A stretch of DNA of 64,000 bases, from assembly GCA_002162675.1 (NCBI GenBank), contig MAAE01000032.1, forward strand, positions 1 through 64,000. The letters run 5' to 3'. The position numbers were made by a program, and so were the translations under genes. The stretch's first letter is position 1; each line of letters begins with the position of its first letter. This DNA comes from Colwellia sp. 39_35_sub15_T18 (GTDB taxonomy: Bacteria; Pseudomonadota; Gammaproteobacteria; Enterobacterales; Alteromonadaceae). Below are positions 1 through 64,000 of the stretch, in pieces. The notes beneath the pieces are model-generated. The model worked only from the letters and a program-made list of their open reading frames with translations, made no database searches and was not told where the DNA came from.

Positions 1-85
1 TCTCTAATGAGGTACCTGCGCGTCTACCGCTATGCTGAGCTTGTTCAATAATGTCGCTAGCAAGAATTAATGCATTTTTTGTCAA
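1..85 (-). CDS. N-terminal fragment of a protein, possibly ParD-like antitoxin
   Basis: An open frame without stop runs leftward off the window edge. It starts at a TTG (position 85) preceded by AAGGA six bases upstream. The 28 visible residues (MTKNALILASDIIEQAQ...) read like the short helix plus 'SGRRAGTSLE' found at the front of ParD-like antitoxins, but the stretch is too short to prove this. The good ribosome binding site is the main support. It may equally be an unrelated protein. Confidence 0.35.
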   Translation of the reverse strand, partial: MTKNALILASDIIEQAQHSGRRAGTSLE

Positions 86-202
86 AGTGATTCCTTAAAA
101 CTTATATTTTTTGAGTCGTTTTATTAAGCCGATTCTTAATAATGCGTCCTAACAGGTTAAACTCATCTTTCTAAACTTATTTCTAAAACTTATGTATAAA
201 GC

Positions 203-679
203 TTAATAATTTTCATCATAGTCATTAACTTCATAGTCACTGGAGCCGTAGACATCGAGGCTTTCATGCTCGTCTTCTTTAACTTTGAGCGGAGTAGCAT
301 CATAGCCATTATAAAAATGAATGAGTAAAATGGCTGTTTTTAAATCTTGCTCTGCGTGGGTCATTATTTCAGTAATACAAGCTCTAGCATCACCGTGTAC
401 TCCTATAAAAGGTTTTATTTCGCTCCATGAAGGTTCTGTTGTAAGTGCTATTTTTGTCAGGTTTTTACTATCAATTCTCACCTTGGTTGATATCGCCATT
501 GCGAGTTGATCAACCATACCATTAAATAATAAAGGCATTTTTTTTAATTGTTCGAATAAATTTGATAAATAACTTGATAATAAATCAGGGTTTTCAGGAT
601 CAGCTAATGAGGCCATATTCTCTAAATATAGAGAAAAATCATCAGTTAAATAATCAGGTAAGCTTACTTCAGGTTGCAT
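203..679 (-). CDS. Hypothetical acidic protein, 158 aa
   Basis: I do not recognise this family. The protein has no signal peptide or membrane segment, is mostly predicted helix, and ends in a very acidic tyrosine-rich tail (VYGSSDYEVNDYDENY). AGGAAAG stands just before the ATG. It is followed at its 5' side by the J-domain gene, on the same strand with a 62-base gap, so the two may be co-transcribed and this could be a client or partner of that co-chaperone. That link is inference from position only. Confidence 0.6.
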   Translation of the reverse strand: MQPEVSLPDYLTDDFSLYLENMASLADPENPDLLSSYLSNLFEQLKKMPLLFNGMVDQLAMAISTKVRIDSKNLTKIALTTEPSWSEIKPFIGVHGDARACITEIMTHAEQDLKTAILLIHFYNGYDATPLKVKEDEHESLDVYGSSDYEVNDYDENY

Positions 680-741
680 TCATTCTTTCCTAATGAGGTG
701 TTTAATTGAGTGTTTAACAAAAAAAAAATATTGTTCAAAGG

Positions 742-1002
742 CTAATGCAAAGCGCTGTGCCAAAAAGAGTCTGCAATTTCTCGGGGATCAGTTATAACTG
801 TATAATTGTTTTTTAAATATAAAGAACGCTTTTTAGGATCAGAAATAACATCATAAGCTTGTTGAATTAACTGAAATTTTTCTTTGGCCTCAGTGCTATC
901 ATTTCTATCGGGATGATATTTATTAGCGAGTTTTCGATAGGCTTTTTTAATCTCGACAGTGGTCGATACTCTACTTACACCTAACTGCTCAAAATAATCC
1001 AT
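742..1002 (-). CDS. Short J-domain (DnaJ-like) co-chaperone
   Basis: The 86-residue protein is little more than a J domain: residues 2-65 carry '[20 protein letters not shown]', the diagnostic HPD loop in 'NKYHPDRND', and the helix IV region '[15 protein letters not shown]'. J domains stimulate the ATPase of DnaK. There is no G/F region, zinc finger or substrate-binding domain, so this is a class III (type C) J protein that must get its specificity from its short tail or from a partner. An AAAGG lies about 12 bases before the ATG, a rather long spacing. Confidence 0.85.
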
Positions 1003-1061
1003 AAACTAACCACTACCTTTTGCTAGACAACGTAACGATGACTGTTGACATAATTGATATA

Positions 1062-1221
1062 ATACCAATTGCACTAACTAAGTGATCATTTTCAAATGGT
1101 CTAAATATCCAATAACGTCTTTGCTTTCAATCCCAATAGCCAGCTATTGCTCAATCACGCACCTTGTTCTTGAACATTTATTCTCATTGAATTCTGTACC
1201 CTTAATTAATCCAAATGATAT
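1062..1221. repeat. 160-bp MITE-like element with 21-bp terminal inverted repeats
   Basis: The left end (1062-1082) and the reverse complement of the right end (1201-1221) match at 16 of 21 positions, both reading ATAYCA..TTG.A.TAA.TAAG. No open frame lies between them. A 36-bp version with the same ends is found at 57330-57365 and shares 26 identical bases with the left end here. The size, the ends and the lack of coding capacity fit a non-autonomous miniature element. No target-site duplication was established. Confidence 0.65.
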
Positions 1222-1301
1222 AAGTGGCGCAATTCTACCTACGCAATGACATTATTAACATCATTATGTTTGCTTATTTGTTTGATACCCTACCAACAAA
1301 G

Positions 1302-1425
1302 CCTAAATCTGGCTTTGTCGTGGCTTTTTAGTGATACTAGTGGCCGTTTTAGTCAGCGCCGAATGAATTGCTCGCGTGCGCTGGTAAATATCAAATAGCA
1401 ACTATTGATAGTGTTGCTTAGTTGC
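1302..1425 (+). pseudogene. Decayed partial copy of the pxpA region
   Basis: Positions 1302-1357 align with 8031-8085, the region just upstream of pxpA, at roughly 80 percent identity (shared AAATCTGGCTTT, then TTTTTAGTGATACTA). Positions 1358-1420 then align with an internal part of pxpA, about 8401-8490 (shared AATGAATTG, TATCAAAT, CTATTGAT, GTGTTGCT), with one block of about ten bases missing. The frame is broken by indels and stops. It is the remnant of a second copy from which about 300 bp between the two blocks were lost. Confidence 0.6.
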
Positions 1426-1454
1426 TATCCCTAAAAAACATCTAAAGGAAAGTT

Positions 1455-1751
1455 ATGAGTCATTGTTCAGAATTCGCTATTTTTAAAGTACCGAAAGAAA
1501 ACATTCCCAGAGTTATTGAATTGAGCTTATTAATTTTTAATGAAATGAATGCAAGTGAAACCGTTATAATTGCTCACGAGATATTACAAAAAATAGATAA
1601 CGAAGAAGAGTTATGTTGGCACCTAACTTGGGTCAGTGAAGAGGCCGTTAAATTAACGACTGAAAAGTGGCCATCTTTCCCAAGTACCAAAGAGTTAGAG
1701 TCTCTTGTGGGTGAAAATGCTTATTATGGTCATTTTATTCGTGTAGTTTAG
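1455..1751 (+). CDS. Hypothetical protein, 98 aa
   Basis: A compact soluble protein with a good AAAGGAAAG ribosome binding site directly before the ATG. The pattern (FAIFKVPKENIPRVIELS... then ELCWHLTWVSEEAVKLTTEKWP) suggests a small alpha/beta fold of the dimeric alpha-beta barrel type, like proteins that score monooxygenases or stress-response barrel domains, but I cannot assign a family. It is a single-gene unit that ends at a strong terminator at 1801. Confidence 0.6.
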   Translation: MSHCSEFAIFKVPKENIPRVIELSLLIFNEMNASETVIIAHEILQKIDNEEELCWHLTWVSEEAVKLTTEKWPSFPSTKELESLVGENAYYGHFIRVV

Positions 1752-1800
1752 GTATAAAGCGCGTGTTAATAGAGATAAAAGTATCATAACCTTTAATACA

Positions 1801-1850
1801 GTCAGCCCTTATGTATGGTTTTATATCAATAATAAGGACTGACGTTTTTT
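1801..1850. terminator. Bidirectional rho-independent terminator
   Basis: The stem GTCAGCCCTTAT / ATAAGGACTGAC has one mismatch and an approximately 19-base loop, followed by TTTTTT on the plus strand. It lies between two convergent genes, the 98-aa protein and the RidA-like gene, and can serve the plus-strand gene best. Confidence 0.75.
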
Positions 1851-1853
1851 AAA

Positions 1854-2231
1854 TTAAAGAATAGCAACGATAGCTTCTATTTCTATTTTTAAATCTTTCA
1901 TAAAAAGCGCATCGACTTGAATGAGTGAACTTGCCGGGATATTAACATTGTAAATATTAAAAAGTGTCTCTCTTAACTCCTGCATATCATTAAATTCACA
2001 AACAAATATAGTTACTTTAATGATATTGGCGATAACCGTATTTTGCTGGCTACAAATAAATGCTAGCTGAGTAAATATTTCTTTTGCTTGTTCGCTTATC
2101 GACCCCTGTTGCGCATGACTACCAAAAGCCGTTAAACCCGAGGTGTAAAGCACATTGTTATGTATAACCGCGTGAGTGTAAGGCCCAACAGGTAAGCCCA
2201 GTTTTTGATAGTTGTTACGTTGAATATGCAT
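1854..2231 (-). CDS. RidA/YjgF-family protein lacking the usual catalytic arginine
   Basis: The 125-residue length and the motifs 'VGPYTHAVIHNNVLYTSG' and 'MKDLKIEIEAIVAIL' place this in the RidA (YjgF/YER057c/UK114) superfamily. The trimeric RidA enzymes deaminate reactive enamine/imine intermediates formed by PLP enzymes. The arginine that binds the substrate carboxylate in RidA (PARS motif, Arg105 in E. coli) is replaced by serine here (Ser101, 'NIPASSLIQV'), so classical 2-aminoacrylate deaminase activity is unlikely. It is the last gene of a leftward three-gene set with DUF2798 and a monooxygenase-like protein, with a 17-base gap before it. It is probably controlled with them by the divergent LysR regulator. 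Confidence 0.85.
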   Translation of the reverse strand: MHIQRNNYQKLGLPVGPYTHAVIHNNVLYTSGLTAFGSHAQQGSISEQAKEIFTQLAFICSQQNTVIANIIKVTIFVCEFNDMQELRETLFNIYNVNIPASSLIQVDALFMKDLKIEIEAIVAIL

Positions 2232-2248
2232 GTGAAAACTCTCCTTGA

Positions 2249-2458
2249 TTAACTGGCTAATTTGGTCGCAAATTTGTGAATTTCAGGCGCAACAAAAAAA
2301 GCAATAATACCTGCTGCGGGCCAAGCTAAACTAAAAGCGTGCAGCCATTGCCCTAGAAAATTTGGATTCCAGCCTAAATTCAGCCAAGTTACCCAGCAGG
2401 TCATCAAAAAAGACAGCAGCAGTGACATTAAAAGGGCAAAAATAAAACGGTGCTTCAT
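2249..2458 (-). CDS. Small two-helix membrane protein, DUF2798 family
   Basis: The 69-residue protein has two hydrophobic segments (about residues 5-25 and 38-58) separated by 'NLGWNPNFLGQW', as in DUF2798 proteins, whose function is unknown. The start chosen is the ATG at 2458, because AAGGA lies seven bases upstream. A start 13 codons further upstream is possible in frame, but would add a histidine-rich stretch and overlap the monooxygenase gene. It sits in the middle of the leftward three-gene set. Confidence 0.7.
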   Translation of the reverse strand: MKHRFIFALLMSLLLSFLMTCWVTWLNLGWNPNFLGQWLHAFSLAWPAAGIIAFFVAPEIHKFATKLAS

Positions 2459-2471
2459 AACGTTATCCTTC

Positions 2472-2780
2472 TTATGGTGTTGATGAACGGGCATCAAGAG
2501 GAGAAAATAATTTTTCTATATGTACTACCTCGGTAAGTTTTCTATCCAGATAGGCGAGGGTATGCGGGGCTTGAAAATGATCGTGTAAATCCTGTTCACT
2601 TTTCCAACCCTCCCACAAAGTAAAGCTTTTGGGGCAAGCTTTATGCTGCAATACTTCAAACCTTAAGCAGCCAGTTTCTGTTAACGTTGCTTGTCTCAAG
2701 TGTGCCAATGCGGCTTTTATTTCAGCTATTGCTTGGCCTTTTTGTGTTGTTATTACTGCATTTATCCATAGTTCGTTCAT
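2472..2780 (-). CDS. Antibiotic biosynthesis monooxygenase (ABM/YgiN-like) domain protein
   Basis: At 102 residues it has the single ABM dimeric alpha-beta barrel: 'INAVITTQKGQAIAEIKAAL' as first strand and helix, 'ETGCLRFEVLQH' and 'FTLWEGWKSEQDLHDHFQAPH' as the conserved core, and the histidine in the last motif. Members include quinol monooxygenase YgiN, and the role is usually handling quinones or reactive carbonyl species. It is the first gene of the leftward trio. The 120-base gap to the divergent LysR gene holds the likely shared control region. Confidence 0.8.
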   Translation of the reverse strand: MNELWINAVITTQKGQAIAEIKAALAHLRQATLTETGCLRFEVLQHKACPKSFTLWEGWKSEQDLHDHFQAPHTLAYLDRKLTEVVHIEKLFSPLDARSSTP

Positions 2781-2900
2781 CTGTTTCTCAATAATGACTT
2801 TACTTTATGTGTAATTATCATAGTTAATTCTATTTATGAGATATATACTGAATTTTATAATCTTTAATTCCATTTATGAAACAACTCAATTTATGAAACA

Positions 2901-3809
2901 ATGCTTGATGATATAATATTATTTGTCCATATTGTACAAAGTAGGGGCTTAGCTGCTGCGGCTAAACAATTAACTCTCCCTGCTGCAACGGTGACACGTC
3001 GATTGCAAAAACTAGAGAGCTCTTTAGGGTGTAAGTTGATACATCGTTCGGCGCGACAATTTACCTTAACGGCAGAAGGGCAAGTGTATTACAGCTCCTA
3101 CGTGTCGTTGGTAGAGCAATTTGAAGTGACGCAACGCAAGTTGAGTGCAGAAGTACAAGATCTTAGCGGTAAATTAAAAGTGCTTGCACCGACAAATATT
3201 TCTCTTGGTACTTTGCAACCCATGTGGTCAGCGTTTATTAAGCAATATCCTGATATTCAATTGGAGCTGTCTTTAAATAACGGTGTGGAAGATTTGTTTG
3301 CTTCTCAAGCCGATATTGCTTTAAGAATTGGGCCGCAAAAAGATTCGTCCTTGTATCAAAAACGGTTAGGGGCTTCCCAAACAGTGCTTGTTGCTTCCCC
3401 TTGTTATATTGAAAAAATGGGTATGCCAACCACGTTGAATGATCTTAGTCAGCACAAGATTATAGGTACAAAACTCATTCCGATATGGGCTTTAATCAAC
3501 CGCCAATCTAAACAAAAAAGTAACTTTCACCCTCGTGTTGTGACGATGGCTAATGATGTCACTTTTGTCGCCCAATTAACCTGCGATGGAATTGGCGTGG
3601 CTTTATTGCCGATAACAGAAGTAAACGCTTATATAAAAGAGGGAAAGTTGGTGCGAATTTTAGCTGACTGGAGTGGCCCGGATAGAGATTTATATGCTGT
3701 TTGGCCGACAGGTCGGTTACTGAGTGCTAAAGCGAAATGTTTACGCGAGTTCATGCTAACTTACCTACAACAGAATCTTAATTGGCTGTATGAAGGCAAA
3801 AACTCGTAA
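2901..3809 (+). CDS. LysR-family transcriptional regulator
   Basis: The 302-residue protein has the usual LysR layout. The N-terminal winged helix-turn-helix (about residues 1-60) includes 'AAAAKQLTLPAATVTRRLQKLESSLG', and the C-terminal part is a periplasmic-binding-protein-like effector domain. Its type resembles the regulators of quinone/NADPH oxidoreductases, but the effector cannot be read from sequence. It is transcribed away from the monooxygenase/DUF2798/RidA set, the usual arrangement for a LysR protein that controls its neighbour. Two direct copies of TTTATGAAACA lie just before the start codon. Confidence 0.85.
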   Translation: MLDDIILFVHIVQSRGLAAAAKQLTLPAATVTRRLQKLESSLGCKLIHRSARQFTLTAEGQVYYSSYVSLVEQFEVTQRKLSAEVQDLSGKLKVLAPTNISLGTLQPMWSAFIKQYPDIQLELSLNNGVEDLFASQADIALRIGPQKDSSLYQKRLGASQTVLVASPCYIEKMGMPTTLNDLSQHKIIGTKLIPIWALINRQSKQKSNFHPRVVTMANDVTFVAQLTCDGIGVALLPITEVNAYIKEGKLVRILADWSGPDRDLYAVWPTGRLLSAKAKCLREFMLTYLQQNLNWLYEGKNS

Positions 3810-3881
3810 GCGCTGACAAAAAATAGTCATTATGAAGTACATTATGTGACTGATACTAGTTACCCAACCTTTAGTGTTTCT

Positions 3882-4478
3882 TTAAATACTTTCGATAAAT
3901 TTATGGGCGTGAGCGATAGTTTTCGATTCATCTCGACCAAGACCACTACTATCAATAAATGAAACATCGCTAATGCCAATAAAGCCTAATATGTGTCGTA
4001 AATAATCGGAAATAAAATCAAGTTTAGTATCTAATTGAGTGCCACCAGAAACAATAAGAATATATGCCTTTTTATTATTCAGTAAACCAACCGGCCCATT
4101 ATCAGTGTATGTAAACGTGAATTTAGATCTGACAACTTGGTCAAGCCATGCTTTAAAAGCTGCCGGTACCGAAAAATTATAAATAGGCAGACCAATAACA
4201 ATTACATCAGCACTCTTTAGTTCATCTACTAATATATCGGATGTTGCCAAGCATTTATTTTGCTCAGGTGTTCGCTCATTAGCTGCGGTAAAATTAGCTT
4301 TAATCCAGTTTTCATCAATTAAAGGCATACCATCAGCCAAGTCTCTAATGGTTACCTTGTTATTTTTTTCGATATTTTGTTCACCAGTAAGTTGTTTAAT
4401 TAACTTGTCTGCTAAACCTCGACTATAAGAGCCTGTTTTTCTCATGCTTGCGTCAAGTCTTAAAATATTTTTAGTCAT
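3882..4478 (-). CDS. azoR: FMN-dependent NADH:quinone oxidoreductase / azoreductase
   Basis: The 198-residue flavodoxin-like protein matches AzoR in length. It carries the phosphate-binding start 'LRLDASMRKTGSYSRGLADK', then 'DVIVIGLPIYNFSVPAAFKAWLDQV' around the FMN, and 'YILIVSGGTQ'. AzoR reduces quinones and azo compounds by two electrons with NADH, which helps against thiol and electrophile stress. It lies downstream of the SDR gene on the same strand, with a possible hairpin between them. It may share control with the TetR repressor nearby. Confidence 0.85.
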   Translation of the reverse strand: MTKNILRLDASMRKTGSYSRGLADKLIKQLTGEQNIEKNNKVTIRDLADGMPLIDENWIKANFTAANERTPEQNKCLATSDILVDELKSADVIVIGLPIYNFSVPAAFKAWLDQVVRSKFTFTYTDNGPVGLLNNKKAYILIVSGGTQLDTKLDFISDYLRHILGFIGISDVSFIDSSGLGRDESKTIAHAHKFIESI

Positions 4479-4519
4479 GTTTTCCTCTGTTATGATATTG
4501 ATAACATATTAAATAATAT

Positions 4520-4560
4520 AAACACCTACTCTTTAATTTAAGTAAATGAAGTAGGCGTTT
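4520..4560 (-). terminator. Hairpin between SDR and azoR genes
   Basis: AAACRCCTACT arms pair across a loop of about 19 bases. On the minus strand the second arm runs into a T/A-rich stretch, but there is no clean T run, so termination may be partial. It lies downstream of the SDR gene and upstream of azoR, both leftward. Confidence 0.4.
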
Positions 4561-4573
4561 ATGCTTATTCACC

Positions 4574-5329
4574 TTAAGACAAAATAGGGTTTATATTAAT
4601 TCCACCATCTATATTATATTCTCCGCCAGTAATAAATGAGGCATCATCAGAAGCTAAAAATGTAACGAGTTTTGCAATATCTGCGGGTTGTCCAAAGCGT
4701 TTCAATGGAATTCTATTTTGCACCGCTGATGAAAATTCATTTAACTGCTCTTCTGTCATAGCTGTTTTAGCAAAAATAGGCGTAGACACAGGACCTGGAT
4801 TAACAGAATTTACACGTATTTTTCTCGTTGAAAGTTCAGTAGCAGCCGTTCTAGTATATGAATTTAACGCCGCTTTAGACGCGGCATAAATAGCTGTATT
4901 TGGCATACCGGTATACGCATTGATAGACGAAAGGTTAATAATAGAACCGCCATCATTAATAATGGCTAAAAACTTTTCAATGGTAAATACCGCGCCTTTG
5001 AAGTTAATTCCCATCTGTGTATCAAACATTTCCTCGGTATTTTGTCCTATTGGAGCTGGGCTGAAAATACCGGCATTAACAAATAATACGTCGATATTGC
5101 CAAACTCACTTGCTACTTGTTCTACAAGTGCATCAATAGCAGATAAATCAATGACATCTGCAACTATGCCTTTAACACCTAATACAGTGGCTGCAGTAGC
5201 AACCTTATCGGCTGATCTACCGGTAATGATCACACTCGCGCCAGCATCTTTAAAATATTTTGCAGTTTCATAACCAATACCACTATTGCCACCAGTTACT
5301 ACTGCAACTTTTCCCGTTAAATCATTCAT
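4574..5329 (-). CDS. Short-chain dehydrogenase/reductase (SDR), classical
   Basis: A 251-residue classical SDR. 'VAVVTGGNSGIGYETAKYF' is the NAD(P)-binding TGxxxGIG motif, 'NAGIF' follows, 'NLSSINAYTG' holds the catalytic serine, and 'YAASK' is the Tyr-Lys pair near residue 155. The substrate is not readable. The start at 5329 is set by AAAGGAA before the ATG. The longer in-frame extension upstream would run through the operator region and shows no dehydrogenase homology. It is divergent from a TetR regulator, with repeated operator-like sites between them, so it is probably that repressor's target. Confidence 0.9.
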   Translation of the reverse strand: MNDLTGKVAVVTGGNSGIGYETAKYFKDAGASVIITGRSADKVATAATVLGVKGIVADVIDLSAIDALVEQVASEFGNIDVLFVNAGIFSPAPIGQNTEEMFDTQMGINFKGAVFTIEKFLAIINDGGSIINLSSINAYTGMPNTAIYAASKAALNSYTRTAATELSTRKIRVNSVNPGPVSTPIFAKTAMTEEQLNEFSSAVQNRIPLKRFGQPADIAKLVTFLASDDASFITGGEYNIDGGININPILS

Positions 5330-5371
5330 GAATGTATTTCCTTTAAAATTAATAATGTTAAAATAATTCCG

Positions 5372-5413
5372 TACCGATCGGTTCGGATATTGACAATCTA
5401 TACCGAACGGTTC
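5372..5413. promoter_or_regulatory. Candidate TetR-family operators in the SDR/tetR gap
   Basis: Two direct 13-base copies, TACCGATCGGTTC (5372-5384) and TACCGAACGGTTC (5401-5413), differ at one base and start 29 bases apart, about three helical turns. Each contains a palindromic ACCG-WW-CGGT core. They sit midway between the divergent SDR and tetR starts, and a TTGACA lies between them. This is the typical place for an autoregulated TetR repressor. Confidence 0.6.
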
Positions 5414-5453
5414 ACAATTACAAGCGTAAATTTTATTAAATTTGGAAATGATT

Positions 5454-6053
5454 ATGACAGCAGGTCGCCATCGCAGTTTTGATAAAGACAATGCCCTTGA
5501 GAAAGCTATGCAGGTATTTTGGCAAAATGGATATCCCGGCACTTCGTTAACTGATCTAACCAATGCCATGGGAATTAATAAATCTAGTCTTTATGCTGCC
5601 TTTGGTAATAAAGAAGAATTATTTAACCAAGTTATTGAGTTTTACTTAAATAAACATGGGGTAGTGCATTCAGCTGAGCTTTTTAAAACAGAGCAAAGCC
5701 TACAAGAACGAGTCAGAAGCTACTTGCTCTCTATTGTTAATATGTTAACAGACCCAAATTTACCTAAAGGTTGCTTAATTTGTCATGCTACTTCAGAAAT
5801 AGCAGGGTCTTGCTTACCTGAGAATTCGGCAACAAATATTAATGGCATAAATCAACAAACGATATCGACGTTAACTGAATTTTTTCAAAAAGAGCAACAA
5901 CTAGGAAATTTGATTGATGGCAATTCTCCACATACGATAGCGAATTACCTTTTAACACTGCAATTCGGTTTAGCAATTTCTGCGAGAAATGGCAGTAATG
6001 TGGAAGAGCTTAAAGAGGTTGTAAATTTTTTTATCGGTCAGTTTAATTTATAA
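5454..6053 (+). CDS. TetR-family transcriptional repressor
   Basis: The 199-residue protein opens with a TetR helix-turn-helix (residues 4-48: 'FDKDNALEKAMQVFWQNGYP', then 'TSLTDLTNAMGINKSSLYAAFGNKEELF'), followed by an all-helical ligand domain with 'CLICHATSEIAG'. This subtype (YxhF/AcuR-like, with the cysteine-containing 'GCLI' motif) often answers to electrophiles, which would suit the neighbouring SDR and azoreductase; that is inference. The ATG at 5454 is preferred because GGAA stands six bases upstream. ATG 5448 is also possible. Confidence 0.85.
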   Translation: MTAGRHRSFDKDNALEKAMQVFWQNGYPGTSLTDLTNAMGINKSSLYAAFGNKEELFNQVIEFYLNKHGVVHSAELFKTEQSLQERVRSYLLSIVNMLTDPNLPKGCLICHATSEIAGSCLPENSATNINGINQQTISTLTEFFQKEQQLGNLIDGNSPHTIANYLLTLQFGLAISARNGSNVEELKEVVNFFIGQFNL

Positions 6054-6068
6054 TAAAGCTTATCTTCA

Positions 6069-6096
6069 TTATTTATTTATTTATTTATTTATTTAT
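6069..6096. repeat. ATTT tetranucleotide run
   Basis: About seven uninterrupted ATTT units lie downstream of the tetR stop, between tetR and the convergent LysR gene. It is a simple-sequence tract liable to length change. No function is suggested. Confidence 0.7.
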
Positions 6097-6242
6097 ACAC
6101 ATAACTCATTTATATACATAACTAAGCGCTATATCTACGTTAATAATGATAATAGCGGCCGACAGTGTTGTAGCAGAGGCAGCCATTTTGTTTGTAATTT
6201 ACTGAGATAAAACTCTCTGTGGTTTATCAATGATAATGTTTG

Positions 6243-7127
6243 TTACTCACGTTCAAGCATTGAAACAACCCATTGTTGCAGGGCATCGTCATTATAGCGA
6301 GGGTGCCACGCGGCAATAACATCAAAGGGATCTGGAGATTGCTCTAGTTGAATTTCAATTAAATTTAGCCCTTTGATTGCCCTTGAAGGTAAAAATGCAA
6401 TTGAATCGGTTGTTTCAAGGTACATTGGCACAATAGAGAAGCACGGAGCTGAAACAACAATGTTACGCTCTAAGCCAAACTGTTTAAACCAGTCGTCAAT
6501 AGAGCCTTTAAAGTTAGGACGAGATGGCGAGGCAATGATGCTGGGATAATTTGCAATATCTTTTAGAGTTGGTTTTGAATTTAGTAGCATTGAATTAGGC
6601 GGTGCAACACAAATATGGTGCTCTTCAAACAGTTTAATCACTGGATAACTGTCAGGAATATAGTCTGGAAACGCGATGGCAAGATTTACTTTACCGCTTT
6701 CCATTAGTTCATGTAGCTTATCGATTTCAAAGTCTCTGACTATCAGTTTTAAATTAGGTGATTGCTTTCTTAATGTTGAAATCAATGCCGGTAATACCAC
6801 TTGCTGTGCATAATCGGTTGCCGCAATTACAAACGTACCACTGACGGTGTTAGGGTTAAATACTTTTGGCGATAATAACGCCTGAAAGTCATTCAATAAT
6901 TTATCAATTTCTATGGCGAGTTCTTCGGCATAAGGCGTGGGAATAAAACCATTGGTTTTTCTTAAAAAAAGCCTGTCGTCAAAAACATTACGGAGCTTTT
7001 TCAAATGCTCGCTAACGGCTTGTTGTGTTAGTCCTAAATGACTTGCCGCTTTTGAAGCATTTTTTTCTTTGATCAGCGCTTGAAATACCCTTAATTGCTT
7101 AATGTCTAATCTATCTATTTTGCTCAA
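6243..7127 (-). CDS. LysR-family transcriptional regulator
   Basis: The 294-residue protein has an N-terminal helix-turn-helix ('LRVFQALIKEKNASKAASHL', then 'GLTQQAVSEHLKKLRNVFDDRLF') and a C-terminal substrate-binding-like domain beginning near residue 90 ('GTFVIAATDYAQQVVLPAL'). The latter resembles the NodD/NahR-like PBP2 branch. It is divergent from the SDR-like gene at 7278 and probably controls it. The effector is unknown. Confidence 0.85.
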   Translation of the reverse strand: MSKIDRLDIKQLRVFQALIKEKNASKAASHLGLTQQAVSEHLKKLRNVFDDRLFLRKTNGFIPTPYAEELAIEIDKLLNDFQALLSPKVFNPNTVSGTFVIAATDYAQQVVLPALISTLRKQSPNLKLIVRDFEIDKLHELMESGKVNLAIAFPDYIPDSYPVIKLFEEHHICVAPPNSMLLNSKPTLKDIANYPSIIASPSRPNFKGSIDDWFKQFGLERNIVVSAPCFSIVPMYLETTDSIAFLPSRAIKGLNLIEIQLEQSPDPFDVIAAWHPRYNDDALQQWVVSMLERE

Positions 7128-7277
7128 AATGTAGCTCCGCTATGTAAATCTATTTAATAACCATTTAAGGTGTAACCATAATTTATTGTATCACTAACAA
7201 AATATTGTTGTTTCCATTTGTTATTGCGCTTATCTATCATTACTCCATCAAATCAAACTATATGAATGGAGAGAAAA

Positions 7278-7883
7278 ATGAAAACAGTTATTTTAATTGG
7301 TGCCTTAGGCAAAATGGGTCAAGCAGCGTTAACGGGTCTAGGCAAGCATAAAGTGGTTACCGCTGGTCGCTCTGGTGATGTTGACCATATTGTTGATATT
7401 ACCAATGAGCAATCAATCAGGGACTTATATAAAAAAGTGGGGCATTTCGATGCCGTAGTCAATACCGTTGGCTTTTGTGAATACGCCAACTTTACTGAGA
7501 TGACTGAAGCTCAATGGATGACGACAATCATGAGTAAAATGATGGGACAAATTAATCTTGTTCGTCTTGGTCAAGAATACATTGTTGATGGCGGTTCATT
7601 TACCTTAATCAGTGGTATTTTAAATGTGAAACCTATCCCATTTGCTATAGCTGATGCGACAGCAAGTGGCGCCATAGATACTTTTGTTAAATGTGTTTCG
7701 CTAGAAATGCCGAGAAATACCCGCATTAATGTTGTAAATCCTACTGTTTTAGCTGAAGCTTGGGATGTTTATGGTGAAATGATGCTAGGTTTTGAGCCTG
7801 TGCCAGGAAGATTAGTAGGTAAAGCATTTGAGCGTTCAGTGGATGGTTTTATAAGCGGGGAAGTGATTTTTGTCGATGCTTAA
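7278..7883 (+). CDS. SDR-fold protein without the catalytic Tyr-x-x-x-Lys
   Basis: The 201-residue Rossmann-fold protein is short for an SDR. 'VILIGALGKMGQAAL' is a variant dinucleotide-binding loop and 'VVNTVGF' replaces the usual NNAG. Where a classical SDR has YxxxK it reads 'IADATASGAIDTFVKCVSLE', with Asp and Ser at the two catalytic places. It may bind NAD(P)(H) without dehydrogenase chemistry or belong to an atypical SDR group. GGAGAG before the ATG at 7278 sets the start. It is divergent from a LysR regulator. Confidence 0.75.
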   Translation: MKTVILIGALGKMGQAALTGLGKHKVVTAGRSGDVDHIVDITNEQSIRDLYKKVGHFDAVVNTVGFCEYANFTEMTEAQWMTTIMSKMMGQINLVRLGQEYIVDGGSFTLISGILNVKPIPFAIADATASGAIDTFVKCVSLEMPRNTRINVVNPTVLAEAWDVYGEMMLGFEPVPGRLVGKAFERSVDGFISGEVIFVDA

Positions 7884-8030
7884 ATTATCTAAAGGTGGGC
7901 ACTAACAGAAAGTGCCTGCCAGCTTTGACTATGTTGGCTCATCTTACCTTCATTTTCATATTATTAATGTTATTCCTTCCCATAGCTAATACAAGCATGT
8001 TTACTGCTGACGTCACCTATAAACATAAGC

Positions 8031-8085
8031 TAAATCTGGCTTTATCGTGTGTTTTTAGTGATACTAATGACTGTTTAAATCACTA
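8031..8085 (+). repeat. Segment upstream of pxpA duplicated at 1302-1357
   Basis: This block contains AAATCTGGCTTT and TTTTTAGTGATACTA and matches the first half of the decayed copy near 1.3 kb. The small open frame over it shows no protein features. The rest of the approximately 300-base gap before pxpA holds nothing else I can name. Confidence 0.55.
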
Positions 8086-8182
8086 TTGTCCGTTATTATC
8101 ATCTGGAGCATAGATGATAACCAGTGATGTGTGGTGAATATGCGCTCTATGCCAGCAAAGGATATTAAGATGATGAAACTAA

Positions 8183-8917
8183 ATGGATAAAATGAAATTA
8201 AATTGTGATTTAGGCGAAAGCTTTGGTAATTGGACTATGGGATTAGACGAGCAAGTCATGCCCTACATTGACCAAGCTAATATTGCTTGTGGTTTCCATG
8301 CAGGAGATCCCTTAGTGATGCAAAAAACCCTTGAGCGGGCGAAAAAACATAAGGTGAGTATCGGCGCACATCCTAGCTACCCTGATCTCGTCGGTTTTGG
8401 TCGCCGTTCAATGAATTGTTCGCATGATGAAATTGTTGCTTTGGTAAAATATCAAATCGCGGCTATTGATGGTGTTGCTCAGTCGTTAGGGCTTGAGCTT
8501 GAATACGTTAAGCCTCATGGCGCCTTGTATAACGATATGATGGCTAAAGAAAATGTTCGAGAAGCTATATTATCTGCACTAGCCAGTTACCATAAACCGC
8601 TTAAGCTAATGCTGCAGGCTTGCGCTAATATTACCGCGCATAAAGCACAAGCAAAAACCTTCAATATTGAAGTGCTGAGTGAAGCTTTTGCCGATAGGTG
8701 TTATGACGACGATGGTAAGTTGTTATCCCGAACTAAAACAGGGGCTGTTCATAATAAAGAGAAAATGCTGGCGCAAGTTAAGCAATTAACAGAACAAGGG
8801 AGCGTCACTACCATTAGCGGTAACACCCTGATTTTGAAGGCCGACAGCTTATGCGTTCATGGTGACAATATTGAAGGCGTACACGCTATTGCAGCCATCA
8901 GGGAACTTATTGGCTGA
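8183..8917 (+). CDS. pxpA: 5-oxoprolinase subunit A (LamB/YcsF family)
   Basis: The 244-residue protein matches PxpA: 'MKLNCDLGESFGNWTMGLDE' at the start, 'ANIACGFHAGDP' and 'GAHPSYPDLVGFGRRSM' with conserved His/Asp residues, 'KPHGALYNDM', and 'SEAFADRCYDDDGKL'. With PxpB and PxpC it performs ATP-dependent cleavage of 5-oxoproline (pyroglutamate) to glutamate in the cytoplasm, a housekeeping repair task. The start may be the second Met (8192). Its stop overlaps the pxpB start by one base, so the subunits are co-translated. Confidence 0.93.
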   Translation: MDKMKLNCDLGESFGNWTMGLDEQVMPYIDQANIACGFHAGDPLVMQKTLERAKKHKVSIGAHPSYPDLVGFGRRSMNCSHDEIVALVKYQIAAIDGVAQSLGLELEYVKPHGALYNDMMAKENVREAILSALASYHKPLKLMLQACANITAHKAQAKTFNIEVLSEAFADRCYDDDGKLLSRTKTGAVHNKEKMLAQVKQLTEQGSVTTISGNTLILKADSLCVHGDNIEGVHAIAAIRELIG

Positions 8918-9678
8918 TGTCAAAAACATCATTAGATAAAATAATCATTCAAATTGCCGGTGAAAATGCGCTGATTATTTATTTTGGTGAGCAAGCTAGC
9001 GCCAAAACTTCTGCCAAGGTACAACAAGTTGAGCAACTCATTCGCCATTATATGGCTGAAGATATTATTGATTTAGTCTCTTCCTACGCTTCGATAATGG
9101 TGATGTTTAATATGCTCGATAACGATCATCACCAAATTCGTCGTAAATTACGGGTTTTATTACAGCAATTGTCTAATAACGACTCTGACAACGACTCTAA
9201 TGATCGTGAAAACACTAAAGAGTACAGAGCTAAACTGGTTGAATTACCTGTTTATTACGCTCAAGAATCTGGCCCAGATTTAAACGTTATTGCTAAGCGA
9301 GCTAATCTTAGCGTAGCGGATGTTATTGAAATTCACCAAGCGCAAGAATACCTTGTTTATGCTATCGGCTTTGCACCGGGTTTTGCTTATTTAGGGGAAG
9401 TAGATGAACGCATCGCAGCGCCAAGGTTAAGCGCACCACGCTTAAAAGTACCCAAGGGCGCGGTCGCCATTGCCGACAGACAAACGGCCGTTTACCCTAA
9501 CGTTTCTCCCGGTGGCTGGAATATCATCGGTTTATGTCCTGTTAATATGTTTGATGCGAATGCCAGCCCTATTATGCCTGTGCAAGTAGGTGATAAGGTA
9601 AAGTTTAGCGCGATTTCAAAAGCAGAATTTGTTGCCTTAGGTGGCGTTTTGCCTACCGAAGGTGTCGAGATAAAATGA
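8917..9678 (+). CDS. pxpB: 5-oxoprolinase subunit B (KipI-like)
   Basis: The 253-residue PxpB/KipI homologue has an N-terminal domain (residues 8-85) and a C-terminal cyclophilin-like domain with 'ELPVYYAQESGPDL', 'YAIGFAPGFAYLGEVDERIAA', 'PRLKVPKGAVAIADRQTAVY' and 'PGGWNIIG', the family signatures. It forms a complex with PxpC. A low-complexity Asn/Asp/Ser insert ('NNDSDNDSNDREN', about residues 87-99) joins the two domains and makes it longer than E. coli PxpB (218 aa). Its 3' end overlaps pxpC by four bases. Confidence 0.92.
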   Translation: MSKTSLDKIIIQIAGENALIIYFGEQASAKTSAKVQQVEQLIRHYMAEDIIDLVSSYASIMVMFNMLDNDHHQIRRKLRVLLQQLSNNDSDNDSNDRENTKEYRAKLVELPVYYAQESGPDLNVIAKRANLSVADVIEIHQAQEYLVYAIGFAPGFAYLGEVDERIAAPRLSAPRLKVPKGAVAIADRQTAVYPNVSPGGWNIIGLCPVNMFDANASPIMPVQVGDKVKFSAISKAEFVALGGVLPTEGVEIK

Positions 9679-10634
9679 CACTGCCAATGGGGTTTTTAGT
9701 TAAGCAACCGGGCATGTTAAGCCTTATTCAAGATGCGGGACGTTTTGGCGCGTTTAATATTGGCTTAACCAATGGTGGGCCAATAGATAAAAGTGCTTTT
9801 CATTGGGCAAATCGTTTATGTGGTAATGAATTAGGTGTTAGCACTGTTGAAATAAGCATAGGTGGTTTAGCGTTAGTAGCACAAGTTGATAGTGTTATTG
9901 CAATAACGGGTGCCAATATGCCATTAAAGATAAATGGTGTGGCTAAAACATTATGGCGTAGCCATAAAATAAAAGCAGGGGATACGCTTGAAATGGGTTT
10001 TGCCAGTACGGGTGTGCGTTGTTATTTAGCGGTTGCTGGCGGATTTACTATCAAAGAAAACTTTGGTAGCACAGCAACAGTGTGTCGTGAGCAAGTAGGG
10101 GGCATAACCGGAGGTAAGTTAGTTAGTGGTGATATTCTTGCTTGTCATCAGGTTGACGTAAGGGTTGAGTATAAACAAAACTTGCTGTTAGCAGAGCAAT
10201 ATTGGCCAAGTTACGAACAAGAGGTGGTATTGCACACCATACCGAGTTATCAACAACAACATTTTTCATCTGGGCAACAACGGTTATTTTTTTCTAGCGA
10301 ATATACCGTTAGTAAACATTGTGACCGAATGGGCTACCGCCTTGAAGGGCCTGCTATTCAATGTGATCTGGACGGTATTTTATCTGAAGGTATTTGCCAT
10401 GGTGCGGTGCAAATTCCTGCGGATGGTCAAGCCATTGTCTTAATGAATGATAGGCAAACCATCGGCGGTTATCCAAAAATTGGCTCGGTGATATCGTTAG
10501 ACACGGCTAAGCTTGGTCAATTGAGCCAAGGCGGCAAAGTTCACTTTGAACCGATTAGCATGGAAAAAGCCCATAATCTGTATCATTTAGCGTTAAGCCG
10601 ATTCACCCGCACGGCCTTAGTGGTTTGTGATTAG
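9675..10634 (+). CDS. pxpC: 5-oxoprolinase subunit C (biotin-dependent carboxylase-like, KipA family)
   Basis: The 319-residue protein carries PxpC motifs: 'GMLSLIQDAGRFGAFNIGLTNGGPIDKSAF', 'NRLCGN', 'TVEISIGGL', 'CYLAVAGGF' and 'SDRMGYRLEG'-like 'HCDRMGYRLEGPAI'. It forms the PxpBC complex that works with PxpA in ATP-dependent hydrolysis of 5-oxoproline. The overlapping ATGA start with pxpB ends a compact three-gene operon. A weak hairpin (CTACA/TGTAG at 10775-10791, followed by TTTTTTG) lies downstream and may end transcription. Confidence 0.92.
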   Translation: MTLPMGFLVKQPGMLSLIQDAGRFGAFNIGLTNGGPIDKSAFHWANRLCGNELGVSTVEISIGGLALVAQVDSVIAITGANMPLKINGVAKTLWRSHKIKAGDTLEMGFASTGVRCYLAVAGGFTIKENFGSTATVCREQVGGITGGKLVSGDILACHQVDVRVEYKQNLLLAEQYWPSYEQEVVLHTIPSYQQQHFSSGQQRLFFSSEYTVSKHCDRMGYRLEGPAIQCDLDGILSEGICHGAVQIPADGQAIVLMNDRQTIGGYPKIGSVISLDTAKLGQLSQGGKVHFEPISMEKAHNLYHLALSRFTRTALVVCD

Positions 10635-10824
10635 CACGAATTAGTGTCTTGATTAACGATAGACTATTCTATGAAGCCTTCTTTGTAGGTTTGTGTATTA
10701 GAGAGTAGTAGCTCAATAGTGACAAAATTATTCAGATAAACGCCTGAAAAAGTGGTGTTTTGCCATAGAATTATCTACATTAAAAGTGTAGGTAGGTTTT
10801 TTGTATTTATTCGGCTTAAAAAGC

Positions 10825-10934
10825 TTTACTACAGAGAAAAGTTACAGAGAAAAGTCACAGAGAACACCGAGCATAATAAAACCTCTATGTAGGCTCGTAG
10901 AATCCTCTGTATAGCATCGCGGCTCGGTGGTGAA
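10825..10934 (+). repeat. Short inverted-repeat element, family 2, copy A
   Basis: Ends are TTTACTACAGAG and CTCGGTGGTGAA, which pair as a 12-bp terminal inverted repeat with mismatches. The inside carries CCTCTATGTAGGCTCG and GCATCGCGGCTCGGTGG, shared with copies at 15759, 30990 and 61074. The left flank (TTATTCGGCTTAAAAA) is also shared. It lies 46 bases before the start of the CBS-domain gene and fills most of the 346-base gap after pxpC. Confidence 0.8.
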
Positions 10935-10980
10935 TAATTACGATTTTTATTACAAATAGCTAAATGCTTAAGGAATTAAA

Positions 10981-11415
10981 ATGGCGTCTTTAAAAATAGA
11001 AGAATATATGAACCATTATCCAGTGACATTTACGGCAGATATGGCTGTTGAAGAAGCATCATTACGTTTTTTAAAAACTAAACAAATTGGTGGCCCGGTG
11101 ATTGATGATAATGGCAAACTAATTGGCTTTTTATCTGAAGGTGATGTGTTGGCAAAAATGCTTGAAACCATTTATTACAATGAACATGTTGCGGATGTCG
11201 CTGATTTAATGCGCAAAGATGTGCTCTCAATGAAACCCTATGATAGCGTGATTGAATTAGGACAATTAATGCTAAAAAACAAACCTAAGGTTTACCCTGT
11301 TATTGATGATGGTGGCAATTTACTTGGCACCATTTGTCGAAACGATGTCTTGCAAGCAATAGATTTACACATGCGTGCTAATTTAAAATCAAACAAAGAT
11401 CATGCCGCACATTAG
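10981..11415 (+). CDS. CBS-domain pair protein
   Basis: The 144 residues form two CBS motifs: about 8-66 ('YMNHYPVTFTADMAVEEASL', 'GGPVIDDNGKLIGFLSEGDVL') and about 76-132 ('LMRKDVLSMKPYDSVIELGQ', 'YPVIDDGGNLLGTICRNDVLQAI'). Such stand-alone Bateman modules bind adenine nucleotides or related ligands and regulate partner proteins. No enzyme domain is fused and the partner is unknown. AAGGAATTAAA before the ATG gives the start. It is monocistronic, between a repeat element and hrpA. Confidence 0.85.
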   Translation: MASLKIEEYMNHYPVTFTADMAVEEASLRFLKTKQIGGPVIDDNGKLIGFLSEGDVLAKMLETIYYNEHVADVADLMRKDVLSMKPYDSVIELGQLMLKNKPKVYPVIDDGGNLLGTICRNDVLQAIDLHMRANLKSNKDHAAH

Positions 11416-11543
11416 CTATTCTTTAAGTCTTTTTTAGGCTTTTTTTAGGTAATATTTAGGTAATTGCTGTCAATAATGTAATTTTCGTACCACAACTGAT
11501 AAAATAGACTTTATTATCGTTTTACCTATCAATAGAGTCTGTT

Positions 11544-14500
11544 TTGTCTAGCCATTCTTTTCCCGAAATCCCTAATATTCAAGCCCAGTTTGAACTTTTA
11601 AAACAAGTTAAAAAATCAGACTTTTTCCACTTAAAAAAACAGTTACTCGCTCATAAAAGAGCTTTCGATCAGCTATCAAGTGATAAGCCTGTCGCAGATA
11701 AAAACACTGCAAAGTTGGCACAGTGGACAAAACAAGTCAGTAGAACTGCGCAGTATATTGAACTGTCTATCGATGAAAAGCAGCAGAAGCTCAAAAACCT
11801 ACCGCGCATTATCTACCCCGATGGTTTACCGATAGCGGATAATGCGCAGCAAATTGCCAACACTATTCGTGACAACCAAGTGGTGATCATCGCCGGTGAA
11901 ACAGGCTCAGGCAAAACCACTCAAATCCCTAAAATTTGTCTTGAGCTAGGGCGGGGTATCGATGGTTTAATCGGTCATACTCAGCCACGTCGTATTGCGG
12001 CGCGCACTGTTGCTAACCGTATTGCTGAAGAGCTTAATAGCAAACTTGGTGAGCAAGTAGGTTATAAAGTGCGCTTTAATGACCAAGTGAGCAAGCATAG
12101 TTATATTAAGTTGATGACAGACGGTATTTTATTGGCAGAAATGCAAAGAGATCGGCTCTTACGACAATACGATACGATTATTATTGATGAGGCGCATGAA
12201 CGTAGTTTAAATATTGATTTTATTCTCGGTTATTTACGACAAATACTGCCTAAACGCCCCGATTTAAAGATAATTGTTACCTCAGCAACTATTGACCCAC
12301 AGCGTTTTGCCAATCACTTTGCCGATCAACAAGGTAAGCCAGCCCCTATCATTGAAGTTTCAGGGCGTACTTACCCGGTCGAGCTGTTATATCGCCCTCT
12401 TAATGGTGTAGATAACGGCGCAGGTAATGGCGCTGAGCAAATAGCAGCAGAAACGTCGACTGAGGGCACTGATATTATCGGTGGTATTTTGGCCGCGGTA
12501 GATGAACTGTCAACGCTTAGCCAAGGAGACATCCTGATCTTCTTAAATGGTGAGCGAGAAATCCGCGATACTGCCGCCGCCTTGATTAAGGCTAATTTAG
12601 CGCATACACAAATTTTGCCCTTATATTCTCGGTTAACCGTGAGCGAACAAAATCGCATTTTTAAGCCCCATACGGGTCGTAATATTGTGCTGGCAACCAA
12701 CGTTGCTGAAACCAGCTTAACGGTACCGGGCATTAAATATGTTATTGACCCTGGTACTGCACGTATTTCGCGCTATAGCTACCGAACTAAGGTACAACGC
12801 TTACCCATAGAGGCGGTTTCTCAAGCCAGTGCCAATCAAAGATCGGGTCGTTGCGGCCGTGTATCATCAGGCGTTTGTATCCGTTTATATAGCGAGGAAG
12901 ATTTTAATAATCGTCCTGAGTTTACTGATCCAGAAATTTCACGGACAAATTTAGCGACGGTTATTTTACAAATGTTGGCGTTAGATTTAGGTGATATTGG
13001 CAATTTTCCTTTTGTAGAGCCACCTGATAACCGCAATATTACCGATGGTATGCGCTTGTTAGAAGAACTAGCCGCTATTGATAGCCATAAAAGTAGTAAT
13101 AAATATAAGCAAGACAATCAACACAGTGAGATTAGGTTAACTAAAGCAGGGCGGTTGTTATCAAAATTTGCTATCGACCCTCGCTTAGCAAAAATGGTAC
13201 TCAGCGCTATTGACCTGGGCTGTATCGAACAAGTACTTATTATTGTGAGTGCCTTAAGTATTCAAGATCCACGAGAGCGGCCACATGAAAAACAGCAAGC
13301 CGCCGATGAAAAGCACAATAGATTTAAAAATAAACACTCAGATTTTATCAGTTTACTCAACCTTTGGCATTATGTCAGTGATCAGCAAAAAGGCTTAACG
13401 CAAAATCAATTTAGAAAGTTATGTCAACGAGAGTACTTGTCGTATGTGCGTTTGCGTGAATGGCAAGATATTTTCAGTCAGCTTAAGTTGACATTAAAAG
13501 AGCAAAAAATAGCCTTAACCCGCGTGGACTATCATTTTGCTATTGAGGATATTCAAACTTTACAAGCTAAGCAAGCCAAACAAGATGATAAAACTGCCGA
13601 CTTGCCAAGTAGTTTGGTATTAGTGCATCAAGCGTTGTTGTCGGGTTTGCTAAGCCATTTAGGGCAACAAGATGAAAACAGGGAATACAAAGGGGCGCGT
13701 GGCAGTAAGTTCTTTATTTTTCCGGGTTCTGCGTTAGCGAAAAAGTCACCAAAATGGTTAATGTCAGCGGAATTGGTGGAAACCAGTCGTTTATTTGCGC
13801 GTATGAATGCGCGTATAGATCCCTTGTGGATAGAGCCATTAGCGCAACATCTGCTTAAATATCATCATAGCGAACCACACTGGGAGAAAAAACAAGGGGC
13901 TGTGATGGCCTTTGAACAAGTAACACTTTATGGTTTAACGATAATCAGCAAGCGCAAAGTAAATTTTAAAACCATTGAACCAGAGACCTGTCGAGATATT
14001 TTTATACGAGAGGCGCTTGTTGCCGGTGATAGTTTTATTAAAGAAAAATTTTTACAACATAATCAAGCTTTAGTAGCCAGTATTGAAGCACTTGAACAAA
14101 AAGCACGTCGGAAAGATTTTTTAATTGATGAACAGCAGCTAGTTGATTTTTATGCACAAAAACTACCAAAGACCATTGTCTGTCAAGTCAGCTTTTTAGC
14201 GTGGTGGCAAAAAGCTAAACAACAAAATCAACACCAGCTTGATTTTACGAAGGCTTTTTTACTCAATGAAACTTCTAAAGAATTATCAGCAAAAGAATAT
14301 CCTGATACTTGGCAGCAGGGGCCGTTAACGTTGCCACTGAGTTATCATTTTAGCCCTGGTGATATTGATGATGGTATTAGCATTATCATTCCTATTGCCA
14401 TGTTAAATCAGCTGCAAGATGAAGGTTTCGACTGGCTCATTCCTGCTTTACGTTATGAGCTCGTGGTGGCTTTGATCAAAGTTTTGCCGAAAAACTTACG

Positions 14501-15671
14501 ACGTAACTTTGTGCCAGCACCTAACTATGCCGAGGCTTGCTTAGCAAATATTAATGCTGAAGTAGGGAGCCTAACAGAGTCGGTAGCTAAACAATTATTA
14601 CGCATGACAGGCGTCAGGTTGCCCGAAGATGTTTGGCAAGATGTTGACTTACCTATTCATTTAACGATGAACTTTCAAGTAGTCGATGAAAAAGGAAAGT
14701 TACTAAAGCAAGGGCGTAACTTGAACCAGCTCAAAGACGGGCTGCAAGGTAAAGTGAAAGCCTCAATCAAGCAAGTGGCGGAAAAAGGCATTGAACAAGC
14801 TAATTTAACCGCTTGGAGTTTTGATAATTTACCGCAAGGTTATGAAAAGAAAATCGCGAATATAACCATTAAAGCTTTTCCTGCCTTGGTGGATCATCAA
14901 AGCAGTGTCGCTATTGAGCTTTTTGAACAACAAGAGCAAGCTGAAGTAGCTATGTTATCAGGGCTCAGTCGTCTTATTTTATTAAATATTCCTTCACCAG
15001 TGAAATATTTGCAGGAAAAAATGCCTAACAAGGCTAAGTTAGGGCTCTATTTTAATCCTTTTGGTGCGATTGCTGATTTACTGCAAGATTGTATTCAAGC
15101 CGCGTGTGTATTTTTGGTCAAACAATCTATGCAACAACAAAAGCAAGCGCATTTGCCCAGAACAAAAGCTGAATTTCAACAAGTTAGTCATTATGTGCGC
15201 GCAGAAATAGCCGATTGTGTGTTAACAGCTGCTATCAAAGTAGAGCGAGCACTAAGCTTGCGTCATGACATTGCTAAAAAACTAAAAGGTAATGTCGCTT
15301 TAAATGTTATTCAATCTCATGGTGATATTAAACAGCAAAGTGCGCAATTAGTGTTTAAAGGTTTTGTTAGTGATTCAGGTTTAGAAAAATTAGATGATAT
15401 TATTCGTTATTTACAAGGCATGTTGCGACGCTTAGAAAAGCTGCCTATTGACCCCAACCAAGATAGACTAAAGCTCATTGAAATTACTAAAGCGTTAACA
15501 GCATATAATGCAATGCTTGCAAAACAACGCAAAGACAAACCGATTGATGCTGATATTTTAGCGACTAAATGGTTACTTGAAGAGTTTAGAATTTCATTAT
15601 TTGCGCAAAATTTAGGAACAAACCAGCCGGTGTCACTAAAACGTATTATCAATCACCTTAAAGGCTTTTAA
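11544..15671 (+). CDS. hrpA: ATP-dependent RNA helicase HrpA
   Basis: The 1375-residue DEAH/RHA helicase has the Walker A 'GETGSGKTTQIPKICLELG' near residue 118, 'HTQPRRIAARTVA' (motif Ia), the DEAH box in 'IIIDEAHERSLNIDFIL' near 215, SAT motif 'VTSATIDPQRF', and 'QRSGRCGRV' (motif VI), followed by HA2/OB domains and the long C-terminal DUF3418 region typical of HrpA. In E. coli HrpA acts on fimbrial mRNA processing and rescues stalled ribosomes. It is slightly longer than the E. coli protein (1300 aa). The start codon is a TTG, since no nearby ATG is in frame, with AGAG upstream. Confidence 0.93.
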   Translation: MSSHSFPEIPNIQAQFELLKQVKKSDFFHLKKQLLAHKRAFDQLSSDKPVADKNTAKLAQWTKQVSRTAQYIELSIDEKQQKLKNLPRIIYPDGLPIADNAQQIANTIRDNQVVIIAGETGSGKTTQIPKICLELGRGIDGLIGHTQPRRIAARTVANRIAEELNSKLGEQVGYKVRFNDQVSKHSYIKLMTDGILLAEMQRDRLLRQYDTIIIDEAHERSLNIDFILGYLRQILPKRPDLKIIVTSATIDPQRFANHFADQQGKPAPIIEVSGRTYPVELLYRPLNGVDNGAGNGAEQIAAETSTEGTDIIGGILAAVDELSTLSQGDILIFLNGEREIRDTAAALIKANLAHTQILPLYSRLTVSEQNRIFKPHTGRNIVLATNVAETSLTVPGIKYVIDPGTARISRYSYRTKVQRLPIEAVSQASANQRSGRCGRVSSGVCIRLYSEEDFNNRPEFTDPEISRTNLATVILQMLALDLGDIGNFPFVEPPDNRNITDGMRLLEELAAIDSHKSSNKYKQDNQHSEIRLTKAGRLLSKFAIDPRLAKMVLSAIDLGCIEQVLIIVSALSIQDPRERPHEKQQAADEKHNRFKNKHSDFISLLNLWHYVSDQQKGLTQNQFRKLCQREYLSYVRLREWQDIFSQLKLTLKEQKIALTRVDYHFAIEDIQTLQAKQAKQDDKTADLPSSLVLVHQALLSGLLSHLGQQDENREYKGARGSKFFIFPGSALAKKSPKWLMSAELVETSRLFARMNARIDPLWIEPLAQHLLKYHHSEPHWEKKQGAVMAFEQVTLYGLTIISKRKVNFKTIEPETCRDIFIREALVAGDSFIKEKFLQHNQALVASIEALEQKARRKDFLIDEQQLVDFYAQKLPKTIVCQVSFLAWWQKAKQQNQHQLDFTKAFLLNETSKELSAKEYPDTWQQGPLTLPLSYHFSPGDIDDGISIIIPIAMLNQLQDEGFDWLIPALRYELVVALIKVLPKNLRRNFVPAPNYAEACLANINAEVGSLTESVAKQLLRMTGVRLPEDVWQDVDLPIHLTMNFQVVDEKGKLLKQGRNLNQLKDGLQGKVKASIKQVAEKGIEQANLTAWSFDNLPQGYEKKIANITIKAFPALVDHQSSVAIELFEQQEQAEVAMLSGLSRLILLNIPSPVKYLQEKMPNKAKLGLYFNPFGAIADLLQDCIQAACVFLVKQSMQQQKQAHLPRTKAEFQQVSHYVRAEIADCVLTAAIKVERALSLRHDIAKKLKGNVALNVIQSHGDIKQQSAQLVFKGFVSDSGLEKLDDIIRYLQGMLRRLEKLPIDPNQDRLKLIEITKALTAYNAMLAKQRKDKPIDADILATKWLLEEFRISLFAQNLGTNQPVSLKRIINHLKGF

Positions 15672-15758
15672 TGAATTTGTCTTATTGACACCAGTGCATA
15701 AGCTCAGTATAAATACTTAACTGTTTTGTATTTATTGTATTTATTCAGTTTAGGGGTA

Positions 15759-15852
15759 TTTACCACAGAGAGCACCGAGACAGCACAAAGAAAACAAAAC
15801 CTCTGTGTAGGCTCGAAGAGCCCTCTGTGAAGCATCGCGGCTCGGTGGTGAA
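15759..15852 (+). repeat. Short inverted-repeat element, family 2, copy B
   Basis: Ends TTTACCACAGAG and CTCGGTGGTGAA form the terminal inverted repeat. The centre holds GGCTCGAAGAGCC, itself able to fold. The left flank TTATTCAGTTTA repeats that of copy A. It lies 55 bases before the PilZ start; an open reading frame extends backward through the element but has no ribosome binding site. Confidence 0.85.
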
Positions 15853-15907
15853 CAGTTACACTGTTTTAAGTTCGATTTGTATTGGATTATATTGTATTGG
15901 AGTAGGG

Positions 15908-16207
15908 ATGATTAGTTTTGATGATAAGCGCGATTTTTATCGCATGATGTTAAACAGTGAAGTGATTGTTATTGTTATTGATGATGAAGCTAACTGTCAA
16001 CTGACAGCTACCTGTCGTGATTTAAGTGCTACCGGCATGGCGATAGAAATGGAACAGCCGTTAGCGTTGTCCACCCATGTGAAAATCAAGTTAAATTCAG
16101 CCTCTAGCCAAGTACAAGCACTTGATGTGCGCGGTAAAGTTGTGCGTATTGATGAAGAGTGTGAAGGCTGCTATTTGCTAGGTATTGCTATCGAAGAGTT
16201 AGACTAA
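15908..16207 (+). CDS. PilZ-domain protein (probable c-di-GMP receptor)
   Basis: The 99-residue protein is a single PilZ domain. RxxxR is present as 'RDFYR' (residues 8-12) and DxSxxG as 'CRDLSATGMAIEM', so both c-di-GMP-binding motifs are intact. Such one-domain proteins pass the second messenger on to motility or polysaccharide systems. The start at 15908 is set by GGAG five bases upstream. The frame reads further upstream, but only into the inverted-repeat element. It is likely monocistronic. Confidence 0.85.
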   Translation: MISFDDKRDFYRMMLNSEVIVIVIDDEANCQLTATCRDLSATGMAIEMEQPLALSTHVKIKLNSASSQVQALDVRGKVVRIDEECEGCYLLGIAIEELD

Positions 16208-16331
16208 GCCGCTATTCAGGAAGTATTCAGCAAAGTTACTAGCAGTATGCTAGCTATGAAAAAAAATAACGAGTAAAGAATAGCGAGTAACGAAGATAAT
16301 ACTTCGAAACTCGCAACATCATTTTACTTAT

Positions 16332-17783
16332 CTAACTGAAGTGCTTTTTAGCAACCGTTAATATTTTTAATGTATTAGATGCACCAACAGTTTCCATCAA
16401 ATCACCATGAGTTAAAATGATTTTATCGCCTATCGAAAGCGAAGAATGTTGACAGACAGTTTTTAAAATATCATCACTTAAGCTTTCGTCGTTGCTATGA
16501 GTTGAATCAAAAGCAACGGGGTAAACGCCACGGTAAATAGCCGTTTTATTCAAGGTTTTATTGTGGCGTGATAACGAATAAATAGGTAAGCCAGAGGTAA
16601 TTCTCGACATTAATTTACTGGTTTGCCCCGACTCTGTTAATGAAATTATTGCGGTAACACCCTCTAAATGATTCGCGGCATACATGGCCGACAAGGCTAC
16701 CGTTTCAGAAACTTCACTAAACGTTAAGTCCATTCTATGGTTAGATATATTAACCGAGCGATGTTTTTCAGCCCCGACACAAACACTGGCCATTGCCGTT
16801 ACAGTTTCAACAGGGTATTTACCCGCGGCTGTTTCAGCGCTCAGCATTACGGCATCGGTACCATCAAGCACGGCATTTGACACATCCATTACTTCAGCAC
16901 GGGTTGGCATTGGCTGCTCAATCATAGTTTCCATCATTTGTGTCGCGGTGATCACGACACGGTTTAATTGACGAGAACGGGCAATGATATGTTTTTGCTT
17001 ACCAACAAGTTCAGCATCACCAATTTCAACACCTAAATCACCACGGGCTACCATAACCACATCTGAGGCCAAAATAATGCCATCAAGTACTTTGTCATCA
17101 TTAACCGCTTCAGCACGTTCAATTTTTGAAACTAAACGCGCATCGCAACCCGCTTCTTGAGCAAGTAAACGCGCTTCACGCATATCAGCCGCGTCACGTG
17201 GGAAAGAAACCGCTAAAAAGTCTACATTGATTTTTGCCGCTAATTTAATGTCTTCTTTATCTTTCGCGGTAAGCGCAGGCGCGGTCAAACCACCGCCTTG
17301 ACGATTAATGCCTTTGTTATTTGATAATGGGCCACCTACGGTCACCTCAGTAAAAACTGAGTTTTCTGATTTAGAAAGTACTTTTAGTTGTACTCGGCCA
17401 TCATCAAGTAATAAAACATCGCCAGTGTTAACGTCTGCGACTAAACGCTTATAGTCAATACCTACTTTTTCTTGGCAACCTAGGCCTTTTTCTAAAGTCG
17501 CATCAAGCTCAAACTTATCGCCAATGGCTAGCTTTATCGGACCATCTTTGAAGGTTGAGACACGAATTTTAGGGCCTTGTAAATCACCTAAAATACCCAC
17601 GTAAATGCCTAGCTCTTTGGCTATTTCGCGAACATTGTTGGCTCTGTCGATATGATCTTGTGGTATACCGTGAGAAAAGTTAAGCCTAACTACATTTACA
17701 CCGGCAGCAAGTACCGCTTTTAATTTGGCTTTATCATCTGTTGCAGGACCCAAGGTGGCAACAATTTTCGTTCTTCTAGGCAT
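16332..17783 (-). CDS. pyk: Pyruvate kinase
   Basis: The 483-residue enzyme converts phosphoenolpyruvate and ADP to pyruvate and ATP. Seen are '[15 protein letters not shown]', 'VVRLNFSHG', '[13 protein letters not shown]', '[20 protein letters not shown]' and '[11 protein letters not shown]', and a C-terminal regulatory domain. Its length and sequence are closest to the PykA (AMP/sugar-phosphate-activated) type. The ATG at 17783 is chosen because AAGGA is five bases upstream; five extra codons are possible. It follows hexR on the same strand with a 90-base gap, linking it to HexR control of central metabolism. Confidence 0.93.
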
Positions 17784-17873
17784 TTTAATCCTTATCACTT
17801 TTTTAAATTAATATTTGCTTAGTCGCGCTAAAATACGGTAAGCGTTGTTTAAGGCATAAACGCCTAACAATAA

Positions 17874-18722
17874 TTACTCTTTACGGTCGAAGCGTGAGCT
17901 TCTTAAACTATCTTTAACTTTTTTCAAATTATCTCTAAACTTACTACCGCGACGTAAGGTAAAACCGGTTGCTAAAACATCAATTAATGCCAGTTGTGCA
18001 ATACGTGATGACATCGGCATATAAAGATCGGTATCTTCACTAACATCAAGCGACAATACTATGCTGCATTCTTTAGCTAGCGGAGTTCCTGTGGTAGTAA
18101 TACCGATAACAGTGGCATCGTTTTCTTTTGCTAAATTTGCCACTTCAACCAGTGATTTTGTTCTGCCTGTGTGTGAGATAACAATAACAACATCACCTTG
18201 GCGACTATTTATAGCACTCATGCGTTGCATTAATATGTCATCGAAATAAACTACGGGGACATTGAAACGGAAAAACTTATTTTGGGCATCGTGAGCAACA
18301 ATCGCTGAAGCACCTAAACCAAAAAAAGATATTTTATTCGCCTGCGTTAGCACATCAACCGAACGGTTTATCAGGGAAGTGTCTAAACTTTTACGAGCAA
18401 GCTCAAGATTAGCCATCGTTGATTCAAATATTTTCGCAGTGTATTCATCAGCGCTATCATTCTCATCTACGTGACGATTTACGTAGGGTGTGCCATTGGC
18501 TAAGCTTTGTGCTAAGTGCAATTTAAAATCAGGGTAACCCTTAGTGTCTAAACGGCGACAAAAGCGATTTACTGTCGGTTCACTTATGTTCGCTTGCTTA
18601 GCAAGTGCAGCTATACTTGAATGAATAACGGTACTTGGTGATGACAGGATAACTTCAGCAACTTTACGTTCAGACTTACTTAAGGTGTCTAATTCATTGG
18701 AGATCTTTTCTAATATATTCAT
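17874..18722 (-). CDS. hexR: HexR, RpiR-family repressor of central carbon metabolism
   Basis: The 282-residue protein has an N-terminal RpiR helix-turn-helix ('SIAALAKQANISEPTVNRFCRRL', about residues 38-60) and a C-terminal SIS sugar-phosphate domain ('KISFFGLGASAIVAHDAQNKFFR', 'VVIVISHTGRTKSLVEVANLAK'). HexR is released from DNA by 2-keto-3-deoxy-6-phosphogluconate and controls Entner-Doudoroff and glycolytic genes in gammaproteobacteria. It is divergent from zwf-pgl-edd-eda, with a matching operator in the gap, and upstream of pyk. The context leaves little doubt. Confidence 0.92.
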   Translation of the reverse strand: MNILEKISNELDTLSKSERKVAEVILSSPSTVIHSSIAALAKQANISEPTVNRFCRRLDTKGYPDFKLHLAQSLANGTPYVNRHVDENDSADEYTAKIFESTMANLELARKSLDTSLINRSVDVLTQANKISFFGLGASAIVAHDAQNKFFRFNVPVVYFDDILMQRMSAINSRQGDVVIVISHTGRTKSLVEVANLAKENDATVIGITTTGTPLAKECSIVLSLDVSEDTDLYMPMSSRIAQLALIDVLATGFTLRRGSKFRDNLKKVKDSLRSSRFDRKE

Positions 18723-19061
18723 TATGCTGTGATCCTGATGGTGCTTTTATCAACCACTCGTACCGATATATTTAAAGTAAAATAGCAAGTTGAAATTAGT
18801 CATTATAAACATCGAAGGCTTATGACTGTAATGTTTTACTGTAACTTATTTTCTGTTTGAGTAGCAGTGAGTATGAAATTTTATTTCATAATTTTTACTA
18901 ATATAATGCAAAAAGCATAAAGTTTGCAAATATTTAATAAATTAATAGCGAATATTTTAGTTGTAACGTCAAGAAGAGTGCTGTTTAAGTCTATTTAGGC
19001 TTGCTTCGATTTTAAGGAAGGCTTTGTAAATAGGGAGTTTCTAGCGAAAAAATGAAAACAA

Positions 19062-19076
19062 TGTAATAAAATTACA
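19062..19076. promoter_or_regulatory. HexR operator upstream of zwf
   Basis: TGTAATAAAATTACA is a near-perfect palindrome (TGTAAT-AAA-ATTACA) equal to the known HexR consensus of Shewanella and relatives, TGTAATnnnATTACA. It lies 231 bases before the zwf start, in the gap shared with the divergent hexR gene, so it could control both. HexR may repress or activate depending on site position. Confidence 0.8.
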
Positions 19077-19168
19077 AAAAGTTCTTTACTGATGCGCTTT
19101 CAAACGCTAAATTAGGCTTATATGTAGTTTAGTTACAGCCCTGTTGCTTTTTAGCGGTTCTTTAATCA

Positions 19169-19216
19169 TTTAGGTAATCATTTAGGTAATCGTTCAGGTA
19201 ATAGCTCAGGCGTAAT
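19169..19216 (+). repeat. Degenerate 12-bp tandem repeats in the zwf leader
   Basis: Four successive 12-mers read TTTAGGTAATCA, TTTAGGTAATCG, TTCAGGTAATAG and CTCAGGCGTAAT. A looser set follows at 19265-19300 (AAGCTCAGTCAT, AAGATCAGCCGT, AAGTTCAGAGAG). They lie between the HexR operator and zwf, in a 584-base gap that otherwise holds only AT-rich promoter-like DNA. Confidence 0.6.
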
Positions 19217-19306
19217 GTTAGTAAATTTATCATGATGAGCGTTTGTTATTAATCTGCTTAACAATAAGCTCAGTCATAAGATCAGCCGTAAGTTCAGAGA
19301 GTTTTT

Positions 19307-20776
19307 ATGAATAAAATAGATTGTCAGTCAGCAAGCGAAATTGTTATTTTTGGTGCCTTGGGTGACTTATCACGTCGCAAGCTTTTACCTGCTTTATATC
19401 AATTAGAAGTATGTGGCTTGATTAACCCTGATAGCCATATTGTCGGCGTTGCTCGTCAAACGCATTCAGATGACGAGTTTAAAAGCATTGTTTTAGAGAA
19501 CCTTAATAACTTTGTTACAGAAGAACTTGATAAAGACGTTGTTGCTCGCTTCATTGAGCGCTTAGTTTACCAGCAACTTGATATGAAAGAAGCTAACGCT
19601 TATAAAAATTTAGCAACGACCTTAGCAAGTGGCAATAGCACTCGTGTTTATTATTTTTCAACACCGCCTGCTATTTATGGTGCTATATGTGATGGCCTTA
19701 ACCATGCGAGCTTAATTACTGATGCTGATCGCGTTGTCATGGAAAAGCCTATTGGCCATTGTTTAGCATCATCGAAAGTGATCAATGATCAAGTAGCGCG
19801 CTTTTTCAACGAACAGCAAATTTATCGTATTGATCATTATCTAGGTAAAGAAACCGTACTGAACTTATTGGTGTTACGCTTTGCTAATTCACTATTTACC
19901 ACTAACTGGGACAGAGATAGCATAGATCATGTGCAAATTACTGTTGCCGAAAGTGTTGGTATAGAAGGGCGTTGGGGCTTTTATGATGAAGCGGGGCAAA
20001 TGCGCGATATGATCCAAAATCATCTTTTACAAATACTATCGTTATTAGCGATGGAGCCACCTGCTGATTTAAGTGCGGAGAGTATCCGCGCAGAAAAATT
20101 AAAAGCCGTGAAAGCGCTTCGGCCAATAAATCGCACCAATGTTAAAGAAAAAACGGTGCGCGGCCAATATAGTGATGGTTTTTTAAATGGTGTTAAAGTG
20201 CCAGGTTATTTAAATGAAGAAGGTGCAAACACCAATAGTAGCACGGAAACTTTTGTGGCGATTAAGGCCGAGATTGAAAACTGGCGCTGGTCTGGTGTGC
20301 CATTCTATTTGCGTACTGGTAAACGTATGCCAACTAAGCACAGTGAAATTGTTGTGCATTTTAAAGCACAACCTCACAATATTTTCAAAGACAGCTACAG
20401 TGATTTACCCGCTAATAAACTAACTATTCGTTTGCAGCCTGATGAAGGTGTAGAACTGCAAATGATGAATAAAATCCCTGGCATTGCCTCGCAAATGAAT
20501 ATTCAAGAAAATAAACTTGATTTGAGTTTTTCAGATACTTATCAAGATCAACGTGTTATTGACGCCTACGAGCGTTTAATGTTGGAAGTGCTCAACGGTA
20601 ACCAATCTTTGTTTGTCAGCCGTGATGAAGTAGAAGCCGCTTGGACTTGGGCTGACAGTATAATTGATGCTTGGCAAGCAACTAACGAAGCGCCTAAACC
20701 TTATGCTGCGGGTTCTTGGGGGCCGGTTTCATCTATTTCTTTAATTGCGCGTGACGATCGCCAGTGGGTGGAGTAG
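19307..20776 (+). CDS. zwf: Glucose-6-phosphate 1-dehydrogenase
   Basis: The 489-residue enzyme oxidises glucose-6-phosphate to 6-phosphogluconolactone with NADP+. The coenzyme site 'VIFGALGDLSRRKLLPALYQL' (about residues 13-33) and the substrate site 'YRIDHYLGKETVLNLL' (about 172-187) are intact. It is the first gene of zwf-pgl-edd-eda, the Entner-Doudoroff route from glucose-6-phosphate to pyruvate and glyceraldehyde-3-phosphate. The pgl start follows its stop almost at once. Confidence 0.95.
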   Translation: MNKIDCQSASEIVIFGALGDLSRRKLLPALYQLEVCGLINPDSHIVGVARQTHSDDEFKSIVLENLNNFVTEELDKDVVARFIERLVYQQLDMKEANAYKNLATTLASGNSTRVYYFSTPPAIYGAICDGLNHASLITDADRVVMEKPIGHCLASSKVINDQVARFFNEQQIYRIDHYLGKETVLNLLVLRFANSLFTTNWDRDSIDHVQITVAESVGIEGRWGFYDEAGQMRDMIQNHLLQILSLLAMEPPADLSAESIRAEKLKAVKALRPINRTNVKEKTVRGQYSDGFLNGVKVPGYLNEEGANTNSSTETFVAIKAEIENWRWSGVPFYLRTGKRMPTKHSEIVVHFKAQPHNIFKDSYSDLPANKLTIRLQPDEGVELQMMNKIPGIASQMNIQENKLDLSFSDTYQDQRVIDAYERLMLEVLNGNQSLFVSRDEVEAAWTWADSIIDAWQATNEAPKPYAAGSWGPVSSISLIARDDRQWVE

Positions 20777-20778
20777 TT

Positions 20779-21474
20779 ATGTATCACTTAAATGATTTTT
20801 CTAGCCGTGAACAACTTGATATCACCTTAGCTGAACAAGTGAGTAGCCTATTGCAATCAGCGCTTGCTTTAAAAGGCAAAGCGAGTATTGCTGTGTCGGG
20901 TGGCTCTACGCCAAAAGGTTTTTTTAAAGCTTTATCTGAAAAAGATCTCGATTGGAAAAAAGTCACTATCACTTTAGCCGATGAACGTTGGGTCGATATT
21001 AATAGCAGTGATAGCAATACCCGTTTAGTACATGAACATTTATTACAAAATAAGGCCTCTGCCGCTAAGTTTTTTCATCTAAAACAAGGTGAGCATTTAT
21101 GTGATGAAACCCTTGTCGACCTTAACTTAGCAGCCAATAACATCTTATTGCCATTAGATGTGCTTATTTTAGGCATGGGGGAAGATGGTCATACCGCATC
21201 ATTATTTCCTTGTAGTGAGCAAATTCAGCAAGGTTTGGCGCAAGGCAATGCCAATGCTTTGATGAAAGTAGCCCCAACCACAGCACCACATCAACGTATC
21301 ACTTTTAGTTTTTCGGCGTTAAGTGAAAGTAAAAATATTTTTTTGCATATTAGTGGTGATAGTAAAAAACAAGTGTTAGAGCACGCGCTGGCCAGTACCG
21401 ATATTTATGCCATGCCTATCCGTGCATTTTTACACAACGACAGCATAACGACGCAAGTTTATTGGGCACAATAA
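20779..21474 (+). CDS. pgl: 6-phosphogluconolactonase
   Basis: The 231-residue DevB-type lactonase has 'ASIAVSGGSTPKGFFKALSE' (sugar-phosphate loop), 'TLADERWVDINSSDSNTRLV' and 'ILGMGEDGHTASLFP', the NagB/Pgl superfamily signatures. It hydrolyses 6-phosphogluconolactone made by Zwf. The ATG at 20779 has GGAG five bases upstream, the GGAG being inside the end of zwf, so the two genes are translationally coupled. Confidence 0.93.
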   Translation: MYHLNDFSSREQLDITLAEQVSSLLQSALALKGKASIAVSGGSTPKGFFKALSEKDLDWKKVTITLADERWVDINSSDSNTRLVHEHLLQNKASAAKFFHLKQGEHLCDETLVDLNLAANNILLPLDVLILGMGEDGHTASLFPCSEQIQQGLAQGNANALMKVAPTTAPHQRITFSFSALSESKNIFLHISGDSKKQVLEHALASTDIYAMPIRAFLHNDSITTQVYWAQ

Positions 21475-21536
21475 ATTATTGTCGAGTAGGGCGTAGTTAT
21501 GACCTTAATAGTAAATAATCATTAAGAAGTAGAGCA

Positions 21537-23363
21537 ATGAAAGTAGCAATGAAACAAGAAATAGTCGACATTACTGAGCGTATTATCGCCCGTAGTGTTA
21601 CCACAAGAGCAGCATATTTAGCTAAAATCAATGCCGCAAAGTCCACTACTGTACATCGTGCTAGTTTGTCATGTGGCAACTTGGCACATGGTTTTGCCGC
21701 GTGTGGCAAAGAAGACAAACAAGCCATTAAGGGCTTAAATCATTCAGATATAGCGATTGTTTCTGCTTATAACGATATGCTTAGCGCTCACCAACCTTAC
21801 CAAACCTATCCTGAGATCATTAAAGAAGCGATTAAAGAAACAGGCGGTGTTGCACAGTTTGCTGGCGGTGTACCTGCCATGTGTGACGGGGTAACTCAAG
21901 GCCAACCGGGTATGGATTTAAGCTTAATGAGTCGCGATGTCATTGCCATGGCTACGGCGGTTGGTTTGTCTCACAATATGTTTGACGGCTCATTAATGTT
22001 AGGTATATGCGACAAAATCGTACCAGGGTTATTAATTGCTAGCATGACTTTTGGGCATTTACCCATAGTGTTTGTACCTGCAGGACCTATGCCTTCAGGT
22101 ATTCCAAATAAAGAAAAAGCGCGTGTTCGTCAGCAATATGCCCAAGGTGAAGTTGATGAAGTGGCATTATTAGAAGCTGAATCTGCCTCGTATCATGCGG
22201 CAGGTACTTGTACCTTCTTTGGTACTGCCAATTCAAACCAGTTAGTGGTTGAAATAATGGGCTTACATCTTCCGGGCGCCTCTTTTATTCCACCTAATAC
22301 GCCGTTGCGTGAAGAGTTAACCAAAGCGGCAGCGCGGCAAGTAACACGACTTACGCAGCAATCTGGTAACTATATGCCTATTGGTGAAATGGTTGATGAA
22401 CGCTCAATAGTGAACGCCATTGTGGCGTTGTTAGCGACTGGTGGCTCAACTAACCTAACCATGCACATTATCGCTTTTGCTCGCGCTGCGGGTATTATTA
22501 TTAATTTCCAAGATTTTAATGATTTATCTCATGCGGTACCGCTGATCACTAAAATATATCCTAATGGTGAGGCTGATATTAACCACTTTCAAGAAGCGGG
22601 TGGCATGGCGCTATTGTTTAAAGAATTAATTGCTTCTGGCTTATTACATGAAGATGTTGAAACTATTTGTGGCCGTGGTTTAACACGTTATACAAAAAAA
22701 CCAGTATTAGAAAACGGACAACTTAAGTGGGTTGACGGTGTAAGTGAGTCTGGCGATAAAGATGTTATTACCACCGTAGCGCAGCCTTTCAAAGCTGATG
22801 GTGGTTTAAAAACGCTTGAAGGTAATTTAGGTACCTCCGTGTTAAAAACCTCATCGTTACGCGAGGGTAGTTATGTTATTAAAGCACCTGCCGTCGTTTT
22901 TGAAGATCAACACGAATTACAAGCCGCTTTTGATGCTGGTGAGCTAGAGAAGGATTTTGTCGCCGTTGTTCGCTTTCAAGGCCCTAAAGCACGAGGTATG
23001 CCTGAGTTACATAAACTAACGCCACCACTTGGAGTGCTACAAGATAAAGGCTTTAAAGTAGCTTTAGTGACTGATGGTCGTATGTCGGGTGCTTCAGGTA
23101 AGGTACCTGCTGCCATTCACTTATGTCCTGAAGCATTAGACGGTGGTTTAATCGCGAAAGTCAAAACAGGCGACATGATTAGCCTGGATGGTGAAACAGG
23201 TGAATTAACTCTGTTGGTTGATGAACAAGAATTAGCAGCGCGAGATAATGCTCAGTTTCAAGTAAACGGACATCATCAAGGTATGGGGCGTGAACTCTTT
23301 GGCTTTATGCGTCGCAACTTAAGCTCAGCAGAAACGGGTGCATGTTCTTTGTTTGATCAATAA
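21537..23363 (+). CDS. edd: Phosphogluconate dehydratase
   Basis: The 608-residue dehydratase of the IlvD/Edd family converts 6-phosphogluconate to KDPG. Seen are '[20 protein letters not shown]', '[20 protein letters not shown]', '[20 protein letters not shown]' with the cluster cysteines, and '[18 protein letters not shown]'. The family carries an iron-sulfur cluster. Two ATGs four codons apart are possible starts; the first is given. It is third in the Entner-Doudoroff operon. Confidence 0.94.
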
Positions 23364-23489
23364 AAGTTTGACCAATAAAAAATTGATAAATAAAGAGTTT
23401 GAGCAATAGTAAACTCGTTAATAAACAAAAGTATATCAATAAAAAATTAAACATTAAAAAATGTTGATACCAAGAAAAGTAGAGGATTT

Positions 23490-24137
23490 ATGACATTATT
23501 AAAAAATTGGCAAGTTATGCCAAAGGATCTTTTCGCTATGGGAGCCATTGTGCCAGTGTTAGTGATTAACAAAGTAGAAGATGCCTTGCCAATTGCTGAA
23601 GCACTACTTGCTGCCGACATAAAAGTATTAGAAGTAACTTTACGCACACCAGCGGCACTGGATGTAATAAGCCTTATTGCTAAAGAACTACCCGAAGCGA
23701 TTATTGGCTCGGGTACTGTGACTAACCGCCAACAACTACAACAATCTGTTGATGCTGGTGCTAAATTTGCTATAAGTCCGGGTTTAACTAAGGATTTACT
23801 GAAAGCAGGCAATGAAGGTAATATTGCTTTAATCCCAGGAATTTCATCTATTTCAGAATTAATGGATGCCAGTGATTATGGCTATGATCATTTAAAGTTT
23901 TTCCCTGCCGAAGCATCGGGTGGCGTTAATGCGATTAAGTCTATTGGCGGGCCTTTCCCTGATATTAAATTTTGTCCAACAGGCGGGATAAATTTAAATA
24001 ATGTTCGTGATTATTTAGCGTTACCTAATGTAGCTTGTTGTGGAGGCTCCTGGTTAGTTTCTAATAAAATAGTTGAAACTAAAGATTGGCGTCAAATTAC
24101 CAAGCTGGCTAAAGAAGCATTAGCACACGTTAGATAA
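23490..24137 (+). CDS. eda: KDPG/KHG aldolase
   Basis: The 215-residue class I aldolase splits 2-keto-3-deoxy-6-phosphogluconate into pyruvate and glyceraldehyde-3-phosphate. 'VLEVTLRTPAALDVI' contains the catalytic glutamate and 'HLKFFPAEASGG' the Schiff-base lysine. 'SPGLTKDLL' and 'FCPTGGINLNNV' complete the barrel signatures. AGAGGATTT stands before the ATG. It closes the operon and is followed by a strong terminator at 24183. A 126-base AT-rich spacer precedes it. Confidence 0.95.
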   Translation: MTLLKNWQVMPKDLFAMGAIVPVLVINKVEDALPIAEALLAADIKVLEVTLRTPAALDVISLIAKELPEAIIGSGTVTNRQQLQQSVDAGAKFAISPGLTKDLLKAGNEGNIALIPGISSISELMDASDYGYDHLKFFPAEASGGVNAIKSIGGPFPDIKFCPTGGINLNNVRDYLALPNVACCGGSWLVSNKIVETKDWRQITKLAKEALAHVR

Positions 24138-24182
24138 CTAACTCTTAAAGCCTAAAGTTAGGCGTAAAGTAAAATTTAAAAT

Positions 24183-24220
24183 AAAAAACCAGTAAGTTAG
24201 AGATAACTTACTGGTTTTTT
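24183..24220 (+). terminator. Rho-independent terminator after eda
   Basis: AAAAAACCAGTAAGTTA, a short GAGA loop and TAACTTACTGGTTTTTT form a perfect stem of about 17 bp with a T run. It ends the zwf-pgl-edd-eda operon. The A run on the other side may let it work in both directions. Confidence 0.9.
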
Positions 24221-24475
24221 ATGTTCAGGACGAACGGGCAGTTTTTTGCTCCTGCAAAAACGTCACTTTCGCCATCCTTGGCGGTCGTATATCGCGATGT
24301 CAGGATGACAAAGAGCGTGTATGTTCAGGACGAACGGGCAGTTATTTGCTCCTGCAAAAACGGCACTTCCGCCATCCTTAACGATCGGGCAGTTTTTTGC
24401 TCCTGCAAAAACGTCACTTCCGCCATCCTTGGCGGTCGTATGTCGCGGTGTCAGGATGACAAGCAGCTTGTATGC
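24221..24475. repeat. Two-and-a-half tandem copies of an intergenic repeat of about 100 bp
   Basis: The unit starts with ATGTTCAGGACGAACGGGCAG (24221 and again near 24320) and holds TTTTTGCTCCTGCAAAAA, which can fold as TTTTTGC/GCAAAAA, then TCCGCCATCCTTGGCGGTCG and TGTCAGGATGACAA. The third unit, from about 24379, lacks the first part and the second lacks the last part. The array runs into the 3' end of the fetB-like gene and supplies its last codons. Confidence 0.8.
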
Positions 24476-25247
24476 TCACTAAACCTGCGTTGTTGATGGC
24501 AAAACGCACGATTAGCTTTAAGCAAATAGCGATAGAAATATTCATCATGGCAAAAATGGCAATCATGATCATTATTTGATATTTAATGGCAATCATGGGA
24601 TCTGTGCCGGCAAGTATTTGTCCTGTCATCATGCCAGGTAGGGTTACTAAGCCTGTTGTTGTCATAGACGCTAAAATAGGCGCTAATGAATTTTGTAAAG
24701 CGCTTTGCCTAAACTCCTCACTTGCTTGCTCTGGTGTTGCTCCCAACGCCAATGCTCCTTCATATTGCGCTTTCTTATCAATAAAAGCGTTAGAAAATTG
24801 CTGCAATGCGATGATGTTGCCACTTAAACTATTGCCTAACAACATGCCTGATAAAGGGATCAGGTATTGTGCAGAAAGCAATGGCTTTGGCTGTAAAATA
24901 AAATAAAGTAATACGGTTAATATGGGTAATAAACCAACAACTAAACCCGTTAGTACTGGTACAAGTAAACGTTTTCTATTGACCTTACTGGTTGAAATAA
25001 TAGCACTGGCACCAACAAGCAACATCATCAGTAGCCAAAAGACATTAAGTAGTTGGCTATTAAGGGTGAAGATATATTTTAAATACAGTCCAACCAGCAA
25101 TAGCTGAATTGTCATACGCATAATGGCTAATATTGCCGTATGGTTAATGTTTAGTTTTAGCCGATAGTTTATGGCAAAAGGAAATAATAACAGTAAGCTG
25201 AAACTTGCTAAGTGCCACCAGCTAATATCCATTGATGTTTGCATCAC
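24414..25247 (-). CDS. fetB: FetB-like (UPF0014/YbbM) ABC-type permease
   Basis: The 277-residue polytopic membrane protein, with about six to seven helices, has the FetB signature 'YEGALALGATPEQASEEFRQSAL' and 'SLAPILASMTTTGLVTLPGMMTGQILAG'. FetAB in E. coli is an ABC exporter linked to iron homeostasis and peroxide resistance. No fetA ATPase gene is in the window, so its partner is elsewhere or absent. The last approximately 15 residues (CHPDTATYDRQGWRK) are encoded by the tandem repeat, making the protein longer than the E. coli one (259 aa). Confidence 0.85.
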   Translation of the reverse strand: MMQTSMDISWWHLASFSLLLLFPFAINYRLKLNINHTAILAIMRMTIQLLLVGLYLKYIFTLNSQLLNVFWLLMMLLVGASAIISTSKVNRKRLLVPVLTGLVVGLLPILTVLLYFILQPKPLLSAQYLIPLSGMLLGNSLSGNIIALQQFSNAFIDKKAQYEGALALGATPEQASEEFRQSALQNSLAPILASMTTTGLVTLPGMMTGQILAGTDPMIAIKYQIMIMIAIFAMMNISIAICLKLIVRFAINNAGLVSIQAACHPDTATYDRQGWRK

Positions 25248-25308
25248 TTACCGTCCTAGCTCAAGAGTCATAAAGTAAAGTTAAATAAGATTTTCACTTA
25301 CACAATAC

Positions 25309-25345
25309 AAAAAAGCCAGTTGTTATCACTAACAACTGGCTTTTT
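25309..25345. terminator. Terminator after rne
   Basis: AAAAAAGCCAGTTGTTA, loop TCAC and TAACAACTGGCTTTTT make a perfect stem flanked by A and T runs. It serves the leftward rne gene and could also act on the other strand. Confidence 0.88.
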
Positions 25346-25361
25346 CTCATTACTTTAAAAA

Positions 25362-28300
25362 CTACACTGGTTTAGTCGGTTCAGCAGAGCTTCTACTTAT
25401 TACGTCAGCTGTGACAGCTGTTCGCCCTGAAGCTTGATGCACAAAACGATCTTCACTAGGCATTGAGCTAGTAGGGATTTCGTTCATTGTGGTTATCGTT
25501 TCAGTTTTAGTCATTGGCGACGTTGCACGGCCAGATAAACGGTTGGCTTTTTTAACTTGTCTAGCTAACTTCTTATCTTTGGGTGCGGATTTAGGCGCTG
25601 GTTTTTTAGCCGACGGTTTTTTTACTTTCTTCACCGGAGCTTCTTCTACAACGGCTACTTCTTCATTAACCGATTCAGCGACTACAGGTGCTTGAACTTC
25701 TTCACTGGCAGGGATTGCTTCACTAGGTGCTTGCACTTGTTCTGGTTCTGGTTCAGTTGTCGCGGCTGCAGCTTCAACAGCTTCAGAGCTTTCACTTGTT
25801 GTGTCTGACACTAATTCAACCGATGCTTCTACTTGCTCATCAGAGTTCGTATCTGTATCCGTCTCAGAAATGGCATCAACACTCGTCTCAGAAGGTGTTT
25901 CAACGCTAGCCGCTACTTTTGCTACAACTTCTTCAGACACAGCTGATGTTTCAGTTACCGTCGCTATTACTGGCGATGGCTGTTGTGGGGCATTGTTTTT
26001 CGCATTTTCAGCTTCAACATCAACCAAAGGCAAGTCTTGTTGAATCTCTTTAACAGTATTAGCTGCAACAACGTTAGTTTGATTGCTCTCTACCGTGCTT
26101 GCTTGTACTTGAGTTTCCACTTCAGGGTAACGCGCTTCAATAGCATCATTGGCTGTTTCAGCGACTTGCTCACCTGTTTGCTCTATGGTCTTTTCACGAC
26201 GTTTTCGTTGGCCGTTAGAGCGCAAATGTCTAGACGAACGACGGTTTTTCGGACGTTCTTCACGTTTTTCTGACTCAGTGCTAACTGTAGCGTCTTGAAC
26301 TGTGGTGTCAGTGTTCGCTTGTTCTGTTGTCACTTTTTCAGCAACACTTTTTACTACTTCAACACTTTGTTCTACGTTAACATCAGCAACGTCTTTTACT
26401 TTATCAATGCGTACTTTTTTACGGTTAGTTCTGCGTTGACGACGCTCTGTGGCAACTTCTTCTTTTACCTGTTTGTTTTTATCTTGCTCAGGCTTACGAG
26501 TTGGTTTTTTCGCATTGCTGTTTTGTTTCTTAGTATTATCGCGTTCATCTCTGTTGGCACTGCTGTTATTGGCATTCCTACCTTTACCAGCAGGCTTAGC
26601 ATTGCGATTGTCTGAACGATTACTTGATTGATTATCTGAACGATTGCCTGAGCGTTCATCAGAACTTTCATCAGAGCGTTTGCCACCACGGTTATTACGT
26701 GAATTGTTACGACGTTGACCTTGACGACCACGTTGCTGGCCACGGTTATCTTGCTGTTTAGGCTTGCTAGGTACAGGCGGTTTTTCTTCTTCAACAACTT
26801 CTTCTGTAGTAAATAAAGCTTTCAACCAAGCAAAGAAACCGGTTGGTTTTTGAGCTATTTCGACAGGTTTGCTGGCTGTTTCAGCTACAGGAGTAGGAGC
26901 AACATTAGGTGCCAACATTCCTTGTCCCATGGATTGAATGAGAGGCTCATCACGTTTTACTGTTTCTTTTTCAAATTTAGGCATTTTAGCTTCTTCAAGC
27001 TCTGCTTCTTTAATTGAAATATCGTAACTTGCGCTGGTAACAGTTTCATCATTTTTAACTCGCAGTACCTCGTACTGAGGGGTATCCATGTGTGGATTAG
27101 GGATGATTAAAACACGTACGCCGTGATGTTTTTCAATATGCATTACCGAACGACGTTTCTCATTCAATAAATACGTTGCTACAGGAACAGGTACTTGTGC
27201 TTGAACATGCAGAGTATTTTCTTTAATGGCTTCTTCTTCCATTAAACGCAGTATTGATAAAGCGAGAGATTCAACGCCGCGTACTTGACCTGTGCCACTA
27301 CAACGAGGACAAACACCTTGGCTCGTTTCGCCAATTGAAGGACGTAAACGCTGACGAGACATTTCTAGTAAGCCAAAGCGAGAAATTCGTCCTAATTGAA
27401 TGCGTGCTCTGTCTTGACGAACGGAATCACGCATGCGGTTTTCAACTTCACGTTGGTGGCGAACTGGCGTCATGTCGATAAAATCAATAACAACCAAGCC
27501 ACCTAAATCACGTAAACGTAATTGACGAGCAATTTCTTCTGCGGCTTCTAAGTTGGTATTAAAAGCGGTTTCTTCAATATCACTACCTTTAGTCGCACGG
27601 GCCGAGTTGATATCGATAGAAGTCATGGCCTCTGTCGGATCAATAACAATTGAACCACCAGAAGGGAGGCGAACTTCACGTTGGAAAGCTGTTTCTATTT
27701 GCGTCTCTATTTGATAGTGGGTAAATAAAGGTACATCACTATTATAAAGTTTGATTTTGTTTAAAAAATCAGGGCGAACTATTTCAATGTGCTTTTTAAC
27801 GCTTTCAAATGTTTTTGGGCGATCAATAAGTACTTCGCCAATATCACGGCGTAAATAGTCGCGAATGGCACGTAAAATCAGGTTGGTTTCTTGATGAATT
27901 AAAAATGGCGCAGAGCGACTTTCTGAGGCGTCACTAATCGCTTGCCAATGGTGTAATAATACACTTAAATCCCATTCTAACTCTTCATACGCTTTACCAA
28001 CACCAGCAGTACGAACAATTAAGCCCATGCCTTTGGGTAGGTCTAGTTTGCTTAATGATGCTTTTAAATCAGTACGTTCATCACCTTCAATACGACGAGA
28101 AATACCGCCAGCACGTGGGTTGTTTGGCATTAATACTAAATAGCTACCGGCAAGGCTGATAAAGGTAGTTAACGCCGCACCTTTTTGGCCACGCTCTTCT
28201 TTATCAATTTGTACGATAACTTCTTGGCCTTCGCGTAACACTTCTTTTATGTTTGGGCGGCCTTTAAAAGTATAGCCGCTAGGGAAGTATTCACGAGCGA

Positions 28301-28517
28301 TTTCTTTCATCGGTAGGAAGCCATGGCGGTCTGCGCCATAGTCAACAAAAGCAGCTTCTAGAGAGGGTTCAATACGAGTGATTTTTGCTTTATAAATATT
28401 TGATTTTTTTTGTTCGTGGCCAGGACTTTCGATATCTAAATCATAAAGTTTTTGTCCATCTACCAGTGCTACGCGCAATTCTTCTGATTGGGTAGCGTTT
28501 ATTAACATACGTTTCAT
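25362..28517 (-). CDS. rne: Ribonuclease E
   Basis: The 1051-residue endonuclease has an N-terminal S1 RNA-binding domain (about 36-118), DNase I-like catalytic residues in '[19 protein letters not shown]' and '[17 protein letters not shown]', and the zinc-link 'CPRCSGTGQ' (about 404), all as in E. coli RNase E (1061 aa). The C-terminal half is low-complexity: an Arg/Asn/Gly/Asp-rich stretch (about 590-720) that should bind RNA, then a long Glu/Val/Ala region, and a conserved-looking end '[16 protein letters not shown]'. This is where the degradosome (PNPase, helicase, enolase) assembles. It processes rRNA, tRNA and mRNA at the inner membrane. Confidence 0.95.
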
Positions 28518-29323
28518 AGTTTATGTGACTCATTTTTAGTCACAACACACTATTTGCTTTACACACAAAGCAATCTGTTTTTTTGATAACAGCAATTTGT
28601 CATCCTCACGGATGTCATTGATTAACCTGTCATTTTACCAGGTTAAGCTGTTTTAAATTCTGATTGTTAATTTAATAATATGCTCATTTTGTTCTTAAAC
28701 TTAATGAGCAGTGTTAATTCATTTCTTTATGTGCCCAGCTTGCGTGCTGCGCTTTTTGGTAAAACTAACTTTTAGTCAATTAAACTTAGCTGACGATATT
28801 TTTTACGTCTTACTGTTATGCTAAGCTAAATGGTTATTTGACCGTCGTAGGAAAGTCAAATGAGTTTTACCAAATTATTTAATAAAATTGCTTTATGGAG
28901 TAGGACTAATATCACGATGGCGATAAAACTGTTTATGCTATTTTTAACAAGTTACATGCGTTAAATGTTGCAATAGGCCGTACCTTCAATGTGTCATTAT
29001 ATTAGACTAATATATAGACTTGGTTTTTGTCATAACTCAAATCAAATTAGTTAATGCACACTAATGTGGCCGCAGTTTGCCTCTTACGTCTCTCTGTAAA
29101 GCTTCATTGTCTTAAGCGCTTGGCTAACATTTGACTAATACTTGGCTAATACTCGGTTAAGTATTAGACTCGCTTAGCTAGTTAAAATTCAAGCACTAAC
29201 AGGTTATTATCCCACTATATGAATATATAAGCTAATAAAAAACGCCTTAAATGATGAAAAGCGCTAAAAAAAATATGTTAAACTGCCCGCCATCGAAGTA
29301 TTGAACCTACAAGCACATTAGCA
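28518..29323. promoter_or_regulatory. rne leader and rne/rluC divergent control region
   Basis: The 806 bases between divergent rne and rluC contain no credible gene. Near rne, TTAACCTG (28622-28629) and CAGGTTAA (28639-28646) form a perfect 8-bp hairpin in the rne leader, and a second GTCATCC...GGATG(T)CAT pair lies beside it. RNase E of enterobacteria controls itself through hairpins in a long leader, and this layout is consistent with that. At 29119-29170 there is a degenerate GGCTAA.A.T..GACTAATACT repeat upstream of rluC. Confidence 0.5.
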
Positions 29324-30319
29324 ATGCCACAAAATACACAGTCACAAAAGCCAAATCAAGCACCTAATCAAGATGGCGATAGACCTAAAGTTCGTTTTAT
29401 TACCATTGATGCCGAAGATGCCGGTCAGCGCATTGATAATTTTTTGCTAAGAACCTTAAAAGGTGTCCCTAAAAGTCACTTATATCGTTTAATGCGTAAA
29501 GGTGAAATACGAGTTAATAAAAAGCGCATTAAACCGGTTTATAAATTAGCCGTTGACGATATATTGCGTATTGCGCCCATTCGTGTTTCGGAAAAAACCG
29601 ATAATGTTTCTACCGGTTTAAATATCGTCGCCAACCTTGAAAAACAAATATTATTTGAAGATGACCGATTAATTGTTATTAATAAACCTTCTGGTATGGC
29701 GGTGCATGGCGGTAGCGGTCTAAGCTTTGGTCTCATTGAAGCGCTTAGAGCCTTACGCCCTGATGCTCGCATGTTAGAGCTAGTGCATAGGTTAGATAGA
29801 GATACTTCAGGTTGCTTGGTCGTTGCTAAAAAACGCTCAGCGCTGCGACATTTACATGAACAATTACGCAACAAAAAAGTACAAAAGTTTTATCATGCTT
29901 TAGTGAAAGGCCATTGGCCTACTAAGCTAACCCGTGTCACAGAAGGATTAAGAAAGAATGACCTTAAATCCGGTGAGCGTGTGGTGATTGTTGATAATAT
30001 TAACGGCAAAGAATCAGAAACTCGTTTTAGAGTATTAGAACGATACCGTGGTGCGACTTTAGTACGTGCGTTTCCTGTCACCGGCAGAACCCATCAAATT
30101 CGTGTCCACTGTCAGGTCAGCGGCCACTCTATTGCCATGGACGCTAAATATGGTCATGAAGATTTTGATGCTGACATGAAGGGCAGAGGGTTAAAACGTT
30201 TATTTTTACACGCCGCTAGTATTGAGTTTACGCACCCTTTAACAGAAGAGCGTTTAAAGATTGAAGCACCACTTGAACCGAGTTTAGAGAGACTTTTAAC
30301 TAAATTAGTGAAGGAATAG
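29324..30319 (+). CDS. rluC: 23S rRNA pseudouridine synthase RluC
   Basis: The 331-residue enzyme has an N-terminal S4 RNA-binding domain (about 22-80: 'QRIDNFLLRTLKGVPKSHLY', 'LMRKGEIRVNKKRIKP') and a RluA-family catalytic domain with 'HRLDRDTSGCLVVAKKRSAL' (catalytic Asp) and 'GRTHQIRVH'. RluC makes pseudouridines 955, 2504 and 2580 in 23S rRNA. The divergent position next to rne is the same as in E. coli. The HAD phosphatase follows after ten bases. Confidence 0.93.
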   Translation: MPQNTQSQKPNQAPNQDGDRPKVRFITIDAEDAGQRIDNFLLRTLKGVPKSHLYRLMRKGEIRVNKKRIKPVYKLAVDDILRIAPIRVSEKTDNVSTGLNIVANLEKQILFEDDRLIVINKPSGMAVHGGSGLSFGLIEALRALRPDARMLELVHRLDRDTSGCLVVAKKRSALRHLHEQLRNKKVQKFYHALVKGHWPTKLTRVTEGLRKNDLKSGERVVIVDNINGKESETRFRVLERYRGATLVRAFPVTGRTHQIRVHCQVSGHSIAMDAKYGHEDFDADMKGRGLKRLFLHAASIEFTHPLTEERLKIEAPLEPSLERLLTKLVKE

Positions 30320-30329
30320 AAGATAAAAC

Positions 30330-30977
30330 ATGCAAGATTATAAATTAGTTATTTTCGACTGGGATGGCACGTTAATGGACTCTGTTGATCGCATTGTATC
30401 CTCTATGCAATCAGCAGCTAAAACGGTTGGTTTATCAATACCGTCAAATGATGAAGTAAAGCAAATTATCGGCTTAAGTTTAACTGTCGCTCTGCAAGCG
30501 TTGTTTGTTGGTATCACCGATGAGCAAGTTGATGCCATGTTAGGGCAATATAAATATGAATATATAGAAGGCGATGCTACGCCAACGCCTTTATTTGATA
30601 ATGCGGTGAATTTACTTACCGAGCTAAAACAAAAAAATAAATTGTTGGCTGTGGCAACAGGCAAGGGCAGAGAAGGGTTGAACCGAGTATTAAAGGTGAG
30701 TAATACGAACGATTTTTTTCATACTACGCGCTGTGCCGGAGAAATGCCGTCAAAACCTGATCCAACAATGCTAAACAGTATCTTAGCCGAGTTAGCTATT
30801 GCTCCACACGAGGCAGTGATGATTGGTGATACTAGCCACGATTTAAAAATGGCGCAAGCGGCAGGTGTTGACAGTATTGGTGTTACTTTTGGTGTGCATG
30901 ACAGTGATACCTTAGATAAATATCAACCTAAAAAAATTGTTAACTCCTTAGCTGAATTACAAGCATTGTTAGTTTAA
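30330..30977 (+). CDS. HAD-IA family phosphatase
   Basis: The 215-residue haloacid dehalogenase-like hydrolase has motif I 'IFDWDGTLMDSVDR' (nucleophile Asp), motif II in 'LLAVATGKGREGL', and motifs III/IV 'KPDPTMLNSIL' and 'MIGDTSHDLKMAQAAG', with an alpha-helical cap typical of the phosphoglycolate phosphatase (Gph) group. It probably acts on a small phosphorylated metabolite; the substrate is not readable. It lies ten bases after rluC, in the same operon, as in many gammaproteobacteria. Confidence 0.88.
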   Translation: MQDYKLVIFDWDGTLMDSVDRIVSSMQSAAKTVGLSIPSNDEVKQIIGLSLTVALQALFVGITDEQVDAMLGQYKYEYIEGDATPTPLFDNAVNLLTELKQKNKLLAVATGKGREGLNRVLKVSNTNDFFHTTRCAGEMPSKPDPTMLNSILAELAIAPHEAVMIGDTSHDLKMAQAAGVDSIGVTFGVHDSDTLDKYQPKKIVNSLAELQALLV

Positions 30978-30989
30978 CTCATTTGTAAC

Positions 30990-31064
30990 TTCACCACCGA
31001 GCCGCGATGCTTCACAGAGGGCTCTTCGAGCCTACACGGAGACTTTGTTAGTCTCTGTGGTAAA
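30990..31064 (-). repeat. Short inverted-repeat element, family 2, copy C
   Basis: This is the shortest copy (75 bp), in reverse orientation to A and B: TTCACCACCGAG at the left, CTCTGTGGTAAA at the right, with GAGGGCTCTTCGAGCC inside. The segment that in copies B and D separates the two ends is missing. It lies 53 bases before the chosen apbE start. Confidence 0.85.
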
Positions 31065-31117
31065 TATTTCTAAGCTGAATGAATATACTGATTTTTATTT
31101 TGAAAGGCGCAAATAGT

Positions 31118-32137
31118 ATGAGTAAAGTGATTAAATTAAAGCTTACATTTTTACTTTTTTGTATGCCATTTTTTGCCAATGCTCAATGGGTTAAACATAG
31201 CTTTAAAGTGATGGGCACTCTGTCTCAAGTTGAATTTTGGCTGGATGAGTCAACGAATGTTTTTGATGATCCAAGTAATGAATTAGATATAAGCCATAGT
31301 AAAAAAGCTCAAAGGTTGATTGCAGCCGTTGAACAAGAAATGTTTCGTATTGATCGGCAAATGAGCCCTTATAAAAAGCAAAGTGAGCTTAGTTTAATTA
31401 ACCGTGAAGCGGCCAATAAAGCAGTGATAATATCAGCTGAGCTGTTTGATTTGCTGAAAACGGCGCAACATATTTCAGCAATGAGCGACGGTGCTTTTGA
31501 TATTACCTATGCTTCAATTGGCTATCAATACAATTACCGAGAAAAAACACGCCCAAGTCAATCGTCAATAATAAAAGCCTTGCCAGCAATTAATTACACC
31601 GCTATTACCTTGAACAAAGAGCAATCAACGGTACATTTTACTCATCAAGGTATAAAAATTGACTTAGGCGGCATTGCCAAAGGGTATGCGGTTAAACGCT
31701 GCTTAAGTTTACTTAAAAACGCAGGGATTAAACATGCTTTAGTGAGTGCTGGTGGTGATACCGGTTTGTTGGGCGATAGGCATGGCCGACCATGGCTAGT
31801 GGGTATAAAGCACCCCAGGGCTGAGCATAAAACGGCGGTTAATATTCCGCTTGAGAATGAAGCTATTTCTACGTCAGGTGACTACGAACGCTATTTTATT
31901 GAAGATGGCATACGCTATCATCACATTATTAATCCTAAAACAGGAGACTCAGCCCGAAAAGTAGTGAGTGTTTCTGTTATTGGTCAAGATCCAACTTATG
32001 TTGATGCACTATCAACAACCGTGTTTGTTAAAGGTCTAGTAGAAGGTATGGCGCTGATTAATAAATTGCCTGACTTTGAAGCCATTATTATTGATAACCA
32101 GCGACGCTTACATTATTCCAGGGGCTTACAACAGTAA
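31118..32137 (+). CDS. apbE: ApbE, FAD:protein FMN transferase
   Basis: The 339-residue exported protein covalently attaches FMN to threonine or serine in target proteins outside the cytoplasm. Residues 1-22 are a signal peptide ending 'FFANA'. 'IDLGGIAKGYAVKRCLSLLK', 'HALVSAGGDTGLLG', 'AISTSGDYERYF' and 'YHHIINPKTGDSA' are ApbE signatures, with 'YVDALSTTVFV' near the end. There is no lipobox cysteine at the cleavage site, so it should be soluble in the periplasm. AAAGG stands before the ATG at 31118; a longer frame starts 13 codons earlier. No FMN-binding-domain target gene is recognisable nearby. The redox cluster beginning at 32.2 kb is the likely context. Confidence 0.9.
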   Translation: MSKVIKLKLTFLLFCMPFFANAQWVKHSFKVMGTLSQVEFWLDESTNVFDDPSNELDISHSKKAQRLIAAVEQEMFRIDRQMSPYKKQSELSLINREAANKAVIISAELFDLLKTAQHISAMSDGAFDITYASIGYQYNYREKTRPSQSSIIKALPAINYTAITLNKEQSTVHFTHQGIKIDLGGIAKGYAVKRCLSLLKNAGIKHALVSAGGDTGLLGDRHGRPWLVGIKHPRAEHKTAVNIPLENEAISTSGDYERYFIEDGIRYHHIINPKTGDSARKVVSVSVIGQDPTYVDALSTTVFVKGLVEGMALINKLPDFEAIIIDNQRRLHYSRGLQQ

Positions 32138-32179
32138 ACCCGATAAAGTAGCTATAACTATCTGCAAATAACTTACAAC

Positions 32180-33775
32180 TTAAGTGTTTATGATGGGCTG
32201 AAAGGCCGTTAATGAATCAAGCATAGTACTATTACCAAGTCCTTGGCCGGGTACCAACGCAGAGAAATTGTTCTGCTCACCGTGCAGTGCCATATAGTTT
32301 AACAACACGGTTTCAACTAATAAATTAACATTGTTGGCTGATGGCGCAGAGGCTGTTTCAACCGAGGCGTCGGTTCGCATGTAACCAATTTGTTGATGCA
32401 TAGCATTTTGCTCAGCTGTCGCCCCCATTAACTGTGGTTTACCTGTGGGATTATAAACAAGAAAAAATGCCGCCCCCGTAGATGAATTATCACCCGTCCA
32501 TTCACCTTTACCTCGACCATTTACCGAGTCATCGATACGGCCATTACTGGCGACAGAGCCATCACTAAAGACATACATCATCAGAGGTTTATTACGCCTA
32601 GCGGCATATTCTAAACAAGCCCCCATACAACGGCCAGCGCGTAAATCCCTTAATTCCCCGGTCGCTCTATCGCCAGTGTGATAATCAAAACCGCCCATGG
32701 TTACGGTGCCAGCGCCTGAAAAACCATTAACGACCAACTTCATAATAGAGGCTGTTTTTTGAAACTCTTGCTCGCTGTCAAACTCGGCTAAACTGAAAAT
32801 ACCACTGGGACCAACAATATCTACATCAAGTAAGGGATCTAACGTGGCAGGATTACCAAAACGATCCGCTAAATCGGCACTTTTTACATAGCCACAATTC
32901 ATCATATCTTTAATGACATCATCACGGGTGACTTGGCTATTTACTTGCGACATTTTTTGCGCACTAATACGCTGAATACTCTCCATGACGGCGACAGCAT
33001 CACTTTGTGAGAGTAATTCAAATAAATCACCGACATCAACTAAACCCGTGACATCAGTAGGGCGATCTATTTTTGTTGGCCGCTTACCCAAATCGATAAA
33101 ACGTGCTGGCGCCATAGAGTTGCCGCCCGAATCGGTATTTCTTGAACCAATCAAAGGCATTAAAGAACCATTAGCACCAGAGGCGGCAATAGCATACATA
33201 GGATTATGTGGATTATTACCCGTGTCATTGTCTGAGCGGCTAGGGATGACGGCACCATTAATATTCGCCGCGGTTTGTGGTGATACTTTTTCTAATATAC
33301 CGCGTAAAAATGCTGAGTCACTATGAAATGCTAAACCTAAATCGGTATTGATAAAATCAGACTGCTCGGCGTTTGGATTCGCTATGGCCGGTGACATATC
33401 GCCAGGTAAACCCAATTTGTTATAACCTGCGGTTGATAAGAAGTCTTGCTGTCCGCCTAAACCGCCGACCAACACATTAGAGCCGGCAATATTAGCGCCA
33501 CCAGCAAGGTCGAAACTAATAAAAGGGATTTTTCCAGCCCCTTGCACGCTAATGCCGCAACTGTCTCGTAAAGCTTCTAAATCACTAGAAAGCGCTGCTT
33601 GGGCATTATTAGAGTTTGCCAACAAACTTAATAACGATGCGCCAGCAACAACATGACCGCCGGTGCGTAAACCCGCGGAAATAAAGTCACGCCGTGTCAT
33701 CGGTTTTTTATGATCGCCATAAAGCAAGGGGCTATCGGGGTGGAAATGTTTCATTTTGTTGATAAATCTACTCAT
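32180..33775 (-). CDS. Tat-exported DUF1501-like protein
   Basis: The 531-residue protein has a twin-arginine signal (residues 26-60: 'MTRRDFISAGLRTGG' and a hydrophobic stretch ending 'NAQA'), so it folds before export. The mature part has the look of DUF1501 (alkaline-phosphatase/sulfatase-like fold): 'IPFISFDLAGGANIAGSNVLVG', 'VTMGGFDYHTG', 'MMYVFSDGSVASNG' and 'NVNLLVETVLLNYMALHGEQ'. In other bacteria DUF1501 genes accompany cytochrome-c-like DUF1585/1592 genes, as here. AAGGAAATAAAT precedes the ATG. It is last in a leftward three-gene unit. The cofactor and substrate are unknown. Confidence 0.8.
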   Translation of the reverse strand: MSRFINKMKHFHPDSPLLYGDHKKPMTRRDFISAGLRTGGHVVAGASLLSLLANSNNAQAALSSDLEALRDSCGISVQGAGKIPFISFDLAGGANIAGSNVLVGGLGGQQDFLSTAGYNKLGLPGDMSPAIANPNAEQSDFINTDLGLAFHSDSAFLRGILEKVSPQTAANINGAVIPSRSDNDTGNNPHNPMYAIAASGANGSLMPLIGSRNTDSGGNSMAPARFIDLGKRPTKIDRPTDVTGLVDVGDLFELLSQSDAVAVMESIQRISAQKMSQVNSQVTRDDVIKDMMNCGYVKSADLADRFGNPATLDPLLDVDIVGPSGIFSLAEFDSEQEFQKTASIMKLVVNGFSGAGTVTMGGFDYHTGDRATGELRDLRAGRCMGACLEYAARRNKPLMMYVFSDGSVASNGRIDDSVNGRGKGEWTGDNSSTGAAFFLVYNPTGKPQLMGATAEQNAMHQQIGYMRTDASVETASAPSANNVNLLVETVLLNYMALHGEQNNFSALVPGQGLGNSTMLDSLTAFQPIINT

Positions 33776-33835
33776 ATTTATTTCCTTACTTTTCTAACAA
33801 GCACCGGTCATTGCACAAGTCTTGCTGTATAAGCG

Positions 33836-36307
33836 TTACTGTATTAGCATCACTGCACTGGCAAGTACGGCTGCACAACTTGATTTGACGATAGTTTTTG
33901 TTCGTACCGCATCGCAATTGGTATCACAGACAGAAAGTTTAGTAATTAAGCTGTTTAACTCATTATAAACCAAGCTTTTATCTGGTTGTGTAGTAACATC
34001 TAATGGCATCAACTGTGCCAATAAAGGGGTTAAGAAATTCGTTCTGCCTGTGGTGTCTAAAGCATCAGCAGGTGTCTGGCTAAAATCAACATTAGGAAAC
34101 CAAGCGCTACGTATAACTGCGTCTTCAATGGCTAAATCACAATAAGCGATGGCGAGTTGGGTGATGCCCATTTGTTGTGCTGAAATAAAGGTTTCAATGT
34201 TTTCCAGTGTAGGCAATTGCTGCTTAACAAGCTGATAGGTATCAAATACCTTGCTGTTGTTTTGTTTTACCCCGGTTAACACGCTCATGCTGGCATTAAT
34301 TTCAGCGAAATTTCGAATGCCTATTTTTGCGCTATCTGTATTGGCAGCTACTTCTATTGGTGGCACGAATGTCGCAGGAATAACCACGTTACTATGTTGG
34401 CCAAGTTGCTCAAAGGTTAAGAAAAATTCATCACTGCTTGACCCTTTCTCTAAACCAATAATCGTGCCTAAAGGCGATATTGATACGGGTGCTGAAATAT
34501 CTTGCCCGCTAGCAATGGTTAAATCCATATTGGCATACGCTTGCCCTAAAGGACTTTCTTTACCGTTTAATCCGATACGCATTTTTTGTAAAATAAGGTC
34601 TTCAGTAAAGGTTTTGTTATCTAAATTAACAATGTTGGCGTTGCTAAATAAGTAGCTGTAATTATCGTACTGGCTAACTTCAAACAATATATAAGTGTTA
34701 CTTAACTCAACTAACTCACTAATAGAAAAAAGTAAAAAGAATTTCTCACCAACGCCGACATCATAATTCTGAGATATTTGTGCTGGCGCTAAGGCGCGGT
34801 TATAGATGGCAAGTAAGCGAATGTTTCCTTGCCAAATATGATTATTTGACGCTTCTCTACCCAATATTAAAGCAAAACTATCATCCCAGGAGGCAATAGG
34901 TGCAATATCTTCATCAGGGATATCTATAAGGTTACCGTTAACATATATTTTTCTGCCTTCACTTGCGGTAAAGGTTATGACGACATGCTGTAAGGTTGCT
35001 TGTAATACTTCGTCGTTGTCGGGAGTACTTAATGCCGGCTCGCCATTACTTGAACTATTTTCACTGCGTAGCATAAAATCGTAGTTATATTGACTTTGCC
35101 CTAAGGTAAAGTTGCGATCATTGTCACCAGCAGAATAGCTAATAATTCTTGCGGGCCCTTCTTGCACAACATTAGTTGGGGTAAGCCATGCTTCCACTGA
35201 AAACTCACCGGTAGAAGTTATTAAGTTATGTAACTTTTTACTGTTCGCTGTGCTTGCTTGGGCTTTGCCATTATTGAATGACAAGCCCCAACTCCCTAAC
35301 CATTCTATATCGCCTGTTAAGGTTAAATTAGCGGCAGGAGAAATACCTGAAGTGTCATAGGCGGTATTACCTTCGCCTGTTTTAAATTGGTAAAGCGCAA
35401 TAATATCTGCTTCGAACCGACCGCCGCTGGAAGCGACTAAACCATCGGTCAGTAGTAAAGATTTTGATACCACCATGTCGGGAGCAATAACATCAAACAG
35501 TATTTCATCACTAAACGATTGAATGGCGGTTTGCATTACATTGCTATTTGCTTGGCAATCGCTCCAACAATTATGAAACTCATTACCTAAACGAAGCACT
35601 AATCTAGATTTTGCGGGGTCTTCTAGATTAATCACTCCTTGCGCGGCTTGATAAGCTTTACTCACGTCTTCATCAGCAAAAAAAGGCGATTGTGCTGTTG
35701 TTGCGGACTCACTATGGCAGGCTGAGCAATATTGGCTTACTAGTGGATGAATATTACTAGTAAATAATGCGCTATCAGCAGGGAAGTTTTTACTACTGCC
35801 AGGTTCGCGAATAACAGGCGGTGTTAATTCAATAGTATTGGCGATACTAACTCTGTCATCGGCCCATAACTTTATCCATTGTTGCATAGTTTCGCCGCAG
35901 GCTTGATCGCTATTTAGCCAGCAATTATGACCACTGCTTACTTTTTCAACCAAGCGAGAGTTTTGAGGTGTGACTAAACTGACTAAAGGATTGGTGGCGG
36001 CATAAGCATCGTTGACATCATGTCTACTGGCAAAGTAGGGCGCTTGCTCTCCTTCAACATGACAAGCACCGCATTTGTCAGTTGTTGATATATTATCCCA
36101 AAGTGCGGTTTTATATTTTTGAATATCGTCTGTGTTTGGCGCTGGACCTGTGTATTCTGAGTTGTTGTTTTCTGTTGGCGCAGGCGGTTGGCTTTCTACT
36201 TCAGAGTCGCCACAAGCCGTTAACATTAAGCTTGAAATAATTAATATAATAACAATGTGTATTTGTTTTGATAGTGAACATGTTAATAAAGAAAATAAAA
36301 ACATCAT
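33836..36307 (-). CDS. Lipoprotein with two cytochrome-c motifs and a LamG-like domain
   Basis: The 823-residue protein begins with a signal ending in the lipobox 'LMLTAC', giving an outer- or inner-membrane lipoprotein. Two related N-terminal segments each contain a CxxCH haem site ('CGACHVEG' near 79, 'CSACHSES' near 194) and a following 'NCW' motif, so a haem domain seems duplicated. A concanavalin A-like/LamG domain follows (about 300-510: 'FSVEAWLTPTNVV', 'HVVITFTASEGRKIYVNG', 'IWQGNIRLLAIYNRAL'), then an unassigned C-terminal region. The ATG at 36307 overlaps the upstream stop codon (TAATG), with GGGGGA before it, so it is coupled to the upstream cytochrome-like gene. Confidence 0.8.
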   Translation of the reverse strand: MMFLFSLLTCSLSKQIHIVIILIISSLMLTACGDSEVESQPPAPTENNNSEYTGPAPNTDDIQKYKTALWDNISTTDKCGACHVEGEQAPYFASRHDVNDAYAATNPLVSLVTPQNSRLVEKVSSGHNCWLNSDQACGETMQQWIKLWADDRVSIANTIELTPPVIREPGSSKNFPADSALFTSNIHPLVSQYCSACHSESATTAQSPFFADEDVSKAYQAAQGVINLEDPAKSRLVLRLGNEFHNCWSDCQANSNVMQTAIQSFSDEILFDVIAPDMVVSKSLLLTDGLVASSGGRFEADIIALYQFKTGEGNTAYDTSGISPAANLTLTGDIEWLGSWGLSFNNGKAQASTANSKKLHNLITSTGEFSVEAWLTPTNVVQEGPARIISYSAGDNDRNFTLGQSQYNYDFMLRSENSSSNGEPALSTPDNDEVLQATLQHVVITFTASEGRKIYVNGNLIDIPDEDIAPIASWDDSFALILGREASNNHIWQGNIRLLAIYNRALAPAQISQNYDVGVGEKFFLLFSISELVELSNTYILFEVSQYDNYSYLFSNANIVNLDNKTFTEDLILQKMRIGLNGKESPLGQAYANMDLTIASGQDISAPVSISPLGTIIGLEKGSSSDEFFLTFEQLGQHSNVVIPATFVPPIEVAANTDSAKIGIRNFAEINASMSVLTGVKQNNSKVFDTYQLVKQQLPTLENIETFISAQQMGITQLAIAYCDLAIEDAVIRSAWFPNVDFSQTPADALDTTGRTNFLTPLLAQLMPLDVTTQPDKSLVYNELNSLITKLSVCDTNCDAVRTKTIVKSSCAAVLASAVMLIQ

Positions 36308-37506
36308 TATTCCCCCATGCAATAAGCGCCAACTTCAGCGAAAACACGCTTAAGTTGATAACTATTTTGTTTAAAAGACTCAGTGGTATTGTTAATTTGT
36401 GCTAAATCAGTAGCGCTTTCAGCTTCACGTAAACAAACACTTTTAAAAACTTTCTTTACCTGACATTGAGCAAAGGCTTGGCTGTTTGCTAACTCTTGAC
36501 CAAAAGATTTAATGCCTGCACCTTGACCTGAAAGGGAAGGGTCCCAACCAAGTTTTTGATTAATACCTTCACGCCAGTAGTTTTGCCATTGATCGCTGTC
36601 AGTTATAAAACCATAAGGAAAGCTGGTGGCGTTGTTATGGTACTTTGCCTTTACGCGAGTATTGGTTATTTGATCAATATTGCCACTAGCATTGTAGTTA
36701 ATGGCGCCACTTTCTGCGTCAGGATCGGTATTGGCATCAAACTGATAGTCGTAATAAGCAAATGCTTGCGCGAGTGGATCCATACCACTATGGCAACCTA
36801 AGCAGTTATTTAAAAATATTCTACTGTCGCCGCCCGGACTGCGACTAACGTCTTGTCTGATACGATCAGGGGGCAAGGTATTATCTTTTAGTGGCTCTAA
36901 ATCAGTGCACATCTGGTTAATAAGGGTAAAACGTAACATGGCTCGATTGGTACCAAGATAAAAAAAGGCTTTAGCGGCGGCTCTGCTGGTTAACACGCCC
37001 GCAGTAGCGCTGCTGGGTAAACCATTTAAGCTAGACTGTGTACTGCTCACTAGTTCATCGGCTAAATTGGTGAAATTATCTTCTAAAGCTTGATAGTGAT
37101 CATTATTATTTTTGTTATAACTAGGCAAGCCAAGCGTTTCACTACCAATATAGGTAATATCGCCCTGTAAAATTTGTCGAAAATCGATATCATCTCTGAC
37201 AATACCAATAACAGTGGCACTGTAATCATTTAAAGGCGCGAAAATATCTTGCTCTTTATTTGTCCAAGGCGTAGCAAAAAGCTTTAACGTCGTGGTATAA
37301 AAATGGGGTGACTCCATCGCTTTGTAAGCGGCTTCAATGGTTTGATCATTATTTAATAACGTTACCATTTCATTGAGTATTGCTTCCGATGCAGGAGCAC
37401 CAACAAGTCGGTCGTGTAATCGCTTTGCTTGTTCGAGCGATGAGGCTTCTACCGCAGCGATAGAAGTTATGATCAAAATACAAAAACATATCATCAATCG
37501 TGACAT
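36307..37506 (-). CDS. Exported haem-c protein, DUF1588/DUF1592-like
   Basis: The 399-residue protein has a signal peptide (residues 1-20, ending 'AAVEA') and one haem-binding CxxCH in 'FLNNCLGCHSGMDPLAQAFAYYDYQ', a context typical of DUF1588-like regions of planctomycete-type cytochrome proteins. The rest is mostly helical ('AGVLTSRAAAKAFFYLGTNRAM'). The start at 37506 is chosen because the signal peptide begins there and GGA lies eight bases upstream; the frame is open for 31 more codons. It is first in the leftward unit, with the control region for the whole cluster upstream. Confidence 0.75.
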   Translation of the reverse strand: MSRLMICFCILIITSIAAVEASSLEQAKRLHDRLVGAPASEAILNEMVTLLNNDQTIEAAYKAMESPHFYTTTLKLFATPWTNKEQDIFAPLNDYSATVIGIVRDDIDFRQILQGDITYIGSETLGLPSYNKNNNDHYQALEDNFTNLADELVSSTQSSLNGLPSSATAGVLTSRAAAKAFFYLGTNRAMLRFTLINQMCTDLEPLKDNTLPPDRIRQDVSRSPGGDSRIFLNNCLGCHSGMDPLAQAFAYYDYQFDANTDPDAESGAINYNASGNIDQITNTRVKAKYHNNATSFPYGFITDSDQWQNYWREGINQKLGWDPSLSGQGAGIKSFGQELANSQAFAQCQVKKVFKSVCLREAESATDLAQINNTTESFKQNSYQLKRVFAEVGAYCMGE

Positions 37507-37631
37507 AATCTTGTTCCGCAAATATATTCTTGTATTCGGTTGTAGAAACACCCTCATACAGGCCCCCTTGAAGATGTGAATAGCAATAAAATAAGACATT
37601 TATACCATTAACATCTTATTAATCAATAAAC

Positions 37632-37776
37632 CTGTAAAAAATTCTGACACTTTCGTGTGGTAAAGTGTACATAGTGATCTGAAAATGAGCAAATAGCGTT
37701 TTTTAGTGTTTTGTTTGTGATTGTTTTGACAAAACTGTAAAAAACTTTGACACTTTGCTAATGTGCAGTGTATATA
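37632..37776. promoter_or_regulatory. Two 42-bp direct repeats with palindromes in the divergent promoter region
   Basis: CTGTAAAAAA.T.TGACACTTT occurs at 37632 and again at 37735, 103 bases apart. The first copy holds the perfect inverted repeat ACACTTT-CGTGTGGT-AAAGTGT (37647-37668) and the second a partial one (ACACT...AGTGT). In the second copy TTGACA (37747-37752) and TATATA/TATAAT (37771-37778) make a rightward promoter. The rest of the 595-base gap between the leftward cytochrome genes and the rightward HzsA-like gene is AT-rich and has nothing else I can name. Confidence 0.6.
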
Positions 37777-38101
37777 ATATAAGTTCATGTTAAACCGTTT
37801 AGACTATGTTATCTGGTCATTTATTTTAATAGCACACACTATGCCAGTTGCGTAAGTTATTGTTTTTTAATTGGTAATGACTTGTTTGTGCATTGTCACT
37901 GTCGCCATAGAGCAACAGGTTATTTTATTAAATAAATTTTCAAATAGTTAAATAGCAGATGATAAAAAAAACTTCATAAATATCAGTAGTTAATATAAAT
38001 AAATTAAAAAATCATTCTTTGTCTCCATCTAGAGACATGATTGTATTTATTATTTAAATAGCCTAAAAAGACGTTGAATTAATTATAAGGATTTTTTTGA
38101 A

Positions 38102-40834
38102 GTGCTTTGTTTAAACAAATTGATGATAGCGGTGGGTTTTAAATTGCAGCAGATAAAACCGCTAGCAATGATGAAACTAACCGTTGCGGTGTTGCTGCTT
38201 TCGGGCTGTGGTACGGACACGGTAAAGTCTGATGATCAAACCGATCCTGTATTGGTGGAGTACCCTGTTGTTTTCATTGAAAGAGATGTCAACACCAGTG
38301 TTGAGGAAAATATAGTTGCACAGGCAACATTTTCTGCCCGTAATCCGATGGCATTTAATCCAGGAGGGCAGCTTATTGTTAAAAATAATGCCTTTGCTGA
38401 CTCTCCCAGTACTAATATTTCTGCTCAATTATTTTCTTCAAATGAAAGTGAAGCCGTGACACAAGATGAGCGCATAGATATTCGCGATTTATCGGTATCT
38501 GATGATGGTCAGCAATTTCTTGTTTCAATTCGAGCACCAGAAATTGAAAATGCAGATGAAAATGAACAGCCAACGTGGAATATTTGGCGCTATCAGTTAG
38601 CCAGTAAACAATTGCAGCGCCTTATTGTCAGTGATAATACCGCCGAGCAAGGTGATGATTTAATGGCATCATTTTTACCTGATGGTCGTATTATTTTTGC
38701 CTCGACTCGTCAACGTCTATCCCGCGCTATATTACTTGATGAAGGTAAACCTCAATATACTGCACGCAATGAACGTGGTGACGATGCTGCGTTAAACCTG
38801 CATATTATGAATGCTGATGGCTCAAATATAAAACAAGTCACCTTCAATATGAGTCATGATTTTTATCCCCTTGTATTGCAAGACGGTCGCATTTTATATA
38901 GCCGCTGGGACACTATGGGGGGTAATGATAAAATTAACTTGTATGTTATGAACCCAGACGGTACTGATAGCCAATTAGTTTATGGCTGGCATTCTCATCA
39001 ACTAATGATTGATGGCGACAATACCAATATTGAGTTTGTTAAACCACAGCAAATGCCCAATGGTAATATTTTAATGTTATTGGCTGCCAATGATGGTCGC
39101 ATCTACCAAAAACGACCGATAACAATAAATATTAATGATTTTATCGATAATGAACAACTTATTGATAGTTCGAGTGTTCAAGGCAGCGCACAGGCTGATT
39201 TGTTTTCTGCCGAGGTTTTTAATTTTAACTTTTCGACACAAATTTCAACATCAGGCTATTTAAGTTATTTGTACCCACTACCCGATGATAGTGAACGGTT
39301 TTTAATGAGTTGGGATTTGTGTCGAGTGGTTGTTGATGGCGTGCTTAAAGCATGTGGTCAGCTAACCGCGGAAGAATTAGCACAAGCGGGCGTCGTTGCT
39401 GCTTCTCCTTGGCATGAATTGTGGTTATATAATGGCAAAGAGAATACCCAGCAATTAGTGGCAAAAACAACAGCAGGAAAAATGATCACTGAGGCGATAG
39501 TGATGCAAGAGTTTTCACAAAAACCAGAGTATATTGCTGATAAAACCTTTTCAACCGGGCTTGATGCCGAACTTGACAATCAACAAGCTGCTGCCATTCA
39601 TATCCGCAGTGTTTACGATATTGATGGTACCGATAGCAGTGTCGGTATTACTCGTTTAAGTGATCCTAGCTTAACACCTGCGGCTGATTTAACAGCGCGG
39701 TTTTTGCGTGTTGTGCGCGGTGTACCTATGCCACCAGACGAGGTGAGAGACGTTAGAAACACCGATTTTGGCCGCAGTAGTAACCAGTTAATGCGAGAAA
39801 TTATAGGTTATAGCCCAATTCAACCTGACGGTTCGGTTAAGGTGAAAATACCCGCTAATATACCGGTTGCACTGAGTGTTTTAGATGTGAATGGTCAACG
39901 CATAGGCGGTAGGCACAGACAATGGCTCACACTCAAGGCGGGCGAAACGCTAGAGTGTCACGGTTGTCATGAAGCAAGTAGTGAATTACCTCATGGGCGA
40001 ATAGCCGCGCAAGCGCCAAGCATAAATAGTGGTGCCAGTGGCGGTGCGTCATTCCCGAATGCAAGTCTGAATATTATCGCCCAACAAGGGCAAACAATGG
40101 CTGAGGCTGATGCTATGGTGAATGGTTTAGCACAACTGTCTGCAGATCTCGTTTATGAGGATATTTGGACTAATCCAACGGTGTCAGCCATTAACCCCAG
40201 TATTAATTACGCTTATAATTCACTTGAAACTCAAGCACCAGCAGGTAGCGACTGTTTTGACAATTGGAATGCTTATTGCCGTATTCAAATCAATTATATT
40301 GAGCACATTCAACCCTTATGGCAATTAACGCGGCAAGAATTTGATGCTGATACGGCTGAATTAATTGCCGATAATACCTGTACCTCGTGTCATAGTTTGT
40401 TTGACAATAATAACTTGGCGCAAGTTCCAGCAGGACAGCTTGATCTTTCTGCTACAGCCTCTATCGAGCAACCCGCCCATTTAACCAGTTACCGAGAGCT
40501 TTTTTTTGATGATGTTGAACAAGAAGTTATTGAAGGTGTGCTAGTTGATAGGCGTATTGAGCAACTTGACGAAAATGGTAATGTGGTTTATCAACAAGAT
40601 GCTAATGGCGAACTATTATTGGACGTGGAAGGTAATCCGATACCAGTATTAATTAATGTCCCTGTTGACGCTGTGTTATCAACCAACGGTGCGCGCTCTA
40701 GCAGCGAGTTTTTCCAATTATTCGATGGTGGTAGTCATGACGGTAGATTATCTGAGCATGAGCTCAAGCTTATTAGTGAATGGGTTGATATTGGCGGTCA
40801 ATATTACAATACACCTTTTTATCAGGAAGATTAA
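38102..40834 (+). CDS. HzsA-like lipoprotein with beta-propeller and two haem-c motifs
   Basis: The 910-residue protein has a lipobox ('AVLLLSGCGTD') after an unusually long n-region. The GTG at 38102 has AAGGA ten bases upstream; a start at the Met-Met pair of residues 23-24 is also possible. Residues 100-420 show TolB-like propeller repeats ('FLPDGRIIFASTRQ', 'LHIMNADGSNIKQVTFN', 'LYVMNPDGTDSQL'). Two haem sites follow: 'CHGCHEAS' (about 619) and 'CTSCHSLF' (about 760). This order is that of proteins named after hydrazine synthase alpha subunit, but the relatives occur far beyond anammox bacteria. A periplasm-facing redox role is likely. Its stop overlaps the next start (TAATG). Confidence 0.8.
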   Translation: MLCLNKLMIAVGFKLQQIKPLAMMKLTVAVLLLSGCGTDTVKSDDQTDPVLVEYPVVFIERDVNTSVEENIVAQATFSARNPMAFNPGGQLIVKNNAFADSPSTNISAQLFSSNESEAVTQDERIDIRDLSVSDDGQQFLVSIRAPEIENADENEQPTWNIWRYQLASKQLQRLIVSDNTAEQGDDLMASFLPDGRIIFASTRQRLSRAILLDEGKPQYTARNERGDDAALNLHIMNADGSNIKQVTFNMSHDFYPLVLQDGRILYSRWDTMGGNDKINLYVMNPDGTDSQLVYGWHSHQLMIDGDNTNIEFVKPQQMPNGNILMLLAANDGRIYQKRPITININDFIDNEQLIDSSSVQGSAQADLFSAEVFNFNFSTQISTSGYLSYLYPLPDDSERFLMSWDLCRVVVDGVLKACGQLTAEELAQAGVVAASPWHELWLYNGKENTQQLVAKTTAGKMITEAIVMQEFSQKPEYIADKTFSTGLDAELDNQQAAAIHIRSVYDIDGTDSSVGITRLSDPSLTPAADLTARFLRVVRGVPMPPDEVRDVRNTDFGRSSNQLMREIIGYSPIQPDGSVKVKIPANIPVALSVLDVNGQRIGGRHRQWLTLKAGETLECHGCHEASSELPHGRIAAQAPSINSGASGGASFPNASLNIIAQQGQTMAEADAMVNGLAQLSADLVYEDIWTNPTVSAINPSINYAYNSLETQAPAGSDCFDNWNAYCRIQINYIEHIQPLWQLTRQEFDADTAELIADNTCTSCHSLFDNNNLAQVPAGQLDLSATASIEQPAHLTSYRELFFDDVEQEVIEGVLVDRRIEQLDENGNVVYQQDANGELLLDVEGNPIPVLINVPVDAVLSTNGARSSSEFFQLFDGGSHDGRLSEHELKLISEWVDIGGQYYNTPFYQED

Positions 40835-41586
40835 TGATGTTGAAAGTGAAACTTTTATGGCTAACTTTATTTCTTTTCAGTTTGATTGTTTATGCTGCAA
40901 GTGTTTTAGCCGACGACAAACCGATAGAGTTACAAATAGCGGTGTCCTATATTGAGTTACATTCAGGACCAGGCGTTGGTTACCCAATATTAAATGTTAT
41001 TGAAAAAGGTGAGTCCGTTGAGGTTTTAGTTAAGCGAACCAGTTGGTTAAAGGTAAAAGATCAACGCAATAACATTGGTTGGTTAAATCAAAATGATTTA
41101 TTTGGCTTAACTCAACAAGGTGAAAAAATTGTTCAATCAGAGCTGACCTTAACTGATTTTCAACATAGAGACTATGAAGCGGGTGTTATGTATGGTGATT
41201 TCGACGGCGCAGATTTTTATAATATTTATTTAGGTTACGCCTTGTCACCGGTGTTTAGTGCTGAAATCTCTGCGGGTAAAGCATTAGGCAGTATTTCAGA
41301 CAGTGATTTATATGAAGTCATGCTCATTAGTCAGCCATTTCCTGAGCTAATCGTTATTCCTTATATTGGTGTTGGCGGCGGTATTATAAACACCAAGCCA
41401 CATAGTGTCTTAGCCGATTCAGAAAATAGACAAGATACCTTAATGTCCGTCGCCATCGGTTTAAAATACCATTTAGCCCGTAATTTTTTATTGCGGGCTG
41501 AATATAAATACTCCTTAGTGTTAACAGATAGAGATGATAATGAAGAGGTTCAAACATGGAAATTAGGTTTCAGCGTGTTTTTTTAG
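40834..41586 (+). CDS. SH3-domain plus outer-membrane beta-barrel protein
   Basis: The 250-residue protein has a signal peptide (1-26, ending 'SVLADD'), a bacterial SH3 domain (about 30-90: 'VSYIELHSGPGVGYPILNVI', 'LVKRTSWLKVKDQRNNIGW'), which usually binds peptidoglycan or cell-wall peptides, and an eight-strand-like barrel (about 105-250) with an aromatic C-terminus ('TWKLGFSVFF'). This pairing would fix a barrel to the wall. Similar SH3-barrel proteins are found beside gliding-type ExbBD clusters. It overlaps both neighbours (TAATG upstream, 31 bases downstream). Confidence 0.8.
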   Translation: MMLKVKLLWLTLFLFSLIVYAASVLADDKPIELQIAVSYIELHSGPGVGYPILNVIEKGESVEVLVKRTSWLKVKDQRNNIGWLNQNDLFGLTQQGEKIVQSELTLTDFQHRDYEAGVMYGDFDGADFYNIYLGYALSPVFSAEISAGKALGSISDSDLYEVMLISQPFPELIVIPYIGVGGGIINTKPHSVLADSENRQDTLMSVAIGLKYHLARNFLLRAEYKYSLVLTDRDDNEEVQTWKLGFSVFF

Positions 41587-42293
41587 TCACGTTAATCATA
41601 GGGTTAATACCTTTATTAAGCACGAAAGCTTTGGCATTCAGTGCCGTTAAAACAGTGCCTTTGCATGCGGAAAAAACTTTTTTTTCCGTAGCCCGCATTG
41701 AGCCAGATGGAGGTGCGCCTAATGTTGATTCTGATTTGGGTGATACGGTGACCGCCAATATAGAGCGCCGTGAAGTACTAGAAGATATATTAGATAGCGA
41801 AAACTTTGAGTTTGGTGTGCAACTTGGCCTGATCTCTATTGAAGACTTTGAAAGTAACTTTTGGGTGAGTGGGCATTTTGCCTACCATATCAATGAATAT
41901 TTTTATGCTAAGGCGTTATACGGATATGCAGAAGCGGGCGAAACAAGTTTTGAACAGCTTGCTAATGTGCCGCCACTATTAACGGATGAGCAACGAAAGC
42001 TTAGCTATTATGGTTTAAATATTGGCTACAACCTGTTGCCTGGAGAGGTTTTTTTAAGTAAGGATCTTGCTTTTAACAGTATGTTTTCTATTGAGGTCGG
42101 TGGTGGTAGCACTGAATTTGCTGGCAATGACCAGTTTACCGTTAATTTTACCGCCAATTACCGCTTATTTTTAACTGACTGGCTAACGTGGGACATTGGT
42201 ATGACTGATTATGTTTTTGATACCACCATTACCGGTAAAAGCAAAACAACCCATAATTTAAATTTCACCACCGGAGTTGCCTTTTATTTTTGA
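41556..42293 (+). CDS. Outer-membrane beta-barrel protein
   Basis: The 245-residue protein has a signal peptide (1-26, ending 'TKALAF'), then amphipathic strands such as 'FEFGVQLGLISIEDFES', 'WVSGHFAYHINEYFYAKALY' and 'FTVNFTANYRLFLTDWLTW', and a C-terminal phenylalanine ('GVAFYF'), the barrel-assembly signal. It resembles the small outer-membrane barrels that go with Glt/Agl-type machines in myxobacteria and relatives; the assignment is by resemblance only. It starts inside the preceding gene, with GAGG upstream, and is followed by a hairpin-bearing repeat. Confidence 0.75.
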   Translation: MEIRFQRVFLVTLIIGLIPLLSTKALAFSAVKTVPLHAEKTFFSVARIEPDGGAPNVDSDLGDTVTANIERREVLEDILDSENFEFGVQLGLISIEDFESNFWVSGHFAYHINEYFYAKALYGYAEAGETSFEQLANVPPLLTDEQRKLSYYGLNIGYNLLPGEVFLSKDLAFNSMFSIEVGGGSTEFAGNDQFTVNFTANYRLFLTDWLTWDIGMTDYVFDTTITGKSKTTHNLNFTTGVAFYF

Positions 42294-42305
42294 ACAATAA
42301 TTGTC

Positions 42306-42428
42306 GGCGGAATAACTTGATTAAGACTGATTGCGTGTGTTTTTGAGCGCGAAAAAGTTCCCGCCTACGGGGTATTTTGACGTAGGCGGAATAACTTGAT
42401 TAAGACTAATCGCGCATGTTTTTGAGCG
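42306..42428 (+). repeat. 44-bp direct repeat with a hairpin between barrel gene and tlpA
   Basis: GGCGGAATAACTTGATTAAG starts two 44-base copies, 42306-42349 and 42385-42428, identical at 40 of 44 positions. Between and into the second copy CCGCCTACG (42361-42369) pairs with CGTAGGCGG (42381-42389) to form a GC-rich hairpin, and neighbouring bases extend the stem with a bulge. No T run follows, so it may slow decay or attenuate transcription between the two halves of the operon. An in-frame ATG inside copy two is not the likely tlpA start. Confidence 0.7.
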
Positions 42429-42460
42429 TTAATCATATAGTAACAAGGTTAAATATCATC

Positions 42461-42985
42461 ATGAAAAAAGTATCGTTAAGTAAGCAAGGTGCCCGTAGCA
42501 TGCTAGTAAAAATAATCACTATTGTTTTACTGAGCACCAGTTTAAAGCTTGCTGCATTAGATATAGGTCAATTAGCGCCTGATTTTACCTTGAAAAACAC
42601 TCAGGGTATAAACCTTAATTTAGCCGAGCAACGTGGTCAAATTATTGTCATTAACTTTTGGGCTTCATGGTGTGGTCCTTGTCGAAAAGAAATGCCGATA
42701 CTGCAAACATTTCATCAAAAATATCAATCGTTGGGGGTGTCTGTTTGGGGCGTTAATGTTGAACAAGAAAATCAAGCAGGGCAAGACTTTCTTGCTGATC
42801 TCGATTTAAGTTTTCCTATCTTTTTTGACAGTAGCAATAAAATTTCCGCTAACTATCAAGTAGAAGCAATGCCCACCACCGTGATTGTTGATAGAGGTGG
42901 CAAAGTGAGATACGTGTTTAGGGGTTATAAAGATGGCTATGAAAAAAAATATGCTAAAGCCATTAAAAAATTAATTAGGGAATAA
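42461..42985 (+). CDS. TlpA-like periplasmic thioredoxin
   Basis: The 174-residue protein has a signal peptide (about 1-30) and a TlpA/ResA/AhpC-TSA fold: 'LAPDFTLKNTQGINLNLAE', active site 'FWASWCGPCRKEMPIL', 'VWGVNVEQENQAGQDFL', cis-Pro in 'EAMPTTVIVDRGGKV'. Such proteins reduce disulfides in the envelope, often for cytochrome c or other cysteine proteins. Here the neighbouring DUF4266 protein with its C-terminal cysteines is an obvious candidate client (inference). The start at 42461 is preferred, since the longer frame begins in the repeat. The DUF4266 start follows after two bases. Confidence 0.88.
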   Translation: MKKVSLSKQGARSMLVKIITIVLLSTSLKLAALDIGQLAPDFTLKNTQGINLNLAEQRGQIIVINFWASWCGPCRKEMPILQTFHQKYQSLGVSVWGVNVEQENQAGQDFLADLDLSFPIFFDSSNKISANYQVEAMPTTVIVDRGGKVRYVFRGYKDGYEKKYAKAIKKLIRE

Positions 42986-42987
42986 TA

Positions 42988-43233
42988 ATGCTAACAAACT
43001 ATTTTACTCGTGCTCTATTCATTGCTTTTTCGACAAGCTTATTGGCTTTGACAGGTTGTGCGCAGCCTATTGAACCTTGGGTTAAGCCTTATGAAAGACA
43101 AAATTTAGCCGATCCTATTATGCGTACTAATCGCCATCCTATTGCTAATATGCATATTGCCCATGTTTATGAAGCACGTGAATCAGCTAGGGGAGCCGAA
43201 GGTACCGGGGGAGGTGGTTGTGGCTGTAATTAA
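42988..43233 (+). CDS. DUF4266 small lipoprotein with C-terminal GGGGCGCN
   Basis: The 81-residue protein has a lipoprotein signal (lipobox 'LALTGC', Cys at about 24), the conserved 'VKPYERQNLADPIMRTNRHP' centre and the 'HVYEARESARGAEG' approach to a Gly/Cys tail, GGGGCGCN at the very end. These are the signatures of DUF4266. The family's role is unknown. It usually sits beside DUF3570, a thioredoxin and often ApbE, as here. Two cysteines at the C-terminus could bind a metal, form a bond or carry a modification; none is shown. Its last codons overlap the DUF3570 start. Confidence 0.88.
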   Translation: MLTNYFTRALFIAFSTSLLALTGCAQPIEPWVKPYERQNLADPIMRTNRHPIANMHIAHVYEARESARGAEGTGGGGCGCN

Positions 43234-44392
43234 TAAAGCTAATAAGGCCAATTACGCTAAATCCAGACAATCATTTTTATGTCTGCTGATCTGGCTAGTT
43301 TTTTCTTTGTCACTGCAGGCCGCCGTACTAGAAGAAGATAGAGCCGATGTGCTTTATCATAGTTACGATGGCGGCGGGATGAAAATTGATGGTCCGGCTA
43401 TTTTATTAAGAAAAAAAGCCAGTGAGTCAGTTGCGCTCTCTGCTTATTATTACGTTGATACTATTTCTTCTGCTTCCGTTGATGTTTTGAGCACCGCCAG
43501 TGCTTATTCAGAAGAGCGGCAGGAAGGACAGCTGGGTATTGAATATCTTCATGATAAAACCACCATGGCTTTGAGTATTAGACAAAGTGATGAAGATGAC
43601 TATTTAGCTAACTCAGTTAATTTTAATGTTTCTCATGATACCTTTGGTGATTTGACTAACTTAAGTCTGGGTTTGGCTTTTAGTGATAATGAAATTAGGC
43701 GTAATGGAGATGATTTATTTGAAGAGCAAAGCCAACAGTATCGTATTCGTGCCGGTATTAGCCAAATATTAACTAAGAATTTATCTATAGCTTTGAATAT
43801 TGAATCAGTTGCCGATGAAGGTTATCTTAATAATCCTTACCGCACTGTGCGCTATATAGACTCTTCAGTGCCAGCTGGCGTTGGTTATCAATCAGAGGTT
43901 TACCCTAATACTCGCAATTCGTTTTCAACAAAATTATCGGCAAGTTACTATTTACCCTATCGGGCAGCGCTTTTTCTCCATTACCGTCATTTTTCAGATA
44001 GCTGGAAAATTGATGCCAATGATATTGAACTGAGTTACCGACACCCCTTTGGCAAAACAGTTGAACTGGAGTTAAAGGTACGTTATTACCAGCAAACTCA
44101 AGCGAGTTTTTATAGTGACTTATTTTCTCATCAAAATGCACAAAACTTTTTAGCACGCGATAAAGAGTTGAGTGATTTTGATGATTTAACCTTAGGATTA
44201 GGTGTTACTTATTTAATTCCTAAACAATTCTCCATAAGTGATTGGCGCTCTGAAGTTTCTCTTCAGTGGGATTACATCACCTTTAACTACAATAATTTTA
44301 GAGACCCAACAGCAGAGGCGGCATTAGGTGAAGAGCCTTTATACGGTTTTTCTGCGCATGTCATCAGGGCATTTTTTAGTGTCTATTTTTAG
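43220..44392 (+). CDS. DUF3570 outer-membrane beta-barrel protein
   Basis: The 390-residue protein has a signal peptide (to about residue 35, 'VFSLSLQAAVLEE'), the DUF3570 opening 'EDRADVLYHSYDGGGMKIDGPAILLRKKASE', and long alternating strands ending in 'HVIRAFFSVYF', a barrel C-terminus. DUF3570 proteins are predicted outer-membrane barrels with no known cargo. I choose a GTG start at 43220, since GGGGGAGG lies five bases upstream. The frame is open further back, but that part overlaps DUF4266 more and lacks a ribosome binding site. The start lies within the last five codons of DUF4266, so the two are translated together. Confidence 0.85.
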   Translation: MAVINKANKANYAKSRQSFLCLLIWLVFSLSLQAAVLEEDRADVLYHSYDGGGMKIDGPAILLRKKASESVALSAYYYVDTISSASVDVLSTASAYSEERQEGQLGIEYLHDKTTMALSIRQSDEDDYLANSVNFNVSHDTFGDLTNLSLGLAFSDNEIRRNGDDLFEEQSQQYRIRAGISQILTKNLSIALNIESVADEGYLNNPYRTVRYIDSSVPAGVGYQSEVYPNTRNSFSTKLSASYYLPYRAALFLHYRHFSDSWKIDANDIELSYRHPFGKTVELELKVRYYQQTQASFYSDLFSHQNAQNFLARDKELSDFDDLTLGLGVTYLIPKQFSISDWRSEVSLQWDYITFNYNNFRDPTAEAALGEEPLYGFSAHVIRAFFSVYF

Positions 44393-44425
44393 TGTTGTCT
44401 AGATTAATGGTCATAGGTAATCATA

Positions 44426-45019
44426 ATGAACAAAGTTAATTTTATCGTCAAAATGAAAACATTAGTATTTTTGCTGATCGCTATTAGTGCCAGTACTTTT
44501 TGTGTGCAACAAAGTCATGCGCAACAAGTGCCTTCTGCACAACAAGGATTAATCTCACAGCAGTCAACAAGCAGTGCACTAAGTAAAGAGGTACAGCAGT
44601 TGAAATCGCAAGTGTTACAGCTTAATCGCGAGCTTTTCATTCTAGAAGAAGATTTATTATTTCCTGCCAGCACTCAAATTGCTATTTTTGTGTCAGTGGA
44701 CATTGGTCGTTTTTTTAAATTAGACAGTGTTGAAGTTAAAATTGATGAACAAGATGTTGCTGGCTTTTTGTACACCGACAGACAAAGAATAGCGCTAGAG
44801 CAAGGGGGAATACAAAAGCTTTATTTAGGCAATCTTAAATTAGGCAAGCATCAGCTTACGGCTATTTTTATTGGTGTAGATAATGAAGGACGAGCCATTA
44901 AAAGAGCGATAAACCATACTTTTACAAAAGAAGATGACTCATTAATGATTGAACTGAAAGTTGTCGATAATACCGGTAATTACCGAGCACAGGTGGTAGT
45001 TGAAGAGTGGGTGTTATAG
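44426..45019 (+). CDS. Exported coiled-coil protein of the trans-envelope cluster
   Basis: I do not recognise a named family. The 197-residue protein has a signal peptide (about 1-32, ending 'QSHAQQ'), a Gln/Ser-rich linker, a coiled coil ('LSKEVQQLKSQVLQLNRELFILEEDLL', about residues 52-78, given here in part) and a beta-rich C-terminal domain with 'VEVKIDEQDVAGFLYTDR' and 'LGNLKLGKHQLTAIFIG'. It should be periplasmic and could be a spacer or adaptor between the inner-membrane motor and the TPR lipoproteins. It is followed after four bases by the first TPR gene. Confidence 0.65.
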   Translation: MNKVNFIVKMKTLVFLLIAISASTFCVQQSHAQQVPSAQQGLISQQSTSSALSKEVQQLKSQVLQLNRELFILEEDLLFPASTQIAIFVSVDIGRFFKLDSVEVKIDEQDVAGFLYTDRQRIALEQGGIQKLYLGNLKLGKHQLTAIFIGVDNEGRAIKRAINHTFTKEDDSLMIELKVVDNTGNYRAQVVVEEWVL

Positions 45020-45023
45020 TTCT

Positions 45024-47210
45024 GTGATCAAACTACGCGTTATTACCAAGCTGCTTATGGGGATTTATCTCAGCACTTTTATCGGTATTTATGCCTGTGT
45101 GTTAATACCCTTAACAAGCTATGCCATGAATGTTGATGGTCAACAGCAAGCCCCTGTAAACACAAACTTACATAAAAAGTATTATCAACAAGCCTTGTAT
45201 TACTACTTTCAAGGTAATTATTCAGCAGCGTTGAATATTATTAGTGACAGTAAATTACGATTAAAATCACTTGATCAAAGCTCACAACTTTTTGCTGCGG
45301 GCTTGCAAGTTAGTCTGGGTTTACAAGAGCAAGCCAAGCAAAGTTTGCTATCATTTGAGCACATGCAGCGAGAAAGTAAAGAGCGGCTAGGTAATCAATA
45401 TAAGGCAAATTCTGATCAGCTTTTAGTATTAGCGTTACTGTCACTTACCGAGCAATTTATCGCGCAAGGTGAGGTTATGCAAGCACAACAAACCTTAGCT
45501 AAAATTCCTCAAGTTACTCAACGTTACTATCAGCAATATCATGTATTAAGTCAGTTAGCTTATTGGCCAAAGCAGCCCGATTTATTACCATTGTCTGGGC
45601 AAGAACATTCTCAGCAGAACCAGAATATTGACGTTAATTTGCATGATGTTGTTGATAAATCACCCTATGTTCAGTTGAATAAAGCCTTACGGTTTATTGA
45701 AGAAGAAGAATATACTCAGGCGATTAGTTTATTAGTAATGATTAAAAATAGGCGCTGGCAAGCAGCAGAGCAAACTTTTTGGCAATTGCTGTTTGCTACC
45801 GATAAAGGTTTTTCATTAGCAAAACAAGCTGAAGAGCAGTTGCAAAATCAAGCGGTTAATGACTATGCGCGATTATTATTAGCGCAGTTATATACCCAGC
45901 AAGAAGCGTACGAAAAAGCCTTTGTTGAATTGAAAGCTTTTCCGCAACAAAGTCCTTACACCGAACCTGCTTTATTTTTATTTGCCTTTTCGGCACAACA
46001 AATTAAGCAACATAGCACCGCTTTGAGTTTGCTTACCTTATTACATGAGCAATATCCGTATTCACATCTAGGCTGGCAAGCAGGTTTACTTATGGCTAAA
46101 CAAGTGACTGAGCAAAAAGGATTGGCACAGGGTTGGCAAGCTTATCAACAGGTTGAACAGTTCTTTTTGGCAACTATTGAAAGACTCAATCGCTTTGACA
46201 AATCTTACTTAGCAAACGCTGATTTATTGTCTTTTGCAACGACCACCACTGCTGATAATAAAACCTCTAAAAACCAACTAGCAACACCACTTATTGATAA
46301 TCTTAAATTAGAAAAGAAACTCTATGCTCCAGAGTCGGTCTGGTTACAGCAAGCACTGTATGATGTTGCGCTTAGTAGCCTATATCAGCAGCTAGTAGAG
46401 CTTACGGTCTTAGAGCAACATAGACAGAAATTACAGCAGAAAAATGATTGGATTGCTGAAACAATCAAGCTAAACAGCCAGAGAAAGGCTCGCAAAGCCG
46501 CGTCTCAAACAGCAATGGCCCAACAGGGTGTTTATGAAAAGCTTGTGGAGAAACGGAAAGACTTATCGGCGAGGTTAACGTTAGCATTATCGGATCCTCA
46601 GCAACATGGTTTTGCTTTTGCTAATGAGGAAGAGCAAGTATTGCTTGATCGTTTGCAGCGCAGCAAAGAAAACTTAGCGTATGTTGTTAACTATAGTATT
46701 CAGTCTGGTGTTAAGCATGGTGATGAAAGTGAACAGGCTAATATTGACGATTATCAACAGCGACTAACTCGTATTAGTGCCGTGTTAACCTGGCAACTAA
46801 AGCAACAGTTTCCTCAACGAGCTTGGCAACATAAGCAGCAACTTGCAGCGCTTAATCAAGACTTGAAAAGGGTTGCAGCTTTACAACAAAAAGTATCGTT
46901 ACTATCGGCTGAGACGTCAACAGGACAAAAAACTCACTCATTATCGCAACTCACCAATCGACAAATCAAAGCAGATAAGCAAATTAACCAGCTGAGCGAA
47001 CACTTTGGGCAACTAAAGAGTAAAGTATCATTAAATATTCGCATTAAGGTTACTCATTACATTGACGAACAACGCAGGTTATTGACGCAGCATTTATTAA
47101 CAACGCGCAGTGCTATGGCGAATGTTTTAGAAAAAATGTCAGCTAATGACAAAAAGATTGAAAACCAACTTAATCTTGATGCCCAAGTAGTTAAGGAGCA
47201 AGCGTTATGA
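45024..47210 (+). CDS. Exported TPR and coiled-coil protein
   Basis: The 728-residue protein has a signal-like hydrophobic stretch near the start, tetratricopeptide-type helix pairs in the first 450 residues ('ALYYYFQGNYSAALNIISD', 'ALRFIEEEEYTQAISLLVMI', 'ARLLLAQLYTQQEAYEKAFV') and long Gln/Leu/Lys coiled coils after that ('LKQQFPQRAWQHKQQLAALN'). TPRs bind partner proteins. The GTG at 45024 is used because the upstream gene ends at 45019; a TTG (45000) and an ATG (45057) are alternatives. It overlaps the next TPR gene by four bases (ATGA). Confidence 0.75.
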   Translation: MIKLRVITKLLMGIYLSTFIGIYACVLIPLTSYAMNVDGQQQAPVNTNLHKKYYQQALYYYFQGNYSAALNIISDSKLRLKSLDQSSQLFAAGLQVSLGLQEQAKQSLLSFEHMQRESKERLGNQYKANSDQLLVLALLSLTEQFIAQGEVMQAQQTLAKIPQVTQRYYQQYHVLSQLAYWPKQPDLLPLSGQEHSQQNQNIDVNLHDVVDKSPYVQLNKALRFIEEEEYTQAISLLVMIKNRRWQAAEQTFWQLLFATDKGFSLAKQAEEQLQNQAVNDYARLLLAQLYTQQEAYEKAFVELKAFPQQSPYTEPALFLFAFSAQQIKQHSTALSLLTLLHEQYPYSHLGWQAGLLMAKQVTEQKGLAQGWQAYQQVEQFFLATIERLNRFDKSYLANADLLSFATTTTADNKTSKNQLATPLIDNLKLEKKLYAPESVWLQQALYDVALSSLYQQLVELTVLEQHRQKLQQKNDWIAETIKLNSQRKARKAASQTAMAQQGVYEKLVEKRKDLSARLTLALSDPQQHGFAFANEEEQVLLDRLQRSKENLAYVVNYSIQSGVKHGDESEQANIDDYQQRLTRISAVLTWQLKQQFPQRAWQHKQQLAALNQDLKRVAALQQKVSLLSAETSTGQKTHSLSQLTNRQIKADKQINQLSEHFGQLKSKVSLNIRIKVTHYIDEQRRLLTQHLLTTRSAMANVLEKMSANDKKIENQLNLDAQVVKEQAL

Positions 47211-50200
47211 ACTTGCATGCTTTGCCTGTTACTACAAAATTATTATTAGTACTGAGCCTTTCTTTAGCTTTGCTGTCTGCTTGTCAAAGTACTTCTGAGT
47301 CAGATTCATCTGATAAAAATGCATCGGTTCAACGAGCAACATTAACTGATTTAGCTAATGAGCAGATTGCAAATGAGTTAGAAAATCAAGCGAACAGCGT
47401 TGAAACAATACCATTGATGAGTAAAGCACAACGCTCAGCCAAATTGGCGTCTTTATATCAAGATATTTTAACATTAGAGCCTGATCAAGAGGTTCGAGCT
47501 AAAATTGAATATAGACTTGTACAAATAGGCACACAAGCTTATGAACAGCAAGATGATACCCCAGAAGCGGAAAATAATTCATCCTCGTTAATGGCGCTTG
47601 TGGCTTCCTACCAAACTTTATTAACGCGCTTTCCTGATCGGGGCGAAAATGAAGAAATTCATTATCAGCTTGCTAAAGCGTTAAGTTTACAAGGTAAGTT
47701 GGATGAGAGCCTGTTGCAAATAGAGACGTTATTGACAAAGTATCCTGAGAGTAAATATGCTGCGGAATTGCACTTTAGGCGTGGAGATATTTATTATAAT
47801 TTGCAACATTACTCGCAAGCTTTGTTGGCATATCAAAATGTGTTGCGCTTAAAAAATAGTGCTGAGTATTATGTCAATAGCGTGTACATGTCAGGGTGGA
47901 CGTTATTTAAAATGAATCGCTTACCAGAGGCGGATGAAACATTTTTAGCTCTATTAGACCATATTGTTGGGCAAGAAAAAGTACAACCCTTTGAAGATAA
48001 CTTTAGCTTTTCATCGCTAGATAAGCGTTATGTTAGTTTAGTGAGTGATATTCAGCGAGTGTTGAGTGTTTCGTTGAGTCAACAACAGCAAGCAAAATCA
48101 TTGCTTGCTTTAGTTAATAGCCATGAAAAAAAGCAACAAAAACATAGTTATTTGTATTTGTATCGTCATCTGTTATTTAAAAACTTAGCGGATTTTTTGC
48201 TTGAAAATGGTTTGAAATACGATGCTGAACTCACTTTTCAAGCCTATTTAGCCTTGGCGCCCAATAATATTTGGGCAGCAAGATATTCTTTGGCATTGAT
48301 TGAGTTATATCAACAACAAGGTAAATATCAAGCAATACGGGCATTGAAGATTCAATATGTGCAGCAATATGGTTTGCAGAGTGAATTTTGGCAACAAGGT
48401 ATCACCGCAAACCGTGCTGATATTGTTAATGAAGCATTGTTAATGGTGGAAATATTACCTAATTTATTAACCTTCAGTTATCAACACAGCCGGTATTTAT
48501 ACGCACAAGCACAGTCAACAACAATTGCGACAGCGAAAATTCAAGCGTTTGCCAATACAGCACATTGGCTAGGCATATATCTATCACTTGCCAAGCAACC
48601 ACAAGCAGCATCACTAATAAGTAAACTCGCGTTGGGTCAAGGCTTGTTAGCCGATGAGCTGTTGTATGCTGATGCCCGCTTTGAAGCCCAACATTATCAA
48701 CAAGCTTTAAAGAGTTATGAGTATATTGCTTATCAGGCACCAACAAGCGCTCAGCAGTTAAAACCACTGCGTAAAGAGGCGGCTTATGCAGCCACGTTAA
48801 CTATTCGTGCAATGTTAGCCTTGCACGCAAAGGTGTATGCCAAAGCAGAGGGTAAAGAAAAAAGTAACAGCGCTATCGCAGTAAAAAGTGCAGTAACTAG
48901 TGCAGTAACTAGTGCAGACAATACTAATGGCGAGCAAACTTTATTTTTAGCACGAACACGCTTAGATAAAGCCTTTATTGAACATTACCCTGATGATGAA
49001 CGATCATTAACCCTAGCTGTTCAGCAGGCGCAATATGCCTTTGCTAATGAAAATCATCAAGCGTTGCAATATTACAGTTATTTTATTTTGCAAAGCCATG
49101 GCGTCATTGCTCGTACTGATGGCAATAGTAGTATGTATAAAAGTAATGTTTCGAAAAATAGTGTTTCAGAAAGTAGACTTTCAAACAATAGACAGTCAAA
49201 TAAAGTCATCAACCATAATAAAATTTCAGCACAATTAACAGCTAAGGCACGAAAACAAGTACAAATTGCCAGCCAGTTGCAGGCAAATAACTTGTATCAA
49301 CAAGGTCAATATACTCAGGCTGAAGTAGACTACAACTTGGCGCTTAATTATGTTGTTGTTAACAGTCAACTTTGGCTTAAAATGCGAGAGTTGTTAGCGG
49401 CCAGTATATATTTTCAAGGGAAAAGCTTGGTTTTATCGCAACCATTATTGGCTGTTGAACATTATTTACGCATAGGTAGACAAGTTCCAGAGTCAAGTTA
49501 CCGCCTTAGTGCTCATTTTGATGCCGCTAACTTATTGCTTGCTCAACAACAATGGCAACATGCTGTTGATGTTTTATTAGCCTTTCAAAAACGTTATCCA
49601 AATCATGAATATAGTCGCTCAATTCCTGCAAAATTGGCTCAGTCTTATCAACATTTAGAGCAATGGGAAATGGCGGCGACGCAGTATCTAGCTATTATTA
49701 CCTTAGCAAAATCTACTTCAGGAGCGGGCTCAACAGAATTACAACGAGAGGCCTTGTATAGTGCCGCAGAGCTTTATTTAAAAGCGGGTGATTTAGGTAA
49801 AGCTATCAGTACTTTTAGAACCTACGCTCATACTTATCCTGAACCTTTTGATATTGCACAAGAAGTACGCTTTAAAATGAGTGGCTTTTATCAACAAACA
49901 AGAGAACCAAACAAGCAATATTACTGGTATCGAAAAATCATTAAATACCATGAGCAGACCTTTAGTTCATCAACAAAAGTACCTAATTCTCGTGCTGTTT
50001 ACTTGGCCTCTGTGGCGGCTTTAGGCTTAGGTGAAGCACACCAACAAACGTTTAAGCACAGTAAACTAACACTGCCACTAAATAAAAGCTTAGCGCGCAA
50101 ACAAAAAGCGATGAAATTAGCGATTGGCTATTATAAAAAATTGCTGTCATGGCAATTAGCCGAATTTGTGCCCCATGGTACTTATAATTTAGCACAAATG

Positions 50201-50497
50201 TATCGGCAATTAGGCTTAGATGTTATGTCTTCACAGCGGCCGAAAAATCTAGATGAGCTTGCTTTGGAAGAATACGATTTATTATTAGAAGAACTTGTTT
50301 ATCCGTTTGAAGAAAAAGCCATAGAAATTCATACCAATAACGCACAACGTGCTTGGCAAAATGTTTATGATCAATGGGTTAAAAAAAGCTTTGTTGCCTT
50401 AGCAGAGTTAGAGCCTGCTTTATATGACAGAAGCTACAAACGCAGTAAAACTGATAAAAAGGAGTGTGATGTCGATGCGGTTCATACCTTACATTAA
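47207..50497 (+). CDS. Large TPR lipoprotein
   Basis: The 1096-residue protein begins with a lipoprotein signal ('LLSACQST', lipobox Cys about 26). It contains many TPR units, for example 'EEIHYQLAKALSLQGKLDES', 'AELHFRRGDIYYNLQHYSQA', 'DAELTFQAYLALAPNNIWAA' and 'EALYSAAELYLKAGDLGKAI'. Two Ser/Asn-rich low-complexity linkers interrupt them, near residues 555-575 ('SAVTSAVTSAD', a 12-bp tandem repeat) and 640-665. It resembles the TPR proteins (GltD/GltE type) of the Glt machinery in size and context; this is inference. Its 3' end overlaps the next gene. Confidence 0.8.
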   Translation: MNLHALPVTTKLLLVLSLSLALLSACQSTSESDSSDKNASVQRATLTDLANEQIANELENQANSVETIPLMSKAQRSAKLASLYQDILTLEPDQEVRAKIEYRLVQIGTQAYEQQDDTPEAENNSSSLMALVASYQTLLTRFPDRGENEEIHYQLAKALSLQGKLDESLLQIETLLTKYPESKYAAELHFRRGDIYYNLQHYSQALLAYQNVLRLKNSAEYYVNSVYMSGWTLFKMNRLPEADETFLALLDHIVGQEKVQPFEDNFSFSSLDKRYVSLVSDIQRVLSVSLSQQQQAKSLLALVNSHEKKQQKHSYLYLYRHLLFKNLADFLLENGLKYDAELTFQAYLALAPNNIWAARYSLALIELYQQQGKYQAIRALKIQYVQQYGLQSEFWQQGITANRADIVNEALLMVEILPNLLTFSYQHSRYLYAQAQSTTIATAKIQAFANTAHWLGIYLSLAKQPQAASLISKLALGQGLLADELLYADARFEAQHYQQALKSYEYIAYQAPTSAQQLKPLRKEAAYAATLTIRAMLALHAKVYAKAEGKEKSNSAIAVKSAVTSAVTSADNTNGEQTLFLARTRLDKAFIEHYPDDERSLTLAVQQAQYAFANENHQALQYYSYFILQSHGVIARTDGNSSMYKSNVSKNSVSESRLSNNRQSNKVINHNKISAQLTAKARKQVQIASQLQANNLYQQGQYTQAEVDYNLALNYVVVNSQLWLKMRELLAASIYFQGKSLVLSQPLLAVEHYLRIGRQVPESSYRLSAHFDAANLLLAQQQWQHAVDVLLAFQKRYPNHEYSRSIPAKLAQSYQHLEQWEMAATQYLAIITLAKSTSGAGSTELQREALYSAAELYLKAGDLGKAISTFRTYAHTYPEPFDIAQEVRFKMSGFYQQTREPNKQYYWYRKIIKYHEQTFSSSTKVPNSRAVYLASVAALGLGEAHQQTFKHSKLTLPLNKSLARKQKAMKLAIGYYKKLLSWQLAEFVPHGTYNLAQMYRQLGLDVMSSQRPKNLDELALEEYDLLLEELVYPFEEKAIEIHTNNAQRAWQNVYDQWVKKSFVALAELEPALYDRSYKRSKTDKKECDVDAVHTLH

Positions 50498-51356
50498 ATT
50501 TTCACCTAGCTATTTCACCGGTAATAACCCCCTTTCTTTGACGGTGTTATTACTACTGACGTTGTTGATCTCGGCTTGTAGTAGTATGCCTGAAAAAACT
50601 GATAGCGCGGGTGAATCAAATGACTTGAAGAGCATGAGCAAAAATATCACTGATTTGGTGGCGTTACCCAGCAACGCACAAATTAAGCAAATTCAAACGT
50701 CTAATGGCATGCAGCAGACCATATTAAAGAGTAAAAATACTTATCTTGAACAAGAAGAACTCTTAATGAATGGTGTGGCTGAAGAGGTGATAGCCACTTA
50801 TCAGCAAGCACTAGTTTTAATGAAACAACAAGAATGGTACGCAGCCAATGCCTTGTTTGAGCAAGTTATTGCCAAGCAAGCTAATTTGTCAGGAAGTTAT
50901 GTAAACCAAGCGCTTATATTGACAGCGTTAAGTAAACAGCAACAAGGCGCTAAAGCCACTGAGCAAGCTAATCAATCTAAGCAGGCTAAACAACCTAAGC
51001 AAGCTAATCAAGTTACCGCGAGTGAATTATTACTAGACAAAGCGATTAGTGTTAATCCCTTAAACCCTTATGCTCATTACTTTAAAGGGCAATTATTGCA
51101 AGAAAAGGGGCAGTTTGAACAGGCTGAACAATACTATGCTACGGCCTTGTCTATTTGGCCTAATTATAGGCAAGCGCAGTTGGATATGGCTGTTTTATTG
51201 GAATTGTATCGAGGCAAATTGCTTGATGCTTACCAGTATTATGCTGCTTATTTGCAACTCAACGTGGACGATAAGCAGGTACAACGTTGGCAAGCAGCCC
51301 TAGCTATTAAAATTAAACGAGCAGGGCTAACATTGCCTGTACAGGAAGGAGAGTAG
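50469..51356 (+). CDS. TPR lipoprotein
   Basis: The 295-residue protein has a lipobox ('LLISACSSMP') and two or three TPRs ('YQQALVLMKQQEWYAANALF', 'PYAHYFKGQLLQEKGQFEQA', 'YYATALSIWPNYRQAQLDMA'). A Lys/Gln/Ala tract 'ANQSKQAKQPKQANQ' lies between TPRs and is coded by short tandem repeats. The ATG at 50469 has AAAGGAG directly upstream; the ATG at 50475 is also possible. It begins inside the preceding gene and is followed by a two-base gap, so the TPR genes and the next are tightly coupled. Confidence 0.8.
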   Translation: MSMRFIPYIKFSPSYFTGNNPLSLTVLLLLTLLISACSSMPEKTDSAGESNDLKSMSKNITDLVALPSNAQIKQIQTSNGMQQTILKSKNTYLEQEELLMNGVAEEVIATYQQALVLMKQQEWYAANALFEQVIAKQANLSGSYVNQALILTALSKQQQGAKATEQANQSKQAKQPKQANQVTASELLLDKAISVNPLNPYAHYFKGQLLQEKGQFEQAEQYYATALSIWPNYRQAQLDMAVLLELYRGKLLDAYQYYAAYLQLNVDDKQVQRWQAALAIKIKRAGLTLPVQEGE

Positions 51357-51357
51357 T

Positions 51358-51717
51358 ATGAGATGTATCTTTAGAAAATCTGCTGCTTTTATGGCAAGTA
51401 TGACAAAAACAGTGATATTTTTTACCACAATCATCATGTCTTTACCGATAGCGGCAACTGAAGTTCAAAAAATCACTCCGTCAAAAACAGCACCTTTGGT
51501 GATCGAAAGCCAAGTTAAGGGCTCACAAGAGCAGCCCAATGTTATTTATATTATGCCGTGGCAAGGCATTGCAAACCCCATCAGTATTGAAGGCAATCAA
51601 CAAAAAATTGTTCTACCTCACTTTAAACCGATTAACCCTAAATTATTTAAACAACAGGCAACACTTTTTTATCAGGTCAATTCAAGTAAGAAAGTTCAAC
51701 TAAGCAAAAGTAAGTAA
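51358..51717 (+). CDS. Small exported protein of the trans-envelope cluster
   Basis: No family is recognised. The 119-residue protein has a signal peptide (about 1-33, ending 'LPIAATE') and a soluble remainder with 'NVIYIMPWQGIANPISIEG' and 'LPHFKPINPKLFKQQ'. GGAAGGAGAG precedes the ATG. Its place between the TPR lipoproteins and the ExbB gene suggests it is a fixed periplasmic component of the machine. A 127-base gap then leads to exbB. Confidence 0.6.
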   Translation: MRCIFRKSAAFMASMTKTVIFFTTIIMSLPIAATEVQKITPSKTAPLVIESQVKGSQEQPNVIYIMPWQGIANPISIEGNQQKIVLPHFKPINPKLFKQQATLFYQVNSSKKVQLSKSK

Positions 51718-51844
51718 AAGTAAGAAAAATCACATTAAAGCAGATTAAAAGCACATTAAAATAAAATCACTTGATACTACTTTGGTAGAAAAAGTTTAGT
51801 GGCAAAGTGAAGTTCAAGTAACGCAAAAATAGAAGGAAAAAAAC

Positions 51845-52495
51845 ATGAGTTTTATCGACAGCATAATTGCATTTTTACAAAATGGCGGTTCATTTATTTA
51901 CCCTATCGCCTTGGTCTTGGTGGTGGGTTTAGCCATTACCATCGAGCGTTGGTTATATTTAAGTTCGGCACTAAGAACTAATCAAAAAGCGTTACTTTCA
52001 TTGCAAAGTGCGCTGAAAAAAGGTGACATTGATGCCATTAGTGAACAAGCGAAAAATAATTCTGCGCCAGTACTTGACGTTTTAGAGTCAGGTATTGCCC
52101 GCTTATCTACGGTCAAGCGTCGAGAAGATGTTGAATATGCGATGGAGGAAACCATTATGGAATATATGTTGCGTTTAGAAAAGCGTACCCCGTATTTAGC
52201 CACGCTAGCCAACATTGCCACGTTATTGGGCTTACTCGGTACTATCATGGGTTTAATTGCGGCTTTCTCCGCAGTGGCAAACGCAGATCCAGCAGAAAAA
52301 GCTAACTTGTTATCATCAAGTATTTCTGTGGCAATGAACACCACCGCTTTTGGTTTAATTACCGCTATTCCGCTAATTTTATTTCACACCACTTTAATGA
52401 GTAAAACGGCAACTATTGTTGATTCATTAGAAATGGCGGGTATTAAATTGCTCAACTCACTGTCTTTTGGCCCTGTAGATTCAAACCGAGGCTAA
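51845..52495 (+). CDS. exbB: ExbB/TolQ/MotA-family proton channel protein
   Basis: The 216-residue protein has three membrane helices (about 15-35, 113-135, 160-182) and the family core 'LATLANIATLLGLLGTIMGLIAAFSAV' (given in part) and 'AMNTTAFGLITAIPLILFHT', with the threonines of the proton path. It forms a pentamer around ExbD/TolR dimers and turns the proton gradient into movement across the envelope. Here it is the motor stator of the TPR/AgmX-tail cluster and not a plain TonB system, since two ExbD genes and a myxobacterial-type TonB follow. AGAAGGAAAAAAAC precedes the ATG. Confidence 0.9.
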   Translation: MSFIDSIIAFLQNGGSFIYPIALVLVVGLAITIERWLYLSSALRTNQKALLSLQSALKKGDIDAISEQAKNNSAPVLDVLESGIARLSTVKRREDVEYAMEETIMEYMLRLEKRTPYLATLANIATLLGLLGTIMGLIAAFSAVANADPAEKANLLSSSISVAMNTTAFGLITAIPLILFHTTLMSKTATIVDSLEMAGIKLLNSLSFGPVDSNRG

Positions 52496-52499
52496 TATT

Positions 52500-53081
52500 A
52501 TGAGACGTCGTCGTCGCATTAAGTCGCCAGAGGCTGAGTTAGATATTACCTCGTTTATGAATTTGATGATTGTACTGGTGCCGGTATTATTATTGAGTTT
52601 AGTATTTTCTCAGGTGCGTATTTTAAACTTACAATTACCGGTTGCTGCGCAAGAGCAAGATCAACAAACAGCAGATGAGCCTAAAGTATTAGAATTAGTG
52701 ATCAGCCAAACGGGTTTTGAACTAAATTACCCGAGTGGTATTTTATTGAAGACCTTTGAAAAAACTGAGCAAGGTTACAATTTTTTGCTGTTATCTAAAT
52801 ATTTACAAGACTTAAAGTTAACCTTTCAGCAAAATGATATTGAAAAAAATGACATTTTGATCTTACTAGCCCCCGAAGTCGATTACCAAACTATCGTGTC
52901 AGCTATGGATACGGTTCGCTCCTTCAAAGCAGTTGTTGCCGCTAATCTTGTTGATGCAGAATTGTTTCCTCAAATATCTCTGGGCGATGCACCTGAGCTA
53001 ACATTATCTGTAGAGAATAGCTTGCCTGTAGAAAATACTTTACCAGCGAATAAAGAGAGCAGCACAGGAGGCAAACTATGA
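52500..53081 (+). CDS. ExbD/TolR-family protein 1, channel Asp replaced by Asn
   Basis: The 193-residue protein has a short Arg-rich cytoplasmic tail, one membrane helix ('FMNLMIVLVPVLLLSLVFS', residues 19-37) and a periplasmic domain. In ExbD and TolR an aspartate in the pattern F-x-D-x-M is the proton carrier (Asp25 in E. coli ExbD). Here the place is Asn21, so this subunit cannot carry protons in the usual way. It begins four bases after exbB and overlaps exbD2 by four bases. A pair with the second ExbD, which keeps the Asp, is likely. Confidence 0.87.
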   Translation: MRRRRRIKSPEAELDITSFMNLMIVLVPVLLLSLVFSQVRILNLQLPVAAQEQDQQTADEPKVLELVISQTGFELNYPSGILLKTFEKTEQGYNFLLLSKYLQDLKLTFQQNDIEKNDILILLAPEVDYQTIVSAMDTVRSFKAVVAANLVDAELFPQISLGDAPELTLSVENSLPVENTLPANKESSTGGKL

Positions 53082-53659
53082 AGCAGTCAGCAAGAGCCAA
53101 AAGGCTTGCTAAGCACCATAAACGCTTTAGTAGTACTTCTAAGTTAAACTTAGTGTCATTGATGGATATTTTTACTATCTTGGTGTTCTTTCTTATTGTT
53201 AACCAATCAGAGGTTCGCGTATTAGAAACAACAAAGCAAATAAATTTACCTGTTTCTATCGCCGAAGAGTTGCCGAGTGAAAATATATTGATAACCGTAC
53301 TTAATAACAGTGTTTTGGTACAAGAACGCGCGGTATGGCAGCAAGACGTTGCTTTAAATGAGCTTAGTCACAACTCACTGGCTAATAACAACTCATTGGT
53401 TAGTAACAACTCATTGGTTAGTAATAATGAACAGTTAATTGATGCGCTTAAAACCGAGTTAGCTTATTTAGCTGCAAAGCGCCCTCAATTGAGTGAGTCA
53501 GAGCAAGAGAAGGGCAGATCGGTAACTATTATTGGCGATGCTACTGTGCCGTACCAAGTGTTAAAACAAATTATGGCGGCTTGTGCGGATAGTGATTACA
53601 GAAATATGTCTTTAGCCGTGAAGCAAATGGTGAAAAGCAGGCAAGGGGAGGGTAAATAA
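53078..53659 (+). CDS. ExbD/TolR-family protein 2, with channel Asp
   Basis: The 193-residue protein has one membrane helix with 'LVSLMDIFTILVFFLIV', Asp30 being in the proton-carrier place, and a periplasmic domain ending in a TolR/ExbD-like fold ('VTIIGDATVPYQVLKQIMAAC'). A repeated stretch 'NNNSLVSNNSLVSNNEQ' (about residues 106-122), from an 18-bp tandem repeat, lies in the periplasmic linker. It overlaps the preceding gene by four bases and its TAATG joins the next. Confidence 0.87.
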   Translation: MKQSARAKRLAKHHKRFSSTSKLNLVSLMDIFTILVFFLIVNQSEVRVLETTKQINLPVSIAEELPSENILITVLNNSVLVQERAVWQQDVALNELSHNSLANNNSLVSNNSLVSNNEQLIDALKTELAYLAAKRPQLSESEQEKGRSVTIIGDATVPYQVLKQIMAACADSDYRNMSLAVKQMVKSRQGEGK

Positions 53660-54654
53660 TGACGACAGCAACGTTACCCAGCCATGTTAGTTTTATTAAC
53701 AGTGCAAGCTTTCAAAATTTTTATGAGTTATTTAAACCGAGCGAGCAAGATAAAAAATTTACCACCATTCTCGTTATTCTATTTGCGTTGTATTTTATTA
53801 TTGCGGTGATAGTGCCTTTTTTAGAGCAAGTAGAAGTGCCGCGTTCGGTAAAGGAGCAAGTTCCAGTACAGCTGGCTAGAATTGTTTTGAAAGAAAAACA
53901 ACTGCCTTTGCCAGAAAAGCCGAAAGAAATAATCGTTGAAGAGAAAAGAATTGCAGAAAAACCAGAAGAGCTAAAAACAGAGAAGCTTAAAGATGAACCG
54001 ATAACACCACCCACACCTTTATCGATAGAGAAAAGGCGAGATCTTGCCAAACAACAAGCTAAAACATCCGGCTTAGCGGCGATGAAAGATGAACTTTTTG
54101 CCATGCGTGAAGCTTTTGATGTTGTGCCAGCCGCTAAAACAACCTTGAGTAAAGAAAAATCGTCAGAAACTAAAATTAAACGCAAGTTACTCGCGGGGGC
54201 AGTAAATAAGCAAAGTACGACATTAAGTGCGGCTAAAACCTCACGAGTGGTCAATAGTGATGAATTAAGCACACGTAATACCCAACAAGTACGTCTTTCT
54301 GAAGAGGAAGTACTGGCAAGCACTGATGTGCTAGTAGCAGAGAGTTTGGCAGCGAGTAACTCTGGGCAACGCTCAGAAATGTCGTTACGACGTACTTTAG
54401 AGGCGCATAAATCACGCCTTTATGCTCGTTACAATCGGGCCTTGCGCAAAGACCCTTTTTTGCAAGGAAAGGTGTTATTTGAACTTGAAATTCAGCCTAA
54501 TGGTAACGTCAGTAAGGTTGACATTAAATCAAGTGAACTCAATAACGCTAAATTAGAGCGACAATTGTTAGTGATTTTACGGTCAATTACTTTTCCCACA
54601 GAGGATGTGGCGGTCATGGTCACTATTTGGGCGATTGATTTTTTACCGAGCTAA
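53659..54654 (+). CDS. TonB-like protein with AgmX/PglI-type C-terminal domain
   Basis: The 331-residue protein has one membrane helix ('FTTILVILFALYFIIAVIV', residues 35-53), a Pro/Glu/Lys-rich periplasmic stalk (70-130) and a C-terminal domain (about 245-331) with 'LYARYNRALRKDPFLQGKVL', 'FELEIQPNGNVSKVDIKSSE' and 'LVILRSITFP'. That last pattern (Y..L..P.LQGKV...I...G.V......S.....FP) is that of the AgmX/PglI tail in myxobacterial motility and secretion proteins. It probably carries the motor's force to outer-membrane parts. It is the last gene of the run. Confidence 0.85.
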   Translation: MTTATLPSHVSFINSASFQNFYELFKPSEQDKKFTTILVILFALYFIIAVIVPFLEQVEVPRSVKEQVPVQLARIVLKEKQLPLPEKPKEIIVEEKRIAEKPEELKTEKLKDEPITPPTPLSIEKRRDLAKQQAKTSGLAAMKDELFAMREAFDVVPAAKTTLSKEKSSETKIKRKLLAGAVNKQSTTLSAAKTSRVVNSDELSTRNTQQVRLSEEEVLASTDVLVAESLAASNSGQRSEMSLRRTLEAHKSRLYARYNRALRKDPFLQGKVLFELEIQPNGNVSKVDIKSSELNNAKLERQLLVILRSITFPTEDVAVMVTIWAIDFLPS

Positions 54655-54676
54655 TCAAAATAATGACTAAGTGGTA

Positions 54677-54716
54677 ATAAACTAACGTTAAGAACAGGCT
54701 TAACCGTTAGTTTATT
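54677..54716. terminator. Bidirectional terminator between the TonB-like gene and maf
   Basis: AATAAACTAACG pairs perfectly with CGTTAGTTTATT across a 16-base loop that itself can pair (GTTAAG/CTTAAC). It lies 22 bases after the TonB-like stop and downstream of the convergent maf gene. The T run is weak. Confidence 0.6.
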
Positions 54717-54765
54717 ATCGAACTCTTTATCGTGCTCTGCGTTTTGAGGGATTTTGGGGTATAAA

Positions 54766-55356
54766 TTAGCTTTGCTCAGCTAAGGTATCTACACCATGTT
54801 GTTTAAGTAAAGCTACTAATTTAATTAAGGGTAAACCAATCAGAGTATTGGGATCTTCCCCTTCAAGCTTTTTAAATAAGCAAATACCTAAACCTTCACT
54901 TTTAAAACTTCCAGCGCAGTTATAAGGTTGCTCCGCTTTTAAGTAGTTTTCTATGTCTGCTGGTGACAATTCATTGAAATGGACAACAAAAGGCTCTACT
55001 AACGACTTTACCGTATTGTTTGCGCTATCAAATACACATAACCCGGTATAGAAGGTGACAGCCTTATTACTAAACTTAGTTAGCTGCATTACGCCATTGT
55101 CAAAATTATGAGGTTTACCCAAAATTTCACCGTCACATACCGCTACTTGATCTGAGCCGATAATTAGCGCGTTGCTAAACTCATTGGCAACCGCCTTTGC
55201 TTTTTCAATGGCTAGGCGCTCCACTAAAGCTTGTGGTGTTTCGTTAACTAACGCGGTTTCGTCAATATTGGGTTTAGCACATTCAAAAGGTAGATTAAGT
55301 TTTTCTAAAATACTTTTCCGAAAAACAGAGGTAGAGCCCAAAACTAAAGTTTTCAT
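54766..55356 (-). CDS. maf: Maf-like nucleotide pyrophosphatase (YceF type)
   Basis: The 196-residue protein has 'LVLGSTSVFRKSILEKLNLP' (Maf start), 'KPNIDETALVNETPQALVER' and 'LIIGSDQVAVCDGEILGKPHN', with the SDQV motif, and 'GSFKSEGLG'. YceF proteins hydrolyse 7-methyl-GTP and so clear modified nucleotides; the paralogue YhdE acts on dTTP/UTP. The place next to yceD-rpmF, divergently transcribed, is that of yceF in E. coli. Confidence 0.92.
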   Translation of the reverse strand: MKTLVLGSTSVFRKSILEKLNLPFECAKPNIDETALVNETPQALVERLAIEKAKAVANEFSNALIIGSDQVAVCDGEILGKPHNFDNGVMQLTKFSNKAVTFYTGLCVFDSANNTVKSLVEPFVVHFNELSPADIENYLKAEQPYNCAGSFKSEGLGICLFKKLEGEDPNTLIGLPLIKLVALLKQHGVDTLAEQS

Positions 55357-55476
55357 AGTGATCCTTTAAAAGCGTATTATTTGTTCAATTATGATGAACA
55401 ATTAAGCTAAAATTATTATATACCTGCTATTATTGGGTCAATCTTTAGATTTTAAACGAAATAAGCTAATTTTCTT

Positions 55477-55505
55477 TTGACACTTGCCCTTAGGGGCTTT
55501 ATTAT
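55477..55505 (+). promoter_or_regulatory. Sigma-70 promoter of yceD-rpmF-plsX
   Basis: TTGACA (55477-55482), a 17-base spacer and TATTAT (55500-55505) form a near-consensus promoter. Transcription should begin about 55511-55513, only two to four bases before the yceD ATG at 55515, so the mRNA would be almost leaderless. Confidence 0.75.
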
Positions 55506-55514
55506 GCGCGCCTT

Positions 55515-56027
55515 ATGCAGAATCTTAAACTTCCGATAACAATTAGTCCAACCCGAAGTGCACAACGTAGACTTGTGTGTGAAGGTGTGTTTAAAATGTC
55601 GGAAATGACTAGGCTGCTTGCTGTCAGTGAAATTCGTAGTGAGCATGTTCAAGTTAGTGTTAAGTTTGATGTCGATGAACGTGGTTTGGCAGTAATGTCT
55701 GGCACAGCATCAACATTAGTTGCATTAACTTGTCAGCGGTGTAATGAGCTTTTTGATACTGAATTAAAAGTAGCTTTTACTTTTAGTCCAGCAAAAAATG
55801 AAGAAGCCGCTGAAAGTATTCCGTCATATTATGATGTAATAGAATTAAATGAAGATGGTGAAGTAAACTTGCGAGAGTTAGTGGAAGAAGAGTTGTTACT
55901 CATTATTCCATTAATTCCACGGCACGAAATCGAAGACTGCTCTGCTGATGCAGATAGTGTTTGGGGTGAATTGCCTGAAGAGCTTGAGAAACCGAATCCA
56001 TTTGACGTATTAAAACAATTTAAATAG
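55515..56027 (+). CDS. yceD: YceD (DUF177), 23S rRNA accumulation protein
   Basis: The 170-residue protein aligns well with E. coli YceD, from the first residues ('MQNLKLPITISPTRSAQRRL' against MQKVKLPLTLDP...) to 'GELPEELEKPNPFDVLKQFK'. It carries the cysteine pair in 'CQRCNELFDT' and an acidic C-terminal half. YceD is needed for normal 23S rRNA accumulation and is co-transcribed with rpmF. The N-terminal match confirms the start although there is no room for a ribosome binding site on the expected transcript. Confidence 0.93.
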   Translation: MQNLKLPITISPTRSAQRRLVCEGVFKMSEMTRLLAVSEIRSEHVQVSVKFDVDERGLAVMSGTASTLVALTCQRCNELFDTELKVAFTFSPAKNEEAAESIPSYYDVIELNEDGEVNLRELVEEELLLIIPLIPRHEIEDCSADADSVWGELPEELEKPNPFDVLKQFK

Positions 56028-56075
56028 TTAAACCGCATTTAGCTATTTAACTAATAACCGATTTAGGAGTAACTC

Positions 56076-56246
56076 ATGGCAGTTCAAAAGAGCAAAAAGT
56101 CTCGTTCAAGACGTGGCATGCGCCGTTCACATGATGCTTTAACAGCAGATAATTTATCAGTAGATCCAGTATCAGGTGAAACGCATCGTCGTCACCATGT
56201 AACAGCTGATGGCTTTTACAAAGGCGTTAAAGTAATCGCTAAATAA
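56076..56246 (+). CDS. rpmF: 50S ribosomal protein L32
   Basis: The 56-residue basic protein starts '[20 protein letters not shown]' and includes '[20 protein letters not shown]', which matches bacterial L32 (the variant without zinc-binding cysteines). TTAGGAG lies eight bases before the ATG. It follows yceD by 48 bases and precedes plsX, the order found throughout gammaproteobacteria. Confidence 0.96.
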
Positions 56247-56274
56247 GCGACTTTACTTTAAATAGCGAATAAAT

Positions 56275-57330
56275 TTGAGCTTACATAGTTCAAATAATCT
56301 AACCTTAGCGTTAGATGTTATGGGGGGCGATAAAGGCCCCCTTGTAACGATCCCTTCTGCAATAATGGCAATCAAACAGATGCCGAATTTGCACCTCATT
56401 CTCTGTGGTGATGAACATATCATTACAACAGAGCTTGCTCGATTTAATATTTCCCCACAAGATTTATCACAACATCAACAGCTATCAATTTTTTCGACCT
56501 CACAAACCGTCGAAATGGATGATAAGCCTGCTTTTGCTTTACGTAATAAAAAAGATTCATCAATGCGAAAAGCGTTAGACTTAGTGAACGATGGTCAGGC
56601 ACAAGCTTGTGTTAGTGCCGGTAATACTGGCGCTTTATTCTCAATGGCACATTTTGTTTTAAAAACCTTACCTAGCGTTGAACGGCCAGCATTGATCTCT
56701 TCTTTGCCTACGCATGATGATGACAAACATGTCTTTATGCTTGATTTAGGCGCCAATGTTTTTTGTGATTCACATGTACTCTATCAGTTTGGTGTTATGG
56801 GCTCTGTTATGGCTCAGCAGGTAGATGGTATCGATAATCCTCGTATCGCGTTACTAAATATGGGTGAAGAAGCCATTAAAGGCAGTGACCATATAAAGCA
56901 GGCGGCACTTGAGTTAAGTGAGAATAAAGCCATTAATTATATTGGTTTTATTGAAGGCAGTGATATTTTTTCAAATAAAGCCGATGTTATCGTTTGTGAT
57001 GGTTTTGTTGGTAATGTTACCCTTAAAACTTGTGAAGGTGTTGCACGTTTAGTGTATAAAAAGTCTCAGAGCATTTTTAGTCAAAACTTATTAGTGAAAT
57101 TACTTACCACCCTAGTTAAGCCGAGCTTAAAAAAAGTGTTTAAATCGATGAACCCCGACCAGTATAACGGTGCAAGTTTGATAGGATTGCGCGGTATTGT
57201 GGTTAAAAGCCATGGCAATGCAAATTCTAGTGCTTTTTTCTCTGCCATAATGGAGGCCGTGAAAGAAGTAGAGCGACAGGTTCCTGAAAAAATTAAACAC
57301 TCTTTAGAGCAAGGTTTGTCGTCTCAGTAA
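56275..57330 (+). CDS. plsX: Phosphate acyltransferase PlsX
   Basis: The 351-residue enzyme makes acyl-phosphate from acyl-ACP for phospholipid synthesis. 'LTLALDVMGGDKGPLVTIPS', 'QACVSAGNTGALFSMAHFVL', 'MLDLGANVFCDSHVLYQF' and 'VVKSHGNANSSAFFSAI' are family signatures. The start codon is a TTG (56275), in place with the E. coli N-terminus; no ATG is available nearby. The next gene is fabD, and the fabH gene that usually stands between them is missing. Confidence 0.93.
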   Translation: MSLHSSNNLTLALDVMGGDKGPLVTIPSAIMAIKQMPNLHLILCGDEHIITTELARFNISPQDLSQHQQLSIFSTSQTVEMDDKPAFALRNKKDSSMRKALDLVNDGQAQACVSAGNTGALFSMAHFVLKTLPSVERPALISSLPTHDDDKHVFMLDLGANVFCDSHVLYQFGVMGSVMAQQVDGIDNPRIALLNMGEEAIKGSDHIKQAALELSENKAINYIGFIEGSDIFSNKADVIVCDGFVGNVTLKTCEGVARLVYKKSQSIFSQNLLVKLLTTLVKPSLKKVFKSMNPDQYNGASLIGLRGIVVKSHGNANSSAFFSAIMEAVKEVERQVPEKIKHSLEQGLSSQ

Positions 57331-57365
57331 TACCATTTGGATCACTTAGTTAGTGCAATTGGTAT
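57330..57365 (-). repeat. 36-bp derivative of the 1062-1221 element
   Basis: The element begins ATACCATTTGGATCACTT and ends GTGCAATTGGTAT, so the ends mirror each other. The 26 bases 57340-57365 are the exact reverse complement of 1062-1087. It seems an internal deletion form of the 160-bp element, left between the plsX stop and fabD. Confidence 0.75.
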
Positions 57366-57419
57366 AAAATTATTAATTTTTAAATAGATAAAAATAATTA
57401 AAAAGAGAAGTTACATTAT

Positions 57420-58370
57420 ATGCAAAATATATCTTCACAAAGCAATTTAGCTTTTGTTTTTCCAGGACAAGGTTCGCAAGCTGTCGCAATGTTAAGCGAT
57501 TTTAGCGACAATGATATTGTTCAAAATACTTTTAAAGAGGCATCCGCTGCTCTAGGCTACGATTTATGGCAATTAATTGCTCAAGGCCCAGCCGAGAAAC
57601 TAAATCAAACTAACTTTACACAGCCAGCACTATTAACGGCAAGTGTTGCTTTATGGCGTGTTTGGCAAGCAGAGTCAGAGCTTATGCCTACCGTCTTAGC
57701 AGGCCATAGCTTAGGTGAATATTCCGCGCTTGTTTGTGCTGAGGTGATGTCATTAGCCGAAGGCGTGAAATTAGTTGAAAAACGTGGTGAATATATGCAG
57801 GCATGTGTTCCTGCTGGTATTGGCGCAATGGCAGCCGTTATTGGTTTAGATGATCAAGCCATTATTGATGCTTGTCAGCAAGCACAAGCAGCTGAAGTTG
57901 TCGCTGCGGTTAATTTTAACTCTCCGGGGCAAGTTGTTATTGCGGGTCATAAAGCCGCAGTTGAGCGCGCTGGTGAGCTATGTAAAGCAGCAGGTGCAAA
58001 ACGCGTGTTACCCTTACCTGTTAGTGTCCCTTCTCACTGTGCATTAATGACTGATGCGGCTGATAAATTGGCGGCTGATCTTGAAAACATCATTTTCAAG
58101 ACACCAAAAATAAATGTTGTTAATAATGTTGATGTGGCTGTTGAAACTACAGGTGAAGCAATTAAATTAGCCTTGATTAAACAGCTGTATAGCCCCGTTC
58201 GCTGGAGTGAAACAATAACGAAACTTGGTGAGCAAGGTGTTACTCAAATGATTGAAGTAGGGCCAGGTAAAGTATTGCAAGGTTTAGTTAAACGCATTAA
58301 TAAAGGTATTAGCTGTGTGTCATTTAATAGTGACGTCACTTTAGCTAAAGCCAAAGAGTTAACGCAATAA
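57420..58370 (+). CDS. fabD: Malonyl-CoA:ACP transacylase
   Basis: The 316-residue enzyme moves malonyl from CoA to ACP. 'FVFPGQGSQAVAMLSDF', 'QPALLTASVALWRVWQ', the nucleophile in 'LAGHSLGEYSALVCA' (Ser near 92), 'MAAVIGLDDQ' and the His region 'LPVSVPSHCALM' are present. It lies in the fab cluster, fed by acetyl-CoA carboxylase products, and precedes fabG by 65 bases. Confidence 0.95.
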   Translation: MQNISSQSNLAFVFPGQGSQAVAMLSDFSDNDIVQNTFKEASAALGYDLWQLIAQGPAEKLNQTNFTQPALLTASVALWRVWQAESELMPTVLAGHSLGEYSALVCAEVMSLAEGVKLVEKRGEYMQACVPAGIGAMAAVIGLDDQAIIDACQQAQAAEVVAAVNFNSPGQVVIAGHKAAVERAGELCKAAGAKRVLPLPVSVPSHCALMTDAADKLAADLENIIFKTPKINVVNNVDVAVETTGEAIKLALIKQLYSPVRWSETITKLGEQGVTQMIEVGPGKVLQGLVKRINKGISCVSFNSDVTLAKAKELTQ

Positions 58371-58435
58371 TTAACGCAGTAAAGTTGATTTAAAGTTGAT
58401 TTAAAATAACAAATTAAGCACAAATAGGAATTAAT

Positions 58436-59182
58436 ATGTTTTCATTAACAGGAAAGGTTGCGCTGGTAACAGGTGCAAGCCGTGGTATTGGCAGAGCTAT
58501 CGCCATTCAATTACAAACACTAGGTGCTACCGTTATTGGTACTGCTACTTCTGAGCATGGCGCAGATAAAATAGCGGATTATTTAGGCTCTGGTGATTCA
58601 AAAGGTATGGGCTTAGTTCTTAATGTCACTAATGATGATTCAATAGCTGCTATGTTTACAGTGATTAAAGAGGTTCATGGTGGCATTGATATTTTAGTGA
58701 ACAACGCGGGTATTACTCGTGATAATTTGTTTATGCGTATGAAAGATGATGAGTGGCAAGATATTATTAACACTAACTTAACCTCTGTTTTTAAGGTAAG
58801 TAAAGCGGCTATTCGTCCCATGATGAAAAAACGTAATGGTCGAATCATCAATATAGGCTCAGTTGTGGGTTCTATGGGGAATGCTGGGCAAGTTAACTAT
58901 GCAACGGCAAAAGCGGGTTTACTTGGTTTTACTAAGTCATTAGCCCGTGAAATCGCCTCACGTGGTATTACTGTTAACACTATTGCTCCAGGTTTTATTG
59001 ATACCGATATGACACAAACATTAACCGATGAGCAAAAAGAAGGGATTTTTTCTCAAGTACCCGCTAATCGTTTAGGTAAACCAGAAGAAATAGCCAGCAC
59101 TGTTGCCTTTTTAGCATCAGATGCAGCAGCTTATATCACTGGGGAAACCATCCATGTAAATGGTGGTATGTATATGGTGTAA
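58436..59182 (+). CDS. fabG: 3-oxoacyl-ACP reductase
   Basis: The 248-residue SDR reduces 3-oxoacyl-ACP with NADPH. 'VALVTGASRGIGRAIAIQL', 'LVNNAGITRDNLFMRMKDD', the Ser in 'INIGSVVGSMGN' and 'YATAKAGLLGFTKSLA' (Tyr-Lys) are all there, as is the C-terminal 'GETIHVNGGMYMV'. TAGGAATTAAT precedes the ATG. A hairpin AAGCCTT/AAGGCTT sits just at its stop and may reduce read-through to acpP. Confidence 0.96.
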   Translation: MFSLTGKVALVTGASRGIGRAIAIQLQTLGATVIGTATSEHGADKIADYLGSGDSKGMGLVLNVTNDDSIAAMFTVIKEVHGGIDILVNNAGITRDNLFMRMKDDEWQDIINTNLTSVFKVSKAAIRPMMKKRNGRIINIGSVVGSMGNAGQVNYATAKAGLLGFTKSLAREIASRGITVNTIAPGFIDTDMTQTLTDEQKEGIFSQVPANRLGKPEEIASTVAFLASDAAAYITGETIHVNGGMYMV

Positions 59183-59242
59183 GCCTTTAAACTTAAGGCT
59201 TCACATTGTTAATTTGTTTTTATTTTAAGCAAAGTAATAGAA

Positions 59243-59301
59243 GTCAACAGGTTAGACCACGTAAAAAATCTAACTTCAGGCTTGCAAGGCGAGCTGTTGA
59301 C
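59243..59301 (+). other. Structured acpP leader
   Basis: GTCAACAG (59243-59250) pairs with CTGTTGAC (59294-59301), and inside this GTTAGA (59251-59256) pairs with TCTAAC (59269-59274). All pairs are perfect and the two stems stack. It ends 56 bases before the acpP start. It may be a cis-regulatory fold or a stabiliser of the abundant acpP message. Confidence 0.5.
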
Positions 59302-59357
59302 GAATAAACTACACGCAATTTGAAAAACTGCACTTTCAGTAAGTAAAGGGAAAAAAA

Positions 59358-59591
59358 ATGAGTACTATCGAAGAACGCGTAAAAAAAATCACTATTGAAC
59401 AATTAGGTGTTAGTGAAGCAGAAGTTAAAACTGATTCATCTTTTGTTGATGACTTAGGTGCTGATTCATTGGATACAGTAGAATTAGTTATGGCGTTAGA
59501 AGAAGAATTTGATACTGAGATTCCTGACGAAGAAGCTGAAAAAATTACTACAGTTCAAGCAGCAATCGATTACGTTACTGCTAACCAGTAA
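59358..59591 (+). CDS. acpP: Acyl carrier protein
   Basis: The 77-residue acidic protein has the phosphopantetheine site in '[20 protein letters not shown]' (Ser near 37) and is almost the same length and sequence as E. coli AcpP. It carries growing acyl chains among the Fab enzymes. AAAGGGAAAAAAA precedes the ATG. A terminator at 59646 follows. Confidence 0.97.
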
Positions 59592-59645
59592 TTACTCATA
59601 AGTAATTATTAATTACGTTAAAGCGTAATTTGAAAAAATATAATT

Positions 59646-59688
59646 GAAAAAGGGCGGTATACTTATCATTTAAGTGACCGCTTTTTTT
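59646..59688 (+). terminator. Terminator after acpP
   Basis: AAAAAGGGCGGT and ACCGCTTTTTTT form an imperfect stem with a loop that can pair again (ACTTATC.TTTAAGT). The T run makes it a credible rho-independent terminator, which allows high acpP expression separate from fabF. Confidence 0.75.
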
Positions 59689-59738
59689 ATATCTGTTGTT
59701 TGTAGCAATAGGACTAATTTTTTAAGAGGTAGGAAGCG

Positions 59739-60974
59739 ATGAGACGTGTTGTAGTTACCGGTCTTGGTATGCTTAGCCCATTAGGCAATACACCTGAGGC
59801 AACTTGGGAGAACTTACTGCTTGGTAAAAGCGGTATCAGTAATATGGACCATTTTGATACATCAGAGTACACCACTAAATTTGCCGGTTTGGTCAAAGAC
59901 TTTGATGCGCAAAACTATATGGAAAGAAAAGAAGCCAAAAAAATGGATCTTTTTATTCAATATGGTGTTGCTGCTGGCGTACAAGCATTTAAAGACTCGG
60001 GTCTTGAAGTGAACGATGACAATGCCCCACGCATTGGTGTTGCTGTTGGCTCAGGTATTGGTGGTTTAGGTTTGATTGAACAAAACCATGAAAAAATGCT
60101 AAAAACAGGCACGCCTAAAAAATTATCACCCTTTTTTGTTCCTTCAACCATTATTAATATGATTTCTGGTCACTTATCTATTATGTTTGGCTTACAAGGT
60201 CCTAACATATCTATTACTACCGCTTGTACTAGTGGTGTTCATAATATTGGTCATGCAGCCCGTATGATTGCTTACGGTGATGCTGATGCTATGGTTGCTG
60301 GTGGCGCTGAAAAAGCCTCTACGACATTAGGCATGGGTGGTTTTGGTGCTGCACGTGCTTTATCTAGACGAAATGACGATCCGCAAGCGGCTTCTCGTCC
60401 TTGGGATAAAGACCGTGATGGTTTTGTCTTAGGCGATGGTGCTGGTGTTGTAGTTGTTGAAGAATATGAACATGCTAAAGCACGTGGTGCAAAAATTTAT
60501 GCTGAACTTGTTGGTTTTGGTATGAGTGGTGATGCCTATCACATGACCTCGCCACCTGCTGATGGTGCAGGCGCTGCTCGTGCCATGGTTAATGCCCTTA
60601 ATGACGCTAAGTTAAATGCTAACCAAGTTGGCTATATTAATGCGCATGGTACCTCGACGCCTGCGGGTGATATTGCTGAAACTAATGCCGTGAAGTCGGT
60701 TTTTGGCGCAGATGCTTATAACGTATTAATGGGCTCGACTAAATCCATGACGGGTCACTTGTTGGGTGCTGCGGGTGCCGTTGAGGCTATTTTCAGTATT
60801 CAAGCCTTAACGAATAGTGTTGTACCACCAACGATAAACTTAGATAATCCCGGTGAAGGCTGTGATTTAGACTATATTCGCGGCGAAGCTCGTGACATTG
60901 AGTTAGATTATGTTTTATGTAATTCATTTGGTTTTGGCGGCACAAACGGCTCGTTAATATTTAAAAAGATTTAA
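59739..60974 (+). CDS. fabF: 3-oxoacyl-ACP synthase II
   Basis: The 411-residue condensing enzyme has the active Cys in '[20 protein letters not shown]', the His residues in '[20 protein letters not shown]' and '[20 protein letters not shown]', and '[14 protein letters not shown]' at the end. FabF also elongates C16:1 to C18:1, which helps membrane fluidity in the cold. AAGAGGTAGGAAGCG precedes the ATG. A small GGACT-AA-AGTCC hairpin and then a full terminator follow. Confidence 0.96.
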
Positions 60975-61010
60975 GTTGACGGACTAAAGTCCGAGCGACA
61001 AAATGGACAG

Positions 61011-61053
61011 CCTGAATACTTAGCTTTTTGTGACAGTATTCAGGTTTTTTTAT
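61011..61053 (+). terminator. Terminator after fabF
   Basis: CCTGAATACT and AGTATTCAGG pair perfectly across a 14-base loop and are followed by TTTTTTT. This is a strong rho-independent terminator for the fab cluster. Confidence 0.9.
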
Positions 61054-61073
61054 TTAAAGGGTTTGCAAAACTG

Positions 61074-61176
61074 TTTACCACCGAGCCGCGATGCTCCACA
61101 GAGGGCTCTTCGAGCCTACACAGAGACTTTATTATGCTCGGTGTAATGCAGTGACCTCGGTGATCTCTGTGGTGAA
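61074..61176 (-). repeat. Short inverted-repeat element, family 2, copy D
   Basis: In the same orientation as copy C: TTTACCACCGAG at the left and CTCTGTGGTGAA at the right, with GAGGGCTCTTCGAGCC inside and a middle section (TTATGCTCGGTGTAAT) not in copy C. It ends 32 bases before the pabC start, and its end flank AATATTTTTAAGGTGAAT matches the flank of copy C. Confidence 0.85.
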
Positions 61177-61208
61177 TATTTTTAAGGTGAATAAAAAACA
61201 AGGATTTA

Positions 61209-62030
61209 ATGAAAAATATGAAATTTTGCTTGGTTAATGGCATACAACAAAGTCATATCGATATTGACAATCGTGGCCTTGCCTATGGTGATGGTTTATT
61301 TACCACGGCAAAAATCCAAGCGGGTCATATTCAATACTTAATGGCGCATATTGAGCGGTTACTTTTAGGCTGCGAAAAGCTTGGCATTGCTGCTCCTTCG
61401 CAAGCTGACTTAATCAAGCAGCTAACGAGTGTCGCCAAAAATTATTCATTAGCTGTGCTGAAAGTCATTATAACCGCTAATAGTGGCGGCCGAGGCTATG
61501 CACGTGCCAAGCACCATGATCATGATTTAATTATCATGGTGCATGATTACCCAGCACATTATGATGTGCTGGCTAGTACAGGAATTACATTAGGGATCAG
61601 TACACAGCAACTTGGGCTTAACCCCATGCTAGCGGGGTTAAAGCATTTAAACCGTCTTGAGCAAGTCTTATTAAGACAGGAATTATCAAGTCGGAGTGAG
61701 GATGACTTGTTAGTCACTAATATTGAAAAAAAAGTGATAGAAGCAACTAGTGCTAATGTGTTTTTCTTTTTAGAAGGGAAACTACAGACACCGGATATTA
61801 GTCAAAGTGGTGTTAATGGCGTAATGCGCCAAGCCATATTACAGCGTTATCCAGCAACCATTATAAAATCTTTTACCTTAGAAGATATTGCTAAAGTACA
61901 AGCCATGTTTGTTTGTAATTGTGTCATGGGTGTTATGCCCGTTAGCAGCTTTAATGGTAAAGCATTATCCGTAGCGCCAGTGCAAAATGTGCGTGACAGT
62001 ATGAACAACGGGGCTAAAAATCATGATTAG
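61209..62030 (+). CDS. pabC: 4-amino-4-deoxychorismate lyase
   Basis: The 273-residue PLP enzyme (fold type IV) releases p-aminobenzoate and pyruvate from aminodeoxychorismate for folate. 'NRGLAYGDGLFTTAKIQ', the PLP lysine in 'MLAGLKHLNRLEQVLLRQEL', and 'VIEATSANVFFFLEG' are present. AAGGATTTA precedes the ATG. Its end overlaps mltG by eight bases. The order fabF-pabC-mltG-tmk is the standard one. Confidence 0.93.
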   Translation: MKNMKFCLVNGIQQSHIDIDNRGLAYGDGLFTTAKIQAGHIQYLMAHIERLLLGCEKLGIAAPSQADLIKQLTSVAKNYSLAVLKVIITANSGGRGYARAKHHDHDLIIMVHDYPAHYDVLASTGITLGISTQQLGLNPMLAGLKHLNRLEQVLLRQELSSRSEDDLLVTNIEKKVIEATSANVFFFLEGKLQTPDISQSGVNGVMRQAILQRYPATIIKSFTLEDIAKVQAMFVCNCVMGVMPVSSFNGKALSVAPVQNVRDSMNNGAKNHD

Positions 62031-63039
62031 CACTGTTATTAAAAGAATGTTGTTGATTTTGTTGCTGACTTTTACACTATTCATAATTGCTTTTTTTCTG
62101 CTGTTAGAAAAACAAATGCAACTACCTTTGCCTCTTAGTCAGGTACAATTATTGACCGTTGATAAAGGCAGCTCAGTGAACTCCTTTGCTAAAAAATTGG
62201 TCAAACAAGGTTGGCTTGAAAATCGTTTTTGGCTGCGCGCTTATGCACGCTTATATCCTGATAAGGTGAAAATTAAAGCGGGAACCTATCAAATACCGCT
62301 TAACACTAGCTTACAAAGCTTATTGACACTGCTTTCTAGTGGTAAAGAGTACCAATTTCAGTTGACGTTTGTTGAGGGTACAAGCTTTCAGCAATGGTTA
62401 GCACAGTTAAAGCAGCAGCCAAAGTTAGCACAAACGTTATCTTCATTAACGTTAGCGCAAATAGCCCAACGTTTAGATATTAAACAAGCGAATCCTGAAG
62501 GGTGGTTTTTTCCTGAAACCTATGCTTTTACTCAAGGCACGGTCGACTTTCAATTATTAAAACGTGCCCATGCGAAGATGAAAACAGCTTTACATGAGCT
62601 ATGGCAGCAAAGAGCGACTAATTTACCTTATAAAACCCCATATCAAGCTTTGATTATGGCTTCAATTATTGAAAAAGAAACTAGCTATTTACCTGAGCAG
62701 GGGCTTATTGCCTCAGTCTTTATTAATCGTTTAGCCAAAAAAATGCGTTTGCAAACAGATCCAACGGTTATTTATGGCTTAGGAGAGCGTTATAAAGGTG
62801 ATATTACCCGCGCTCACTTGCGAGAAAAAACACTTTATAACACCTACAGAATTAATGGTTTACCGCCAACACCTATTGCCATGCCAAGTCTTTCGGCACT
62901 AAAGGCGGCGCTTAATCCTGCCAGCAGTGACTATTACTATTTTGTTAGTGCTGGTAATGGCAAGCATGCTTTTAGTAAAACACTTACCGAGCACAATGCC
63001 GCTGTTAGGCGGTTTTTGGCGTTATCAAGAAATAAGTAA
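62023..63039 (+). CDS. mltG: Endolytic murein transglycosylase MltG
   Basis: The 338-residue protein has one N-terminal membrane helix (about 8-28), a LysM-like segment ('LLTVDKGSSVNSFAKKLVKQ') and the YceG catalytic domain with the active Glu in 'LIMASIIEKETSYLPEQGLI', 'LQTDPTVIYGLGERYKGDI' and 'YNTYRINGLPPTPIAMPS'. It cuts new glycan strands and sets their length at the inner membrane. It overlaps pabC and precedes the alpha/beta hydrolase gene by ten bases. Confidence 0.94.
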   Translation: MISTVIKRMLLILLLTFTLFIIAFFLLLEKQMQLPLPLSQVQLLTVDKGSSVNSFAKKLVKQGWLENRFWLRAYARLYPDKVKIKAGTYQIPLNTSLQSLLTLLSSGKEYQFQLTFVEGTSFQQWLAQLKQQPKLAQTLSSLTLAQIAQRLDIKQANPEGWFFPETYAFTQGTVDFQLLKRAHAKMKTALHELWQQRATNLPYKTPYQALIMASIIEKETSYLPEQGLIASVFINRLAKKMRLQTDPTVIYGLGERYKGDITRAHLREKTLYNTYRINGLPPTPIAMPSLSALKAALNPASSDYYYFVSAGNGKHAFSKTLTEHNAAVRRFLALSRNK

Positions 63040-63049
63040 TATTGATTAT

Positions 63050-63631
63050 ATGAACAGCTCGATAAATAAAATGATAGTGGCGGATATTTTTGGGGTAACG
63101 CCAGCATTAATAGCGCTTGGTCGTACTATTAACGCTGATATCATTGTTGACCCTTATGATGGCAAAATGATGAACTTTGACAATGAGGCACAGGCATATC
63201 ATTATTTTACTGACAATGTTGGCCTTGATGTCTATGTAAATAAACTGTCTAAAATTATGAAAGAATGCGCTGATAAAACTATCATTATCGGCTTTAGTAT
63301 TGGCGCTGCTGCAATCTGGAAATTATCTGCATCAACCGATATCGAAATAATTAAACGAGTAAAATATGCAATTTGTTTTTATGGCTCTCAAATTAGGCAT
63401 TTAACTACCTTGTCTCCCAACTTTGATGTACAGCTTATTTTTCCTAAGAGTGAAGCTCATTTTGATGTGCAGGCATTAGTAGAGCGGCTCGCTAACAAAA
63501 AAAGGGTGACTGCGGTACAAGTTGATTTTTTGCATGGCTTTATGAATTCACATTCTAATAACTTTAATCAGCTGGGCTATACAGCGCATGTGAAACTATT
63601 ACAGCAAAATATTAATTTAAGTGATTATTGA
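63050..63631 (+). CDS. Dienelactone hydrolase-like alpha/beta protein
   Basis: The 193-residue protein is short for an alpha/beta hydrolase and has the nucleophile elbow 'TIIIGFSIGAAAIWKL' (G-x-S-x-G) and a possible His in 'FLHGFMNSH'. It looks like the dienelactone hydrolase group. The substrate is unknown. The ATG at 63050 avoids overlap with mltG but has no clear ribosome binding site; an ATG seven codons further on is possible. It sits between mltG and tmk, where E. coli has nothing. Confidence 0.7.
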   Translation: MNSSINKMIVADIFGVTPALIALGRTINADIIVDPYDGKMMNFDNEAQAYHYFTDNVGLDVYVNKLSKIMKECADKTIIIGFSIGAAAIWKLSASTDIEIIKRVKYAICFYGSQIRHLTTLSPNFDVQLIFPKSEAHFDVQALVERLANKKRVTAVQVDFLHGFMNSHSNNFNQLGYTAHVKLLQQNINLSDY

Positions 63632-63738
63632 CAACATATTCTTTAAAAGGACTTAAATAAGGTGTTGTTAATCTAAAAGCTATATATTATTGCCCGTGTG
63701 TTCCTCGTGGGAAACTTAAATAAATAGATGAGAGAAAT

Positions 63739-64000
63739 ATGAATAAAGGTTTTATGGTTGTTTTTGATGGCAGTAATGGCGCGGGTAAAACAACCGTTAT
63801 CAAAGGGGTTGAACAATACTTGCTATCAAAAGGCTTCGATGTACTTCTCACCAGAGAGCCGGGCGGTACACCTATAGGGGAAAAAATTAGAGACGTTATT
63901 TTAGATCCCACCACCCCCGAAATGTCATTTATGACCGAATTAATGCTCTTTGGTGCTGGACGTGCCCAACATATTCAAGAAAAAATAGTGCCTGCGTTAG
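63739..64000 (+). CDS. tmk: Thymidylate kinase, N-terminal part
   Basis: The frame runs off the right edge; 87 codons are seen. 'MVVFDGSNGAGKTTVIKGVE' is the P-loop, with DGSNGAG in place of the more common EGxEGAG. 'LLTREPGGTPIGEKIRDVIL' is the TMK-specific DRX-type dTMP region, and 'ELMLFGAGRAQHIQEKIVPA' follows. The enzyme makes dTDP from dTMP. AGAGAAAT lies before the ATG. The place after mltG agrees with the usual order. Confidence 0.9.
   Translation, partial: MNKGFMVVFDGSNGAGKTTVIKGVEQYLLSKGFDVLLTREPGGTPIGEKIRDVILDPTTPEMSFMTELMLFGAGRAQHIQEKIVPAL

Follow-up and report, generated by a model that had tools for sequence, protein, structure and literature searches.

The Agl-Glt and Nfs motors of Myxococcus xanthus have been shown to move outer-membrane complexes, and the Agl-Nfs form transports the spore-coat polymer (Wartel 2013, PMC3858216). 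AglQ and AglS, two proteins of this machinery, are both reported to have an aspartate at the pore position (PMC9389320). Outside the Deltaproteobacteria the core complex has been reported to form a single cluster, together with an additional gene whose function is unknown (Luciano 2011, PMC3169522), in a paper whose main text uses the words "cytochrome" and "thioredoxin" 0 times each. Flavin clusters have also been described, in which ApbE is found with DUF3570, the CXC protein DUF4266 and a thioredoxin-like protein (Meheust 2021, PMC8238504). According to this work, 316 ApbE/DUF3570/DUF4266/thioredoxin clusters lack DsbD, and a DUF3570 protein was flavinylated on co-expression with its ApbE in E. 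coli; its main text mentions ExbB 0 times. Finally, a wider family of hydrazine-synthase-like enzymes has been suggested (PMC10732223).

The locus described here (positions 31118..54654) joins such a redox module to an Agl/Glt-like motor in one contiguous block of the window, a stretch of 64,000 nucleotides from Colwellia sp. 39_35_sub15_T18 (contig MAAE01000032.1). No description of this combination was found in the literature searched. Since the two parts co-occur in many families of bacteria, it is on balance probable, judging from the sequences, that the block encodes one undescribed Agl/Glt/Nfs-like machine dedicated to a flavin-haem redox apparatus of the outer envelope. Redox chemistry would thereby join motility, nutrient import and polymer transport among the tasks of proton-driven envelope machines. 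Like the Myxococcus systems, the block clusters an ExbB/TolQ-like protein with two of the ExbD/TolR-like type, and it also has TPR envelope proteins and an AgmX/PglI tail on a membrane-anchored protein; unlike in those systems, the motor is accompanied by flavin, thiol and haem proteins. With the flavin clusters it shares ApbE, DUF3570, the CXC protein DUF4266 and a thioredoxin-like protein, but D-x-x-S-S-A-S is the predominant form of its flavin motif, and the set comes linked to a motor, two small barrels and haem proteins. No DsbD family was matched among the 20 proteins scanned, so the block does not fit the DsbD subtype of these flavinylation systems. The window genome holds a second, canonical ApbE/DUF3570/DUF4266/thioredoxin set on another contig (L039).

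Gene layout and the redox module

The block comprises 19 genes flanked by housekeeping genes, rluC-HAD on one side and maf-yceD on the other. Profile scans of the 19 block proteins and the neighbouring HAD protein recovered the parts named in the initial annotation at the places it had given for them. Its description of the rightward genes (38102-54654) as overlapping or nearly touching also holds, with gaps of at most 127 bp when ORF starts are taken as listed (real starts may be further in), the longest being 42294-42415 and 51718-51844. Likewise, the five lipoboxes it had counted are readable on the LamG, HzsA-like and DUF4266 proteins and on p13 and p14. Among their homologues a loose form of the lipobox is common, at 95/106, 96/109, 92/112, 38/62 and 45/59, respectively.

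The first gene encodes ApbE, an FAD:protein FMN transferase with a signal peptide (31118..32137, forward strand; PF02424, 264 bits). Three genes on the reverse strand stand next to it. One encodes the Tat-exported protein (32180..33775), whose signal is well supported by an RRx[FLV] pattern in 94/106 homologues and whose family shows the highest conservation among the six aligned (20 sequences with a mean column identity of 61%). The DUF1501 label first proposed for it was rejected by profile: the protein is without a Pfam match, and 20 homologues searched at E<=0.1 gave no match to such a model. Its structure model resembles the alkaline-phosphatase/phosphoglycerate-mutase type only weakly (Foldseek E 0.018 at best, TM 0.16). 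The second gene encodes a lipoprotein with a LamG domain (33836..36322; PF13385, 77 bits; the listed start is TTG and the real one probably lies further in) and two CxxCH motifs, kept in 29/29 homologues. The third product is a PSD2/PSCyt3-like exported protein (36307..37599; PF07624, 17.9 bits, below cut-off) with one CxxCH in 30/30 homologues, the PSD2 and PSCyt3 model scores both falling below their cut-offs.

All remaining genes lie on the forward strand. The lipoprotein encoded at 38102..40834 (PF18582, 58.8 bits) has a propeller repeat, an HZS_alpha middle domain and two CxxCH, so that the three CxxCH proteins expected from the initial annotation, one of them HzsA-like, are indeed present, with two, one and two motifs. 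Hydrazine synthase alpha (PDB 5c2v, E 1e-17) is its only PDB relative at E<=0.01 and shares with it the propeller stretch, the CxGCH middle domain and the C-terminal segment. Hydrazine synthesis by the block is, however, not supported, the HzsA equivalog score (45.7 bits) being far below its cut-off of 800. Among the block proteins no match to HzsB or HzsC was obtained (presence of these models in the libraries is unconfirmed), and no anammox organism appears among 80 record titles retrieved via the Tat-exported gene.

Further along lie a protein with an SH3 domain and a small outer-membrane barrel (40834..41586; PF08239 and PF13505 above cut-off), the small outer-membrane barrel OMP_myx_plus (41556..42293; TIGR04565, 152 bits, cut-off 60), a TlpA/ResA-type thioredoxin with WASWCGPC (42416..42985; PF00578/PF08534; WCxxC in 43/43 homologues), the DUF4266 lipoprotein with CXC at its end (42988..43233; PF14086, 77.9 bits; C-terminus [GS]GCGCN in 41/41 homologues) and DUF3570 (43142..44392; PF12094, 147.5 bits; listed start TTG, real start probably downstream). 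Two barrels had been announced for the block; both small ones were confirmed, but the total becomes three, as DUF3570 too is predicted to form a barrel, of 16 strands.

DUF3570 carries twin D-x-x-[ST]-x-A-S motifs, which read SSAS and STAS in the window copy, where strict [ST]GA[ST] motifs are absent. Among homologues scoring at least 450 bits, the loose motif is found in 68/68 and the strict D..[ST]GA[ST] in 14/68; the lower rows dropped from this count include those of G135 and G023, low-scoring proteins in which no motif is seen, and that of G380, with its gene split over two ORFs. This flavin motif is regular only in DUF3570 among 19 families tested, and in the predicted barrel its loop is on the same side as the other long loops. 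The protein may bear up to two covalent FMN groups, which ApbE would attach; TlpA and DUF4266 would form a thiol pair, the HzsA-like (two haems), LamG (two) and PSD-like (one) proteins would be loaded with haem, and the Tat-exported protein would be a further partner.

Several of these proteins bear on an unlikely alternative, in which an Nfs-like motor drags a surface polymer that the redox proteins modify or cross-link after export, as Agl-Nfs moves the spore coat (PMC3858216). The LamG domain could bind glycan, the Tat-exported protein is weakly like phosphatases/sulfatases, and the DUF3570 model resembles many generic barrels, exopolysaccharide exporters (PelB, AlgE) among them. Against it, no polysaccharide synthesis or export family was matched in the 19 block proteins and the neighbouring HAD protein, and LamG domains also occur on planctomycete-type cytochromes.

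The motor and its proton site

The motor cluster begins with p11, an exported protein with no Pfam family above cut-off (44426..45019), followed by p12, exported and of TPR type (45000..47210; profile search, synteny), p13, a long TPR lipoprotein (47207..50497; PF07719, weak YbgF/BamD likeness), p14, a short TPR lipoprotein (50424..51356), and p15, a small exported protein (51358..51717). After these come an ExbB/TolQ/AglR-like proton-channel subunit (51845..52495; PF01618, 98 bits), ExbD1 (52500..53081; PF02472, 40 bits), ExbD2 (53078..53659; PF02472, 52 bits) and an inner-membrane-anchored protein with an AgmX/PglI tail and a probable TonB-like role (53659..54654; NF033768, 60 bits, cut-off 40). 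By kind, the TPR proteins might correspond to GltC and GltD. Scores of the Glt equivalogs in the block remain below cut-off (GltG 37.2/650 bits, GltJ 30/450, and GltE 15/225, the last on p14), so the motor would work like Glt without being filed as Glt. Its core part kinds are the same as those of the Myxococcus motor (PMC3169522), which speaks for an engine of gliding or surface motility whose redox parts would be accessory to adhesion or sensing, but with the Glt models so far below cut-off this explanation is very improbable.

By its sequences the motor is asymmetric. ExbD2 keeps the pore aspartate in 53/53 sequences, whereas the same position of ExbD1 is Asn in 49, Ser in 3 and Asp in 1 of 53, the single Asp belonging to G135; this separates ExbD1 from AglQ and AglS. 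The channel segment of ExbB is mostly invariant across 53 sequences. The natural Asn in one ExbD offers a test of the number of proton sites that such a motor needs. The block shares with TonB-ExbB-ExbD and Tol-Pal the proton-channel family and an inner-membrane-anchored transducer, but its two ExbD proteins differ from each other, and the TM helix of the AgmX-tailed transducer has no histidine that is conserved. The ExbD Asn and the missing histidine are contrary to predictions of the Ton/Tol model.

This ExbB/ExbD/TonB-like anatomy would also suit energised uptake, in which the motor opens a barrel and an imported metal or ligand is reduced or released by the flavin/haem proteins. Links to iron uptake are frequent among flavin clusters (PMC8238504), and the DUF3570 model has the TonB-dependent receptor Cir at the head of its Foldseek list, though only with TM 0.37 and as one of many barrels. 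Nevertheless, no TonB-dependent receptor was matched among the block proteins, and TonB_C stays below cut-off (14.9 vs 24.6 bits). Long TPR proteins are not known to be part of Ton systems, and uptake of this sort seems improbable.

If the block is instead a single machine dedicated to redox proteins, as we favour, proton flow through ExbB, the two unlike ExbD and the AgmX-tailed transducer would yield force, which the TPR proteins would pass through the periplasm to the small outer-membrane barrels, as in Agl-Glt/Nfs. The dedicated client would be the outer-envelope redox apparatus, putatively in physical complex with the motor, which most likely assembles, moves or gates it at the outer membrane. 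The energised delivery, assembly or movement of a surface redox complex put forward in the initial annotation is compatible with this arrangement. A more specific version is possible but doubtful: proton flow might mechanically drive a surface flavin-haem conduit, the motor positioning or cycling the FMN-bearing barrel and so powering electron exchange with extracellular partners that are large or solid. Of the two ExbD in this motor, a single one would have a protonatable residue, and FMN would sit on an outward loop of the barrel. Such a conduit, if real, would give the gammaproteobacterial "core complex", to which no function was assigned in 2011, its role.

Association of the two halves among relatives

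Co-occurrence was counted by genome and by family. Redox markers were found in 16/119 genomes of the order sample, and all 16 carry the AgmX tail; in the class sample (321 genomes) the tail is carried by 47 of the 49 redox-marker genomes, two hits to OMP_myx_plus below cut-off (G210 and G269) having been dropped before counting. Of 80 genomes found via the Tat-exported gene, 50 were tested and 50 had the tail, a set overlapping the other samples (judging by contig numbers and positions, L138 apparently equals G006, and L187 G323). In the phylum sample 7/219 genomes matched, 6 above cut-off and all in the class of the window, the number of genomes outside that class not being stated for this sample. 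By family, the redox set comes with the motor in 26/27 of those sampled, so both become one testable question, and cultured strains of Shewanella, Colwellia, Paraglaciecola and Microbulbifer are among the carriers' records. The redox markers themselves do not coincide fully: an HZS_alpha match is missing in 7/49 OMP_myx_plus genomes, and 5 HZS_alpha genomes are without OMP_myx_plus.

Gene order is variable. Redox and motor genes may share one strand, have ApbE between them, diverge, or stand with the motor first; in some genomes the modules are apart (509 kb in G401), and some redox genomes hold extra motor copies. In one variant (G162, G244, G274, G304, G361) the Tat/LamG/PSD trio is absent from the stretch read. 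The one family with the target motif of ApbE, DUF3570, belongs to the redox module, yet ApbE often stands in the motor cluster. It adjoins a motor gene in 15/29 window-type loci where it was placed, and lies directly behind AgmX in 7/9 order genomes with modules apart or convergent, the separated genomes G016 and G017 being the exceptions. The motor stretch was read in nine class genomes with separated modules: ApbE is the motor's direct neighbour in G153, lies a single small ORF from it in G407 and stands beside the Tat gene in G199; it was not seen in the motor stretches read of G195, G246, G314, G391, G401 and G426.

Independent conservation of the halves, with separation in most relatives, would have spoken against the link drawn in the initial annotation. 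For the redox half this is not what is observed, as it is almost never found without the motor; the motor is in part conserved separately, since its tail occurs without OMP_myx_plus in 26/321 class genomes and the halves lie on different contigs in 27/49, mostly drafts. A quick tree of 57 motor sets, built on concatenated proteins without bootstrap, requires at least 7 changes of the linked state on starred branches and at least 6 of the motor-only state. With the linked, separate and motor-only states changing several times, a single monophyletic "redox motor" is not supported. The same changes, with the divided contigs and the motors found alone, would suit two independent functions that are neighbours by chance, shared ecology or shared expression, but the near-constant company of the redox half and the frequent place of ApbE in the motor cluster make this quite improbable. 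The association is a long-term one, and co-occurrence, a recurrent though variably ordered neighbourhood and ApbE beside a motor gene uphold the view that the redox half and the trans-envelope motor belong together.

Signals in the intergenic region

Promoter and terminator scans gave no excess over shuffles (55 vs 51.7 and 9 vs 14.8), so a single transcript is neither supported nor broken. To look for shared regulation, the stretch between the PSD-like and HzsA-like genes was compared in 71 loci with consensus words, mononucleotide shuffles serving as controls. Fur-like words, which bear on energised uptake, were somewhat commoner than in shuffles at <=6 mismatches (23/71 vs 40/213) but not at <=5 (2/71 vs 8/213). 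ArcA words (<=3 mismatches) were found in 7/71 loci vs 16/213 shuffles, FNR words (<=1 mismatch) in 10/71 vs 10/213 and CRP words (<=1 mismatch) in 8/71 vs 1/213, and the CRP excess upstream of the HzsA-like gene may be taken as a lead. A motif search in 56 of these regions returned the element GACATTATTGCC above shuffled controls. Its strong matches come from one stretch, homologous among Shewanella, Ferrimonas and some Colwellia-type records and for the most part 66-84 bp ahead of hzsA, rather than from a general operator. The second motif of the same search resembles a ribosome-binding site and start codon.

Composition and setting of the block

The block lies on contig C2 of a 4.0-Mb genome in 72 contigs, between rluC–HAD (29324-30977) on one side and maf–yceD (54766-56027) on the other. 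Pfam and NCBIfam scans have recognised in it a redox module (ApbE, LamG-CxxCH, HZS_alpha-like (HzsA-like), SH3-barrel, OMP_myx_plus (OMPmyx), TlpA-type, DUF4266 and DUF3570 proteins) and a motor module (TPR proteins, ExbB, two ExbD and an AgmX tail). The PSD-like protein of the redox module gave only a weak PSD2-like match, and its Tat-exported protein, called DUF1501 in the initial annotation, no Pfam match. Characteristic cysteine motifs are kept among homologues: two CxxCH in 31/37 HzsA-like proteins (three in the remaining 6) and in 29/29 LamG proteins, a single one in 30/30 PSD-like proteins, WCxxC in 43/43 TlpA-type proteins and a terminal CGC in 41/41 DUF4266 proteins. A loose lipobox pattern proved frequent in homologues of all five families for which lipoboxes had been proposed, and in the same scan Asp was rare at +2. 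Under the +2 rule, few Asp at this position would suit outer-membrane lipoproteins. The ten genes scanned around the block (2901-28517 and 54766-58370) include ordinary ones, namely a LysR regulator, LamB_YcsF with CT_C_D and CT_A_B, a DEAH helicase with DUF3418, glucose-6-phosphate dehydrogenase, an ILVD/EDD dehydratase, RNase E/G, Maf and an acyl transferase.

Co-occurrence and arrangement of the two modules

The initial annotation described the two modules as joined in this block and proposed a search for their co-occurrence. In the order sample (119 genomes, an identical set across four marker searches), HZS_alpha was found in 16 genomes, and OMP_myx_plus exceeded the cut-off in exactly those 16. 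DUF4266 occurs anywhere in 31/119, and beside the redox markers in 16/16. The AgmX tail exceeded the cut-off in 23/119, including 16/16 of the redox-marker genomes (hypergeometric 9e-15, relatedness ignored). In the class sample (321 genomes), OMP_myx_plus was found over the cut-off in 49, AgmX in 73 and HZS_alpha in 47; AgmX was present in 47 of the 49. The exceptions, G185 and G304, are draft genomes of ~500 and ~440 contigs, and the contig of G304 leads from DUF3570 on into p11-p12-p13 and stops there. At the family level, 26 of 27 redox families were among the 41 AgmX families, of ~162 sampled, a count inferred from codes (hypergeometric 2e-18).

Named relatives have been obtained by a profile search of genome contigs with the Tat-protein alignment, in which at least 581 relatives were confirmed and 80 loci retained. 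Among the matches listed, the ten nearest named loci are from Colwellia at 85-95% identity, and the list may lack the records closest to the window. Carriers include Colwellia, Shewanella (including frigidimarina and electrodiphila), Ferrimonas, Thalassotalea, Catenovulum, Aliiglaciecola, Paraglaciecola, Alteromonas, Pseudoalteromonas denitrificans, Rheinheimera, Glaciecola, Microbulbifer, Sedimenticola, Chromatiaceae and tubeworm endosymbionts. Within 10 kb of the 80 Tat genes were found LamG (79), PSD (78), HzsA (74), SH3bar (73), TlpA (70), OMPmyx (70), DUF3570 (69), ApbE (41) and DUF4266 (35), in counts reduced where contig ends cut several loci and, for DUF4266, by the dropping of overlapping small ORFs from the map. 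The AgmX tail exceeded the cut-off in 50/50 genomes searched from this set. In Colwellia maritima (L110), the HzsA-like and LamG genes seem broken up into several ORFs, perhaps through decay or sequencing errors.

The redox order, with [Tat protein, LamG, PSD] divergent from [HzsA, SH3bar, OMPmyx, TlpA, DUF4266, DUF3570], was found in 14/16 order genomes, those with long-enough contigs (in G017 and G058 the contigs begin or stop inside HzsA), and the motor order of the 16 is [p11, p12, p13, p14, p15, ExbB, ExbD1, ExbD2, AgmX]. The position of the motor varies. In 7/16 genomes (G000, the window's own genome, and G006, G020, G031, G090, G105 and G113), AgmX follows DUF4266 at 10-12 kb on the same strand. 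In G038 it adjoins the redox module in convergent orientation; in G003 the distance is ~24 kb, and in G014 and G059 it is large. The drafts G013, G016, G017, G029 and G058 have AgmX on a different contig. In 19/49 genomes of the class sample, AgmX shares a contig with OMP_myx_plus at a distance of at most 20.2 kb (downstream on the same strand in 12, upstream on the same strand in 2, upstream on the other strand in 5); in the remainder it is 509 kb away (G401), on other contigs (27) or missing (2). This retained adjacency in unlike orders argues for function and against frozen descent.

ApbE provides a further link. Among the nine order genomes with separated or convergent modules, it stands directly behind AgmX in seven (G003, G013, G014, G029, G038, G058 and G059) and elsewhere in G016 and G017. 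The redox contigs of the latter two continue into p11 (in G016 also p12 and p13) and end there, so the contig end may have truncated a joined motor. In the 29 window-type loci of the sampled genomes where ApbE was placed, it has a motor gene as neighbour in 15 and a redox gene in 18, with both in 6 and neither in 2. It separates p11 from DUF3570 (G132, G198, G322) or from the Tat gene (G271, G380), and the Tat gene from HzsA (G255); in others it stands ahead of p11 or p13 (G161, G301, G153) or beside hzsA in a variant without the Tat/LamG/PSD trio (G162, G244, G274, G304, G361). Of 41 placements in named loci, those next to the motor are in L167, L171, L175, L184 and L186; L139 was left out, since its neighbouring p14 match is probably a chance TPR hit.

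The combined block is thus real and wider than had been claimed, being a recurrent two-module system of Gammaproteobacteria. We hold with high confidence that the two modules form one functional system, a confidence slightly lowered by ApbE accompanying the motor in seven, not all, of the nine separated order genomes. That they make up one machine, in which the motor assembles, moves or gates the redox apparatus, is somewhat more probable than improbable. Among the papers covered by full-text searches, some of them judged by title and abstract start and in one search 20 listed of 70, no published description of the combination was found.

Motor residues and the predicted ApbE substrate

The ExbB channel segment is mostly invariant. 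At the pore position, ExbD2 (53078-53659) has Asp in 53/53 motor sets, and ExbD1 (52500-53081) has Asn in 49/53, Ser in 3 (G041, G096 and the second copy of G016) and Asp in 1 (G135). The Asn/Asp pair is kept in 49/53 sets, including most motor-only ones. In Myxococcus, by contrast, Asp is described in both AglQ and AglS (PMC9389320, in part), and the D28N change in AglQ is described as abolishing proton conductance (PMC3858216, in part). The natural pair suggests, from residues, either a heterodimer with a single proton site or a structural second subunit. Across 54 sequences, the TM helix of the AgmX protein shows no conserved histidine, whereas a conserved His is mentioned for TonB/TolA (PMC12204202, in part).

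According to part of PMC12052999, ApbE transfers FMN to D-x-x-[ST]-G-A-[ST], and a Gly to Ala change in this motif about halves flavinylation. The window's DUF3570 carries D-T-I-S-S-A-S and D-V-L-S-T-A-S. Of 49 aligned rows, 12 were gapped there, being truncated copies or misalignments, several of which show the motif when unaligned; in the other 37, the first Asp is kept in 36, Ala in 35 and Ser in 35. All 68 DUF3570 homologues scoring 450 bits or more carry a loose form of the motif, D..[ST][GSA]A[ST], and 14 of them the strict one; the loose form occurs in at most two members of any other block family and in 3/439 background ORFs; the low-scoring DUF3570 of G135 and G023 are without it. Since the motif is regular in DUF3570 and near-absent in the other families, DUF3570 is the likely substrate predicted for ApbE. 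DUF3570 is modelled (pLDDT 80) as a 16-strand barrel with residues 109-123 placed between strands 3 and 4, and a Foldseek search with the model returned many generic barrels. The long loops (109-123, 228-256, 319-345 and 388-399) each follow an odd strand, which by parity would place them on one side; they would face outward if strand 1 begins in the periplasm. The outlier G135 (L076, L077) combines a motif-less DUF3570 and the ExbD1 Asp with no HZS_alpha match, its barrels, TlpA, DUF3570 and motor being still neighbours.

Paralogues, variants and upstream elements

The window's genome has a second ApbE–DUF3570–DUF4266–TlpA set (L039, contig C31, ~8958-12157), with no motor genes within the 20 kb read; its DUF3570 carries a canonical D-A-L-T-G-A-S motif and scores 511 bits, far above that of the window. 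A distant long HzsA-like paralogue (L040, contig C12, ORF from 2168, ~1275 aa) matches HZS_alpha at 40 bits, and weak second matches on frames of 994-1459 aa occur in G006, G182, G199, G314 and G318. In five loci (L054, L056, L060, L062 and L066) the redox variant has no trio in the stretch read; there, ApbE lies next to an HzsA of lower score, and HzsA and SH3bar are separated by an additional gene of ~170-180 aa. In the PSD–HzsA intergenic regions, CRP-like palindromes with at most one mismatch were found in 8/71 loci vs 1/213 shuffles, a possible hint of catabolite control. Finally, in L118-L141 (Shewanella, Ferrimonas and some Colwellia-type records) a conserved element, CTTGACATTATTGCC, in most followed by CAGTGTTTCAA, lies mostly 66-84 bp upstream of the hzsA-like gene and may be a promoter or leader.
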